From Panax quinquefolius (lineage: Eukaryota; Streptophyta; Magnoliopsida; Apiales; Araliaceae), in contig CM035170.1 of assembly GCA_020205615.1 (NCBI GenBank), positions 9,852,311 to 9,916,310 on the forward strand: a stretch of 64,000 nt of DNA, given 5' to 3'. The translations under genes and the position numbers were made by a program. Each line of letters begins with the position of its first letter. Within the stretch, counting starts at the first letter, position 1. The notes under the pieces are model-generated. The model was not told the DNA's origin. It searched no databases and saw nothing but the letters and a program-made list of their open reading frames with translations. Positions 1 through 64,000 of the stretch are shown piece by piece.

Positions 1-367
1 GACAGTATATATACAGATATAGATCGTACACCACACCTGCATGATCGTGGTGGGCGTCTTTGGTAGTTCGTAGCCGTAAATGGGCCGTGAGGTAATCTTG
101 GTGATGATCAGGTCGGATCATCAGGTATAATTACATGTTTTGTTGTTATACATCTTATTGTTTTTAATTTTATATAATATTGACATTATATTCGAGAATA
201 TAAATATTGTTGTATTTCACTAAATAAGTGATCGACATAGGCCTCCGCGGGGACTAGCACGTGGATTGCTAGGGAATCCCCCCCAAGCGCCGCTTATATG
301 CCGTGTCGGGACTACTAGGTAATATATACATTACATTTGTATTAATTATTTAGTTCTTATATATTCT
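1..367. other. Left flank of CACTA-like gene, possible upstream exon
   Basis: No intact gene is visible. A more GC-rich patch at about 241-328 lies between AT-rich stretches and can be read on the plus strand as a short proline-, glycine- and arginine-rich peptide. It could be an earlier exon of the transposase-like gene that follows, but nothing confirms this. The element's own terminus (a CACTA-type end) was not found here. Confidence 0.3.
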
Positions 368-3300
368 TTGCAATTTGGAAATTTAATCGCCTTCAATTTT
401 AGTATCCTTGACGCGACGCCAAGGAACATGTTGCTTGGGATCGTCCGCAACCGATTTTCTAGCCCGTGGATGAGGTGGGAGGATGTGGATGACCGCACAC
501 GTGGGCTGATTATTGTTGAGTTTAGGGTAAGAAGTCATTCATTCATATTTAGTTTTAATTTGTGCTTTTGAATATTTATTTACCGCTTTGCTTTATGTTG
601 TCTACTAATTCATTCATATGTTGTATTGCAAAGATATTATCGCTTCGAGGACGGGCAGGAAGCCCACGGCAGCACTGTTCTCGGGAAGTATCTCGAGATG
701 AATTGGCAAAAGTGGGTCTATGACTGGAAAAAGAGGGCCCAGACCAAGATGGCGAGTGGATAGACACTTAGAGATGTTCGACCAGATTTCATTGGTGCTG
801 CGGTGTGGGAGCAGATATGCGATATTTGGGAGGGCGAAGCGTTCAATAAGATATTGCCACAACAGACATACCGCCTCGACAATAAAGTCGTCTCCCACAT
901 CAAGACCGGAGTCGATCGTCTGACCTCTGAGGGAGAGAGACTCGAGGTGAGTCTAAAGCACCGACCTTCCCACCTCGAGTTTTAGTGGCACGCTCACCAG
1001 AAGAAAGGTGACAGTGGTTATATCTCACCTGAGGCAGAGCACATTGCGGTAAATAATTTAATTATTTTATTTAGTATGTATTTGATGGCCTTGAAATTCT
1101 TTTGTATTCTTTTAGCAAAATACTTGCTTTTCACCTATTTTTATGTTTTTTCAGACACGGTTCGAGGACCTTTCTGTGGTCCGGAGCAGCCAGAGAGGTG
1201 ACACTCCAGTGGCTGATGCTGAGCATGACAACGAGGAGATGGAGGACTGGCTGCAGGCTACAGGGGGGACGAAGAAGGGTAGAATTGTGGGCATTCCCCG
1301 TGTCCCAGCCAACACTATAGTCCCTGCTGCGAGATCTCGACGTCGCCCACCCACCGGAGGTAGTGGTGCGAGTGGATCAAGCGTCGGCCCTTCATTATCT
1401 GACGACTTCTTCAGGCGGATCATTGAGGGGTGCATGGCGAGTAGTGTCGTGTAGTCAGGCGCGCCATCACGCGAGTGGATCTACCAGCTTACTTAGGAGG
1501 TTGTCCATGGCTCCATAGATCCTACAGCTGTCGCTGGCGACCTCATGGGTATAGTCCGGGAGGAGGCCATCCGTGTATGTGCAGTTATCTTGGCCAACAT
1601 CTTTCCTCCACATATTCGACAGGTAAAACTTATTATTGTTGTATTTCCTTATTTGTAATTATATTGCTTATATAAACTGTCAAATAACTAGTTAACACGT
1701 GTTAGAACCCGCAAACACGCATAAAGCACCGCGTAGGCAATAGACACGCGTTTGAACTGACGGGACTCGATTTTGATATACGGAGACCGAGTTATTGCCC
1801 AGTTTGTAAAACTCGCCAACACTTAGGCAAAAAGCCAAAAAAGAGGTTAAAACCCGCAAGGGTCGTCCGAATGACACACAAACGCACACATAGCACCGCA
1901 TAGGCAATAGACATGCGTTAGAACTGATGGGACTCGATTCGGATATACGGAGACTGAGTTATCGCCCAGTTTGCAAAACTCGCCAACACTTAGGCAAAAA
2001 GCCAAAAAAGAGGTCAAAACACGCAACGGCTGTCCGAATGACACGCAAACGTAAACATAGCACCGCATAGGCAATAGACACGCATTAGAACTAACGGGAC
2101 TCGATTTTGATAAACAGAGACCGAGTTATCGCCCAGTTTGTAAAACTCACCAACACTTAGGCAAAAAGCCAAAAAAGATGTCAAACCCCGCATTGGCCAT
2201 CTGAATGACACTCAAACAGACACATAGCACCGCGTAGGCAATAGGCACGCGTTAGAACTGACGGCACTCGATTTCGATATACAGAGACCAAGTTATCGCC
2301 CAGTTTGCAAAACTCGCCAACACTTAGGCAAAAAGCCGAAAAAGAGGTCAAAACCCACATCGACCGACCGAATGACACGCAAACAGACACGTAGCACCGT
2401 ATAGGCAATAGACACGCGTTAGAACTGATGGGACTTGATTCTGATATACGGAGACCGAGTTATCGCCAAGTTTGCAAAACTCGCCAACACTTAGGCAAAA
2501 AACCAAAAAAGAGGTCAAAACCAACAATAACCATCCGAATGACACGCAAATGCTCACATAGTGCCGCGTAGGCAATAGACATGTATTAGAACTGGCGGGA
2601 CTCGATTCTGATATACAAAGATCGAGTTATCACCCAGTTTGTAAAACTCGCCAACACTTAGGTAAAAAACCGAAAAAGAGGTCAAAACCCGTATCGGTCG
2701 TCCGAATGACACAAAAACAGACACATAGCACCGCGTAGGTAATAGACACGCATTAGAACTGACTGGACTCGATTCCGATATACGGAGACCGAGTTATCAC
2801 CCAGTTTGCAAAACTCGCCAACACTTAAGCAAAAAGCCAAAAAAGAGGTCAAAACCCGTAACGGCCATCTGAATGACACACAAACAGACACGTAGCACCG
2901 CATAGGCAATAGACACGCGTTAGAACTAACGGGACTCGATTTCGATATATGGAGACCGAGTTATTGCCCGGTGTGCAAAACTCGTCAACACTTAGGCAAA
3001 AAGCCAAAAAAGAGGTCAAAACCCGCAACAGCCGTCCGAATGACACACAAACGTACACATAGAACCGCGTAGGCAATAGACATGTGTTAGAACTGACGAA
3101 ACTCGATTTTGATATACGGAGACCGAGTTATCGCCCAGTTTGCAAAACTCGCCAACACTTAGGCAAAAAGCCGAAAAAGAGGTCAAAACCCGCATCGACC
3201 GTCCGAATGACACTCAAAAAGACACATAGCACCGCGTAGGCAATAGGCACGCATTAGAACTAACGGGACTCGATTCCAATATACGGAGACCGAGTTATCG

Positions 3301-3745
3301 CCCAGTTTGCAAAACTCGCCAACACTTAGGCAAAAATCCAAAAAAGAGGTCAAAACCCGCAACAGCCATCCGAATGACACGCAAACGCACACATAGCACC
3401 ACGTAGGCAATAGACACGCGTTAGAACTGACGGGACTCGATTCTACTTAGATTTTCATTATACCAGTTTGTAAAACTCGCCAACACTTGTAGAACACAAA
3501 CTAAAATAATTTAAATATGCTCTATTTTGGACTTCGTTATTAATATTTTAATTTTGTAGGGTCTTGTTGATGAGACTCGTGGGGGTGGATATGGCAGCAC
3601 AGGCGATGCCTGTGGAGGAGATGGTGATGATCGTCGGGCTGATGCTGATGAGACCATAGAGGATGGGACCAGTGATGGGATCGGAGGTGGGACCGGCAAT
3701 GGGACCGGAGGCGATGGCACAGAGATTCCTGATCTTGGGCAGTAG
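368..3745 (+). pseudogene. Decayed Transposase_24-type gene of a CACTA (En/Spm) element
   Basis: Four coding blocks with plausible splice sites can be seen. Block 1, about 390-526, ends at a GTAAG donor and reads RNMLLGIVRNRF then PWMRWEDVDD. Block 2, about 635-1048, carries RFEDGQEAHG, then after a frameshift near 760 RPDFIGAAVWEQICDIW, and then HQKKGDSGYISPEAEHIA. Block 3, 1155-1622, has SQRGDTPVADAE and TKKGRIVGIPRV. Block 4, 3560-3745, is an acidic glycine/aspartate-rich tail ending in TAG. Blocks 3 and 4 are in phase. This block order is typical of the plant transposase-associated family (Pfam Transposase_24) found in CACTA elements. In-frame stops at 983, 1452 and in the codons after 1490, plus the frameshift, make it a pseudogene. 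The family call comes from motif memory, not from a search. Confidence 0.68.
1697..3489. repeat. 167-bp tandem repeat array, about 11 copies
   Basis: A unit containing AACTCGCCAACACTTAGGCA, CCGAATGACAC, TAGCACCGCGTAGGCAATAG and GACGGGACTCGAT recurs every 167 bp. The spacing is regular: equivalent points lie at 1907, 2074, 2408, 2575, 2909, 3076 and 3410. Copies differ by scattered substitutions, many of them C/T or G/A at CG sites. The first and last copies are partial. The whole array lies inside the last intron (1623-3559) of the CACTA-like gene. It contains many short open frames on the minus strand, which are by-products of repetition. Confidence 0.95.
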
Positions 3746-4644
3746 TTAGTTTATATTTATATTTTGACTTTCATGTATGTATTTAGATTTTGAGTTGTAC
3801 AGACTTGAGTTTGGTATAAGAACGAAGTCAATAAATTTTGAAAGTTTAGCATAGCTAGTAGATTTAGAATACCTATGCTTCCACCATCAACTCCACTTTC
3901 TATAATGATCCATTGCTTAATAGGTCTATCTATTCCTATCATCCTCAATACTCCATTTACATTTATCTATACCCAGTTCGTCAAATTTACCACACGTTAT
4001 GAGTTCAGGAACTTGCCACAACCATATGAGTTTAAGAACTTATCCTAGTCAGACCATAGGCGTTCATTCGCTGAGGGGTTCAAAAATATACTATATAATT
4101 ATGAGTCAAGAACCTACCATAAGTATGAGTTATTTGCAACGTTGAGCTGGATAGCCCAGCAAAATCTAACAGTTTTCATGCATCACGTAGCACATAGTAA
4201 CATGCTCAACATATATCTCATAAACATTAGACTAACATAACATACATGTTACATTTCATTTAACAAGTATAAAGATTGAGTTCTTTACTCAATCAGCATG
4301 TTTTACTCAATCAACATAGTCATAAATTGACTTTAACATTTCATACATTCAACATATATATAACACATCATGCTCTTTGAAATAAAGATTTAAAACAGTT
4401 AATCACCAAGTTCACATAGCAAATAGGAACTGAAAGACTTGCCTTGATCGTTGTTTACCAATAACAGTTTAACAACTTACAGATATCTGTACTTCACGTG
4501 CCCTACACAATTATATAATCATACACATCAACTATTAGTCACATAGCAACGCATAGTAGTTGTAATGTAAACTTTAATTTACGTCTCATTACCCTTCCTA
4601 TTATCAATACACAATGTTCAATTTTATTGTGTTACTTTCGACTT
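3746..4644. other. AT-rich gene-free stretch before the nested gypsy elements
   Basis: No coding signal. At about 3995-4135 a phrase of the type TATGAGTT(C/T)A(A/G)GAACTT recurs in degenerate form. In the unbroken ancestral sequence this stretch joins 22508 (duplicated target ATAGC), so it may be the remainder of the LTR-like region that ends at 24546. Confidence 0.4.
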
Positions 4645-4649
4645 ATAGC

Positions 4650-7600
4650 TGTGACGCCCCCAAATTCAGGAACTTGAAACCCGAATTCAGTGCTTCACGA
4701 TACCATTTCTATGAGCGGAAACATACTAATAATAATAACAATAATATAAATATTAAACTTAATTTACATATCAGAGTCTGAATCCCAGGTACGCGACCTT
4801 TAACATTCATTACATGATACTTAATAGTTATCAAAGTCTTAATAAGGCTATACTATTACAATAATACCATAAATCTTATCCTATTCGCTTTCCTTTTCCT
4901 TTGTTTCTGCATGAGCCGTCTAGTTGTTCACACTTAGCTGAAAACATTTAATTTAAGCAAGGATGAGCATTTGAGTGCCCAGCAAGTAATAACAATTATA
5001 AATATTAGCTGAAAGGATTAAATGTTTTCTTTATAATACCCTTCTACAACGAATCAATAGTTGTGAAGTAATCTGTACCGATAATAATAACATAACAACT
5101 CTCTACCAAATTTTTGAAACTACGTATTGACTATAAATAGGGTCAAAGTGACATACTACGAACATTGTTTTCATTTCGAAAAGGTTAGACAGAACTTCAT
5201 CTGTAAACCGTCATAACTTACGGGCACGAGGGTGTACATCCCATAGGCCTTGTATTGATCAATACTACATAACAAGAACGATATTATCGTTCACTCTGTC
5301 CGACTTGGGCGCATAAAAAGTTTTCCATGAATGGGATGTTCATATCTGTCGGGGTTCCAAACCAAAGGTTTTATCTTGTTCAACAATAATCTATAATCCA
5401 ACATACATATATATATCAAAGGTGTATCAACATGTGTTTAAATGCAATGATTATTCAAGTGGGGACACTTGTTTAACCATTTAGAAATTAACGAACAGAG
5501 AATATATATCTGAATTACCATATACTAACATGTTGATAATCAATGGGCGTATATAATATAGGGTTAATAATGCATAAAGAATAATATAATTACAAAACAT
5601 TCTTACTCATGTCCATCAGATAAAGGAAATGCAAAGGTAGAATACTTGCCTGATACGCAACTTAGTTTTATCTTTTATGTAATCACATATCATTAATCAG
5701 ATCATTCGTTCGATTAGAACAATATACTATAACACATAGTACTGCATTTCACAGTCAGCACATAACCTAATCACGTTGTCACACATATTCGGCGATCGTT
5801 CATCCTCACAAACAAACATTAACGCAAAGAAAATATCTAAGTCTAGAAAAATTTTTTGAACTATGTCGATTATGCAAAAGCTGCTCTATCGAGGTAATTA
5901 TCAAGTCTAAGACTCTATTCTATTACTCAATATCTACAAGTATCGATCAAATTATTTTAAATGACTCGATATAATTTTAAACATTTATTATATTTTATCA
6001 CTTTAATTTTCAAACACCTAATCATTATTAAATGATTTAAATAGTACACAATTCTATTATCATTAATATTTAATTAATATTAAACTATTAATGAAACCAT
6101 TACTAAAATATTAAAGTTATTTATAATAACTCGAATATTTTTAAAGTACTTATATTACCCTTAAATGATTTTTAAAACATTTAAAATCATTTTTAAATAA
6201 TTACCATTAATATTAATAAACTAATTATCCAAATATTAAAAGTCATTAATTATAACTTAAAATATTTTTAATTCATTTATATCCTTTTTAAATGATTGTT
6301 AAGTAAATAAAATCATATTAAAACTATTTATTTAATAATTATTTAATATAATTATTAAATAAATTTAATATCATTTATATTAATTTAATATCATTAGTAT
6401 TAATTTAATAATGAAATTATCGTTTAAATATTAAAAGTTATATTTTATAACTTAAAATATCTTTAAACACTTTATTTTCATTTAAAATGATTTTTAAATA
6501 AATAAAATCATTTTTAAATTAAATTATTTACTATAGTCATTAAATAAACCTAATATCATTAATATTTTCATGACAAAATATCAAAAGTTATATTAAAATA
6601 TTTTTATAATCCTTTAAATCATTTTTATATTATTTTTAAATCATAATTTCTATTTTTCATAAATTATTTAATACATTTATTAAATAACTTAAATATCATT
6701 AATATTAATTTATTAATGAAATTCATCACAAAATATTAAAAGTTATCAAAAATTAACTTTCATAATATTTTTAAACACTTTATTCATATTTAAAATGATT
6801 TTTATATAATTAAAATCATTTTTCTCTAATTATTTAATACACTAATTAAATAAATTAAATATCATTAATATTCAAATAATTATAAATATTAATGGAAAAT
6901 ATCCCAAATAATTAAAAGTTATTTTTCATAATTTAAAATAATTTTTAAAACTAATTTTGTAATTTTTATAATTTATTTTCTATTTTTAATCAATTTCGAA
7001 ATTAAGAAATTAAATTAATTAAAACCGTCATGAATAGGCCTTTTGACAATAACGTCATTGTTAATGTTCTTGAGCTCAAGAACACCAGCAAATTTTCTTG
7101 CTTCTGACATACCAAGTTTGATGAAGCTTTAATTTCGTGTTTAGTTTGTTTTACATCGAATCTAAAACTTAGGTATTGTAGTGTTGATGTAACTCTACAA
7201 GTTTCAATCGTTATATAGACCATACCACAACATAACAAGGAGATCTAGGCAACAAACAAAGCGTCGAGAAGGTTTTGGGTTTTCCTGAAACCAAAGATTC
7301 GAGTGAAAGCATATTCAAGCTCAAATATTTTAGTGTTCGATCATCATTTGGGTGATTTTATGGTTCATAATGGTAGCATACACAACAAGGTATAACACGA
7401 TAACAAGATCACGCTTCTACAACAACTAAATCTAATAGATCAAGTCCGTCAAAGTTGTTGAAAATGTTTTAAAATTTTCCGGAAAATTCCCGAAACGTAA
7501 ATCGATATCGAGTGGCCTAGTTTGACCACTTTTCACGGTTGATCTGTTGATGTTTGAAGACATATAAAGACCCGTTTTGTAGTATACTATACAAGCTACA

Positions 7601-9240
7601 ACATGGTTACCATAACATTATCATATCACTTACAAGATGATGATCTATGCTTTCAAAGATCTTGTCGAGCACATGTTTACCCTTTCTCGGGTTTACCCAG
7701 ATTTCATCCGATCGTGGTGGTCGGCCAACCGACTTTGGCCAGATTAATATCTCACAATCTAGATATCCAATGACGGTGAATCCACTTTCGAGAGTAAAGA
7801 CAACATGACATACTACAAATATAAAGCTTAAAACAACTTAAACCATAAACATACCAAGATCTACGACCAACGATATTCATTGTCGAGAACAACCCAGCAA
7901 ATTTCAGTTTTTGAAAAACTTAAATTTGAGCATATAAATATTATGGATTCACTAAATACCAACCTAGAACATTAATTTACACATCATACAACATATCTAA
8001 ACATTCTAACATCTAATCCAACATAGCATAAAGATCAAATTTTCTAAGTTGGGTCTTATACCTCTATGAACCAAATTTTGATCTTCCGCTCTAATCGATC
8101 TTTGATGTTACGGGGACTCACTAAGGAACTGAAATGCTAACTATTTTCGTGGGTTTAGAGAGAGAGAAGCTTGGTGGTGTATGTGTGAGAAATTGGGACA
8201 AAGTTATGAACTTTCCTCTCTCTCAATCTATATATAACTTGATGAAATGGTTAGGGTTGATCATGCTTATTGATTAAAGGTTATTACTAGACCACATGGC
8301 TATGTTGAGTTGGTTTACCAACTAAAGTTATGGCAACCTATACAAGTTATCTATTTAAATAATGCTAGAAGGGCAATTTGGTCATTTGACTTATAAAGTA
8401 CATGGTACTTTGGTAACTTCTCACACCTATTAGGTTTTAACCCTTAGGGTTTGACCCTAGGGTTTCATAAGCTCTAAATCTAGAATTATGTATTAAGGGC
8501 AAAATAGGAAATCTTAGTTTTCTAAAATGTTGATTAGGGTTTCTTAATGAAATTAAGTTTCCTAATCACTTAGGACTTATAAATTAGACTTTATAATCTA
8601 CTGATTACTATTAAGCTTGCTAAATTAATAACTAGGGTTTGTAATTTAGCAACTAGGGTTTCTAGATACTAATTAGGGTTTACCTAATTAACATTAATTA
8701 TAATAATAATCATTAATTACATAACACATAACTTAACAACCATTATAGTCATATTTGACTTTATACTATAGTTTATCGGTAATGTTAGGATTTTGTCTTT
8801 GTCTCTACTATAACTGCTCCACACATTAACATTACACACATATAAGACATGCTTATATCATTGAAATATAACTACTATAATATTATTTTTCTCATCCCTT
8901 ATTCAAATCCGGACTTAGGGTTTTCAATTCATATCGACATAAACCTTCACGAGATACTATTATTAATTAACTTAATATAATATATACATATCATAAAATC
9001 CATATCATATATCTGATAATCATATTTTCATGAAAAAATTAATAAATATTTTTATTACAACATAATTTTATTATAAAATATAATGATCAATAAATCTAAT
9101 AGGAGATTATTTACATCTAATAAATAATTTTATTTATCAGATACAATTACTTTACTTTGCACATATTCTAATCCTTGTATATATATATAAAAAAAAAATT
9201 AATTCGTAAAATTCCTTATTGAGAATACTGGATTATTACA
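4650..9240 (-). repeat. Full-length 3' LTR of the outer gypsy-like element
   Basis: Starts TGTGACGCCCCC and ends GATTATTACA on the plus strand, giving TG...CA ends on the minus strand. From 5461 to 9240 it aligns throughout with 18741-22502. The centre (about 5950-7010) is extremely AT-rich, made of short TTAAAT/ATTTAA and ATTAATATT phrases. Short open frames in it, such as the minus-strand frame at 7002-7238, have no support as genes. Confidence 0.9.
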
Positions 9241-9241
9241 T

Positions 9242-9255
9242 CCAACCTCCCTTAT
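9242..9255 (-). other. Polypurine tract of the outer gypsy-like element
   Basis: On the minus strand ATAAGGGAGGTTGG immediately precedes the LTR start TGTAATAATCC. Just upstream is TTTCGGGGGCGAAATCC, the usual end of the coding region in many plant chromoviruses. This fixes the element's orientation. Confidence 0.8.
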
Positions 9256-9583
9256 ATGGATTTCGCCCCCGAAATCACCGCTTTAAAACCTATAGACACT
9301 AGGCACAAAAGCATACACAGTCATTTCAAGTAGATCTCGATCAGATTTGATCGAACTGATCTTTAACTACTCAACATGAAGCTCGTCTATCAAATTCTAC
9401 GGAAAGTTGATTTCTAACAGAACCTAAAGTTCTCCTTCAACATGTCCTTATAATCTAATTTACTTGCATTTAAGAAAATCATCTATATTAAATAAAATCC
9501 ATACGAATAATACTTGAAGTTCCATCCCTACCGCTACGGTATTACGAATCGCCATTGTTGAAGACTCTTGCGGTTGATTTAAA

Positions 9584-9767
9584 TTGAAGTTGGTCCGTTA
9601 TCGCCAAAGTGTTCCACTTTGCTTTTCCCGCATTCACGCTTCTATATCCATTCTCCTTTTTGGACAGTCTTTCACCTTATGCTCCGTGGATCCACACAGA
9701 AAACACCCATTGTTCATCCTAGGGTTTGGGCAGTTAGGAGAGATTTGTCCCTCCTGCCCACACTTAT
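9584..9767 (-). pseudogene. Gag fragment with two zinc knuckles (outer element)
   Basis: On the minus strand the sequence from about 9766 downward reads CGQEGQISPNC, then CFLCGSTEHKVKDC. The second is a complete CX2CX4HX4C knuckle. The first has lost its leading cysteine, and its histidine is replaced by glutamine. Zinc knuckles of Gag nucleocapsid bind element RNA for packaging. The frame stops at 9634-9636. The higher-coordinate edge (about 9767) is cut abruptly by plus-strand integrase sequence of the nested element. Confidence 0.75.
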
Positions 9768-10290
9768 GATTTTGGGTTAGTTTGCAAAAATCTATGGGCA
9801 CAGACTTACGATTTAGCTCGGCATATCATCCTCAGACGAACGGATAGTCGGAGAGGACTATTCAAACTCTTGAAGATCTATTAAGACTACGTGTCCTTGA
9901 TTTGAGGAAGTTGGGACAAGTTCTTACCATTGGTGGAGTTTTCCTACAACAACAGCTTATCAAGCAAGTATTGGCATGGCTCCATTCAAAGCGTTGTATG
10001 GAAGAAAGTGTCGTTCTCGATATCTTTGGGATGAGGTGGGTGAAGCAACGTTGTTGGGGCCGGAGTTGAATGCGTATGACTACGGAAAAGATTCAAACGA
10101 TCCGACAACGTATAAAAACCTCACAAAATCGACAAAAGAGTTATCTTGATCTTCATCGAAAGGACGTGGAATTCGATATAGGAGATCATGTGTTGTTAAG
10201 AGTTGCTCCATGGAAAGGAGTTACAAGATTTGGAAAGAGAGGAAAACTTAATCCTCGATTCATCTATCCATTTTTATAAATAAAGATGAA
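9768..10290 (+). pseudogene. Integrase 3' fragment, copy 1
   Basis: Starts at the phrase TTTTGGGTTAGTTTGC and parallels 15557-16090 of the full copy. It includes MTTEKIQTIRQRIK, QNRQKSY and DVEFDIGDHVLLR, the C-terminal part of a gypsy integrase. Frameshifts break it into pieces; the longest frame is 10070-10279. The chromodomain end expected after NPRFI is absent, and the sequence runs directly into LTR sequence. Confidence 0.8.
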
Positions 10291-11594
10291 TTTTTCTATA
10301 AATATTATTTTTGTTGGAACATCACATGCATGTGTTTTACACCGGACTGGTTAAAATCTTTATTATTATTCTGCTTGGAACATCACATGCATGTGTTTAC
10401 ACCGGACTGGTTAAAATCTTTATTATTATTCCGTTGGAACATCCTGTGCATGCGTTTTTTACCGGACCGGTTCCGTTATTTTTATTACTGTTGGAATAAC
10501 TTTTATGCATGCGATCTATCGCATGCATGGTGATTTCTTTTATTATTCCATTCTTTATTATACCCAAATTGGTTAAAACTTTGACTTCTATACTCCATGA
10601 AATTAGTAGAATATCCTTGATATTTGCGTTTCATCCAAAGATATCTTTTCATGAAAATATTCTTCCGATCATTCTTGAATTTTACTCTACAAAACAAATA
10701 TCATGTTGATAATTTGGGCGTTAATAATTCTGGATAAAATAATTCTTGAACTTGTTTTATTGAATTCTTATATCATTGTCATCATCCTCATGTTTATATT
10801 ATGTTGAAAGTCATTTGTGGCAGTGGTGCATAGATGGACTTGGTATGATTATGACCGAGAGACTATTCGATGTAATCATGACCGTAATGTTACAAATGAT
10901 GTGATAAATAAATCATCGATTAGTAGTAGTGCATTGATGGACGATTGTTAGCATGATCATGACCATTAATGAATACACAACTATTCTTGGCCCGTAGTGC
11001 ATGAATAATTGTGGTCGTGATACTAAAGAATATCCTTGGTAGTAGTGCGGGGTGATTCGATGATGTGGAATATTTATTAAAGTGAGTCTCAAATATAATT
11101 GATGATGAAAACCTTTTAAAACCTAAAAGATAGTAGACTTTATTTTCTACTTGACTCTTTTAATAGATTGCATATTCCTTCTGATTAAACCGGTTTATCA
11201 TTGTATTTTATCGGTTTAACATTGTTGAAGACTATTGATAATTTATTCTCGCATTATCTTAGTCATAATATTTCTTCTTGGGCTAGTTGAGCTCACCCTT
11301 TCTTTCTTTGTTCTCTTCGAAATGAGAATATAGGCGGGACGAGTCGGAAAAGCGAGTGATGGTCCTAAAGATAGCATTAGTAGTCCTCACTATTCGTGAA
11401 ATAGTGTGATAATAATTGTAATGAGGACTCCTTTTGAGTTTGTATAATATCTAGTAGATTTATATTTGTATTCAAACTCACGATTTATGTCGTATTATAC
11501 CCGACGATTATGTTAGTAAGTTGTATTTAAATTACATACCATGTAAGTGGCGACCCAAGATGGGTGACGTATACCTAATTTTGGGGGCGCCACG
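10291..11594 (+). repeat. Internally deleted LTR between the tandem parts
   Basis: After about 20 bp of LTR start it jumps at about 10312 into the GGAACATC...CATGCATG repeat region, then matches the 3' LTR to its end (GGGGGCGCCACG). Compared with the LTR at 16051-18740 it lacks about 1.2-1.4 kb, including the TATA box and U3 repeats, so it should not drive transcription. Confidence 0.82.
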
Positions 11595-11595
11595 G

Positions 11596-11607
11596 TTGGT
11601 ATCGAGC
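11596..11607 (+). other. Primer-binding site (initiator tRNA-Met type)
   Basis: TTGGTATCGAGC directly after the LTR end resembles the plant initiator-Met primer site TGGTATCAGAGC with one A missing. The same one-base-short form occurs at 48721 and, on the minus strand, at 43701-43714. Confidence 0.75.
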
Positions 11608-11839
11608 TTAGGGATATGATCCTGGCTAAGATGTGAGAATAGTACTAGGAGGAGAGGCAGGGGAATACCTTGCTAGTATGACCTACTAAGTTTATGTCTT
11701 ATTTTATTGGTCGGTCGAAATATATGGATAATATGTTACATGTCAATTAACCTTTTGTTTTGTGGCGATGTCTCAAAATGACATCCGAGAATGTTGAGAA
11801 TAGCAATGGAGCACGAGTGAATCGTTGATTCACCACATA

Positions 11840-12970
11840 TCAATAATCGTGGATAATGTGCATCGAGGCGACAATCCTCATGCAAACAACAACACCGACC
11901 AAATGATGAATGATCAAATGTTCAGAGGCTTTATGCGATTCATGCAACAAAGAAAGTAGAGGCGACTCTCGTCCAAAAACGTAGGTGGAAACACGGAAAA
12001 CTCTCGAACCGCCACCGCTAAATAATTCAAGGAGCTGGGACCACCGGAGTTTAAGGAGAGCCAAAACCACTTCGGCGGAAGCATGGATAAAGCAGATTAC
12101 CAAGATATTTGATGTCTTGGGATGCTCCGAGGAGCAAAGGTTCCTTTCGGCGCCTTTATGTTGCGCGGAGGCGACTTGGGTGGGAATCGGTAAAACGACT
12201 AACTCGGCTTTTGTCTTGAAGATATCTTGGGAGAAGTTCCAGAGTCGCATTCACGACAAATACTTTCTGAAAGTATTCGCCACATGAAGGAGGTGGAGTT
12301 TATCAAGTTGGAACAAAACAATATGGCCCGTGTCGCATGATACGAGGCAAAATTTGCGGAGTTATCACGGTTCGTCCCCACTTGTGGATAATGAAGAGAG
12401 AATGGCGCGAATGTTTTTAAGAGGTTTGAAGCGGGAGTTACGTCGACATCTTATTTCTCATAAACCGTGTTTGTATTCGATGTTGTAAATAGGGCTCGAT
12501 TAGTGGAGCGCGATAATGAGTCAACGCAACTAAAAAGAGAGCGGTAAAGAAAATTATAATACCAAATGAGAGTAGTCATCGAGCGGTGACAACAAGCGTG
12601 GAGGAATCAACATGCCAGATATGGTAACCACTTCGGTGGTAATCGAGGCCAAAACAATAAGAATGGACATTTCAAGAAAAGGAGATTCAACAATGATGGA
12701 AAGAGCGTTAGCACCAACCCGTTGTTAAGGAAGGAGAAAGACCACCTATCATATGCTTCAAATGCGGAGGAGAGGACACATCGATCAAAAGCTGCGCCAT
12801 GCCAGTCAAAGCATGTTATAATTGTGGAAGAGAAGGTCACTTAGCTCGATTTTGTCGTTTCTCAAGACAAATTCAAATTAGGATGGAGGCACCAAAGGTC
12901 AGTCCCGAAAAAAGTCAAACCCCAGAAGTCAAGGGAGGCGTTTGTTGTGACCTCCCAAAGAGCGAAGGAA
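11840..12970 (+). pseudogene. Gag of the nested chromovirus, frameshifted
   Basis: Pieces recognisable in different frames are DQMMNDQMFRGFMRFMQQ, FGAFMLRGG, ESIRHMKEVEFIKLEQ, YEAKFAELSRFVP, MFLRGLKRELRRHLISHKP and the knuckle CYNCGREGHLARFC (12817-12858). Just before it is a broken knuckle starting CFKCGGE near 12757. This is the order of plant gypsy Gag (Retrotrans_gag domain, then CCHC). Gag forms the virus-like particle and packages RNA. Many single-base indels and stops (for example near 12022 and 12340) prevent translation. Confidence 0.82.
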
Positions 12971-13335
12971 TCCGAATGAGGTCATCACGGGTGAGCTTAT
13001 CATAAACTCTAATGAAGTCTATACTTTATTTGATACCTGGTTCTACCCATTCTTTTATTTCTCCTACTTGCGCTCATCGATTAAATTTGACTCAGAGAAT
13101 TAGACTTTGACTTATCTGTGGAAACTCCATTGGGAGAAACCTTCATTACATCCACTTTGTTTATAAGTCTTGTTTGGTTCAAATCGGTACCCTCACATTA
13201 CCCGTCGATCTTATTTCATTAAAAATACTTGCATTTGACGTGATTCTGTGGGATTGATTGGTTAACTACTTATCATGCAAAAATTGATTGTTTTTAAATA
13301 AGGTTGTTAGCTTTCATATTCCTAACCAACCTATT
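12971..13335 (+). pseudogene. Aspartic protease of the nested chromovirus, frameshifted
   Basis: The block reads GELI(I)NSNEVYTLFDT, then, after an extra base, GST-H-SF around 13033-13060. This is the D-(S/T)-G active-site region. It continues with VETPLGETFITSTL and DVILGIDWL-type residues near 13235-13265. In these elements the protease cuts the Gag-Pol polyprotein. It lies in the expected position between the zinc knuckle and RT. Confidence 0.72.
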
Positions 13336-13559
13336 ATCGCGAATTCAAGCGACCAAACCATTAAAATCAATCACGGTCATCTCAAGCCATAAAAGCTATT
13401 CGTTTTATTGAAAAACGGATGTCAAGCTTTCTTAGCTCATGTCACGATTTAAACAAAAATACGTTAGTTTTGAACGATATTTCTATTGTTAATAAATTTC
13501 TGACGTATTCCCAGAAGAACTTCCCGGCCTACCCAGGCGTGAAATTGAATTTTGTATCG

Positions 13560-14830
13560 ACCTTGAACCCCAGACAAAACCTATTTCCAAAGCCCCATAT
13601 CGAATAGCTCTATTGAACTTCGTGAGTTAAAGACCCAACCGCAGAATTGTTAGACATTGGCTTTATTCGTCCTAGTACTTCTCCTTGGGGTGCTCTGTTC
13701 TATTCGTGAAGAAGAAAGATGGGAGTATGCGACTTTGTATTGATTATCGGGAGTTGAATCATGTCACCATCAAAAATAGGTATCCATTGCCACGTATTGA
13801 TGACTGTTTTGACCCGGTTGCAAGGAGGCAAATTCTTTTCAAAGATTGATATTCGTTTAGGATATCACCAATTGAAGATTAGAACCACGACATTCCAAAG
13901 ACGGCTTTCGAGAACTTCGAGACGGGCATTATGAATTCCTAGTCATGTCCTTTGGATTGACTAATGCTCTCTTTGCCTTTCATGGATATGATGAACCGAG
14001 TATTCAAGGAATATTTAGATCACTTTGTGGTCGTCTTTATTGATGACATCCTTATTTATTCCAAGAGCCGTGAAGATCATGAGCAACACTTGAGGCTGAC
14101 ACTCCAAAAGCTTCGTGAATATAAACTTTATGCCAAGTTGAAGAAATGTGAGTTCTGGCTTGAAGAAGTAGCATTCCTTGGGCACGTGGTATCAAGTCAT
14201 GGAATATCTGTTGACCCAAAGAAAGATTGAAGCTATTCAAAGTCGGGAACAACCTAAATCGATGGACCAAGAACGTAGCTTTCTCGGTTTAGTTGGTTAT
14301 TATCGGAGATTCGTGGAAGGATTTTCTCGAATCGCTACTCCATTGACTCAGCTGACTCGAAAAGATACAAAGTTCGGTTGGAGCGAAGAATGTGAGAAGA
14401 GTTTTCAAGAACTCAAGAGGAGACTTATTTCAAAGACCTATTACGACAATACCATCCGGCTCGGAGGATTTGTCATCTCTGATGATGCTTGAGCGCAAAG
14501 GGTTGGGATGTGTTCTCATGCAACATGGAAAAGTTATAGCCTATGCCTCACGACAACTCTCAAAGAATATGAGAGGAATTATCCTACTCATGATCTAGAG
14601 TTAAGCAAATTGTTGTCTTTACACTTAAAATTTGGAGGCATTACTTGTATAGGGAGAAAGTGGAGATCTTTACGGATCATAAAAGCCTCAAATATTTCTT
14701 CACTCAAAGGAACTCAACATGCGACAACGACGTTGGCTTGAATCATTGAAAGATTATGATCATACCATCCAATACCATCCTGAAAAGCGAGCGTGGTAGG
14801 CGACGCGTTGAGTAGAAGATCATATGCAAG
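13560..14830 (+). pseudogene. Reverse transcriptase and RNase H of the nested chromovirus
   Basis: In order: [18 protein letters not shown] (about 13706-13760), SKIDIR-GYHQLKI (13845-13880), MSFGLTNA (13945-13968), [10 protein letters not shown] with the catalytic DD pair (14034-14064), [11 protein letters not shown] (14178-14210), FLGLVGYYRRFVEGFSRI (14280-14334), and RNase H pieces GCVLMQHGKVIAYASRQL (14506-14560) and [10 protein letters not shown] (14675-14705). Frames 13964-14230 and 14178-14492 hold the longest intact stretches. At least six frame changes separate the pieces, several beside CG or CAG sites. Confidence 0.88.
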
Positions 14831-14899
14831 TCTGAAAGCGATATTGTCAACGCAAGGCCCATTTTGTGTGACTTGCAAAGGATGGAGATAGAGTTAAAG

Positions 14900-16050
14900 A
14901 CTCGAAGGACGCGTGTGATGATAAGCGAGTATACGAGTAGAACAGACTTTAATCGATAAAGTTAAAGTCGCTCAAGCTACAGGACACAGGAGCTGATGCG
15001 TATGAGGAAGAAAGTGCAAGAAGGTGCTATCTGCGAAAGCAAGAATCGATGAAGAAGGAATACTTGAGTCAACTCCGGACTTTGTGTTCCTAACGACCAC
15101 GATTTAAAGTATAATATCATGATGGAGGCGCACAACACACCATATCTGATCCATCACAGGAGTACCAAATGTATCATAAATATTCGGTCATACATTTTGG
15201 TGGAGCAATATGAAGAGAGAGATAGCGCTTGTTTATCTCAAGGTGTCTAACTTGTCAACGAAAGTTAAAGCGAGCATCAAGTACCAAAAGGTCCATTGCA
15301 ACCACTTGAAATTCCGAATGGAAGTGGGAGCACATTACCATGGATTTCGTTCTGGGGTCTTCCTAAGGTTTCTCAAGGCATTGATGCGATTTGGGTCATT
15401 GTTGATAGATTGACCAAGTCTGCTCATTTCTTACCGATCTGAGAAAACTTATACACTTGAACGTCTTGCTTGCTCAGATGTACATAAACGAGATTGTAAG
15501 ATCGCATGGTATGCCGTAGATCCATAGTTTCCGATCGAGACCCAAGATTCACTTCACGATTTTGGGTTAGTTTGCAAAAAAGCTATGGGCACAGACTTAC
15601 GATTTAGCTTTCGGCATATCATCCTCGAATTTAACAGACAAATGGAGAGGACTATTCAAACTCTTGAAGATCTATTAAGACTCTGTGTCCTTGATTTCAA
15701 GGGAAGTTGGGACAAGTTCTTACCATTGGTGGAGTTTTCCTACAACAACAGTTTATCAAGCAAGTATTGGCATGGCTCCATTCAAGCGTTGTATGGAAGA
15801 AAGTGTCGTTCTCCAGTATGCTGGGATGAGGTGGGTGAAGCAACGTTGTTGGGACCAGAGTTGGTACGTATGACTACGGAAAAGATTCAAACGATCCGAC
15901 AACGTATAAAAACCTCACAAAATCGACAAAAGAGTTATGCTGATCTTCATCGAAAGGACGTGGAATTCGATATAGGAGATCATGTGTTAAGAGTTTGCTC
16001 CATGGAAAGGAGTTACAAGATTTGGAAAGAGAGGAAAACTTAATCCTCGA
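14900..16050 (+). pseudogene. Integrase of the nested chromovirus, frameshifted and 3'-truncated
   Basis: The N-terminal zinc-binding region is badly broken (about 15118-15260; STKCI, then a cysteine block). The catalytic core shows PEWKWEHITMDFV-like residues (15310-15345) and DAIWVIVDRLTKSAHF (about 15383-15430). The frame at 15585-16043 contains LVEFSYNNS, YGRKCRSPVCWDE and KDVEFDIGDHV. The region corresponding to YHPQTDGQSERT is disturbed around 15620-15645. The terminal chromodomain is missing: after NPRFI the sequence passes into the LTR, exactly as in copy 1. Confidence 0.82.
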
Positions 16051-16741
16051 TTCATCGGTCCATTTTTTATAAATAAAGATGAATTTTTCTATAAATATTA
16101 TTTTTGAATATTATGGAATAAATTTGATATAATGTTATAGTTGTGGGTAATATTTATAAATTTTGCAAAAGTAAGCAAGTTGTTATAAAATATTCGTTTG
16201 GTCGGGAATATTCTTTTTGTTTCGGAAATATTAAATGCGACGGCTCAATTATTAGTGGACCCCCAACGCGAAAGTATTGTCGTAGTTAGAAAATGACAAA
16301 ATTATCTTTCTATAAAAATAACTACGAGAGGTGTTACCGTTAAAACTATTGAACTACCCGTAGTAAAAGAAATGCGATGTCTGCGTAGTTGTATAGTAGC
16401 ACACGATATTGATTATTGATCTTTACGTGAGAAGTCACTCAATATGCTCAATTATTACTTCTGATAATTCTTTGCGTCATATCTCTTATATTATTGATTC
16501 AATTATTGTCACAATTATCATCGTATAATATGTTATAGTATTAAATCAATAATTGAGGCGACAAGTTATAAATGATTAATAATTGTTGAAAGATTAAATA
16601 TGTGTTGATTAAAAATAAAATGATTTGTGGTAATATTTATTCAATCCTTGATGTATATAAAGAGTCCATTATGAGACATTTGTGGTAAGTTTAATTATTT
16701 TATGGGGGCCCATATGTCATCATCTAAGAGTCTCTTCGTCG

Positions 16742-16975
16742 ATAGTAATTACCTTCGGTCAATAGTAATTACCTTTGTGAATAGTAATTACCTTTGTCGA
16801 TAGTAATTACCTTTACCAAAGGCCGAACCACTTGTCGTTTCACATTACAAAAGCGTTGAACCACTTGTCGTTTCACATTACGACATCGAACCACTTGTCG
16901 TTTCACATTACAAAGGCCAAACCACTTTTCTTTTCACATCATCATCGATGCGTCAAGCCACTTGCCTTTTCACAT
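16742..16975 (+). repeat. Two short-repeat clusters in the LTR U3
   Basis: Four to five copies of ATAGTAATTACCTT (16744-16812) are followed by about five copies of a 30-35 bp unit with CCACTTGTCGTTTCACATTA (16828-16975). They end only 25 bp before the TATA box, a position typical of enhancer repeats. They are not present in this form in the LTRs at 46314 and 52303. Confidence 0.75.
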
Positions 16976-16998
16976 GGCGGTGCTAAGCTAGAAATCTT

Positions 16999-17008
16999 CT
17001 ATAAATAG
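16999..17008 (+). promoter_or_regulatory. TATA box of LTR promoter
   Basis: CTATAAATAG is followed at roughly 30 bp by TTCATT and then a GAGAGA-rich leader. Equivalent motifs (CCTATAAATAA) lie at 47053 and 53045 in the other two LTRs. Confidence 0.7.
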
Positions 17009-17254
17009 AGGCCTAGTGCTTCATTATTTTCACGAATTCATTCAAGCTATAGAGAGAGAAAGTATAGAGAGAATAAGAGAGAAAGAAGAAGAGTATTTTG
17101 TTACTACACTACTGCAGATTCAATCTCCTACTAAAAGTAAGGGTGTTATTCTTTCTTATTTATGAAGAGAACTGTTGTTATTCCATTGCTTATTATTCTG
17201 TGGAATAACTTTGTGTCGTGGTTTACCCTATACTTGTTGACATTCTTCTATTAT

Positions 17255-17645
17255 TACATTTGGAACATCACATGCGTATGTTCTACACCTGGACCTAGTT
17301 CCGCCTTTATTATTATTCTGCTGGAACATCCTCATGCATGTGTTTTTACACCGACTGGTTCCGCTCTTTATTATTATTACTGTTGGAACATCCATGCATG
17401 TGTTTTACACCCGACCGGTTCCGCCTCTTTATTATTATTTTGTTGAAACATCCATGCATGTGTTTTTTTACAGGACTGGTTCCGCTCTTTATTATTATTC
17501 GCTTGAACATCACATGCATGTGTTTTACACACCGGACTGCATCCGCCTCTTTATTATTATTCTGTTGGAACATCCTGCATACATCGTTTTTACGCCGAAC
17601 ACGGTTCCGTTATTTTTATTCTGTTGGAATAACTTTTGGCATACA
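17255..17645 (+). repeat. Tandem units of about 60 bp in LTR R/U5
   Basis: Repeating pattern: TTATTATTCTG, TTGGAACATC, CATGCATGTG, TTTTACACCGG and GGTTCCG. About seven units occur here, three at 10310-10500, six at 47360-47660 and six at 53340-53680. Within a unit GGAAC pairs with GTTCC, GTGT with ACAC, and CACATGCATGTG is its own reverse complement. Confidence 0.8.
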
Positions 17646-18740
17646 TGCGCGTCTATCGCATGCATGGTGATTTCTTTTGTTATTCCATTCTTTATTATAC
17701 CCAATTGGTTAAAACTTTGACTTCTATACTCCATGAAATTAGTAGAATATCCTTGATATTTGCGTTTCATCCAAAGATATCTTTTCATGGAAATATTCTT
17801 CTTATCATTCTTGAATTTTACTCTACAAAACGATTATCGTGTTGATAATTTGGGCGTTAATAATTCTGGATAAAATAATTCTTGAACTTGTTTTATTGAA
17901 TTCTTATATCATTGTCATCATCCTCATGTTTATATTATGTTGAAAGTCATCTGTGGCTGTAGTGCATAGATGGACTTGGTATGATTATGATTAGAGACTA
18001 TTCGATAATCATGGCCGTAATGTTACAAATAATGTGATAAAAAAAATCCTCGATTAATAGTAGTGCATTGATGGACGATTGTTGGCATGATCATGACCAT
18101 TAATGAATACACAACTATTCTTGGCCCGTAGTGCATGAATAATTGTGGTCGTGATACTAAAGAATATCCTTGGCCGTAGTAGTGCGGGGTGATTCGATGA
18201 TGTGGAATATTTATTAAAGTTTGAGTCTCGGCTATAACGATGATGAAAAACCTTTTAAAACCTAAAAGATAGTAGACTTTATTTTCTACTTGACTCTTTT
18301 AATAGATTGCATATTCATTTGCAGATTAAACCGGTTTATCTATTGTATTTTATCGGTTTAACATTGTTGAAGACTATTGATAATTTATTCTGCATTATCT
18401 TAGTCATAATATTTCTTCTTGGGCTAGTTGAGCTCACCCTTTCTTTCACTTTGTTCTCTTGAAAATGAGAATATAAATTTGGACGAGTCGGGAAACGCAG
18501 TGATGGTCCTAAAGATAGCATTTGTAGTCCTCACTATTACGTGAAATAGTGTGATAATAATTGTAATGAGGACTCCTTTTGAGTTTGTATAATATCTAGT
18601 AGAGCGATATTTGTATTCAAACTCACGATTTATGTCGTATTGTTACCTACAGCTTATGTTAGTAAGTTGTATTTAAATTCTGTACCATGTAAGTGGCGAC
18701 CCAAGATGGGTGACGTATACCTAATTTTGGGGGCGTCACA

Positions 18741-21700
18741 GGGGACACATGTTTAACCATTTAGAAATTAACGAACAGAGAATATATATCTGAATTACCA
18801 TATACTAACATGTTGATAATCAATGGGCGTATATAATATAGGGTTAATAATCTGTAAAGTAATAATATAATTCTGAAACATTCTTACTCATGTCCATTGC
18901 ATAAAGGAAATGCAAAGGTAGGATACTTGCCTGATACGCAACTTAGTTTTATCTTTTATGTAATCACCTATCATTAATCAGATCATTCGTTCGATTAGAA
19001 CAATATACTATAACACATAGTACTGCATTTCACAGTCAGCACATAACCTAATCACGTTGTCACACATATTCAAAGATCGTCGTGCATCACAAACAAACAT
19101 TAACGCAAATCAAAAATATCTAAGTCTAGAAAATTTACGAACTATGTAGGTTGTCTGAAACTGACTCTATCGAGTAATTATCAAGTCTAAGACTCTATTC
19201 AATTACTCAATATCTACAAGTATCACCAAATTATTTTTAAATGACTTAATATAATTTTAAATATTTATTATATTTTATCACAAATTTTCAAACACCTAAT
19301 CATTATTAAATGATTTAAATAGTACACAATTCTATTATCATTAATATTTAATTAATATTAAACTATTAATGAAACCATTGCTAAAATATTAAAGTTATTT
19401 ATAATAACTCGAGAATATTTTAAAGTACTTATATTACCCTTAAATGATTTTTAAAACATTTAAAATCATTTTAAATAATTACCATTAATATTAATAAACT
19501 AATTATCCAAATATTAAAAGTCATTAATTATAACTTAAAATATTTTTAATTCATTTATATCCTTTTTAAATGATTGTTAAGTAAATAAAATCATGTTAAA
19601 ACTATTTATTTAATATAATTATTAAATAAATTTAATATCATTTATATTAACTTAATATCATTAGTATTAATTTAATAATGAAATTATCGTTTAAATATTA
19701 AAAGTTATATTTTATAACTTAAAATATCTTTAAACACTTTATTTTCATTTAAAATGATTTTTAAATAAATAAAATCATTTTTAAATTAAATTATTTACTA
19801 TAGTCATTAAATAAACCTAATATCATTAATATTTTCATGACAAAATATCAAAAGTTATATTAAAATATTTTTATAATCCTTTAAATCATTTTTATATTAT
19901 TTTTAAATCATAATTTCTATTTTTCATAAATTATTTAATACATTTATTAAATAACTTAAATATCATTAATATTAATTTATTAATGAAATTCATCACAAAA
20001 TATTAAAAGTTATCAAAATTAACTCATAATATTTTTAAACACTTTATTCATATTTAAAATGATTTTTATATAATTAAAATCATTTTTCTAATTTATTTAA
20101 TACACTAATTAAATAAATTAAATATCATTAATATTCAAATAATTATAAATATTAATGGAAAATATCCCAAATAATTAAAAGTTATTTTTCATAATTTAAA
20201 ATAATTTTTTAAAACTAATTTTGTAATTTTTATAATTTATTTTCTATTTTTAATCAATTTCCAGAAATTAAGAAATTAAATTAATTAAAAACCGTCGCAA
20301 TAGGCCTTTTGCGACAATAACTGTCGCTGTTGGTGTTCTTGAGCTCAAGAACAACGGCGACTCGATTCTGACATACCAAGTTTGAATGACTTTAATTTCG
20401 TGCTGGTTTGTTTCACATCGAATCTAAAACTTAGGTATTGTAGTGTTGATGTAACTCTACAAGTTTCAATCGTTATATAGACCATACCACAACATAACAA
20501 GGAGATCTAGGCCAACAAACAAACTGTCAGAAGGTTTTTGGGTTTTCCCAGAAACCCAGCAGTTCGAGTGAGCATATTCAAGCTCAAATATTTTAGTGTT
20601 CTGATCATCATTTGGGTGATTTTATGGTTCATAATGGTAGCATACACAACAAGGTATAACACGATAACAAGATCACAGTTCTACAACAGCTAAATCTAAT
20701 AGATCAAGTCCGGTTCAAAGTTGTCGAAAATCTGTTTTAAAATTTTACTCGAAAATTCGAAGCGTGAATCAATATCGAGTGGCCTAGTTTGACCACTTTT
20801 CACGGTTGATCTGTTGATGTTTGAAGACATATAAAGACCCAGATTTGTAGTATACTATACAAGCTACAACATGGTTACCATAACATTATCATATCACTTA
20901 CAAGATGACAGATCTATACTTTCAAAGATCTTGTCAGAGCCTGTTTACCCTTTCTGGGTTTACCCAGATTTCATCCGGTCATGGTCGGTCAACCGACTTT
21001 GACCATTAATATCTCACAATCTAGATATCCAATGACAGTGAATCCACTTTCAGATTAAAGACAACATGACATACTACAAATATAAAGCTTAAAACAACTT
21101 AAACCATAAACATACCAAGATCTACGACCACTGACATTCATTTAATGGAACAACCATAAATAAATTTCCAGTTTTTGAAAAACTTAAATTTGAGCATATA
21201 AATGTTATGGATTCACTAAATACCAACCCGAACATTAATTTACACATCATACAACATATCTAAACATTCTAACATCTAATCCAACATATAGCATAAAGAT
21301 CAAATTTTCTAAGTTGGGTCTTATACCTCTATAGACCAAATTTTGATCTTACGCTCCTAATCTGATCTTGATGTTCGGGGACTCACTAAGAACCGAAATG
21401 CTAACTATTTTCGTGGGTTTAGAGAGAGAAGCTTGGTGGTGTATGTGTGAGAAATTGGGACAAAGTTATGAACTTTCCTCTCTCTCAATCTATATATAAC
21501 TTGATGAAATGGTTAGGGTTGATCATGATTATTGATTAAAGGCTATTACTGGACCATATGGCTATGTTGAGTTGGTTTACCAACTAAAGTTATGGCAACC
21601 TATACAAGTTATCTATTTAAATAATGCTAGAAGGGCAATTTGGTCATTTGACTTATAAAGTGCATGGTACTTTGGTAACTTCTCACGCTTTATTAGGTTT

Positions 21701-22502
21701 TAACCCTTGGGTTTGACCTTCCAAGGTTTCATAAGCTCTAAATCTAAAATTATGTATTAAGGGCAAAATAGAAATCTTAGTTTTCTAAAATGTTGATTAG
21801 GGTTTCTTAATGAAATTAAGTTTCCTAATCACTTAGGACTTATAAATTAGACTTTATAATCTACTAATTACTATTAAGCTTGCTAAATTAATAACTAGGG
21901 TTTGTAATTTAGCAATTAGGATTCTAGATACTAATTAGGGTTTACCTAATTAACATTAATTATAATAATAATCATTAATTACATAACATATAACTTAACA
22001 ACCATTATAGTCATATTTGACTTTATACTATAGTTTATCAATAATGTTAGGATTTTGTATTGTCTCTACTATAACCTGTTCCACACATTAACATTACACA
22101 CATATAAGACATGCTTATATCATTGAAATATAACTACTATAATATTATTATTCTCATCCCTTATTCAAATCCGGACTTAGGGTTTTCAATTCATATCCGA
22201 CATATAACTTCACGAGATACTATTATTAATTAACTTAATATAATATATACATATCATAAAATCCATATCATATATCTGATAATCATATTTTCATGAAAAA
22301 ATTAATAAATATTTTTATTACAACATAATTTTATTATAAAAATATTATGATCAATAAATCTAATAGAGATTATTTACATCTAATAAATAATTTTATTTAT
22401 CGAGATACAATTACTTTACTTTGCACATATTCTAATCCTTGTATATATATAAAAAAAATTAATTCAGTAAAATTCCTTATTGAGAATCTTTGGGTTATTA
22501 CA
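18741..22502 (-). repeat. Truncated 5' LTR of the outer gypsy-like element
   Basis: Aligns with 5461-9240 over its whole length, with small indels. The right end GGGTTATTACA at 22502 is the LTR's 5' terminus on the minus strand, followed by the ATAGC duplication. The other end is cut at 18741 by the nested element, leaving about 0.8 kb missing. Confidence 0.88.
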
Positions 22503-23478
22503 ATAGCTCACTATATTTCATATTCGAAGTTCATTCAAGTGCTTAAGTCCTTCTAGGAATCATTATTTGTTTTATATTAACTCTATTCAATATCTTATAA
22601 TATTCATTTCATTTGATTAAAAACACTTTTTATGTTCATTATCACTTATCACAACGTTTCGACGTTTATTAAATCACACGATTTATCATCTTGTGTGTGC
22701 TTAGTATGCGTATTCAACTTATCTAATATATCATTTATTAATGTTAAGCCTCATTATACTTCATAATATTCATGTTCTATAACTTAGAACAACATCTATT
22801 ATCGTCAAGAGCACTACACTTGCATACGTGTATGCACGACGCCCTCTGATTGCCTCCGAAAACACAACAGTCCTAAAGATGACCATTTTGACCATTCCTA
22901 AAGACCACAAACTAAAAACCTTAAAGAACAAAAGTTGTAGGTCTATTCGTCCTTGTTCCGGATCATCTTGACTCTCCTTAATCGGAGTTCGTATGAAAAT
23001 GTTATACTTAATTTATCGCAGTGGGTCGAAGCAGGTCAAGCATTCGATGCCCGACTGTCTGCTCCCAATTGGCCTTGGGGCGATAACCGCGCCCAAAGTC
23101 ACGAGAATAGGCCCTCGTGCCTCGCTCTTCGCGTTTATACAGACCCTTACTCCTTCCATTGATCATAACATGAGTTAAACTCATCCAATTCAGTCCATTT
23201 TCGATACTATAGGTTTGTAACTCATAAAACTACAACATACCAAATACCCATCAACTAACATAAACATTAACTAACCTTAATATGAATTTACAACTCATGT
23301 TCATTCTAATTGTTCATGTTTTGACAATTTAGCGAATTCGTTCACTACGAATTTGTTTCTCAACCATTTCGATTCATTCAACTTTCGTTATTTTCGTAAT
23401 TCAACATACTAACAACATATATCATCAATTTAATATTATATCATGACTTCATCATAAATTTTGATTCCAAAACAAGCC

Positions 23479-23481
<3 letters not shown>

Positions 23482-23513
<32 letters not shown>
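23482..23513. repeat. (AT)n microsatellite
   Basis: An uninterrupted AT dinucleotide run of about 16 units. Confidence 0.95.
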
Positions 23514-23515
<2 letters not shown>

Positions 23516-23611
23516 ATAAAACTCAATTTCTTTATTCTAAATCATGTTTTCATGGATTTAATCTCTGAAAATCATTTCTAGATAACAACTAAACGATTAT
23601 AAACATCTAAC

Positions 23612-23620
23612 AACACACAT

Positions 23621-23653
<33 letters not shown>
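23612..23653. repeat. Compound (CA)n(TA)n microsatellite
   Basis: A CA-rich run passes directly into about 12 TA units. Confidence 0.9.
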
Positions 23654-24546
23654 ACATATTTAGCAATTCATCCAACTAAATTTTCAAATTTAAAGGATAA
23701 CTCAAGAACACCCAAACTATGAAGAAACTAGGTTATTTACCTCTTAATTCTTGTTTAGCTTTGTTAGGAGATGTTAGAGAATTGCTACTTCCTTCTTGTT
23801 TTCAAGGATTTCTCTTCCAATTGCCTCCCAATTATTCTCTAGAGTTCTCTCTTCCTCTATATTTTCTCTTCTAGCTTTAGCCTTAGGCTTTAGGAACAAA
23901 ACACGTAACCTTTATATAACTGATATAAACATAATGCGTATACATTATGGCCTATCAGTTACAATAACAAAGGGTCACTAGGCCATGTTTGGCTAGCACC
24001 CAAAATATCCTTTTTAATTTAATATTTTTTATTTTTTATTTTTTTTTTTTTTAAATCCTTCTAATCATATGATACCCTTGTCACACCCATTAACTATTTG
24101 AATTGAATTAATCTCAATTCATTACTAAATTCAATTAAACTTTACTAATAAAATTATAGCTTCTATTTAGCCAATATAATTATAATTTTATTTAACAATC
24201 ATTAATCCTCTAATTTAATTACTTAATTAAATTAGAAAATCACCAACACATTAATGTAATAAATATGCACAAATTATAAAATTATTTATCATCAATTTAT
24301 TTAATATCATCATAGTTAAATAAATTATTCCATAATAATTTACATTGAATATTTATTTTAATCCATAAATATTTCAACTAAAATACTTATTTTACTTGAT
24401 AAATATTTTAATTATTTATGATCTCACAATCATAACATATTAACATATACATTTATATGTAACATAAATTACTCTCTCATATCATAATAAGAATTTTATT
24501 TATTAAATTCTTATTTTAATAATTTTCAAAAATTCGGATTGTCACA

Positions 24547-25210
24547 AACACTTTTACCTTGTTTATCATTGTCAAGCTTAGTTGCAGAAGTCATTGGGGT
24601 TTTGATAGGGGTAGTTGATTACATGTCATATTCCTTTATAAAGTCTTTGATGTACTTGGTTTGGTTTATGAGTATGCCTTCATCAGTTTGTTTCACTTAT
24701 AATCCAAGGAAGAAGTTTAGCTTTAACATCATGTTCATCTCAAATTTGGTTTGCATAAGCTTGGCAATCTCTCACACAACTTTTCATCTGTAAAACCAAT
24801 ACAATATCATCTACATAAATTTGTACTAACAATGATTTGTCTTTATGCTTCTTAAGGAATAATGTTGTGCCTAATCTACCTTTAGTGAATCTTTTTTCAA
24901 TAAAAAAGTTAGTTAACATCTCATACCATGACCTAGGTGCTTATTTTAATCCATACAATGCTTTATCTAGTTTATACATATAATTGGAATGAGTAGGATC
25001 AACAAAACCTGAAGGTTGTTCGACACAAACCTCTTTTTGAAGTTCTCAATTGAGAAAAATACTTTTGACATCTATTTGGAACACATTGAACTTTATGTGG
25101 GCAGCATATGCAATGAAGATTCTTATGGTTTCAAGCATTGCTACAGGTGCAAAGGTTTCATCACAAGATATAAACTCTATGAATTAATCGCAAAGTTATA
25201 TATCCGATAA
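24547..25210 (-). pseudogene. Ty1/copia reverse transcriptase remnant
   Basis: On the minus strand, from high to low coordinate: EVCVEQPSGFVDP, then KLDKALYGLK-APRSWYEM (about 24900-24970), LLVQIYVDDI with the YVDD active site (about 24805-24840), and NQTKYIKDFIKEY (about 24640-24680). This is the standard copia RT order. Stops and frameshifts interrupt it, and it ends where the LTR-like sequence begins at 24546. No LTRs of its own were identified. Confidence 0.82.
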
Positions 25211-25630
25211 TATAGTGACTTGCTCTGAAGGCATGACTCTATAATCAGTCTCCATGCACTACGATCTGGATTCTCTACGATCTCATAATATTTCGTGTTC
25301 AACTCTACGAACAGTCTTTAGACTTAATTTTTAAATAATACATTTCCATTAAGAAATGATTTAACTTAACAAATTTGATCCACACATTAATTCCTTTTAC
25401 ATAAATTGTCTTTCTAAGGACTTTATAAAAGTTACTGGTTTTATAAATATACATTAATTTCTCATTTCATCGTTAAATCAAACAAATGCATAAGCTAGAG
25501 TATTAACATACTAATATTTTAATAGTTAATACATGTTTATTAATTAAATTTTTAATTATATAAATATATTAGATTGGTAGTTAAATATGTGAAATAAAGA
25601 AATGAACTACTTGTGAATACTAATGGAGTA
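25211..25630. other. AT-rich stretch without recognised features
   Basis: No coding frame, repeat terminus or RNA gene recognised. It separates the copia remnant from the hAT MITE. Confidence 0.5.
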
Positions 25631-25638
25631 TATAAAAT

Positions 25639-26092
25639 CATTGTTTTCAGACCTTGACTGTACCGGCAAATTCAATCGGTTGAACCGGGAACTGGTCTTA
25701 TCTCTGGTATGGTTTGGTCCGGTTTAATTAATTTGGTCAAAAATTGATTGACCTAGTTGACTATCGGTGAAAACGGTGGCCCAACCAATTAATTGACCTA
25801 GTAAACCAGTTTTTAATTATTTTTTATATTTTTTTTACCAATTTTTTTAATGTAAAAATTAACTACTTTTAGTAATATTGTAACTTTACTTTATTATGTT
25901 TTAATTTATTTTTTAAAATTTTATTAATTACTAATAATATATTTTATTAGTAATTAATAAAATTTTAAAATTTTATATTGTTATGACGTCACCGGTTTAA
26001 TAACGGTTCAACCACTAGTTAGACCAATTATCCAACCATTCGATAAATTTTTTGATTCGATAATCGGTCTAACTATGGGTCTAAAAACATTG
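25639..26092. mobile_element. hAT-type MITE with 8-bp target duplication
   Basis: Termini CATTGTTTTCAGACC and (reverse complement of the right end) CAATGTTTTTAGACC form imperfect inverted repeats. Both sides are flanked by TATAAAAT (25631-25638 and 26093-26100). An 8-bp duplication is the hAT signature. The 454-bp element contains many GGTT(G/C)AACCGG-like phrases, a theme of several plant hAT MITEs, and no coding capacity. Confidence 0.85.
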
Positions 26093-26321
26093 TATAAAAT
26101 GCGATAAATGTAACTTTTAAGCCTAGGAGATATAAATTTCAACCCAACCCGTTATCATTCCTACATGCACAAATAATTATCAGATATAAAGAGAGGAATT
26201 TGATTATCATGAAATTAACTTTATGATAAGTTGGTCAATTGATCAATATAATATTGATAAGCAGATAGAGATTACATCCTAACATATAAGTCGCATTGGA
26301 TTGACCAATTGATTAAAATTA

Positions 26322-28282
26322 GGGTTAAGTTCAGATGACCACCTGGAGTTTGGGTGATTTCTCACTTAACCACCTGTAATCAGTAAAGCTACATTTAAAC
26401 ACCCGACCTTTTTAGGTGAAGTGAAAACGTCACATTTTCCATCCAATTTAACTGTGCGTGTATGTCAGGTGTCAAAAAGCGCGTGAAAAGGGGCTTTAAC
26501 AATTAAAAATGACTAAAATAGCCCCTTCTTCCTCTTGACTTTTAAAAGACATTCCTTCTTCTCCCTTCAACCTTTTGTGCAGATCTAAGAAGACATCTCC
26601 TGCCCTCTCTCTCCACTTCTCATGCTTGGTGACTGTTCGGCTTTTCCGGCAGCTGAAATGGGAACCTTCCCAAAATTTTATGGCGATGATAGGTTTTGGG
26701 TTTTGGTTTTGGGGTTCGGATCTTGGTGGTTTTCTGGGTTTGAGATGTTAGGAGTGAGGGATTTGTTTCGGATCTGGTTTATTTTTGGATTTGATCGGTG
26801 ATGGCTTTGGGTTCTCTGCTCCGGTTTGGTGGGTTATTTTCTATAGTATCTTTGATATCAGTTCCCACCAAGGATCGATTAATCGATCTGAGTTAAAAAG
26901 ACTTGAAGGATTCTTGAAATATGAGATAAGGAAGTTCTATTGCTTATAAAGGTGCGGGGAAGCCGCACCTAACCGAGATAAAATTCATCAGATCTCGTGT
27001 GCTTTACAGCATCTTAGGAAAAACTATGCCGACGGATCATAAACCCAAAAACTCCACCCCTATCTAGCCAAATGTTCTTAGGCGTTCTGAATTTCTAGGA
27101 CTCAACTGTCCCTCTGATGTTGTTGACCACCTGCGAGGTCTGCATACTCCTTGAAGCAGTAAAGATACATTTAGCACAAAAAATCATGCAGAAGAAACGA
27201 TGTGGCATTGATTGATTTCTTGATGAGGTAAGCTCCATCATTCGTCATGCTTGCGTTTGTATAGAAGAAAAAGGAGTCAAAATCGCACTAATTGGAATTC
27301 TGAAAAGTTCTGTTCACTAATTGGAATTTGATTGAAGTGAATTAATTTTTAGTTTATCAAGTGCTATTTGGTTCAATTTGATGGCACAATTGTTGAAATT
27401 CATTTAAGAGATTTTGGGTTATTTGTGTGAATTTGGGTGTAAAATTTTGAAGAATGGCAAGAGCTTGTATATTATTTGCTCTGTTTTGGGCCTCCCTTAA
27501 TATTTGCAGTATATATGCTTTATAACTTCAATACAGAGTTTTAGTAAGTCTCAAGTCCAGAAAGAGGTTCCCCAATTAATTGCATTTGGCTATAAAAATT
27601 TGTTCTTTTGCCAATTAGCTCTTAACTTTGTTTGTATGATAACTAAAATTTTGATAAAATATATAAACATGGAGTTTTACTCAAAACAAAGTTGCATATG
27701 CAATATCATTTATCTGAGTAATATGCTGGAAGCCTGGAAGGAAAAGGGTAGATGAGTCCCAGCTAGGTTGTTGTAGGAAGGATTACGTGTTTAGTCTTTA
27801 AGAACAAATTTTTGTGGCATAATTTACAATTCTTTCTTTCCAGTGTTCTTGTATTCCTTTTGTATTACTGTACAAGCTCCTGTGTTTTCTATTATTCTCT
27901 GTGAGTCAGGTTCCTGCATTCTTACAAAGGAATCCAATTTTTTAGTTTGAACATATTAGTGAGCAACATTTATTCTCTGTGAGATTTATTTGATGAAAAT
28001 ATTTATATATAACGAGGAATTATTGTTTCGCTGCATTTGAGTTGATTAAAGTGTTTACTCTGTTTTTTGTTTGTTAGAAAAACAGAGAGAGATGAACATG
28101 CATCTGTCTTTTATATATAACGAGGGTAATTAAGTCTTTATCCAACTTAAGTAACAGAGTTATGACAGAAAGCAGTTTTTCACTTCACCTCAAAAAATCG
28201 AGTATTTAAATGTAATTTTACTGACTACAGATAATTAAATGAGAAATCATCCAAACCCCAAGTGATCATCTGAACTTAACCT
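26322..28282. mobile_element. Non-autonomous Mutator-like element, 9-bp target duplication
   Basis: Inverted termini of about 105 bp start GGGTTAAGTTCAGATGA on the left and AGGTTAAGTTCAGATGA on the right (reverse complement). The similarity continues through GGTGAAGTGAAA. The flanks are TTAAAATTA at 26313-26321 and 28283-28291, the 9-bp size made by Mutator transposases. The 1.96-kb element has no transposase. About 26560-27230 is less AT-rich and reads like a gene's leader and first exon or intron, so a captured host fragment (Pack-MULE) is possible but unproven. Confidence 0.85.
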
Positions 28283-28291
28283 TTAAAATTA

Positions 28292-28526
28292 TTTTTATGC
28301 TACTCACCTCTAAAGAGAACGAGATAGACCGAGGAGGAGTTCGCCACCTCTTTGCCGACAGGAGATTGCTGGGTCCCACTTAAACACATTGTCTGGGGTG
28401 TTAAGTTAGGTATGTGGAGTACCCAATTTTAACGTCAGTGTGTATATCACAGTAGGGCCACGCCACAATGTGCTGAGCTGTTAAAATTGTTGTACATGAT
28501 ATGGTTACCTTTTCTTTTCTTTTATT

Positions 28527-28561
<35 letters not shown>

Positions 28562-29045
28562 ATGTGTACCTTTCAGATTTGCGCATCTCTTGTGACAAAG
28601 ATCTCCCATGAAAAAGAAATCCCCATGGGTCTACTTACACCTAACTGTAATTATTAGTTTATTAAGGGTGTATTGTATGTATTAAGAGAGTATGGTATAA
28701 TTATTTCAAAAAAGAGTTTATGGTATAATTTTAAAATTTGATATTGTACAATAATATTTTGATAACTAAAAATAATAAATAAAATGATATGTATGATTGT
28801 AATTGATTATAAAATAGTGTGTATTACCAAATTTAAATAATTATTTTCTTATAATTATAACTAAATAAATATGCAGTCAATTCAAATGTTTAATTTAATA
28901 ATTAATTGAAGTAACCTATAATATATGATTTCATATTTATTATTTAAATAAATATCTAATAATCTTATAACTGTAATTAGTTTCTCAAAATTTAATTAAT
29001 ATTTATCTATTTAATAATATAATAAACCATTATTCATATCGTTCG
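28292..29045. other. Gene-free stretch with an (ATT)n microsatellite
   Basis: No gene recognised. A TTTA/ATT run lies at about 28521-28561. The rest is AT-rich and ends at a possible Helitron 3' terminus. Confidence 0.6.
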
Positions 29046-29069
29046 TGTGCGTCGCACAGGTTTTGCTGA
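29046..29069 (+). mobile_element. Possible Helitron 3' terminus
   Basis: TGTGCG-T-CGCACA (29046-29058) forms a 6-bp hairpin. It is followed eight bases later by CTGA (29066-29069), fitting the Helitron pattern of a hairpin shortly before CTRR. No 5' end or Rep/Hel coding sequence was found, so this is only a candidate. Confidence 0.35.
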
Positions 29070-29277
29070 GCTTGTAATTATAATTTGATATTTTATTTTA
29101 TTTTTAATTTTTTTGTAATCATGCATATTTTGTCATAGTAACATTAATACTCACTTTGTTTTATATTATTTGATCATTGTTGACTTTTTAAAGTTAATTT
29201 AAAAGATTTTTAAATTTAAAATTGAAATAATTTTTTTTAATTTTAATCAATATAATAATAAATATTATAAATATATA

Positions 29278-29583
29278 CTCCCTCCGTCCCTATTTAAATG
29301 ACGTTTTAGAGTTTTTTATTTGTCCTTAATTATTTGACGTTTGTTTAAATCTAGGAGAATTAATGACATTTTTTCCAAAATTATCCCTCATTATTCTTTC
29401 TACTTTTTTGATACTGTAAACTCTCTCTCTTTCTTCTCTCCTTATCCCAACAAAACTCTCTTTATCCTAACAAAAAATTTAAGGGTATTATAGATAATTG
29501 AGTACTATATTTAATGCTTTCTAATTATTATCTTAATACTTGTACATATCTCTAAAACGTCATTTAAATAGGGACGGAGGGAG
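29278..29583. mobile_element. Stowaway-like MITE 1
   Basis: Perfectly paired ends CTCCCTCCGTCCCTATTTAA and its complement at the right, flanked by TA on both sides (29276-29277, 29584-29585). 306 bp, non-coding. Same subfamily as the MITE at 33578-33851. Confidence 0.92.
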
Positions 29584-29856
29584 TATATAGTAATTGTCCT
29601 GGACCATCTTAATCTAATTTCAATGAAGTTGTCACATAAAAATCACTAAAAGACGCATGCAAGTCCAGACAGAGTGGAGAGTAGAGAGCGTAGAATCCTG
29701 AGCCACCCTACCTAGTGGCTAATGGAGATAGCTGTATCTGTATTCATATATAATTAATGATGCTATATCTATGTAGGAGTAGATACAACCATATTACTCC
29801 GATACAAACATAGCAAATACTACTCCATAGAGACAACAATTTACATATAATTTATA

Positions 29857-30112
29857 CTCCCTTCCTTCTAAATTAATTATTCAGTTTTGATTTTTTAAAA
29901 TTAAATTGACCTTTTTAAAACTAATTTTTTTATTATTTTTGCAAAAATATAGGTGAAGAGATTATAACCAAAAAAAAGTATATACAATTTATTACTAATC
30001 CTAATTTTTATAAATTTAGAAATATATTTATATATGCTTAATTATTAATTCTAAAAATAGTCAATTTAACTTAAAAAATCAAAATTGGGCAGTTAATTTG
30101 GGACGGAGGGAG
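29857..30112. mobile_element. Stowaway-like MITE 2
   Basis: Begins CTCCCTTCCTTCTAAATTAA and ends TTAATTTGGGACGGAGGGAG, with TA on both sides. The inner arms also pair (CAGTTTTGATTTTTTAA with its complement). 256 bp. Confidence 0.88.
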
Positions 30113-30289
30113 TAGCAAATATTTATAAATGACTATTTTTGTAAAATAGTCATTTAATTTAATCATCTCCTCTTCTAATTATAATAAGATAAATGTATAT
30201 ACATCAAAATCTAAAAATAACAATTAACCTACGGGTATCGATGCTTGAGCATCAAAATCCAGACCCTAATTTTTATTTTTTTATTATGG

Positions 30290-30550
30290 AGTGATATTTT
30301 TACATATAATTTTAATATTTTTATATATGTCCTATTATATAATTTTTATAACTTTCTAGGAGAATAAATTATTTATTTTTCTATATTATCACTACTTTTT
30401 CTCATTGTCCCAATAAATTCTCACTCTTAGTATTAATAGTTTTTAACTTTTCATAAAGAGATAGTGATTAAATTTTATATATTTTAACTAATACTAGTAT
30501 TAAATGACTTTCTTAATATATATGTAAAAATTTCAAATAACACTTATTTA
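30290..30550. mobile_element. Possible degenerate inverted-repeat MITE
   Basis: GAGTGATATTTTTACATATA near 30291 is mirrored by the complement of TATATATGTAAAAATTTCAA near 30518-30538. The arms are imperfect and no clear target duplication was found. Confidence 0.35.
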
Positions 30551-31008
30551 AGAACCGAGGTAGCAGTAACAGGGAGATTATAATTTTGGTAGAGAAGCAT
30601 GAGTGTATAGTGTTTGAAAATGGAGAGCAGTTCCTATTTTTCATGTCTTCTTGTGTCTTTCATTTAAAATTTGACCCATAATGTCTTATTTAACACCAAT
30701 TAGAGGATCTGCTCTCTTGAAAATGACAAAGTCGTTGATAATATCGAAAAGAGTTGTGTAATCCCAAAGGCATATTGTCTCATCATCTTTATTTGTGTTG
30801 GTCAAATAAAGAATAATAAAAATATTGAAGGAGTGACCATGCCTGTCCTTCCCTTCCCTTCCCTTGTCCTAGATCCTACTACTAGTCTTGAGCTGCATCA
30901 AGTTGGGTGTCTCCTTGCTAGAACCGGCCTACACCTCCAAGGTTTTCTAGGGCCGTCTTTCCATTATTTTTGTTTTCTCTAACCCTTCCCTATCTCATTG
31001 GTATTTGT

Positions 31009-31051
<43 letters not shown>
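31009..31051. repeat. Compound (TC)n(AC)n microsatellite
   Basis: About 14 TC units pass directly into about 8 AC units. The overlapping open frame at 30970-31161 is a by-product of this run. Confidence 0.95.
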
Positions 31052-31143
31052 AATCAGATACATGCACGCAACTTCAATTTGTTTTTATTTTTTTATTTTT
31101 CTTGTTCACCATAAATCAATTTAGAAAAAACGATTTATATTTT

Positions 31144-31384
31144 ACTCTGTCCCTTTCTTAAATATAAATTGTTTTAAAGTTATGCATAATTGTATACTAA
31201 AAAAATAATTATAAAATATTAAATATAATATCAATTATTTATATTATCTTTTTATTAAAAAAAAGGTGTGATATTTATTGAACATAAAATAACGATAAAA
31301 ACAAAGTTATGTTTAATACTTAAATAATTAATACTTATTTAAAATTCTAAAATCATAAAAAATACTTATATTAAAGAAGTGAGT
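31144..31384. mobile_element. Degenerate Stowaway-like MITE, weak
   Basis: Starts CTCTGTCCCTTTCTTAAATA and ends with AAAGAAGTGAG, bounded by TA. The inverted ends share TACTC...TTCTT.AATATAA only. Confidence 0.3.
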
Positions 31385-32441
31385 ATTAATTTGAGCCTAC
31401 GAGATACAATGAATCTTTTTAAAATTATATAGGTGCTGCTTTTGTAGTACAGAGCGAGAGATTTATTTTTTTTATGCATGTATATCGTAATTGTATTAAT
31501 TAATTATTCAAAATTAACTTCATTCCTTGAATATGACCCATTTTAAACAACTATGGTAAAAAGATTTATTTTTTACAGTAAATAATTGATTAAATCACGC
31601 ATTACATTGTATATTCATAATTGCGTTGTATACTGATAATATTTTTTATGTACAATAATAAAAAAATAATCCGGCAGTTCGCATGTACATAAAATCTGTA
31701 ATTATGTTAACCCGAGAAAATTATACCAAAGTTTCAAAGCTCTTAATTTAAAAGGGTGAAGTCGATCTAGTTTCAATGACTTGTTTTTACTTTAATTTTT
31801 CTATTCCTCTTTGAGCAATTAGTTACGGAAAATTATTATAAATTTTTTTATTGGTATAAATCATGACATGGCATGCCACATGGCTGACAAATGTTTTTCT
31901 GAGACTAACCTGGATTTAATCTTGCCTATAGGAGCAGAAACAAAACCTCTAGGATCAAATTCCAACCACTTAATAATAATATGAATATATATATACAAAT
32001 GAAATTTGTTTAATTGGTTGGATTTTGGGCTCCCACTCATGGCATCAACAAGTTAGACAAATTAAAGAATAATAAATACTACCCCTAGTATGAAAAAAAC
32101 TTTAAAATTATTTAATATACACATATTATGTGTATATTATATTATAGGCAATATGATTATACACAATTGTGTATATTTTATTTATGCACAGTCTGTTAAA
32201 ATTATGTCATTTTGACAAATTTATTTTTTTTAAAAATAATTTTTCTTCTCTCAAATCAGAAATCAAAAATAAATCTGTCAAAACAACATAGTTTTAACTG
32301 ATTATACACATAAAAAATGTACACAAGTGTGTATAGTAATAGTTTGGCGACAAAGTGTGGTCATGCAAGTGAGATTGGGAAACCCCATGAGGATTAAACT
32401 AAAGATCATGCCCACTCTAATTTATTTTATTACTACTATTA

Positions 32442-32711
32442 CCTTCGTCCCATAATAAGTGCTTTTTTAACTAAAATCACACATACCAATACACAAACTA
32501 AAATAATAAAAATACCCTTAATATATTTTCTTTGAAGTTGAAGAGTTAATAAGTGTCATTTAATTATAGTGATGATAAGATGCAATAAATACCATTGAAT
32601 GCATAAGGGATATATGAGAAAATATTACAAAAATTGTATCGGAGTTCTAACACATCACTTATTTTGAAAAAAATTATTAAGCCTAAAAAAGTACTTATTG
32701 TGATAGGAAAG
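32442..32711. mobile_element. Stowaway-like MITE 3
   Basis: Starts CCTTCGTCCCATAATAAGTG. The reverse complement of the right end reads CTTTCCTATCACAATAAGTA, and both continue into CTTTTTTA. TA flanks both ends. 270 bp. Confidence 0.65.
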
Positions 32712-33168
32712 TAGTACTATTTTGACCAGTTTAGAAAGTAAAAAAACCAAATAAGAAAAGGTCAATATTGTCATGTCACATGCAATGAATTAAATGGATT
32801 GATTAGTTAAATGATTAATGTGGATTCTTATGTTAACATATCCATAATTAATAATTTGGACACAATTATCGAATATTCGCACGCATAAGACCGGTCGCAA
32901 TTGGTATAATAATTAATTAATTAATTGAGGCCTGGCATGTGACAAGATCTTGGGATTGAGTCCTCCTGCACGACGCCGGCAACAAGTTTTCTTTCATGAT
33001 CCAATCTTAATCTTACCCACAGCCGGACCGGACCGGACCGCACGAATTATATAAATTAATTAATGGGAGATCAAGGTAATACATAATCATTTGTAGCAGG
33101 AGAACATGGACTCACTCAACAATGTTAAAGGCTTGGAACATACTTCTGTTTTTCCAATTTATTTATTA

Positions 33169-33397
33169 CTCCCTCCGTCCCTAGGATAAAAGTTTTTATT
33201 ATTATTTTGGGTTGTCCGATGTTAAATGTCCTCTTTCTTTTAATAACCAAATTTGTACATATTTTTTCCTATTATGCCCGTAGCATTAAATATCTCATAC
33301 TTTTCTTATTCTAATTCTCTCTCCATATTTAATGACATTATTATGGGCAATTTTGTCATTTTATTCCACCAGGACTTTTATCCTGATACGGAGGGAG
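33169..33397. mobile_element. Stowaway-like MITE 4
   Basis: Starts CTCCCTCCGTCCCTAGGATA and ends TATCCTGATACGGAGGGAG, with TA at 33167-33168 and 33398-33399. The inner arms pair as AAAGTTTTTA against ACTTTTATCC-type sequence. 229 bp, non-coding. Confidence 0.88.
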
Positions 33398-33404
33398 TAG
33401 TATT

Positions 33405-33571
33405 TTTTTTTAATGTGGAGTATCCGATTTGCAGTAACTAATTTCCCCACCTCTGGGTCGGCTAAATTTGAGTTGGTGGTATTCAAACTCAAGACGTTTG
33501 AGTTTACGGCTCGTCTCGGTGTCTCATTTGAACCACTACACCAATTGCTGGGGTTCAATTTTTAATAAAAG
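33405..33571 (-). mobile_element. tRNA-derived SINE-like insertion with target duplication
   Basis: On the minus strand a box A-like TGGTGTAGTGGTTCA (about 33530-33545) lies 35-45 bp upstream of a box B-like GAGTTTGAATACC (about 33479-33491). A run of T on the plus strand at about 33403-33412 would be the 3' A tail. The 8-bp repeat GTAGTATT flanks it at 33397-33404 and 33572-33579. Box matches, tail and duplication together suggest a short SINE. The family is not identified. Confidence 0.55.
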
Positions 33572-33577
33572 GTAGTA

Positions 33578-33851
33578 TTCCCTCTGTCCCTATTTGAATG
33601 ACATTTTAGAGATGGACACAAGAATTAAGATAATGATTGGAAAACATTAAATATAATACTCAATTGTCTATAATACCCTTAAATCATTAATTTATCATAG
33701 CACAAGAGTTTAAAGTACCAAAAAAATAGATAGAGTAATGAGGAGTAATTTTGAAAAAATTATTTTTAATTCTGCTAAATTTGAACAAACGTCAATTAAT
33801 TATGAATAAATAAAAAATTCTAAAACGTCATTTAAATAGGGACGGAGGGAG
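33578..33851. mobile_element. Stowaway-like MITE 5
   Basis: Starts TTCCCTCTGTCCCTATTTGA and ends CATTTAAATAGGGACGGAGG plus GAG, bounded by TA. 274 bp. Its right arm in reverse complement matches the start of the MITE at 29278, so it is the same family in opposite orientation. Confidence 0.9.
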
Positions 33852-34379
33852 TATAATTTTCTATTTTCTTCATACAACTACTAAGAACATAACTTACAAG
33901 TTACAACCCATAGATAAAAAGCCCAACAAAGACTGGGCTTAGTTAGAAATGGTAAACAAATTTCTTAGGCTAGTAAACACCAAAAATCATCTACTGTTTT
34001 CGAAAAGAGTTATATTATGTAGGCTGAAAAAATCCAAAACACATCGTAATTAATTGCAAATTTAAGATATTTATCACTGTATTTGACTCGGCACATATTT
34101 CGGTATTTTGTTACGAGTTACGAATTATTTTTAGTTTAAATATAAATTATTATTTTGAACTCTTCACATTTTTTTTATTTTGATGGTCGTTCTGTAAATT
34201 TTTTCAATTAGATATTTTAATTTTTAATTAGGAACAATTACATATTATAGTACATTTTTAAAAGTAATTACAAAAATCATACATTCATAAAATAATTACA
34301 AAAATATGACACTTCATCATTTTTATTTTCAATAAGGGATTAATATTAATGGGCTGACATAGTAAATTAGTTTACATCT

Positions 34380-34660
34380 TCATTCGGCCTCTCTATCTCT
34401 CTCCCCCCTTACTATTTCTCTCTCTTCTCCCTTACTACTTCTCTTTCTCCTCTCGAAGTCACTCGTCGTCGTCCTCTTCCGCCGCCGTCGCAACACCATA
34501 GACTATCAACTCTGACAGAAAATTGAATACGTGACTTTCAGGCTATGTTTTCAAGCTAATACGTGACTTTCTCTTTCCAACTCTGACAGTCGAATACGTG
34601 ACTTTCTCTCTCCAACTCTCTCACAACTGAAAGGATTCTGATTTCTCTCTCTAAGGTCTG
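34380..34660 (+). other. CT-rich leader-like sequence in the Mutator-like element
   Basis: Pyrimidine-rich (CTCTCT, CTTCTC) with a GC patch CGTCGTCGTCC-TCTTCCGCC and two copies of AATACGTGACTTTC (about 34526 and 34592). It resembles a 5' untranslated region ahead of the exons starting at 34787. Confidence 0.4.
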
Positions 34661-34786
34661 CTTCTAATTTCTGTTAATTCTCATTCTACTAATTAAGTGT
34701 CAATATGATCATATATATACGCTATGTTTCTAACAGAATGGGGTATTGATTGTTTGGATTTGTGTTGTTTTTATGTTTTGTATAGA

Positions 34787-36186
34787 ATGGTTGATATAAG
34801 GAAGAAGGATGGAAAGAGGAAAAGAATCATAGAGGGTGATTCTATTAAGGACTTGAAGAAATTTGTTTGGGTTTGTGCAGTTGGATTCTGATTTTGATGT
34901 TCCTGTAGTCAAGACAGAAGCTCAAGTTCATAGCCAGAAGATATTTCCAACCCAAAAAATTTTAAAGGTGTGCTAATTTAAATTTTATTATTGTTACTAT
35001 CTTATAACTATTTGGTTACTTCTGCATTATGTTTTGGTTACTGTTAGATTGTGATTCGGATACCATTTTTGTTACCATGATTTGGTATTTTGGTTACTTT
35101 TTATATTGTTATGGTTACCATGTATTTGCTTAGTATACATGGTTGACTTAACTGGTTTTGATGTACATGTTTATGTATTGGTTACCATTAAAACATGTTT
35201 TGATTACTATCATATAAATATTTGGTTACTTCTTTAGTATGTTTTTGGTTATTGTTAGTTTTTAATTTGGATTCTATTTTTGTTTCCTTGAGTTGGGATT
35301 TTGGTTACTATTTTTTGTTGTTCTGGTTACCATGTATTTGCTTAGTATATATGGGTTGACTAAACTGTGTTTGGTCTATATGTTGTTTATGTATTGGTTA
35401 CCATTAATATATATTTTGGTTACTAACATATAACTGTTTGGTTACTTTATTAGTATATTTTTTGTAGTTGTTGGCTTATGATTTGGATACCATTTTTTTT
35501 CCCTCAATTGAGATTTTGGTTACTTTTATATGTTATTTTGGTTCCAATGTATTTGCTTAGTATACATTGGTTGACTAAACTGAGTTTGGTATACATGTTG
35601 TTTATGTGTTGGTTACCATTAAAACATGGTTTGGTTACTATCATATAATTGTTTGGTTACTTCTTTAGTATATTTTTTGGTACACATTTTTGTTTTGGTG
35701 ACCTTTAAATTATGTTTTGGTTAATATTATATATAATTGTTTGTTTACTACATAAAATGGTCTGTACTACATGTTATTTATATTTTGGTCACTATTAGAT
35801 TATATAATATAACTTTTTGGTTACTGCTTTATTATGGTATGGTTAATGTTATATTATGATATGTTAACTATTATTGTGCAGTCAATGTGGGATGTTGGTT
35901 ATTTGTTATACTCTGTTTTGGCTACTGTGTAATTGTTATATTATGTTTTGATTAGTATGCTTTTATTTGTTGGTCACTACGTAACTGTTTATGTTATAAA
36001 TATTGTTTATATTTGGTTACTAATGACTGTGTAAATCTGATTATGTTTATTTGCAGTTATGAGATCTTTATTATGAGGAATGCAACAGAAAATTCACTAG
36101 AATTAAAAGTTATATATTGGTGTGACATGGAAGTCCCCAACATTATTACCAAGAAATTGAACCCAAGTCAGTTGGAGAAGTTTAAG
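34787..36186 (+). pseudogene. Three-exon gene fragment in the Mutator-like element, DUF1985/Ulp1-like
   Basis: Exon A starts with ATG at 34787 (MVDIRKKDGKRKRIIEGDS). Unspliced, it stops at 34889. Exon B follows a CAG acceptor at 34880 and reads LDSDFDVPVVKTEAQVHSQK, ending at a GT donor after 34967. Exon C follows TTGCAG at 36056 and reads YEIFIMRNATENS ... KLNPSQLEKFK, ending at a donor after 36186. The lysine/arginine-rich start and a KL-PSQ-EKFK block resemble DUF1985-type proteins that Mutator-like elements carry with Ulp1 protease domains. No protease domain is seen. The third exon is followed 170 bp later by the copia insertion. The assignment is from memory and moderate at best. Confidence 0.45.
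34985..36050 (+). repeat. GGTTACT-type degenerate repeats, period about 215 bp
   Basis: The phrase TTTGGTTACT(T/A) recurs many times. At a higher level a block containing GTATTGGTTACCATTAA, then TTGGTTACTTCTTTAGTAT, repeats about every 215 bp (near 35014, 35231, 35445, 35655). The array is the intron between exons B and C and forms the left arm of the element's inverted repeat. Related sequence continues at 45600-45950. Confidence 0.82.
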
Positions 36187-36356
36187 GTATCATTAGTTTG
36201 TGGATGTATTATTTTTGTAAATAATAAACCCAAGTCATAATAAACCATGTATTTGCTTAGTATACATTGATGTATTATTTTTGTAAATTCCTTTAAATCT
36301 ATTCTACAATGGTTATGCTCTTCTAGAAAATTCATTGGAAAAGTTATGGTTAAATT

Positions 36357-38235
36357 TGTTAGGTTTGTAATATTCATAACGCAATCAAATTGCATAAAAA
36401 GTGCGGAAGCGTGTAAAATCAGAGTTTAAAATTTTTTACAAACCATATACCCGGATCACCCTTTATGCACAATTATTAATTAAACGAAAAGATAAAGAAT
36501 AAATCATACCCTTGAAGATCGAGCTTCCTCAGGTACAAGTTCACCTCCAAATCCTTTCGCGTTCAATCTTGAATCCACCGGGTTTGGTTCCTTCCTTTGA
36601 TCAACGTTAGCCACCCATGTGTTTGGCCTCTAGAGGTGATCCACCAAGGAAGAAGAAAATTCAAGAAGAAGGGGTATTGGCTCAAACCCTAGTTTTTCCT
36701 ATCTCTATAGAAAAATGGTACTCTCCCAACAAATTGGAATTATTACGTATGTTGAAAAATCAACAACCCATATCACCCATAATAAGACTCCTCTTATTTA
36801 TAGATGTGGGCAACCCACCTTAACAATTAAGGAATTGGATTTTAATTAATTAATTTTTTTAATTAATTAAGCTCCCTAATCTTATTAGGGATAATTAATT
36901 AAACTCCTTTAACTAATTTTCCTTCCTAATCTAATTAGGAATAAATGAGAGTACTTATATTAAATTAATTCCTAAACTCTTTTAGAAATTAAAATAATAA
37001 TAATTGTAATAATATTAATAAGACTCCTCTAATTAATTTATATTTAATATTTCTAAAATATTAAATAATAATATTAAGCTATTTAATTTATTCTATCACC
37101 ATAGATTAAATTAAATATACATAACATATTATTACGATTATGCCATTTACTTCTTAAATAATTATTCTTCCTTTTATGGCGTGACCCTTTTAGGTTCTCC
37201 ATATTAAACCTAATTTGTGAATAAATCAATTAGAACAATTCTAATCTTATTTAAATAAATAAATTAATCAATTAATTTATTTAAATAAATAATATTTATT
37301 CTACATAGGGATAAGTCTCCCTAATGATCAACGACTTTCCGGATAATATAGATTTCAACATTAATCATTAAAGAACCTTTGAGTAAATAGTTACTGCAAT
37401 TTCAATCCTTCCACCATACAATGTCCCAATTAAATATAAGACATGGAATTACTTTGTCAAGTCTTATTTTATTTAATTATATGTATTTCGATCCTTAAAT
37501 GCACAACTCCAAATAATGCAAATTAGAAACTCCTTTCTAATTTCATTCTGCATTAACCAAGGACTCTTTGGTTTGTCATTTATCGAATCACATAGGACAT
37601 TTCTCTTCTTTATTAGAAGTGGTAGATTCTTTATCGATCATACATTATCTCCATGTACAACTTATTATACCCAAACATACCCTTTGATATACCCTAAGGG
37701 TCTTAAGGAATAAGTCAAAGTATAACTCATCATACACAAGATACTATGATGATCTCAAGTCCAAGGATTACTTGTCTTACTATCACTACAGAATTCCTAT
37801 TGACAGTAAATAAAACTCCATTAGGTATTCCTTAGCGAGCCACGTTCGTTGAACTTATTCTCTAATAAGCACCTACATACTTGCTTTAGTGTCTCCACAA
37901 AATGATCATGAGATCAATCATCCTCATCCAATGAAAGCAAGAACGCGTGTACCAATCTATCCGGATTCACTAATCCCCAATTTAGTAATCCAATGATTGG
38001 GAACTATTTTAGTTTTAAGCTTTCTAAGAATTTAGATCTCATTAGAATGATCATCATCATTATTCTAAAAGCATTGCTTAAAACTATGGGTTTATCACAT
38101 ATTATAAAACAAAGATCATGTAGATAATTAAAAGCCTTTAATAAATTAATACTTTTTATTAATAAATGAATAAGATTGTTACAAAGTATATGCTTTATCA
38201 TCAAACATGATTGGCTTGTGTGCATACTACTTTCA
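36357..38235 (-). repeat. 3' LTR of the copia element
   Basis: Nearly identical in most stretches to 43716-45591; the frame at 36617-36823 encodes the same peptide as 43976-44182. Minus-strand ends are TGAAAGTAGTATGCAC and CCTAACA. The visible differences between copies are mostly one- to three-base indels. Confidence 0.93.
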
Positions 38236-38246
38236 ATCTCCCACTT
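38236..38246 (-). other. Polypurine tract of the copia element
   Basis: AAGTGGGAGAT on the minus strand directly precedes the LTR start TGAAAG. This is the usual form in plant copia elements. Confidence 0.85.
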
Positions 38247-38249
38247 GCA

Positions 38250-39260
38250 CTAAAGCCAATCGTCATGATATCTCTAATACTCTTCTTCTCTAAGTGACGA
38301 TTATCCTGCCGTTTGGATAAGCTTTAGTTAATGGATATGTAATGTTGTTCATGAGAGTCCACTATCTCTATAGTGATTTCCCATCTTTCAATGATTCTAA
38401 TAATCAAATGAAAATGCCACAACACATGTTTAGATCCAAGATGAGACTTAGAACTATTCCTAGTTCGTAATGAACTTTTAATCCAAACAATCAACTTGCG
38501 GCTTCATTTATAGCTATATACTTTGTCTTTATCACTAAACCAAAGAACTCTTTTTCTTTGTTTGGAACATTTCAATTCATCGCACCACTTGCTCAAGGTA
38601 ACCTTTACCTTAAAGTGGATTTTTCGTCTTGATCCGTCTGAAAAACTTGAGTCCGCTAAGCCCTCTAGTTTTAATTTAGACCCACCATGAATATGATCAC
38701 ATCCTTAGTGCCGGTCAAGCACTTTAAGATGTTTTTCACAGACTCATAGTGAACTTCTCCATAATATGACTGATCAACATCAGGTCTCGTACATTTCATT
38801 GCATACATGATTGTCACTCATGCGACCTCTCTTTTCAGGAGTCTGTGGGGACTATTAAGAGAGATACACTCCATAGCTCATCGACATGAGACATCTCTTG
38901 GAGTTTGCCATGCTAAACGACTTTAGCATCAAATGAATATACGTTCCTTGGGTTAAGTCGAGCATCCTCTTGTATCTATCTATATAGATTTTATCCCCAA
39001 TTAAGATACTCTTCCCAAACAATTCATGGAGGAATGTTTAGACAACTTTATCTTTTACTCAGATTGTAGCATTGATAAGTTATTCCTCATCCGTAGTATA
39101 TCAACATATAATACTAGAAATTTCACGACGCCCCAATCGACCCTTTTTGTACACACTAGAAGTCTTACCTCATCGAATGTAACTCGGATCATCATCTTCT
39201 ATGATGTGTACCTCATCATCATCATCCATGATGAATCCATACCTCCTAGGTATCTTTGGT
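38250..39260 (-). pseudogene. Copia RT C-terminus and RNase H, broken
   Basis: On the minus strand, high to low coordinate: LVLYVD (about 39100, the YVDD region with a base lost), KRMLDLTQGTYIHLMLK (about 38935-38985), RPDVDQSYYGE (about 38755-38790), LKLEGLADSSF (about 38635-38675), KTKYIAINEAAS (about 38495-38535) and KHVLWHFHLI (about 38400-38440). They follow the order of copia RT thumb and RNase H. Stops and frame changes lie between all blocks, and the DNNGA region is lost. Confidence 0.8.
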
Positions 39261-39329
39261 ACTATTCCGATTTACGATTCAGGTTGTGGTATAATAGGTC
39301 TATCTACAGTTCCTCTTATTTGACTTATA

Positions 39330-39640
39330 GTGTTTTTGTGGTTCTTGAACTTTTCAAGATCTATTATCCTCCCACTAGCCCTTTCAATGATAAACACCTT
39401 TATCTTAGAAGGAAGCGTGTTTCATGATAAACACCTTTTGCTAAGTAGGATTATAGAACATTTACCCTAAACTTACTTTAGGATGTCCCACAAATCTGTA
39501 TTTGTCAAATCTTGTCCTAAGCTTATCCTTTGAAACCGTTTCACATAAGTTGGACAACCTCTTATCTTAATATACTTAAGATTAGGAATCCTCCATGTCC
39601 ATAACTTTTATGGAGTCTTGAAATTTGGATTTTGAGGTTA
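39330..39640 (-). pseudogene. Copia integrase C-terminal fragment
   Basis: The minus strand reads GCPTYVKRFQRDKLRTRFDK, then FVGHPKVSLG (about 39465-39565), then MKHASF and GRIIDLEKF (about 39350-39430). This matches the conserved tail between the copia integrase core and RT. The integrase core upstream (39640-40600) is not recognisable. Confidence 0.72.
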
Positions 39641-40599
39641 CCTTTTTCAGTGATATGCATCGCACCATTTCTAGGACATGATCCTGAGAAGGATATCTTT
39701 GAAATGCTCGGTAAAATCATTTTGGACCGTACCATGTTCAACAAGGTGATTTTTCCTTTCAGATACATCAATCAATTATTATGTATCGAGAGGCATCCAT
39801 TATGAGAAAACCATTTGAGATGATCTAGAAACTTATTGCACAAGTATTCCTTCCTTGATCCGATCAAAGAATCCTAATACTTTGCCAATTTGTTTCACTT
39901 TTGAATTCTTTGAACCTTTCAAATAATTCACACTTGTATTTCAAAGAAATACACACATTCAACTCTTTGAATGATCATCTCCTTTTCTTATACTAGTTTG
40001 TTCGATTTGCAAAATATATTTTCACGTAAGTCAGTGTACAAAATCCATTAAGTAATCTTTCATTTCTATCTGAAACATTATTATTATAAATAGAACAACA
40101 ATTGTTCTTAATTATAATACCAAAGATTTCATTGTCCAACAATAAAATGGAAATAATATTTCTAACAAGAACTGAAATACAATAACAACTTATTGACTTA
40201 ATAGATTTTTCCCATAGGCATTGCTAAACTATAAGTTTCTATGGCTAATGTAGCAACCTTTGCTTCATTTCCCACACATAGGATTACTTATCTTTGTTTA
40301 ACTTTCTACTACCTTGGTCCTTCATAAATCTATATTTATGATAACCAAAGCTCGGTATCCAATACCCAAGTAGAACCTTGACTTAAAGAAAATTTTATTT
40401 CAATCATGAACAAAAAAGCGTATTATGAACCGAAACTTCACTAAGCTTCTTTGGTTAGCCTCTGCAAGATGCTTCTCAGCAGCTTTTTCCAAAGGTGTCG
40501 AGGCTTATTGCGGTGGAAGCAAACTCCTTTGCTATCCATATCGCTTTTTGTTCTTATTATCCTTTGTTTATGCCTTTCTATTTACCTTCTTTGAATCGT

Positions 40600-41180
40600 T
40601 CTTTATTTCGTAAGATCCTTTGGCCCCTACCAAGGTAAGACTTGATCTTTCTTGGTTGAAAGTGACTCTCAACATTTTTCAACATGTTAAGCAAATCAAA
40701 GAAAGGCGATATCTAGCTTGTTCATATGAAAAATTCACAACAATTGTGAAAGGAGTCCGGAGTGAGGGCAAGATCAAATCTTGGCTCAACTCTCCATCCA
40801 CAAAAACCATTGTCCTAATTGATCAATCAAATTGATTATGTTAAGAACTTTTTGTCTGCATCTTATAGTGCCATTGGCCATTCTAGATCGGAAGAGCTCC
40901 TTAGATATCTCGATATCTATCGGTCCCATTTTCCTCACCATCAACTACTTGATGTGCCGGAATATAGTAGGAGCATCCATAGTTTCATCTTGTGGCGAAG
41001 CTCGTTACTCATAGATGCGAGCATGATGCATTGAGCCAATGGTGCATCATCTTGCCACTTTCTAAAAGTAGCAATCTCTTCCTCAGAGGCATTATCTGCA
41101 ACCATTGCAAGGATAGGCGTATTAAGGACATAAGATAGCTTTTCAGCCATGAGAACAATTCTCAAATTCCTTAACCAATC
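40600..41180 (-). pseudogene. Copia gag (UBN2-type) fragment
   Basis: The minus-strand frame at 40941-41165 reads LRIVLMAEKLSYVLNTPI, then FRKWQDDAPLAQCIMLASMS, the N-terminal half of plant copia Gag (UBN2/gag_2 family). Further Gag-like residues continue in other frames to about 40620. Gag forms the particle around element RNA. No zinc knuckle was recognised. Confidence 0.78.
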
Positions 41181-41448
41181 CGAGTAATTCGGTTCGATTA
41201 ATTTAGCATCTAATATGCTTCGCAGTGATAGTAATTTTAGACATTGTATAATTCTGTAAATGAATTTGTATTTAACAATATTTTAACATACATTCTTTTA
41301 TTAATTACCAAAATAATTTAGGTCTTGTTTTAAATTGGTATCTCTCACTATTTTCTTCAAACTATATTACCCTCACTTATATAGTTCTAAGAAAAATCTA
41401 ATTAAAGATTTGCTAGTGAGAATAAGGATCCCATTTCAAATGTATATA

Positions 41449-41756
41449 GCCTTGTGGTGACACAATAAACAAACTATATATAAATAAATAGGTAGACAAC
41501 TTTTGTCAATTACATCAACTATGTAACTCCTTGATTTTGCCTCTTAGATTATTTTGATCAAGTAGTGGCACATCCGAATCAAAATTATCCAAGTTAAGTC
41601 CAGAGCCTAGCACTCCATATATTCAAAAAAGAAAAATATCATCCTTGTGGTGACACAACAAAACAATATTGTTCAATTTTCTTTATAAGCATCAAATGTG
41701 ATAAATTAACATCTTAAATACTTAATACTTGCCTTGTGGTGACACAAAAAAACTCA
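41449..41756 (-). repeat. Three copies of a hairpin motif in the copia leader
   Basis: CCTTGTGGTGACACAA occurs at about 41451, 41643 and 41731. Each has TTGTG and CACAA arms around a four-base loop. They lie between the primer site and gag, in the untranslated leader of the minus-strand transcript. Confidence 0.75.
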
Positions 41757-42469
41757 TATTAAATATTTAATACTCTATTAATTTTATCATGCTAGAAAGC
41801 GACGTTCGATATTCCAAATATCTTTGAACGCTTTAGGACTTAATATAAAATTATGAGGGGTTTTGTTATTAATTTGTCTCATCTTGTTTAAGCGCATTTA
41901 TTGCATATATATATAAAATACGCCATTATATTAATGAACATGCGAAGCATGTTTGCATAATATATAATATATATAGAATAAGCATGCACATATAGAATAC
42001 TATATTCTACCCGGATTGATTATGGACTTTTATTCTAGTTTGGTTCACTAGAGCCACCAAGTGAACCAAAAGGTCAAACCCCTAGGGTGCAAGAAATAAT
42101 ATTTAAATATAACTATTACATTTAAACTCTGCTCCATTACAAAACGGCCTTCAAGCGCTTCTTGTCCCTCGATCTCTAATTCTTCAAAATTAATTCTAAA
42201 TATTCTTATTACAAAACTATTTAAAATAAATAGAAGCCTTGATCGTGATCGAGGGAAATACATAGGAGGGAGATAGAATTTACATTAAGAAAAATTAGAG
42301 AAGACGAGTCTGCAGAATTCCCATTTAATAAAAAACCCATTCATGCATCCAACTAAAATAAAATCCAATCACATTTAATCAATAGTCCATAATCAATCCC
42401 ATTTATTATCATACACATCACCATATGCATCAATAAATAACATTCATCTCATAAATAAATAAAAATATT

Positions 42470-43154
42470 TAATATATATATTGATATCATTTAATGGGCA
42501 AATTTAGTTAGTATAAAATCTAATTTTGAATCAAAATAAACTCCTTTATTTTAATCCAAATTTAAATCAAAATAAAACTATTTTATTTTAATTTATCCTA
42601 TTTTGAATAAAATAAACTATTTTATTTTAATCAAAATCTTTAATCAAAATAAACTCCTTTATTTTAATTAATTATGGAATCCAATTCCATATATATATAT
42701 ATATATAAAAAATCTTTAATTAAAATAAACTCTTTTATTTTAATTAATTATGGAATCAATTCCATGTAAAAAAAAAAATCTTTTATTAAAGGAAACACGG
42801 ATATTCTTTCCTATTCACAAATAAACTCTTTTATTTTGAATAATATGAAATCTTATTTCATAATTAAATAAACTCCTTTATTTAAGGAAACATGGATTCT
42901 CTTTCCTATTCACAAATAAACTCTTTTATTTTTGAATAATATGAAATCTATTTCATATCTAAATAAACTCCTTTATTTAAGGAAAAATATAATCCAATTT
43001 CAACTCCAATTAGTTATCATGGATTCCAATTCCAACTCTAATTAGTTAGCATGAAATTCTAATTTGAAATTAAAATAAACCCTTTTATTTTAAGATTAAA
43101 ATAAACCTTTTATTTTAAAATTAAAATAAACTTTTATTTTAAGATTAAAATAAT

Positions 43155-43186
<32 letters not shown>

Positions 43187-43715
43187 TAAAATTAAAATAA
43201 ACTCTTTTTTTTATTTTAATATTAAAATAAACTTTTTATTTTAAAATTAAAATAAACATTTTATTTTAATTATAAAATAATTAAATAATAATATATATAT
43301 ATAGTATATATATATATATATATATATATAACTATTATATATATATATAATATAATAACCGTGTAAACACAATACGCTAAAATAAAAAAAAAATGTGATA
43401 AAAAAAAAAAAAATTGCATGCTCCTGTAAGCCTTATTCACGTGCTTAGCTCCAATTAATTATATATATATACAACATTTGCATGCTCCTCGTGTTGCTTC
43501 TCACCTGTTGGTTTTAAATAAATGCCATTTCTTTTCTTTTTTTTTTTTTTTTATTATTCCGCAAGCGATTTAAATGACCTCTTTTTTTTTTTTTTTTTAA
43601 TTAAATTTTATACAATAAAATTATGCCCAATTAAATTGTTCTAAACACATATCAATTTATATATCAAATTAAAACAATTAATAATTACGCATAAAGGTTT
43701 GGGCTCGATGCCAAT
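42470..43715. repeat. AT-rich simple-repeat leader of the copia element
   Basis: Long runs of AAATAAACTCCTTTATTTTA-like phrases repeat (42530-43270), mixed with (TA)n at about 42690-42707, 43154-43180 and 43288-43350 and T tracts at about 43536 and 43582. This is the 5' leader side of the element. No coding signal. Confidence 0.8.
43701..43714 (-). other. Primer-binding site of the copia element
   Basis: TTGGCATCGAGCCC on the minus strand, directly after the LTR, resembles the initiator-Met site TGGTATCAGAGCC with T to C and one A missing. Confidence 0.7.
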
Positions 43716-45591
43716 CATTAGGTTTGTAATATTCATAACGCAATCAAATTGCATAAAAAGTGCGGAAGCGTGTAAAATCAGAGTTTAAATTTTTTTACAA
43801 ACCATATACCCGGATCACCCTTTATGCACAATTATTAATTAAACGAAAAGATAAAGAATAAATCATACCCTTGAAGATCGAGCTTCCTCAGGTACAAGTT
43901 CACCTCCAAATCCTTTCGCGTTCAATCTTGAATCCACCGGGTTTGGTTCCTTCCTTTGATCAACGTTAGCCATCCATGTGTTTGGCCTCTAGAGGTGATC
44001 CACCAAGGAAGAAGAAAATTCAAGAAGAAGGGGTATTGGCTCAAACCCTAGTTTTTCCTATCTCTATAGAAAAATGGTACTCTCCCAACAAATTGGAATT
44101 ATTACGTATGTTGAAAAATCAACAACCCATATCACCCATAATAAGACTCCTCTTATTTATAGATGTGGGCAACCCACCTTAACAATTAAGGAATTGGATT
44201 TTAATTAATTAATTCTTTTAATTAATTAAGCTCCCTAATCTTATTAGAGATAATTAATTAAACTCCTTTAACTAATTTTCCTTCCTAATCCAATTAGGAA
44301 TAAATGAGAGTACTTATATTAAATTAATTCCTAAACTCTTTTAGAAATTAAAATAATAATAATTGTAATAATATTAATAAGACTCCTCTAATTAATTTAT
44401 ATTTAATATTTCTAAAATATTAAATAATAAATATTAAGCTATTTAATTTATTCTATCACCATAGATTAAATTAAATATACATAACATATTATTACGATTA
44501 TGCCATTTACTTCTTAAATAATTATTCTTCCTTTTATGGCGTGACCCTTTAGGTTCTCCATATTAAACCTATTTGTGAATAAATCAATTAGAACAATTCT
44601 AATCATATTTAAATAAATAAATTAATCAATTAATTTATTTAAATAAATAATATTTATTCTACAATAGGATAAGTCTCCTAGCGATCAACGACTTTCCGGA
44701 TAATATAGATTTCAACATTAATCATTAAAGAACCTTTGAGTAAATAGTTACCGCATACATTCAATCCTTCCACCATACAATGTCCCAATTAAATATAAGA
44801 CATGGAATTACTTCACAAGTCTTATTTTATTTAATTATATGTATTTCGATCCTTAAATGCAACTCCAAATAATGCAAATTAGAAACTCCTTTCTAATTTC
44901 ATTCTCGCGCAACCCAAGGACTACTTTGGGTTGTCATTTATCGAATCACATAGACATTTCTCTTCTTTTATTAGAAGTGGTAGATTCTTTATTGATCATA
45001 CATTATCTCCATGTACAACTTATTATACCCAAGCATACCCTTTGATATACCCTAAGGGTCTTAAGGAATAAGTCAAAGTATAACTCATCATACACAAGAT
45101 ACTATGATGATCTCAAGTCCAAGGATTACTTGATTACTATCACTACAGAATTCCTATTGACAGCAAATAAAACTCCATTAGGTATTCCTTTAGGAGCCAC
45201 GTTCATGAACTTATTCTCTAATAAGCACCTACATACTTGCTTTAGTGTCTCCACACAAATGATCATGAGATCAATCATCCTCATCCAACGAAAGCAAGAA
45301 CGTATGTACCAATCTATCCGGATTCACTAATCCCCAATTTAGTAATCCAATGATTGGGAACTATTTTAGTTTTAAGCTTTCTAAGAATTTAGATCTCATT
45401 AGAATGATCATCATCATTATTCTAAAAGCATTGCTTAAAACTATGGGTTTATCACATATTATAAAACAGCATCATGTAGATAATTAAAAGCCTTTAATAA
45501 ATTAATACTTTTTATTAATAAATGAATAAGATTGTTACAAAGTATATGCTTTATCATCAAACATGATTGGCTTGTGTGCATACTACTTTCA
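43716..45591 (-). repeat. 5' LTR of the copia element
   Basis: Partner of 36357-38235, same orientation, followed by the AAATT duplication at 45592-45596. Confidence 0.92.
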
Positions 45592-45596
45592 AAATT

Positions 45597-46308
45597 TACA
45601 TGTGAGAGTATACATGGGTTGCCTAAACTTGGTTGGATATACAGGTTGTTTCTGTTTTGGTTACCATTAAAACATGTTCTGGTTACTTTCATATAATTAT
45701 CTGGTTACTTCTTTATTATGTTTTGGTTACTGTTACCTTATGGTTTGGCTACTATTATTGTGTCCTCAATGTGGAATTTCAGATAATTTTATTTTTTATT
45801 CTGGTTAATATATAATTGTTTAGTATACATGGATTGTCTAAACTGAATTTCATTACATGATGTTTCTATTTTGGTTACCATTAAAACCTGTTCTGGTTAC
45901 TATCATATAATTATGTGGTTAATGTTTTATTATGTTACATTATGGTTACTGTTATTGGTAACCAAATAGTTACAAGCTTAAATCAGGACAAACATCAATT
46001 GTTAAATATACATGTGTGAGTGTCCTATTTATCTACAAGCTTGTTAGTAACCAGATAATTATCATAGATAGTTACAAACTTATTAATAACTAGATAATTA
46101 TAAACTTGTATCAAGACTGTTATAAAGTGTTAAATGTATATATTTTATTTATACCATGTCATCATGATAGAATAAGAAACTCCAATTAAGAGTTTTCATT
46201 TATATATATGATGGTCACTTATCGATCTCATATTAAAATAAAAATAGCTTAAGAGGTGCAGTTGGTAACCAAACCTGCATATAAGGTTAACCATTTTTGT
46301 TTTTGTTA
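45597..46308. repeat. Middle piece of the Mutator-like element with the centre of its inverted repeat
   Basis: Up to about 45950 the repeats read GGTTACT or GGTTACC. From 45957 on they read GGTAACC or AGTAACC. The turning point GGTTACTGTTATTGGTAACC lies at 45944-45963. Confidence 0.82.
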
Positions 46309-46313
46309 GTAAC

Positions 46314-48719
46314 TGTGAGACCCCAGATTTTATCAATAAAGATTTAAATTTTGTCAAAATAATTTTTTAATATTATGGTGTGAATTTGAGATAATATTAT
46401 AGTTGTGGGTAGTATTTATAAATTTTGCAAAGTATGCAAGTGGTTATATTATATTCGATTGGTGGGGAATATTCGGTTTAGCGGGAATATTCGTGATAAC
46501 TACTCAATCATTGGTGGACCTCATAATGTAATTATTTTCGGATTGAAAAACGACAAAAATATTTTATTGAAATAACGGTGGAAGTTTTACTGGTGGTTAC
46601 CGTTGAACTACTCGGTAGTAAAAGTACGATAAGAATAAGTGTGTGGTTGCATAGTAGTACACCTGTATTGATTATTGATACTTATGTGAGAAGTCACTCG
46701 GTTTGATTCCATTATCGTTTTATTAATAATATGAATTATTATAATGATAATGACGTTTTGTTTTATTCGTATTATTAACGTAATAAAAGCGAAACATCTT
46801 TTATATAAAATAGAATACTTTATTAAAGTTATTCTATAAATAGAATATATTATATTTTATTATGCATAGTGTTGCATAGTGTTTTTTTGCATAGTGTTTT
46901 GCATAGTATTGCATAGTGTTTGCATAGTAAAATGTTTTTATATAAATAGAATATATTATATTTTATTTAAAATATTTTTCTTTAAATATGGACCGTCGAT
47001 TAAAGTAAATCAATCTGACCGTTCATGGATTAGTTACTATGCATTCCATTTTCCTATAAATAAAGCTCATTCCTTCATTATTTTCTTACTTAATTCATTG
47101 AAACTCTAGAGAGAAAATTATAGAGAGAAGCTATAGAGAAAAAAATAGAAAGAAGAAGAGTATTCTGCTATTTCACTACTTCTATATTCAGCTCTTTTTT
47201 ACGGTGAGGGGTGTTATTCTTTCTTCTTGAAGAGAACTTCATTATTCCATTCATTATTATTCGCTGGAATAACTCCGTAAAAGTGGCATACCCTATACAT
47301 AACTTGTGTACGCTGATATACCCTATACTTGGTGAAATCCTTATGTTATTTCATTGCTTATTATTACTGTTGGAATAACTCAGATACGCCATTTACCTAT
47401 ACTTGGTGACATTCTTCTATTATTCATTTGGAACATCCTGTGCATGTGTTTTACACCTTACACAGTTCCGCTTTTTATTATTCATTGGAACATCCACGTC
47501 ATGTGTTTTACACCGACTGGTTCCGCCTTTATCATTCTGCTGGAATATCCTATCGTGTGTTTTACACCGGATCCGGTTCCATCTTTATTATTCTGTTGGA
47601 ACATCCATGTCGGTGTGAATTTCACCGACTTTGGTTCCGTTATTATTATTCTGTTGGAATAACTTTGTCTATGCTGCATACCGCATGCATGGTGATTTCT
47701 TTTGTTATTTTATTCTTTATTATACCCAGTTGGTTAAAACTTTGACTTCTATACTCCATGAAATTAGTAGAATATCCTTGATATTTGCGTTTCATCCAGT
47801 ATATTTTCATGGAAATATTCTTCTGATCATTATTGAATTTTACTCTACGAAACAGTATCATGTTGACAATTTGGACGTTAATAATTCATGGATTAAATAA
47901 TTCTTGAACTTGTTTTATTGAATTACTATGTCATTGTCATCATCCTCATGTTATATAATGTTATCTTTGGCTTACGTGCATAGATGAACTTAGTATGATT
48001 ATGACCAGGGATCATTCGGTATAATCATGACTTGATATAAATGATGTGACAAAAGTCCTCAGTGGCCTGTAATGCAGTGATGGATAGTTTTTGGTATGAT
48101 TATGACCAGGGGTGATTCGGTATAGTCATGACCATTGATAATTTGATGAAAATCCTTGACCGTAGTACGTGGATGATTAGATGTGGTGGTTTATTATTAA
48201 GTTTTGAGTCTCAATGATAAAAATTGATGAAAACTTTTAAAACCTAAAAGATAGTAGACTTTATTCTCTACTTGACTTTTTTAATGGATTGCTTATTCCA
48301 ACTGCAGCTTAAACCGGTTGTCTATTGTATTTTATCGCTTTAACATCATTTGAAGGCTAATGATAATTTATTCTACGCATTATCTTAGTCATAATATTTC
48401 TTCTTTGGGCTAGTTGAGCTCACCCTTTCTTTCACCGTTCTCTTGAAATGAGAACATAGTAGGACGAGTCGGGAACGGAGTAATGGTCCGGAGGATAGCA
48501 TTAGTAGTCCTCACTATTCGTGAAATAGTGTGATAATAGTTGTAATGAGGACTCCTTTTGAGTTTGTATAATATCTAGTAGACAATATTTGTATTCAAAC
48601 TCACGCTTTATGTCGTATTATTATACCTACGATTATATTAGTAAGTTGTATTTGAATTTATGTACCGTGTAAGTGGCGACCCAAGATGGGTGGCGTATAC
48701 CTAATTTTGGGGCGTCACA
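46314..48719 (+). repeat. 5' LTR of the non-autonomous gypsy element
   Basis: Aligned end to end with 52303-54728. Contains a TATA box (CCTATAAATAA at 47053), a GAGAGA leader, repeated TGCATAGTGTT phrases at 46863-46930 and the ~60-bp unit array at 47360-47660. Differences from its partner cluster at CG and C(A/T)G sites. Confidence 0.93.
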
Positions 48720-48720
48720 G

Positions 48721-48732
48721 TTGGTATCGAGC
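48721..48732 (+). other. Primer-binding site
   Basis: TTGGTATCGAGC, identical to the one at 11596 and again lacking one A relative to TGGTATCAGAGC. Confidence 0.75.
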
Positions 48733-48889
48733 TTAGGGATATAATCCCAGCTAAGATGTGAGAATAGTACTAGGAGGGGAGAGAGCGGGAATTCCTTCGC
48801 TAGTATGACCTACCTAAGTTTATTTGGTATTTGATTGGTCGGTCAGAGTATAGTGATAATATGTTGCATGTTAATTAACCCTTGTTTTG

Positions 48890-49196
48890 TGACAGTGTTT
48901 GTATTTAGATGTTGTTTATAGGGCTCGGTTATTGGAGCGCGATAATGAGTCAGCTCAACCAAAATGTAACGACCAACAACACGATAATAATCATACCGAC
49001 GGTAACGACCATCGGAACAATGATGACCATCGTGGGAGAAATTATCATGCCAAGAATGGTATCCACTTCGGTTGTAATCATGGCCAAGATAATAGAAGTG
49101 GAAATTTCAAGAAGAGAAGGTGATTTAGCTCGATTTTGTCGTGCACCAAAGTCAAGTCCAAATTGGGACGGTGGCACCAAAGGCGGATCTGGATAA
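48890..49196 (+). pseudogene. Gag C-terminal remnant
   Basis: The frame at 48899-49123 starts in the conserved Gag tail (YLDVVYRARLLERDNES) and continues through an asparagine/histidine/aspartate-rich linker ending NFKKRR. A shift then gives GDLARFCRA, the last half of a zinc knuckle. The capsid-forming first two thirds of gag are missing: the primer site is followed by only about 160 bp. Confidence 0.72.
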
Positions 49197-49269
49197 AACA
49201 AAGTCGGTGGTTTTCATGAAGAGCGTTTTCATGACTTCTTAAAAGCAAGTGACTCGAACGAAGTTAGCA

Positions 49270-49585
49270 CGGGTTAGTTAATTATAAATTCTTGCGAAGT
49301 CTATACCTTATAAGATACCGGGTTCTACCCATTATTTTATCTCGCTTTGCTTGCGTTCAACATTTAAATTTGACTCGGAGAAGTTAGACTTTAACTTATT
49401 GGTTGAAACTTCGTTGGGAGAAACCTTCGTTACCTCCACGCTTATTAATCTTGTTGTTTCAAATAAACACTTTCACGTTACATTCGTCGATATTATCTCT
49501 TTGAAAATATTTGCCTTTGATGGTATTTTAGGAATCAATTGGTTAACTACTCATCATTATTTTTCGTAAGGTTGTTAGCTTTTAT
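49270..49585 (+). pseudogene. Protease C-terminal remnant
   Basis: A disturbed DTG region near 49314-49330 is followed by the frame 49351-49569 with VETSLGETFVTSTLINL and ILGINWL, corresponding to the retroviral-type aspartic protease of the complete element at 12971-13335. Not functional, as the active-site region is out of frame. Confidence 0.68.
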
Positions 49586-51120
49586 ATTCATAACCAAACT
49601 ACTAAAGTCAATTATTGTCATATCAAGCCATAAGTAAAGAGCCCCAACCTTTCGTTGTTGACTTCCTTGTGTGGAATGCATCGAAGCGGACTTTACTTCT
49701 AGGCGACATCGTGAATGAAGATGGCAAGTTTATAGGTATCATTGTGAGGTGCTATCTAGGTTAAGGGATAGAAGTCACAGTTGGTATCAATGTGATGTAC
49801 TATCCAAGTTTTGGATGAGAGTAACAGTTTTGAATGATATCATTAATAAATTTCTTGGCGTATTCTTGAAGACTTCCTAGCCTACCCTAGAGCGTGAAAT
49901 CGAATTTTGTATTGACCCCAGTACAAAACCTATTTCTTAAACCCTCAAATATTTCTTCAACTAAAATGAACAGTTTACGTGGTTTATGATGAAAGTCATA
50001 ATAAAAGCATTGGACTAATGAAAATCATGGGTATATGAAGTATTATTAAGTTTTATGATGAGTTATGTTGGTTAGTATGTGAAAACATGAAAGTTTCTTA
50101 GAAATCACAAAGAGTTGAAAATCAGATTTTGGTGAAAAACGTAACATGAAATTCAATTGACCATATCTCCTATTATATTTTGAATTTTTGAATGTGGTCA
50201 AGTCCTAGAGTTAGATCTATGAGTTACCTAACTAATCCAAGTGGAATTACTGGAAAAGGTGTTGTAGATTTTTGTGTGGACTGATTTTAGCAAAGGAGGT
50301 CAAAGCTGTAAATTTCGAAAATGCTACTGCCCAGAAACTTTAAGGGACTGTTTCGGCCACTTAAATTATGAGAAAAATTCTGGCCTTTTGGGACATGAAG
50401 GTATATGGTATAAAGTACCTCCTGTCCAAAAATGAGCTCATTCTGACTTAAAATGAGCAAGTTATGACTATTTCAATATTTAGGTTTTTCCGACGAAAAA
50501 CGCTATAACCAGAGTTCTATAACTCCGATGACCATGAAATTTAAACTAGAAGCTCATGTTAACATGTGTAAGGTCCTGCCAAGATTTGGGAATTTTTGAA
50601 GTTAAACTTGAGGTAGCTAATTTCTTAAGGAATTAATTAGAAATTGATTTTTGAAAAATAGTAAATGAATTTTAAAAATTCCGAGAAAAATATATTTTCA
50701 TTATGGGACTATATTATGCTAAATCCCAGAAAAGAAATATTTTTGGGACTAATTTGGTATTTTTCATGAAAATAGTTTAATTACTGAACATATGAGTTAA
50801 ATATGTTATGTGAAGTAACAAAGTTGAAAATAGGATTTTATGGCTAGAGAATCCTATATAGAATATATGCATATTTTTGATGAGGGATTTGATAATTGGT
50901 GATGATATTTTATGAGTATGGCATTTTTGAATGATTAAATGCATTATATGGTAAAAGCGTAAACAATTGAGATAAATTGTTTATAAATTTAAGAAGTGAT
51001 TAAAATATTATTATAATATTAATGTTATTAGATTATGAGATTATTAAGTGATTGATAACATGGGGATATTCTTGAATCTCGGATAAATTATATTATAAAT
51101 GTTTAATATTTATCCTTTAT
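49586..51120 (+). other. Non-coding interior of the non-autonomous gypsy element
   Basis: At 49825-49930 residues just before RT are still visible (VLNDI, then NKFLGVF and EFCIDP). After a junction near 49945, where SLKYFF-type RNase H residues appear briefly, the remaining 1.1 kb is non-coding. It includes phrases such as AACTCCGATGACCATGAAAT that are common in gypsy LTR or 3' regions. This is an RT-RNase H-integrase deletion with replacement sequence. Confidence 0.55.
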
Positions 51121-51179
51121 CTCATTTGATTGATTCTTTATATCATTATCCTCATGCTTATATTATGTTGAAAGTCATC

Positions 51180-51860
51180 TCGTAACCGTAGTAGTGCATG
51201 GATAATTTGTGGTCGTGATACTAATGAATACACAATTATCTTTGGTAGTAGTGCATGGATAATTTGTGGTCGTGATACTAATGAATACACAATTATCTTT
51301 CGGTAGTAGTGCATGGATAATTTGTGGTCGTGATATTAATGAATACACAATTATCTTTGGTAGTAGTGCATGGATAATTTGTGGTCGTGATACTAATAAA
51401 TACACAATTATCTTTGGTAGTAGTGCATGGATAATTTGTGGTCGTGATACTAATGAATACACAATTATCTTTGGTAGTAGTGCATGGATAATTCGTGGTC
51501 GTGATACTAATGAATACACAATTATCTTTGGTAGTAGTGCATGGATAATTTGTGGTCGTGATACTAATGAATACACAATTATCTTTGGTCGTAGTGCATG
51601 GATAATTCGTGGTCGTGATACTAATGAATACACAATTATCTTTGGTTAGTAGTGCATGGATAATTTGTGGTCGTGATACTTAATGAATACACAATTATCT
51701 TTGGTAGTAGTGCATGGATAATTTGTGGTCGTGATACTAATGAATACACAATTATCTTTGGCAGTAGTGCATGGATAATTTGTGGTCGTGATACTAATGA
51801 ATACACGATTATCTTTGGTCAGTAGTGCATGGATAATTCATGGTCGTGATACTAATGAAT
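51180..51860 (+). repeat. 57-bp tandem array, about 12 copies
   Basis: Unit: TAGTAGTGCATGGATAATTT, GTGGTCGTGATACTAATGAA, TACACAATTATCTTTGG. Most copies are 57 bp and a few have one extra base. The same phrase occurs once in the LTRs (for example 10975-11045 and 18110-18185), so the array is an amplified LTR-derived segment placed upstream of the polypurine tract. Because 57 is divisible by three, open frames of 127-152 codons appear on both strands; they are not genes. Confidence 0.93.
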
Positions 51861-52290
51861 ATCCTCGGCACGTAGTGCGGGGATGATTCGATGATATGGA
51901 TTAATTATTGAATGAGTCTCAAAGAATGAAATATTAATCCATGGATGTGGTAAAAGTCATCTTTGGTAGTAGTGCATTGATAGACTTGGTATGATTATGA
52001 CCACAGATTATTCGGGTATAATCATGGTAGTAATTGAAAACACGAATATCCTTAGCCAAGAAGGTGCATGGATAATTCATGGTTGTGATACTATTAAGTT
52101 TGAGTCTCATGATTATTGGTTTTACTGATTGTATATCTTTGGCACGTAGTGCAAAAGATGAATTGTTAATGAATATCTTTGGTAGGATTGCAAAATGAAT
52201 TTAATGTTTTCAACGATAAAGGTATTCAAGGTATCCTCACCTCTTTATCATATCAGTGTACGCATTCTAATTTCGAGGGCAAAATTCCAT

Positions 52291-52300
52291 AAGGAGGGAG
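52291..52300 (+). other. Polypurine tract of the non-autonomous gypsy element
   Basis: AAGGAGGGAG lies two bases before the LTR start at 52303, preceded by TTCGAGGGCAAAATTCC, the usual end of Tekay coding regions. Confidence 0.85.
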
Positions 52301-52302
52301 AT

Positions 52303-54728
52303 TGTGAGACCCAGATTTTATCAATAAAGATTTAAATTTTGTCAAAATAATTTTTTAATATTATGGTGTGAATTTGAGATAATATTATAGTTGTGGGTAG
52401 TATTTATAAATTTTGCAAAGTATGCAAGTGGTTATATTATATTCGATTGGTCGGGAATATTCGGTTTAGCGAGGGAATATTCGTATAACTACTCAATCAT
52501 TGGTGGACCCCACAATGTAATTATTGTTTGGATTGAGAAAACGACAAAAATATTTTATTGAAATAACGGCGGAAGTTTCTGGTAGTTACTTGTTGAACTA
52601 CTTTCGGTAGTAAAAATACGATAAAGAATAAGTGTGGTTGCATATAGTAGCATTACCTGTATTGATTATTGATGCTTATGTGAGAAGTCACTCGGTTTGA
52701 TTCCATTATTGTCGATTAATAATATGAATTATTATATAGCGATAATGACGTTTTTTTTATTCAGTATTATTAACGTAATAAAAATGAAACATCTTTTATA
52801 TAAAATAGAATACTTTATTAAAGTTATTCTATAAATAGAATATATTATATTTTATTATGCATAGTGTTGCATAGTGTTTTACATAGTATTTTGCATAGTA
52901 TTGCATAGTGTTTGCATAGTAAAATGTTTTTATATAAATAGAATATATTATATTTTATTTAAAATATTTTTCTTTAAATATGGACCGTCGATTAAAGTAA
53001 ATCAATCTGACCGTTCATGGATTAGTTACTATGCATTCCATTTTCCTATAAATAAGCTCATTCCTTCATTATTTTCTTACGAATTCATTGAAACTCTGTA
53101 GAGAGAAATTATAGAGAGAAGCTATAGAGAAAAAAATAGAAAAGAAGAAGAGTATTCTCGCTACTTCACTACTTCTATATTCAGCTTCTTTTACTAGTGA
53201 GGGGTGTTATTCTTTCTTCTTGAAGAGAACTTCATTATTCCATTCATTATTATTCTGTTGGAATAACTTTTGTAAAAGTGGCATACCCTATACATAACTC
53301 GTGTATCATGCCAGATACCCTATACTTGGTGAAATCCTTATGTTATTCCATTGCTTATTATTACATTGGAATAACTTTTATATCATGCCATTTTACCCTA
53401 TACTTGGTGACATTCTTCTATTATTCTGCTGGAACATCCCATGCATGTGTTTTACACCGACCTGGTTCCGCTTTTTATTATTCTCATTGGAACATCACAT
53501 CATGTGTTTACACACCTGACCGGGTTCCGTCTTTATCATTCTGTTGGAATATCCTATCATGTGTTTTTTGCCGGATGCGGTTCCATCTTTATTATTCTCA
53601 TTGGAACATCCTGTGGTGTGAATTTCACCGACCGTGTTCCGTTATTATTATTCTCGTTGGAATAACTCGTCATGTGAAGTAATCGCATGCATGGTGATTT
53701 CTTTTGTTATTTCATTCTTTATTATACCCAAATTGGTTAAAACTTTGACTTCTATACTCCATGAAATTAGTAGAATATCCTTGATATTTGCGTTTCATCC
53801 AAAGATATCTTTTCATGGAAATATTCTTCCGATCATTATTGAATTTTACTCTACGAAAATAAAGATCATGTTGACAATTTGGACGTTAATAATTCATGGA
53901 TTAAATAATTCTTGAACTTGTTTTATTGAATTACTATGTCATTGTCATCATCCTCATGTTATATTATGTTATCTTTGGCTTACGTGCATAGATGAACTTA
54001 GTATGATTATGACCAGGATCATTCGGTATAATCATGACTTGATATAAATGATGTGACAAAAGTCCTCGATGGCTTTTAAATGCGATGATGGATAGTTTTT
54101 GGTATGATTATGACCGGGGTGATTCGGTATAGTCATGACCATTGATAATTTGATGAAAATCCTTGACCGTGGTACGAGGATGATTAGATGTGGTGGTTTA
54201 TTATTAAAATCGAGTCTCGTGATAAAAATTGATGAAAACCTTTTAAAACCTAAAAGATAGTAGACTTTATTCTCTACTTGACTTTTTTAATGGATTGCTT
54301 ATTCAACTGCAGATTAAACCCGTTTATTTATTGTATTTTATCGGTTTAACATCGTTTTGAAGGCTAATGATAATTTATTCTGCATTATCTTAGTCATAAT
54401 ATTTCTTCTTGGGCTAGTTGAGCTCACCCTTTCTTTCACCGTTCTCTTCGTGAAATGAGAACATATTTGGACGAGTCCTGGGAACGGAGTAATGGTCCGA
54501 GAGGATAGCATTAGTAGTCCTCACTATTCGTGAAATAGTGTGATAATAGTTATAATGAGGACTCCTTTTGAGTTTGTATAATATCTAGTAGACAATATTT
54601 GTATTCAAACTCACGCTTTATGTCGTATTGTACACGACGCTTATATTAGTAAGTTGTATTTGAATTTATGTACCGTGTAAGTGGCGACCCAAGATGGGTG
54701 ACGTATACCTAATTTTGGGGGCGTCACA
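52303..54728 (+). repeat. 3' LTR of the non-autonomous gypsy element
   Basis: Partner of 46314-48719. TATA box CCTATAAATAA at 53045; ~60-bp units at 53340-53680; ends GGGGGCGTCACA. Confidence 0.93.
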
Positions 54729-54733
54729 GTAAC

Positions 54734-56600
54734 CAAATAATTAAAAACTTATATCAGAACAATTATCAAGTGCTTAATGTACATGTGAGGGTTTCCATTT
54801 AATTATCTAGCTGATGGATACTTTTAAATTACGTAGTTATAAAAGTTATTTGGAAATGGTCCATGCCAATTGGTAACTAAATATGAATATGGAGGTAACC
54901 ATTTTATTTTAGATGGGTAACCAAATTTACATAAAAATGTTTCAGAATAGTTACTAATTATTCAATGTATATGTTTACTTTATATTGATAACTCGTGATG
55001 GAATCAAAAATTAAAATATTAATCAACATCAATTTTGGTTACTGTACACCATCAAAAATGTTACCAACCATGTGGTTAATGGTTACTAATAGTAAACAAT
55101 TATATATTCCTGTAAACAATTAAATTTGTTGTATTGGTTACTGTGAGTCTCCATTGTCTAACAACTGAATAAACATTGTAAAATAACCAAATCAATATTA
55201 GACAGTAACCAAATTACATAATCTTAGTAACCAGAACATAAACCACGTTTTTACATGCGATTTTGAAGGCCTAAATGATGGAATTTGATCAAAAAACCCT
55301 GCAGTTCACCAGCTAAGCTGGTGACTTTTGTTCGTTGACCCATTTTCAATGAAATTAGGCTCCGAAAACGCCAAAATCCGACACTCCAAACTTGACAAAA
55401 ATTACCAAATTCTCATTGGATCAAATCTTTACATAAATTGACATGTTTGCTCTTCAACCGCATCAGTTTGTTACCACCTAAAGATTAACAGTTGTATGAA
55501 GTTAAGCAATGTAGTCAATAAGTAATCATCAATATAAAACAAACAAGTATAAAACACACTAATATTATACAATAATCATAACAACATTATACAGTAACCA
55601 AATTTAGATTAGACAGTAACCAACATATATCTATTTAGTAACCAAATCAATGTTAGCTAGTAACTAAACTACATGATGTTAATAACCAGAACATAAAACA
55701 CATTTGCACATTCATCTAACAATATAAATAATCAGTATATTGATATTTATTACCAATTAAATTATAACAGTTGTATGTAGGTAACCAATATAGCCAATAA
55801 GTAACCACCATATTAAAACAAACCAAATATAAAACACCGTAACATTATTCAGTAATCATAACAACTTTATACAGTAACCAAATATATTTTAGACTGTAAC
55901 CAACACATATTTATTTAGTAACCACAAGATAACCACATTTTCCATTGCATTTTTATAGTAAAAAACAACCAGTATAATTTGTTTGTTACCAACTAAAGGC
56001 AGACTTTTGTAAGAATGTATCCAATTTGGCTAACAAGTAACCATTAATATAAAAAACATAAGTAGAAGTGTACATTAATATGCTTCAGCAACAAATAATA
56101 CAGTAACCAATTAATCACTGCAGTAATTAAGTTTGCATTAGTCAGTAACAAAGTCAGCATGACTCACTAAATAATATTTTTACAAAGTAACCAAGTCAGC
56201 ATTATAATTTTATACAGTAACCAATTCAGAATTAGTCAATTACCATTATAGTGTTACACAGTAAGCAATTCAGCATTAGTCAGTAACCAATATAATATTA
56301 CATAGTAACCAAGTCAGCATTAGTCAGTAACCAAGTCAGCATTAATTAGTAATATTATGCAGTAACCAAGACAACATTAGTCAGTAACTAAGACAACATT
56401 AGATAGTATAATGTTACACAGTAACCAATACAAAATAATCAGTAACCAAGCCAACAGTAGACAGTAACCAATTTATATAACTTTAGTAACCATAATATTA
56501 AACATGTTTTCAAATACATTTTGCAAGCACAACATTCAGTATTCAAACTTTATGACAATTTTAAGTTCGAAAAACTTAAGAAAGGTAATTAATATAGTAA
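54734..56600 (-). repeat. AGTAACCA-type repeats, right arm of the Mutator-like element
   Basis: More than twenty copies of (C/T)AGTAACCAA are spread across the stretch, densest at 55590-56490, where CAGTAACCAAGTCAGCATTA-like units repeat every 25-45 bp. They are the reverse complement of the repeats at 34985-36050 and 45600-45950. No coding signal. Confidence 0.82.
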
Positions 56601-56774
56601 TTCGTAGTAACCATAGGTATCTATATGCTTATAAATTTTAAACTCACATACCACAAAGATTTGTATCGGGTCGATGTTGATTTTGTATTCAACAATCACC
56701 TGCAGTAATGTTTTTGTTACTTGAACTTGAAGGCGTTGTTGATTTTGTATGCTATTTTCGATCTTACTGATTAA

Positions 56775-56890
56775 ATGGCGACAACGAGTTTCTTCTTCTC
56801 CGATTACGAGTTGCGTCGCGACAGGATGCTTCGTCTTCTCCGATCTCAGAGTCGCGACAGAAGTTTTTGTCTTCTCCGATAGATTTGTCG
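56775..56890 (+). repeat. Three imperfect ~40-bp units near the right end of the Mutator-like element
   Basis: GCGACA(A/G)...TTC(T/G)TCTTCTCCGAT recurs three times (about 56778, 56817 and 56854). This patch has much higher GC than its surroundings and could be a remnant of a captured exon. The open frame over it (56749-56961) is unsupported. Confidence 0.5.
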
Positions 56891-57101
56891 TTGATCTGTT
56901 GTTCCGAATTCAAAGTTGCATGATTTTAGGTGCGGTTAATTGCAAATATGAAAGTCGGTAACTGACGTGTAGGAGTTAATGACACGTGATTTTAGCACGT
57001 ATTATTGTGTAAGTTTTATTTTTGTAATTATGTTGTGTATATTTTATTTTTATAATTACTTTCTAATTGTTGTATATTAGTGTAAAGGACCCTTTTAATT
57101 A

Positions 57102-57940
57102 TGTTCAATTGGCCATCATAAATTGATGATATAACACATTAACATGTTAATGACATTATGTAATAAAAAATATGATAATTAAAAGAGATTTTAACTTTGA
57201 ATATTAGATTAAAATGCAAAAGAGTAAATCATTAAGCACAAAACAAATTTAAGGTAGGTGGGGTGGGGTGGGGTGGGGTGGATCAAAACAAATAACATTG
57301 TCATCAGGTATGATTGAAACAAAGAACCACCACCACCACGAACTAAACCAAAACCACGATCCAAGCCCACACCCACACAGTCCACACAACTCCCACCAGT
57401 AAAAGGAAAAAAAAAAACCAATCTTCAACAGAGCGAATTTACATGTTTACATGACTTGATTTGGTCGGATTGGGCGGGCTTGGTGCAGTTGCTGCATGTG
57501 GAGGTGGCGTCGGATGATGATTGAACGGATAATGCAGCCGACGTGCTTGGTTTGTTGATATTCACAAAGTAGTGGGATGTTGATTGGTTTTATTTTTTCT
57601 TAATTGAATTATTGCATAATTTGTTATTGGTGTCATTTGGTTTGTCTAAGTTAATTGTTTCACTCGTTTGTTAAATTAATTGTGTAATTATTTTTAATTA
57701 ATGTGTTTTTTACACATAATCATTCATTGGCCATGTCAGTGTGCAATGTCACCAATTTACGACGTGGCATGATCAATCGTACATAGTTAAAAAAAAATTA
57801 AAAATTTGATCATCTAATTAAAAAAATTAAAAGAACAATTATTGAAATAAAAAAAGATAAAAAATTCAGGATAAAAATTTATATTTAAGCCATTATTTTT
57901 ATGTTAAAGATAATGTTAGCTTCAGAGACTTGCAAGTGAC
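57102..57940. other. Gene-free stretch with a (GGGGT)n microsatellite
   Basis: A GGGGT run of about five units lies at 57257-57281, and A tracts lie at about 57407 and 57788-57850. No gene recognised. Confidence 0.6.
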
Positions 57941-58044
57941 TTTTTTTGTGTGTGCTAAATTGAGAGTATATTGAAAGAAATTAAAGGTACAAGATCTGAG
58001 GGCATAACAATGATGCAGTTTCTATAGTGAAAAGACTATAATTG

Positions 58045-60970
58045 TCAAACCCTAAGAAAAGAAAGCTTTTTTACAAATTTACTCAATTTCTTAACAAGGA
58101 ACAATTTACATTTGATAATGTTAATACAATCTTGAGCGGGAGTTTTGGCAGCAGAGGGTTTACCTCCATGGGATCTGCGATTTCGCTCGTTCCATATCTT
58201 GTAGAGCATAGTAGTCAAGCAAATTTTTATGATGCGCGAAGTCATGTAATCCATACGAGTGAACTGAACATGATGTATAAGTTGATCCTAGCTAAAAGGT
58301 ATCCCAAACCAACCATGGTGAGCAAAAACAACTCTCAAAATATGCTTAGAAAACTCGTATTAAAAAAAGATGTGATCAAATGATTAATTGGCTTAGTTGC
58401 ATAGGCAGCATATATCAAGAGGCCATATGACAAGTTTGTTATGGAAAGTCAACCAAAGGAAGAAGGAGAAGCAAGGTATCTGCAGGTTGTGCCATACCAA
58501 TTTACAGTTGAGCCAGTACTGCGTATGGCAGCCCAAATAGTGGAAGCTTTGTCTTGAGAATCTCCTACCCATAGCACTTGATCAGGTATGTTTGAGGGAG
58601 GGGGGATTAAAAGGAATTTCTGCTTCATGAGAAGAATGCTAGCATAGTTCGAGGGAGGAGGACACCAAGTGCATTTGCTTATAATCTCACTAATAATGGC
58701 ATTAAACGAGATCCCAGAAATAGAGACGATGGGATCAAGGGGGTGCCGAGCAAGAGGTTGATTTTTCAGCCAAATATCCTGCCACAATCTAATACTCAGA
58801 CCATTTCCAACTTTGTATTCAATAAAACGAGCAGCTAACTGCCTAAGGTTCAATACCTTTCTCTAAATCCAAGAAGCATCATAGGGGACGAGGACGGGGA
58901 CGGGGGGAATCCAGAAATTGTGCTTTAAAAGTATAGTTTTTCGAACCCATTCAGTTCAAAAAGAGGTAGAATTAAAATTTATGCCTTGTTCCATTCTTCA
59001 ACACTTTTCAGACCCAAACCTCCCTCAACAAGGGGAAGAGTGACTCTTTTCCAAGCTATTTTGGAGCCATACTTTTCAAGTGAGGCACCCTTCAATAAGA
59101 AACGAATGAGAGGCACACAATCATTAGCCGATAGCTTGGTGGTAACGAGAGGCACACCCAAAAATTTGACATGCAAATCTTCTTGAGAAATGTTGTTCAG
59201 CAAGAATACGTTCAGACAACATAGGTGGAACATTTGCTAAGAAGCATTGACTTTTTGCATGGTTAATTGATATACCTGATAGGTTTGAGAAAGCTGATAA
59301 ACATTTGTTTAGAACACAAACTGATCCCAAGTCTGCGTGACAGAACAACAACAAGTCATCCGCAAAGCATAAGTCATGAGTTAACTTACATGTTTCTCCA
59401 ATGATATTTGAAATCTGAAGAGGCAGTTTCTTTAACCAACAGCAGAGCTAAAAGATATGGAGATAAGGAGGGGTCTCCTTGACGAAAACCTTTTTGACCT
59501 TTGAAATATCCACATAGAGTTCCATTCAATTTTACGGAAAACATAGCTGAAGAAACACAACTTTTAACCCAGTGAACAAACCGAATTAAAAGCCTTTTTC
59601 AAGTCAATCTTGACTGCAAATCTAGATTGACACTTTGGCCTGTGATAATTTCTCAGAAGTTCTAAGGCTAGCAGAATGTTGTCACCACCAGGAACAAAAG
59701 CAACTTGACATTTGGAAATAAGGTCAGAAAGAGTTATCAATAAGAATTTTTGAAATACATTTATAAACTGTGTTATAGCATGATATAGGATGAAAGTCAG
59801 TCATATTTGAAGGGTTTGGAACCTTCAGAATGAGGATAATAGCTGTGTCATTTGATTCTTTAAGTTTACTACCCGAAGCAAAAAAGGACTAGACAGCTCT
59901 AACAAAATCATCTCCAAATGTTTGCCAAGAATGAAGAAAGAAATTTACATTAAACCCACAAAGACCCGAGCTTTTGTTATTTTTCATACCTTTAAGCGTA
60001 TTAAAAATGTCCTCATGTGAAACACAGTACTGGAACAAGGACATTTTTAGAGGGGGTCAAAATACAACAGTAAAAATAAAATTTTATTATTTCACATCAT
60101 CCTATTCCTTTACATATATATATTAATTTTTTCCGAACTATGAGTCTATTAATCAGATTTTGAAGTTTTTAGTCAACTGATTAGCTACTTTTATAGATAA
60201 ATTCCAAATTATAATATTATATATTCAAAACCTTATTGTGGTCCATGAGATTAATTAGCTTGAAAGAAGGAATTCCAGCAACAAAAAAAAATAGAAGAAG
60301 AGAGATTTAATAATCTTAATAGGATAGAACTATGGTAAACGGTCACTATAGTGGGATAAAAAAAATATATTTAATTTCTTTAGCTTTTTATTTTTAATTA
60401 ATTTACATAGAGAATTGCTACCACTTTTTTTGTCTCATTTTGGTGATAAAGCAAAAGAAAGAAAAAAACAAAAAAAAAAAGAAATTACATAAAAAAAAAA
60501 GAAAAAAAAGAAAAGCAAATAATCTCCGGAGATTCCTGCATATGACCCCCTCTGACCCTCTGGTTCCGGCTCTGGTGAAACATAAGCCTCCAAAGAAGCA
60601 GCAATATCAGGGTTGATGCTATGAGAAATAACATCTGCAAGGGGTCGAGTTTCTAGAACCAAGGAGGTCTCTATAACAGCCAACAACAATATTCTTAATC
60701 TGATCAGCATCATGAGGTATAACTCCCTGGTCATCCTCAATAGCAAGGATTTTGTTAAGAGTTCCACCTGCTCTTTGTTTTAGCATGAAAAAATCTATAG
60801 TTTTTATCTCCAACTCCAAGATCCAACCACTGAATTCTAAACTTTTGCTACAAAAGTTTTTCTTCAATTACAATTGCATTCCATAAATCTTTGGCTAATT
60901 TTCTCTGAAGCTCCAGATTTCCGAAAGAGATGGGCTCATTTTACATTAATTTGGATTGATAGTTGACGAG
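58045..60970 (-). pseudogene. LINE ORF2 (reverse transcriptase) pseudogene
   Basis: In minus-strand order: ILAIEDDQGVIPHDADQIKN (60700-60760), GMKNNKSSG (about 59950-59985), FAVKIDLKKAF (about 59590-59625), GQKGFRQGDP (about 59480-59510), CFADDLLLF with the catalytic FADD (about 59345-59370), LSGISINHAKSQCF (about 59240-59285), LHVKFLGVPL (about 59145-59175), AWKRVTLPLVEGGLGLKSVE (58995-59055), VGNGLSIRLWQDIWL (58765-58810) and YKIWNERNRRSH (58160-58200). This is the L1 RT order with the zf-RVT-type tail. Many stops and frameshifts. The enzyme would copy element RNA at a nicked target. Confidence 0.85.
60025..60574. mobile_element. hAT-like non-autonomous element inside the LINE
   Basis: Exact 8-bp duplication GTGAAACA at 60017-60024 and 60575-60582. 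Ends are CAGTACTGGAAC and, in reverse complement, CAGAGCCGGAAC. Starting CAG with an 8-bp duplication is characteristic of hAT. Joining the flanks across one duplication brings the LINE frame back together (AYVS then HEDIF). Non-coding and A-rich at 60450-60520. Confidence 0.85.
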
Positions 60971-61015
60971 AGGGTCTTGCCAGCTGAGTTTGTGTTTTTC
61001 TTCTATTAGTATTAA

Positions 61016-62152
61016 TTTTACCTTTTTTTTTGGTTATTAATCAATTTTTTTATAAGAAGATGAACTTTAACAGTAATTTTCAATTACTTACATGTGTTTA
61101 CCACAACAATCAATTTAAGATGTTATCTGAATATATATATATATATATATATCCACGGATCGAACTATAAGAACGATCTCTAATTCGTAGTTTAATATTA
61201 CGAATTGGTTGATGTCCAAAATACCCCTTATCAAGCCGTAATTTAATACTGCGACGCTAGATATGACTCCCTTGAAGACAACATTATTTTTGATAGGTCC
61301 GTTCGCATAACAAAACTGCGAACACTGAGTCTATTAATGATATACAAAAAATAATAAATTTATTTTACTTAATATTAATTTATTATTATCATTAAAATAA
61401 ATGTAATAATGCCAGTTTAAATAAAATTTTATTATTGCATACTCCATCAAAATATAAAATAAGAATGAAAATAAGGCAAACCATAAAATACAAATAAATC
61501 TCTATAACCATTTATAATCGGACACGTCACATTAATAATTTATACGTAAAATCATATTCATTGAATAATTTCAAGTTAAAAAACTAGTATATTCTTTTAG
61601 ATGAGGATTTTCTTTCCTTACTTTTTTTAACAACACCACTTTAAAGGAATGAAAATTATTAAATTTATAATATTTTTTGTTATTTTCACAACAATATTGT
61701 CGCTTATAGATGTATAATGGCGGTAAAAATCGCCGCTTTTATAAGATCTATAACGACAATTTTATTATAAAAATAATATTTTATTATGAATTTAATAATT
61801 TTTAAAAAATATCAACTTAAGTGGAATATCAAATTCATAGAAAGAGTCGCAAGGTTATAATTTTAGTAAACTTTACGATATAGAAGGAATTAAGAAAATA
61901 AAGACTTGCTGAAAATAAAGTTCACTATAAGAGAGAATACAAATTAATTTATACAATATGAAACTCAATGATCTTAATCTCACCTAAGTCCTCACTGGCA
62001 ACAAATTTATATCTATTTTAAATTTATTTATGAATCATCTAATAATTCAATTTAGTATAGAAATATTTTATTCAATTCAAACTAGTTTATATATCCTAAT
62101 TATAATTTTAACAGACATAAATCTAGCATAAAAAATAATATTTAAAATCATA
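61016..62152. other. AT-rich gene-free stretch with (TA)n and a foldback
   Basis: Contains an (AT)n run at 61130-61152 and a large imperfect palindrome at about 61640-61810. No gene recognised. Confidence 0.6.
61640..61810. repeat. Foldback sequence with long imperfect arms
   Basis: The centre, 61696-61760, pairs ATTGTCG-TTATAGAT with ATCTATAA-CGACAAT and TGGCGG with CGCC. The arms continue outward as AAAATTATTAAATT-ATAAT against its complement. This is a MITE-like or hairpin-forming sequence. No target duplication was identified. Confidence 0.6.
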
Positions 62153-62401
62153 CTCCTCCGCTCCTAAAAGACGAGAAAATTAAAATCTACGCATGTATTA
62201 AAAAAATAAAAGTAGAAGAAATAGAGTAAATTTTTTTTTTTTTAAAATATAAAAAATTTCAAATTTATCCTTAAATGATGAATATTTTATTTTTTTTATA
62301 CTAATAAATCCCACTAAATTACATATTTACGGTTAACTTTATGTATTATTTTATCTTAAGAACAAAAATACGTGAACTTTTAGTCATGAGGACGGAGGAA
62401 G
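62153..62401. mobile_element. Stowaway-like MITE 6
   Basis: Starts CTCCTCCGCTCCTAAAAGAC and ends TTAGTCATGAGGACGGAGGA plus AG, with TA at 62151-62152 and 62402-62403. 249 bp. It lies about 375 bp upstream of the RRM gene's start codon. Confidence 0.78.
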
Positions 62402-62682
62402 TAAGAAATATAAAAAAATTTATCTTAATAAGTATAAATTTAATAGACATAAATCTAATATTAAAAATGATATGGATCTAATTTTTTGGGGAATAATATA
62501 AATATAAACTAAATAGTTTAAAAGGTTTAGTAATTTTTTTAATGTACTAATTTTTTTTAATTTCCAAACAAATCCTAGAGAGGTTCCTTTTAGCACTACA
62601 CCACTCCCAGATTGATTTACCTAGTTTCACAATACAAAATTAACACCCCATTTCCACTATTTTCATCGTATGCGGGCGGGAT

Positions 62683-62691
62683 AAACCCTAA
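62683..62691 (+). promoter_or_regulatory. Telo-box AAACCCTAA
   Basis: AAACCCTAA about 85 bp before the ATG. A second copy in reverse orientation (TTAGGGTTT) is at 62746-62754. Telo-boxes are common near the starts of plant genes for RNA processing and translation. No clear TATA box is present at the usual distance. Confidence 0.55.
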
Positions 62692-62745
62692 AAATTAGGT
62701 TTATAATTTGGCCGGGTTTCGGTCATTTTTTTTCCAATTGGGGTT

Positions 62746-62754
62746 TTAGGGTTT
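62746..62754 (-). promoter_or_regulatory. Telo-box, reverse orientation
   Basis: TTAGGGTTT within GGGGTTTTAGGGTTTTGGC, 22 bp upstream of the start codon and probably in the 5' untranslated region. Confidence 0.5.
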
Positions 62755-62776
62755 TGGCGAAATTGATTGATTTTGA

Positions 62777-64000
62777 ATGGAAGAATCAGAAGAGCAACGT
62801 AAGCTTTTTGTGGGAGGAGTGTCATGGGTAACGACCGAAGACGTTCTAAAGGAGCACTTCAGCAAGTACGGAACAGTGGCGAGTGCTATGATTGCTAAAG
62901 ATCGAAATACAGGGGCACCAAGAGGTTTTGGTTTTGTTTCCTTCATTGACCCTTCTGCTGTTGGTAAAGCTCTTCAAGAACACAGCCATTACATTCTTGG
63001 CAGAACGGTATGGGTTCACATTTAATACCCTTTTTCTTCATTTTTTTTAAATAAAAATTTTCCCATTAAAACTCTTTTGAGGATTGTTAATAAAGATTTA
63101 ATTGTTATAGTTCTTGGTTGTTTGGATTTCAATAAGGTATAGGTATTTGTTTCTGTTCCTTGGTAATTTGAAGTTCTCATGTATGTGGGTTTGTGTATTT
63201 GTGGTTAAAGTATTTTTTTAAAATAAAGAAGCTTGTGATTTGAATCTGTAGTTTGCAATGTTCTGCAATTTTGGGAGAAAGAATCCCTTGTTTTTGTAGG
63301 ACGGAGTGTTGACTTTTAGTTTTGGGGAGAAAGTTAATATTTATTTCTCATTATTTACCCATTTTGAGGAGTAATTTTTGATTTTTTGTTTTAGTTTTAG
63401 TTTCGTTTTTGGAATTTTAAACTAGAGATGACAAGTTGTGTCTCACACTTTTAAGTATTTGTGTTGATTCAGTTTTATATATATTCTGCAATGTTTCTTT
63501 AGGTAGATGTGAAAAGAGCGATACCTAGAGGTGAACAAAATGAAATTCAACTACAACAGAGTAGATCTTTGAGTATTAACAGCAGCAGAAGTAATGGTAG
63601 GAGCAATGTACAGTTTAGGACTAAGAAGATTTTTGTAGGGGGTTTATCAGCTGATATAACGGAGGATGAGTTCAAGAGTTACTTTGAGCAGTTTGGTAGG
63701 ATCACAGATGTTGTTGTGATGCATGATAATGTCACTCGACGACCCAGGGGTTTTGGGTTTATAACTTTTGATTCAGAGAATGCTGTTGAGGATGTTTTAC
63801 TGAAGAGCTTTCATGGATTGGGTGGTAAGCATGTGGAGGTCAAGAAGGCTGTGCCAAAAGATGCAAGTAACACTGCTTATAATGGGCGAATGGGTAGTGG
63901 GAGGGGTTTTGACTCTAATAGTTATCAGGACGGAAATTTTCAGTCTTATAGTCCTAGATATGACTTGTTTCAGGATTATGGACACCATTCAGGTTATGGA
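62777..64000 (+). CDS. Two-RRM hnRNP A/B-type RNA-binding protein, 5' part
   Basis: Exon 1 is 62777-63007 (77 codons) and exon 2 runs from 63503 past the window edge. The donor G|GTATGG and acceptor TTTCTTTAG|G join in phase 0. RRM1 (about residues 8-82) has RNP2 KLFVGG and RNP1 RGFGFVSF; after splicing the sequence reads GRTVDVKRAIPRGEQ. A serine/asparagine/arginine-rich linker follows. RRM2 (about residues 113-188) has KIFVGGL and RGFGFITF, then HVEVKKAVPKD. The start of a glycine/serine/tyrosine-rich tail (GRGFDSNSYQ) is visible. Such proteins bind nuclear or shuttling mRNA and affect splicing, stability or translation; plant relatives are annotated as heterogeneous nuclear ribonucleoprotein 1-like. 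The frame is clean, in contrast to everything else here. The ATG is the first in frame after a leader with telo-boxes. The C-terminus is outside the window. Confidence 0.93.
63008..63502 (+). other. Intron 1 of the RRM gene
   Basis: GTATGG donor, T-rich body, TTTCTTTAG acceptor, 495 bp. Read unspliced, the frame would end at a TAA after 63022, so splicing is required. The intron lies at the end of RRM1, just before VDVKRA. Confidence 0.88.

Follow-up and report, generated by a model that had tools for sequence, protein, structure and literature searches.

Described Systems with Arrays of Repeated Motifs

The arrays reported here most resemble the VANC-bound arrays of Arabidopsis VANDAL elements, but hold a different motif. 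In the cited parts of the literature, VANDAL21, VANDAL6, and their relatives are Mutator-like elements with weak, degenerate terminal repeats, which bear a short motif in one orientation and at high density in non-coding DNA, and whose tandem repeats vary from copy to copy while evolving in concert (PMC5735166, PMC10398659). The element described below is like them in these respects. VANC21 binds YAGTATTAY, present in introns and in intergenic and terminal non-coding DNA and spread through the formation of tandem repeats, and the targets of VANC6 carry AGTTGTCC/AGTTGTAC (PMC5735166, in the part cited). Unlike VANDAL elements, however, the present one holds the motif (C/T)AGTAACCA instead of YAGTATTAY or AGTTGT(C/A)C, yields no VANC gene among 17 of its peptides, retains a recognisable terminal repeat of ~76 bp, and has its motifs in two opposed arrays. 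Neither YAGTATTAY nor AGTTGTCC/AGTTGTAC occurs on either strand of the 5.2-kb element. The closest systems in concept are the antisilencing systems of eudicots of Sasaki et al. (2022, EMBO J), in which motif sequence, density, and helical periodicity reportedly set specificity.

Some foldback Mutator-like elements also combine target duplications with inverted tandem sub-repeats. As described in the cited portions of their reports, Tm1 from Meloidogyne combines repeats of ~14 bp with 9-bp duplications (PMC3169594), and Tetris from Drosophila virilis has, within its terminal repeats, repeats of ~220 bp, along with 8–10-bp duplications, and shares with the present element the absence of conserved open frames (PMC4079207). 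The same source describes extra transposase sites in the internal repeats of Galileo. Unlike Tm1, Tetris, MuTAnT from Medicago, and FARE from Arabidopsis, as far as the sources consulted describe them, the element studied here has its arrays outside the terminal repeat, and its arms do not align as copies.

Two other groups are related in part. The plant Mutator-like elements with multiple tandem terminal repeats of Ferguson and Jiang 2012 also hold duplicated internal repeats, although according to the cited part of that work it is the terminal repeat that is duplicated (PMC3310237), whereas here the motif goes undetected in the terminal repeat. The short interrupted repeat cassettes (SIRC) of Arabidopsis likewise consist of short direct repeats with diverse spacers, and SIRC-like repeats are common inside mobile elements, including a VANDAL3 member; they are, however, defined by direct repeats, and the part of the source cited describes no opposed array pair (PMC10342631).

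A Mutator-Like Element Nested in an Older Miniature Element

The 64-kb window, that is, the whole stretch of Panax quinquefolius DNA analysed, holds a DNA transposon of 5.2 kb whose ends are Mutator-like. It landed in one arm of an older miniature element, likewise Mutator-like, and two LTR retrotransposons later interrupted it. Removing 36357–45596 and 46314–54733 from 34231–57092, as the original prediction had proposed, restores an element of 5,202 bp from three forward-strand segments (34231–36356, 45597–46313, and 54734–57092). The 9-bp target duplication that had been claimed is found at both ends, as TTTTAATTA at 34222–34230 and 57093–57101, with a chance expectation of ~1.3e-5 at fixed positions and a length within the 8–11 bp of Mutator-like elements. 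The ends had also been described as matching. A terminal inverted repeat is indeed present (34231–34306 on the forward strand, with AATTACAAAAAT present twice, and 57017–57092 on the reverse), with 84.8% identity over its inner 46 bp, but it is imperfect, extends over ~76 bp only, and is poorly matched in its outermost bases, the first seven being largely mismatched. Duplication and terminal repeats together support the Mutator-like class first assigned to the element. No Mutator transposase domain was detected by Pfam in 17 peptides, several of them overlapping, taken from among the element's short open frames.

The enclosing element, overlooked in the original prediction, is a Mutator-like miniature element of ~888 bp spanning 34133–57891. 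It is flanked by the duplication ATTATTTTT at 34124–34132 and 57892–57900, which was located by a scan of ~90 x 100 position pairs and adjoins the outer terminal repeats; 10 bases in fact match, so its length is 9 or 10 bp. Its ends read AGTTTAAATATAAA / GGCTTAAATATAAA, and its arms of ~180–200 bp are 70% identical, the duplication and the paired ends being those of a Mutator-like miniature element. Its left arm, whose first part is 34133–34230 (forward strand), pairs across the junction with 57692–57888, and the remainder of the element (57102–57891, forward strand) comprises the continuation of the left arm to ~57184, the loop, and the intact right arm at 57692–57888. When the flanks are joined without the 5.2-kb element and one duplication copy, the outer arm pairs with its intact partner over 199 columns at 70% (E = 1.2e-17), and the boundaries of the inserted element, including the junction at its duplication, are therefore independently confirmed.

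Both internal insertions had been predicted to carry 5-bp duplications of their own, and each was found with its duplication and a pair of LTRs. Retrotransposon 1 (36357–45591, forward strand) is flanked by AAATT at 36352–36356 and 45592–45596, and its LTRs (36357–38235 and ~43718–45591) differ by 1.8% substitutions (97.3% identity by BLAST). Retrotransposon 2 (46314–54728, forward strand) is flanked by GTAAC at 46309–46313 and 54729–54733, splits a motif at 46308–46313, and holds a retropepsin (RVP_2) remnant at 49288–49566. Its LTRs (46314–48719 and 52303–54728) differ by 5.6% substitutions (92.4% identity by BLAST), and this larger divergence makes it the older of the two.

Two Opposed Arrays of a Short Motif

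The interior of the 5.2-kb element holds two head-to-head arrays of TTTGGTTACT, with motifs most often 22 bp apart, covering about three quarters of its length. Motif orientation flips at 45944–45963, where the sequence reads GGTTAC-TGTTATTG-GTAACC (in full, GGTTACTGTTATTGGTAACC). To the left of this turn, GGTTACT occurs 17 times forward and never in reverse, and to its right, 3 times forward and 23 times in reverse (Fisher p = 2.7e-9 for the strand switch), bearing out the opposed orientation and the turn point of the original prediction. Means of 200 half-wise dinucleotide shuffles range from 0.08 to 0.43, with a largest count of 3. The 41,138 bp of the window outside 34231–57092 contain GGTTACT 0 times forward and once in reverse, and it is absent from both retrotransposon inserts.

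The main block of the left array (35014–36021, forward strand) has a 22-bp spacing, and the array runs on at 45659–45950; a 215-bp higher-order repeat occupies 34986–35677. The right array, on the reverse strand, starts at 45958–46313 and continues at 54734–56612, where AGTAACC is read on the forward strand at a 22/44-bp spacing; the right arm has higher-order repeats of 44–57 bp and 279 bp. The halves had been described as filled with GGTTACT. This overstates their content: on the left the outermost ~780 bp lack GGTTAC altogether, and on the right the outermost ~600 bp hold a single one; motifs are sparse immediately to the right of the turn, and among the 26 right motifs 3 point forward, all of them within 55037–55142. 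Apart from these three, the short motif is densely arrayed and keeps one orientation within each arm, as is characteristic of VANDAL/VANC systems, in DNA regarded as non-coding from its lack of long frames.

An exact two-motif pattern has 8 matches in the window, all inside the 5.2-kb element. Among viral contigs, 14 stretches match it once each, and therefore hold no arrays. The left segment has no match in the plasmid collection searched, and no description of such a motif array was found in the open-access literature searched.

Spacing and Conservation of the Motif

The commonest pair distance is 22 bp in both arms, with 13 pairs each. When every pair of motifs lying up to 150 bp apart is considered, periodicity peaks at 11.25 bp in the left arm and 10.75 bp in the right, maxima reached by 0 of 2000 random placements per arm on equal grids. 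Tandem duplication accounts for much of this ~11-bp periodicity: when the 22-bp spacing is removed and each remaining consecutive spacing is counted once, 511 of 2000 null placements reach the value of the left arm, whose phasing is no longer special, and 17 of 2000 reach that of the right arm, whose phasing still is.

The arrays have a common motif and little common spacer sequence. Among 22-bp units delimited by Tandem Repeats Finder, and hence not chosen by motif, 4 of the 5 rows from the left array include GGTTA, one of them as the full GGTTACT, and all 4 rows from the right array include AGTAACC, while the identity of spacers between arms is 0.398 vs 0.336 for shuffled spacers. In 7 aligned rows of the 215-bp repeat, one of them aligning poorly, mismatches affect 36 of 270 positions in motif cores vs 163 of 960 elsewhere (Fisher p = 0.16), and 41 of 219 shifted placements are kept as well as the cores. 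Recent selection on the cores is therefore not shown by these copies.

Pairing between the Two Arms

The original prediction regarded the element as a foldback element whose termini may have grown and whose transcripts could form a very long double-stranded RNA, and proposed antiparallel similarity between the halves as a check. An excess of such similarity does exist: at E values up to 1, the halves give 97 antiparallel vs 30 parallel matches, covering 1025 vs 419 of 2485 left bases. These matches are nevertheless short and scattered, and the arms do not align as copies. The 25 antiparallel matches listed of the 97 are 17–87 nt in length (the longest, 87 nt, at 70%), they are not colinear, and only the terminal repeat is in register; the best-scoring match within the arrays is 68 nt at 73.5%. 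Beyond the terminal repeat, the next 684 bp on the left and 524 bp on the right have only two 10-bp words in common. For 44 of the 55 motif units, the nearest relative is another unit of the same arm; for 7 it belongs to the opposite arm, and 4 are tied.

The predicted fold of the spliced strand has an energy of -1190.8 kcal/mol, and of its 1660 pairs 700 join bases on opposite sides of the turn, compared with -1031 to -1091 kcal/mol and 337–532 crossing pairs in 12 shuffles. The real sequence thus folds ~13% more strongly than the shuffles, a residual extra pairing that is real and modest. Half alignment, unit clustering, and this comparison together led us to reject a long hairpin or double-stranded RNA as the main reading, and the claim of a very long duplex finds no support. 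Neither do the grown termini: the element lacks the long inverted, sub-repeat-bearing termini of FB elements, which extend to the ends, its own terminal repeat stopping at ~76 bp before unrelated subterminal regions, and its arms show no colinear pairing. The proposal that the motifs are transposase sites copied from the terminal repeat was likewise discarded, the best motif-matrix score in the terminal repeats being -0.69, against a mean of -1.71 and a 95% point of 4.58 for 80-bp windows, no signal above ordinary DNA.

Exon-Like Stretches in the Left Half

Two exon-like stretches, read by eye as putatively coding, lie on either side of the left main block. The one at 34787–34967 (forward strand) holds an ATG and one frame break before AAAG|GTGTGC, and that at 36057–36186 (forward strand) is flanked by TTTGCAG and GTATCA. 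We initially presumed the latter to be the start of a DUF1985 protein, and hence a remnant of a VANC/Ulp1 gene. Pfam gives no match above cut-off to DUF1985, DUF287, or Ulp1 in the same 17 peptides, so that a VANC gene (DUF1985/DUF287, sometimes with Ulp1) is not found in that set, and two protein searches, against a database including plant proteins, return no homologues of the exon-like pieces. With this candidate rejected, 36057–36186 is therefore termed exon-like only. The 94-residue frame around it matches DUF7641 weakly and below cut-off (residues 10–88, E = 0.0031, 18.2 bits vs a cut-off of 27), and the remaining Pfam matches of the submitted peptides, at E of at least 0.04, are also below cut-off.

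Possible Origin and Role of the Arrays

In appearance, the opposed arrays are closer to rows of protein landing sites than to a long hairpin, and we infer this function from their layout and from the VANDAL precedent. The preferred reading, to which we give a probability of roughly 0.4, is that of a non-autonomous Mutator-like element whose arrays would be binding-site rows left from a gene-bearing ancestor and bound by the anti-silencing protein of a related autonomous copy. The rows would have lain in the non-coding DNA of two genes that once read inwards, and an internal deletion may have taken most of the coding sequence and set the two arrays head to head. The protein of the autonomous copy would bind them cooperatively, typically at one site per second helical turn, and would keep the element unsilenced as VANC does on VANDAL elements, rather than acting through folding into long double-stranded RNA. 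A further reading, which we consider unlikely, is that most of this non-autonomous element, which has terminal inverted repeats, consists of two opposed landing arrays of regular pitch, and that the protein landing on them is an anti-silencing factor not yet described and recognising a motif of its own, (C/T)AGTAACCA. The VANC strategy would then extend to a new motif and to a gene-less element that has kept its landing strips and is held unsilenced in trans by an autonomous partner.

A neutral origin is possible, if doubtful. A dead Mutator-like element may have had a short AT-rich unit in its non-coding interior multiplied by slippage and unequal crossing-over; the motif would have no binding partner, and an inversion or deletion would have produced the head-to-head layout. 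The higher-order repeats particular to each arm are those expected of local amplification, and both the lack of significantly better conservation of cores than of spacers among the 215-bp copies and the loss of significance of left-arm phasing once repeated spacings are collapsed agree with it. Such growth fits poorly, however, with two arms that share their core and its 22-bp pitch although the rest has diverged, and with the single GGTTACT in the window outside the element. A distinctly less probable origin is that of a foldback Mutator-like element, with arrays belonging to long composite terminal repeats that grew by unit addition, the added units possibly serving as further transposase sites, which is what has been proposed for Galileo and Tetris. 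The inverted layout, the 9-bp duplication, the tandem sub-repeats, and the excess of antiparallel similarity would suit it, and Tetris, Galileo, and Tm1 provide precedents; the early end of the terminal repeat, the unrelated several hundred bases that follow it, its ordinary motif-matrix score, and the clustering of units by arm argue against it.

We consider it very unlikely that the element feeds silencing through read-through transcripts folded across the turn and diced. The silencing of autonomous elements is often induced by nonautonomous copies, according to the part of the source cited (PMC10398659), and the predicted fold and its crossing pairs exceed those of all 12 shuffles. The pairing is nevertheless short and scattered, with 46 bp at 85% in the terminal repeat, and each half is now interrupted by a retrotransposon, of 9.2 kb in one and 8.4 kb in the other. 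The motif might also be a site for a host factor, and not for a protein of the element, recruited to drive or repress the element, GTTAC/GGTTAA-type trihelix boxes being one candidate. The sites are short, dense, oriented, and regularly pitched, but a constant orientation over dozens of sites would be unusual for an enhancer. This is the most improbable of the explanations.

If the arrays were neutral minisatellites, they would warn against a foldback or small-RNA reading of inverted transposon arrays made without an arm-alignment check. If they are instead anti-silencing landing sites, as in the preferred reading, the motif could be used across plant genomes to find the autonomous partner and its protein, and the arrays would offer a ready probe for testing the part that motif, density, and spacing play in setting the target.

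Structure of the three-level nest

The 5.2-kb element at 34231–57092 is a Mutator-like transposon within a three-level nest, and carries two opposed arrays of the GGTTACT motif with a 22-bp pitch. Its coordinates in the original prediction are correct, as TTTTAATTA is found on both sides of 34231–57092, and the two internal insertions proposed there are upheld by paired LTRs and by a separate 5-bp duplication for each retrotransposon: AAATT for retrotransposon 1 (36357–45591) and GTAAC for retrotransposon 2 (46314–54728). Once both are removed, the element measures 5,202 bp, with a terminal inverted repeat of ~76 bp. Its ends, previously described as matching, do so over the inner 46 bp (84.8% identical), but the outermost bases match poorly. 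This terminal inverted repeat and the 9-bp duplication are consistent with Mutator-like elements.

Retrotransposon 2 is older than retrotransposon 1, because its LTRs show a higher substitution divergence (5.6%, 134/2379, versus 1.8%, 34/1867). At a rate of 1.3e-8 substitutions per site per year, retrotransposons 1 and 2 would be ~0.7 and ~2.3 million years old, respectively, and at 7e-9 ~1.3 and ~4.2 million years old. The 5.2-kb element predates retrotransposon 2. The latter also contains a tandem 57-bp unit at 51188–51861 (11.8 copies, 96% matching).

The outermost level of the nest, missing from the original prediction, emerges when the flanks are joined with one duplication copy: an inverted repeat then spans the junction of the 5.2-kb element, with joined-flank positions 706–883 pairing with 1587–1391 (70%, 199 columns, E = 1.2e-17). 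With the 5.2-kb element omitted, the aligned arm of this outer element runs on through the insertion site, and the nest accordingly comprises three layers, namely the outer miniature element, the 5.2-kb element, and the two retrotransposons. The outer element (34133–57891) is a Mutator-like miniature element of ~888 bp without the insertion, with ends AGTTTAAATATAAA and GGCTTAAATATAAA. The 5.2-kb element sits within the left arm, and the right arm, having stayed uninterrupted, provides an internal control for the 5.2-kb boundaries. The outer duplication ATTATTTTT (34124–34132 and 57892–57900; 9 bp, with a 10-bp reading possible) came from a scan of ~90 x 100 position pairs, and its position directly abutting the paired ends speaks in its favour.

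Organization of the motif arrays

Left of the turn, where the motif orientation flips, GGTTACT occurs 17 times forward and 0 times in reverse, and right of it 3 times forward and 23 times in reverse. In 200 shuffles, the means were 0.08–0.43 and the maximum was 3, so the distribution reported earlier, with the motif on the left and its reverse complement on the right, is real and exceeds chance. A single copy lies in the 41,138 bp outside 34231–57092, and the search of both retrotransposons found 0. The turn itself stands as predicted, with an abrupt switch (GGTTAC-8 bp-GTAACC) at 45944–45963. Retrotransposon 2 (duplication GTAAC) landed within a motif copy (46308–46313 and 54734), and the insertion site of retrotransposon 1 adjoins a degenerate copy (GGTTAAATT); with n=2 cases, this is possibly due to chance.

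Widening the core to GG(T/C)TA gives 35 left and 34 right units with complete flanks, where the commonest distance between pairs is 22 bp (13 pairs in each arm). For pair distances up to 150 bp, the best period is 11.25 bp in the left arm and 10.75 bp in the right, each matched by 0/2000 random placements tested on the same grid as the observed data; at exactly 11 bp, the matches are 0/2000 (left) and 2/2000 (right). Repeated duplication inflates this pair-distance periodicity. In a collapsed test, where the 22-bp spacing was dropped and all other consecutive spacings of at most 150 bp entered only once, left-arm phasing was unremarkable (511/2000 nulls equally high), and the right arm remained phased (17/2000). 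Thus, both arms show a firm 22-bp pitch, and helical phasing beyond it finds support in the right arm only; left-arm phasing depends on duplication. Within the right array, 55250–55460 lacks the motif and carries the palindrome ACCAGCTAAGCTGGT. Its comparison with the rest of the window gave nothing beyond one 32-base match; it may be an exon remnant or a foreign piece.

Relationship between the arms and the foldback reading

When the left half was aligned locally (E up to 1) to the reverse-complemented right half, 97 matches emerged (1025/2485 left and 881/2717 right bases), against 30 (419 left and 265 right bases) in the parallel orientation used as control. The antiparallel similarity implied by the original prediction is therefore real, but weak, scattered, and short: apart from the in-register 46-bp terminal repeat, the best-scoring match spans 68 nt at 73.5%, and the 25 listed of the 97 are scattered, with lengths of 17–87 nt. 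When 55 motif units were clustered (26 left, 29 right, the 3 right-arm units in forward orientation being excluded), the nearest relative lay only in the same arm for 44, in the other arm for 7, and was tied for 4; with ties resolved, 46 were same-arm, versus at most 40/55 with shuffled arm labels. Spacer identity is 0.464 within the left arm, 0.402 within the right, 0.398 between arms, and 0.336 for shuffled spacers. The left arm has a 215-bp higher-order repeat and the right arm 44–57 bp units with a 279-bp spacing, and the zones that separate each terminal repeat from its array (684 and 524 bp) have two 10-bp words in common and nothing more. Judging from these sequences, both arms were probably amplified separately.

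The element had been read as a foldback whose transcript could form a very long double-stranded RNA. In outline it resembles Tm1 and Tetris, which also have 8–10-bp duplications and inverted tandem sub-repeats (PMC3169594, PMC4079207), with Tetris units of ~220 bp (PMC4079207). However, in Tm1 and Tetris the sub-repeats form part of long terminal repeats, whereas here they lie outside the terminal repeat, in which the array motif was not detected (best score -0.69 versus a null 95% point of 4.58), and the subterminal regions of the two ends differ; two defining features of foldback elements are missing. The spliced strand, inserts out, has a predicted fold of -1190.8 kcal/mol with 700/1660 pairs crossing the turn, against -1031 to -1091 kcal/mol and 337–532 crossing pairs in 12 half-wise shuffles. 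The extra complementarity in this prediction is real, yet it yields no continuous long duplex, which is even less likely now because 9.2- and 8.4-kb retrotransposons sit within the halves. The foldback and double-stranded RNA reading is therefore mostly wrong.

Other features of the window

The window appears to be plant nuclear DNA. A plant RRM protein gene at 62777–64000 runs off its end (63503–64000 by protein search, 62777–63022 by eye); for frame 63503–64000, the named matches are all plant among the best 37 of 120 listed (394 total), and animal Musashi proteins rank after these. Direct repeats of 3.8 kb (5461–9240 and 18741–22502, 94% identical) enclose ~9.5 kb that include a zinc knuckle of retrotransposon type at 12712–13002 and stretches 73–85% identical to retrotransposon 2; 5461–22502 may be a single LTR retrotransposon of very large size, or a duplication. 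A tandem 167-bp repeat at 1725–3444 (10.3 copies, 86% matching) is GC-rich relative to the window, and minus-strand frames of up to 92 codons are open across its repeated stretches. The broken minus-strand frames at 58452–59800 look by eye like a decayed LINE; 59127–59447 has a weak RVT_1 match (E = 6.3e-4, under the curated cut-off), and the domain search of 58452–58862 gave none.

Arrays as putative landing sites

Oriented, evenly spaced short words in the non-coding DNA of a Mutator-like element have a well-tested precedent in the target arrays of VANC, the anti-silencing proteins of Arabidopsis VANDAL elements, where motif density matters and tandem repeat formation spreads the motifs (PMC5735166). 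Further accounts describe VANDAL terminal repeats as degenerate and RdDM as acting on the same non-coding DNA (PMC10398659), as well as VANC genes that have captured a Ulp1 domain in some Vandal elements, similar Ulp1-bearing Mutator-like elements in grapevine, melon, and rice, and strong conservation of this domain in eudicots (PMC13317346). In the 5.2-kb element, the word reads GGTTACT along inward transcription in both arms, and two exon-like stretches found by eye (34787–34967 and 36057–36186) flank the left main block. The simplest history would be an internal deletion that fused two inward-reading genes whose introns were rich in the motif. Helical periodicity of VANC-type motifs was reportedly described by Sasaki et al. 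in 2022.

Several results speak against the landing-site reading. VANC, Ulp1, and transposase domains were sought in 17 peptides of the element, and known VANC motifs in the element itself, and none was found; searches for homologues of the exon-like pieces gave no match in a database where plant proteins were present. The dependence of left-arm phasing on duplication also counts against it. Within the 215-bp repeats, mismatch is 13.3% (36/270) in motif cores and 17.0% (163/960) at other positions, with no sign of recent selection on the cores (p = 0.16), a result expected equally for a dead copy and a neutral minisatellite. On the basis of this one copy (n=1), from which all statements of family membership and function derive, the element is apparently non-autonomous, and its arrays would represent, as the likeliest though unproven reading, putative landing sites for an element-encoded protein.
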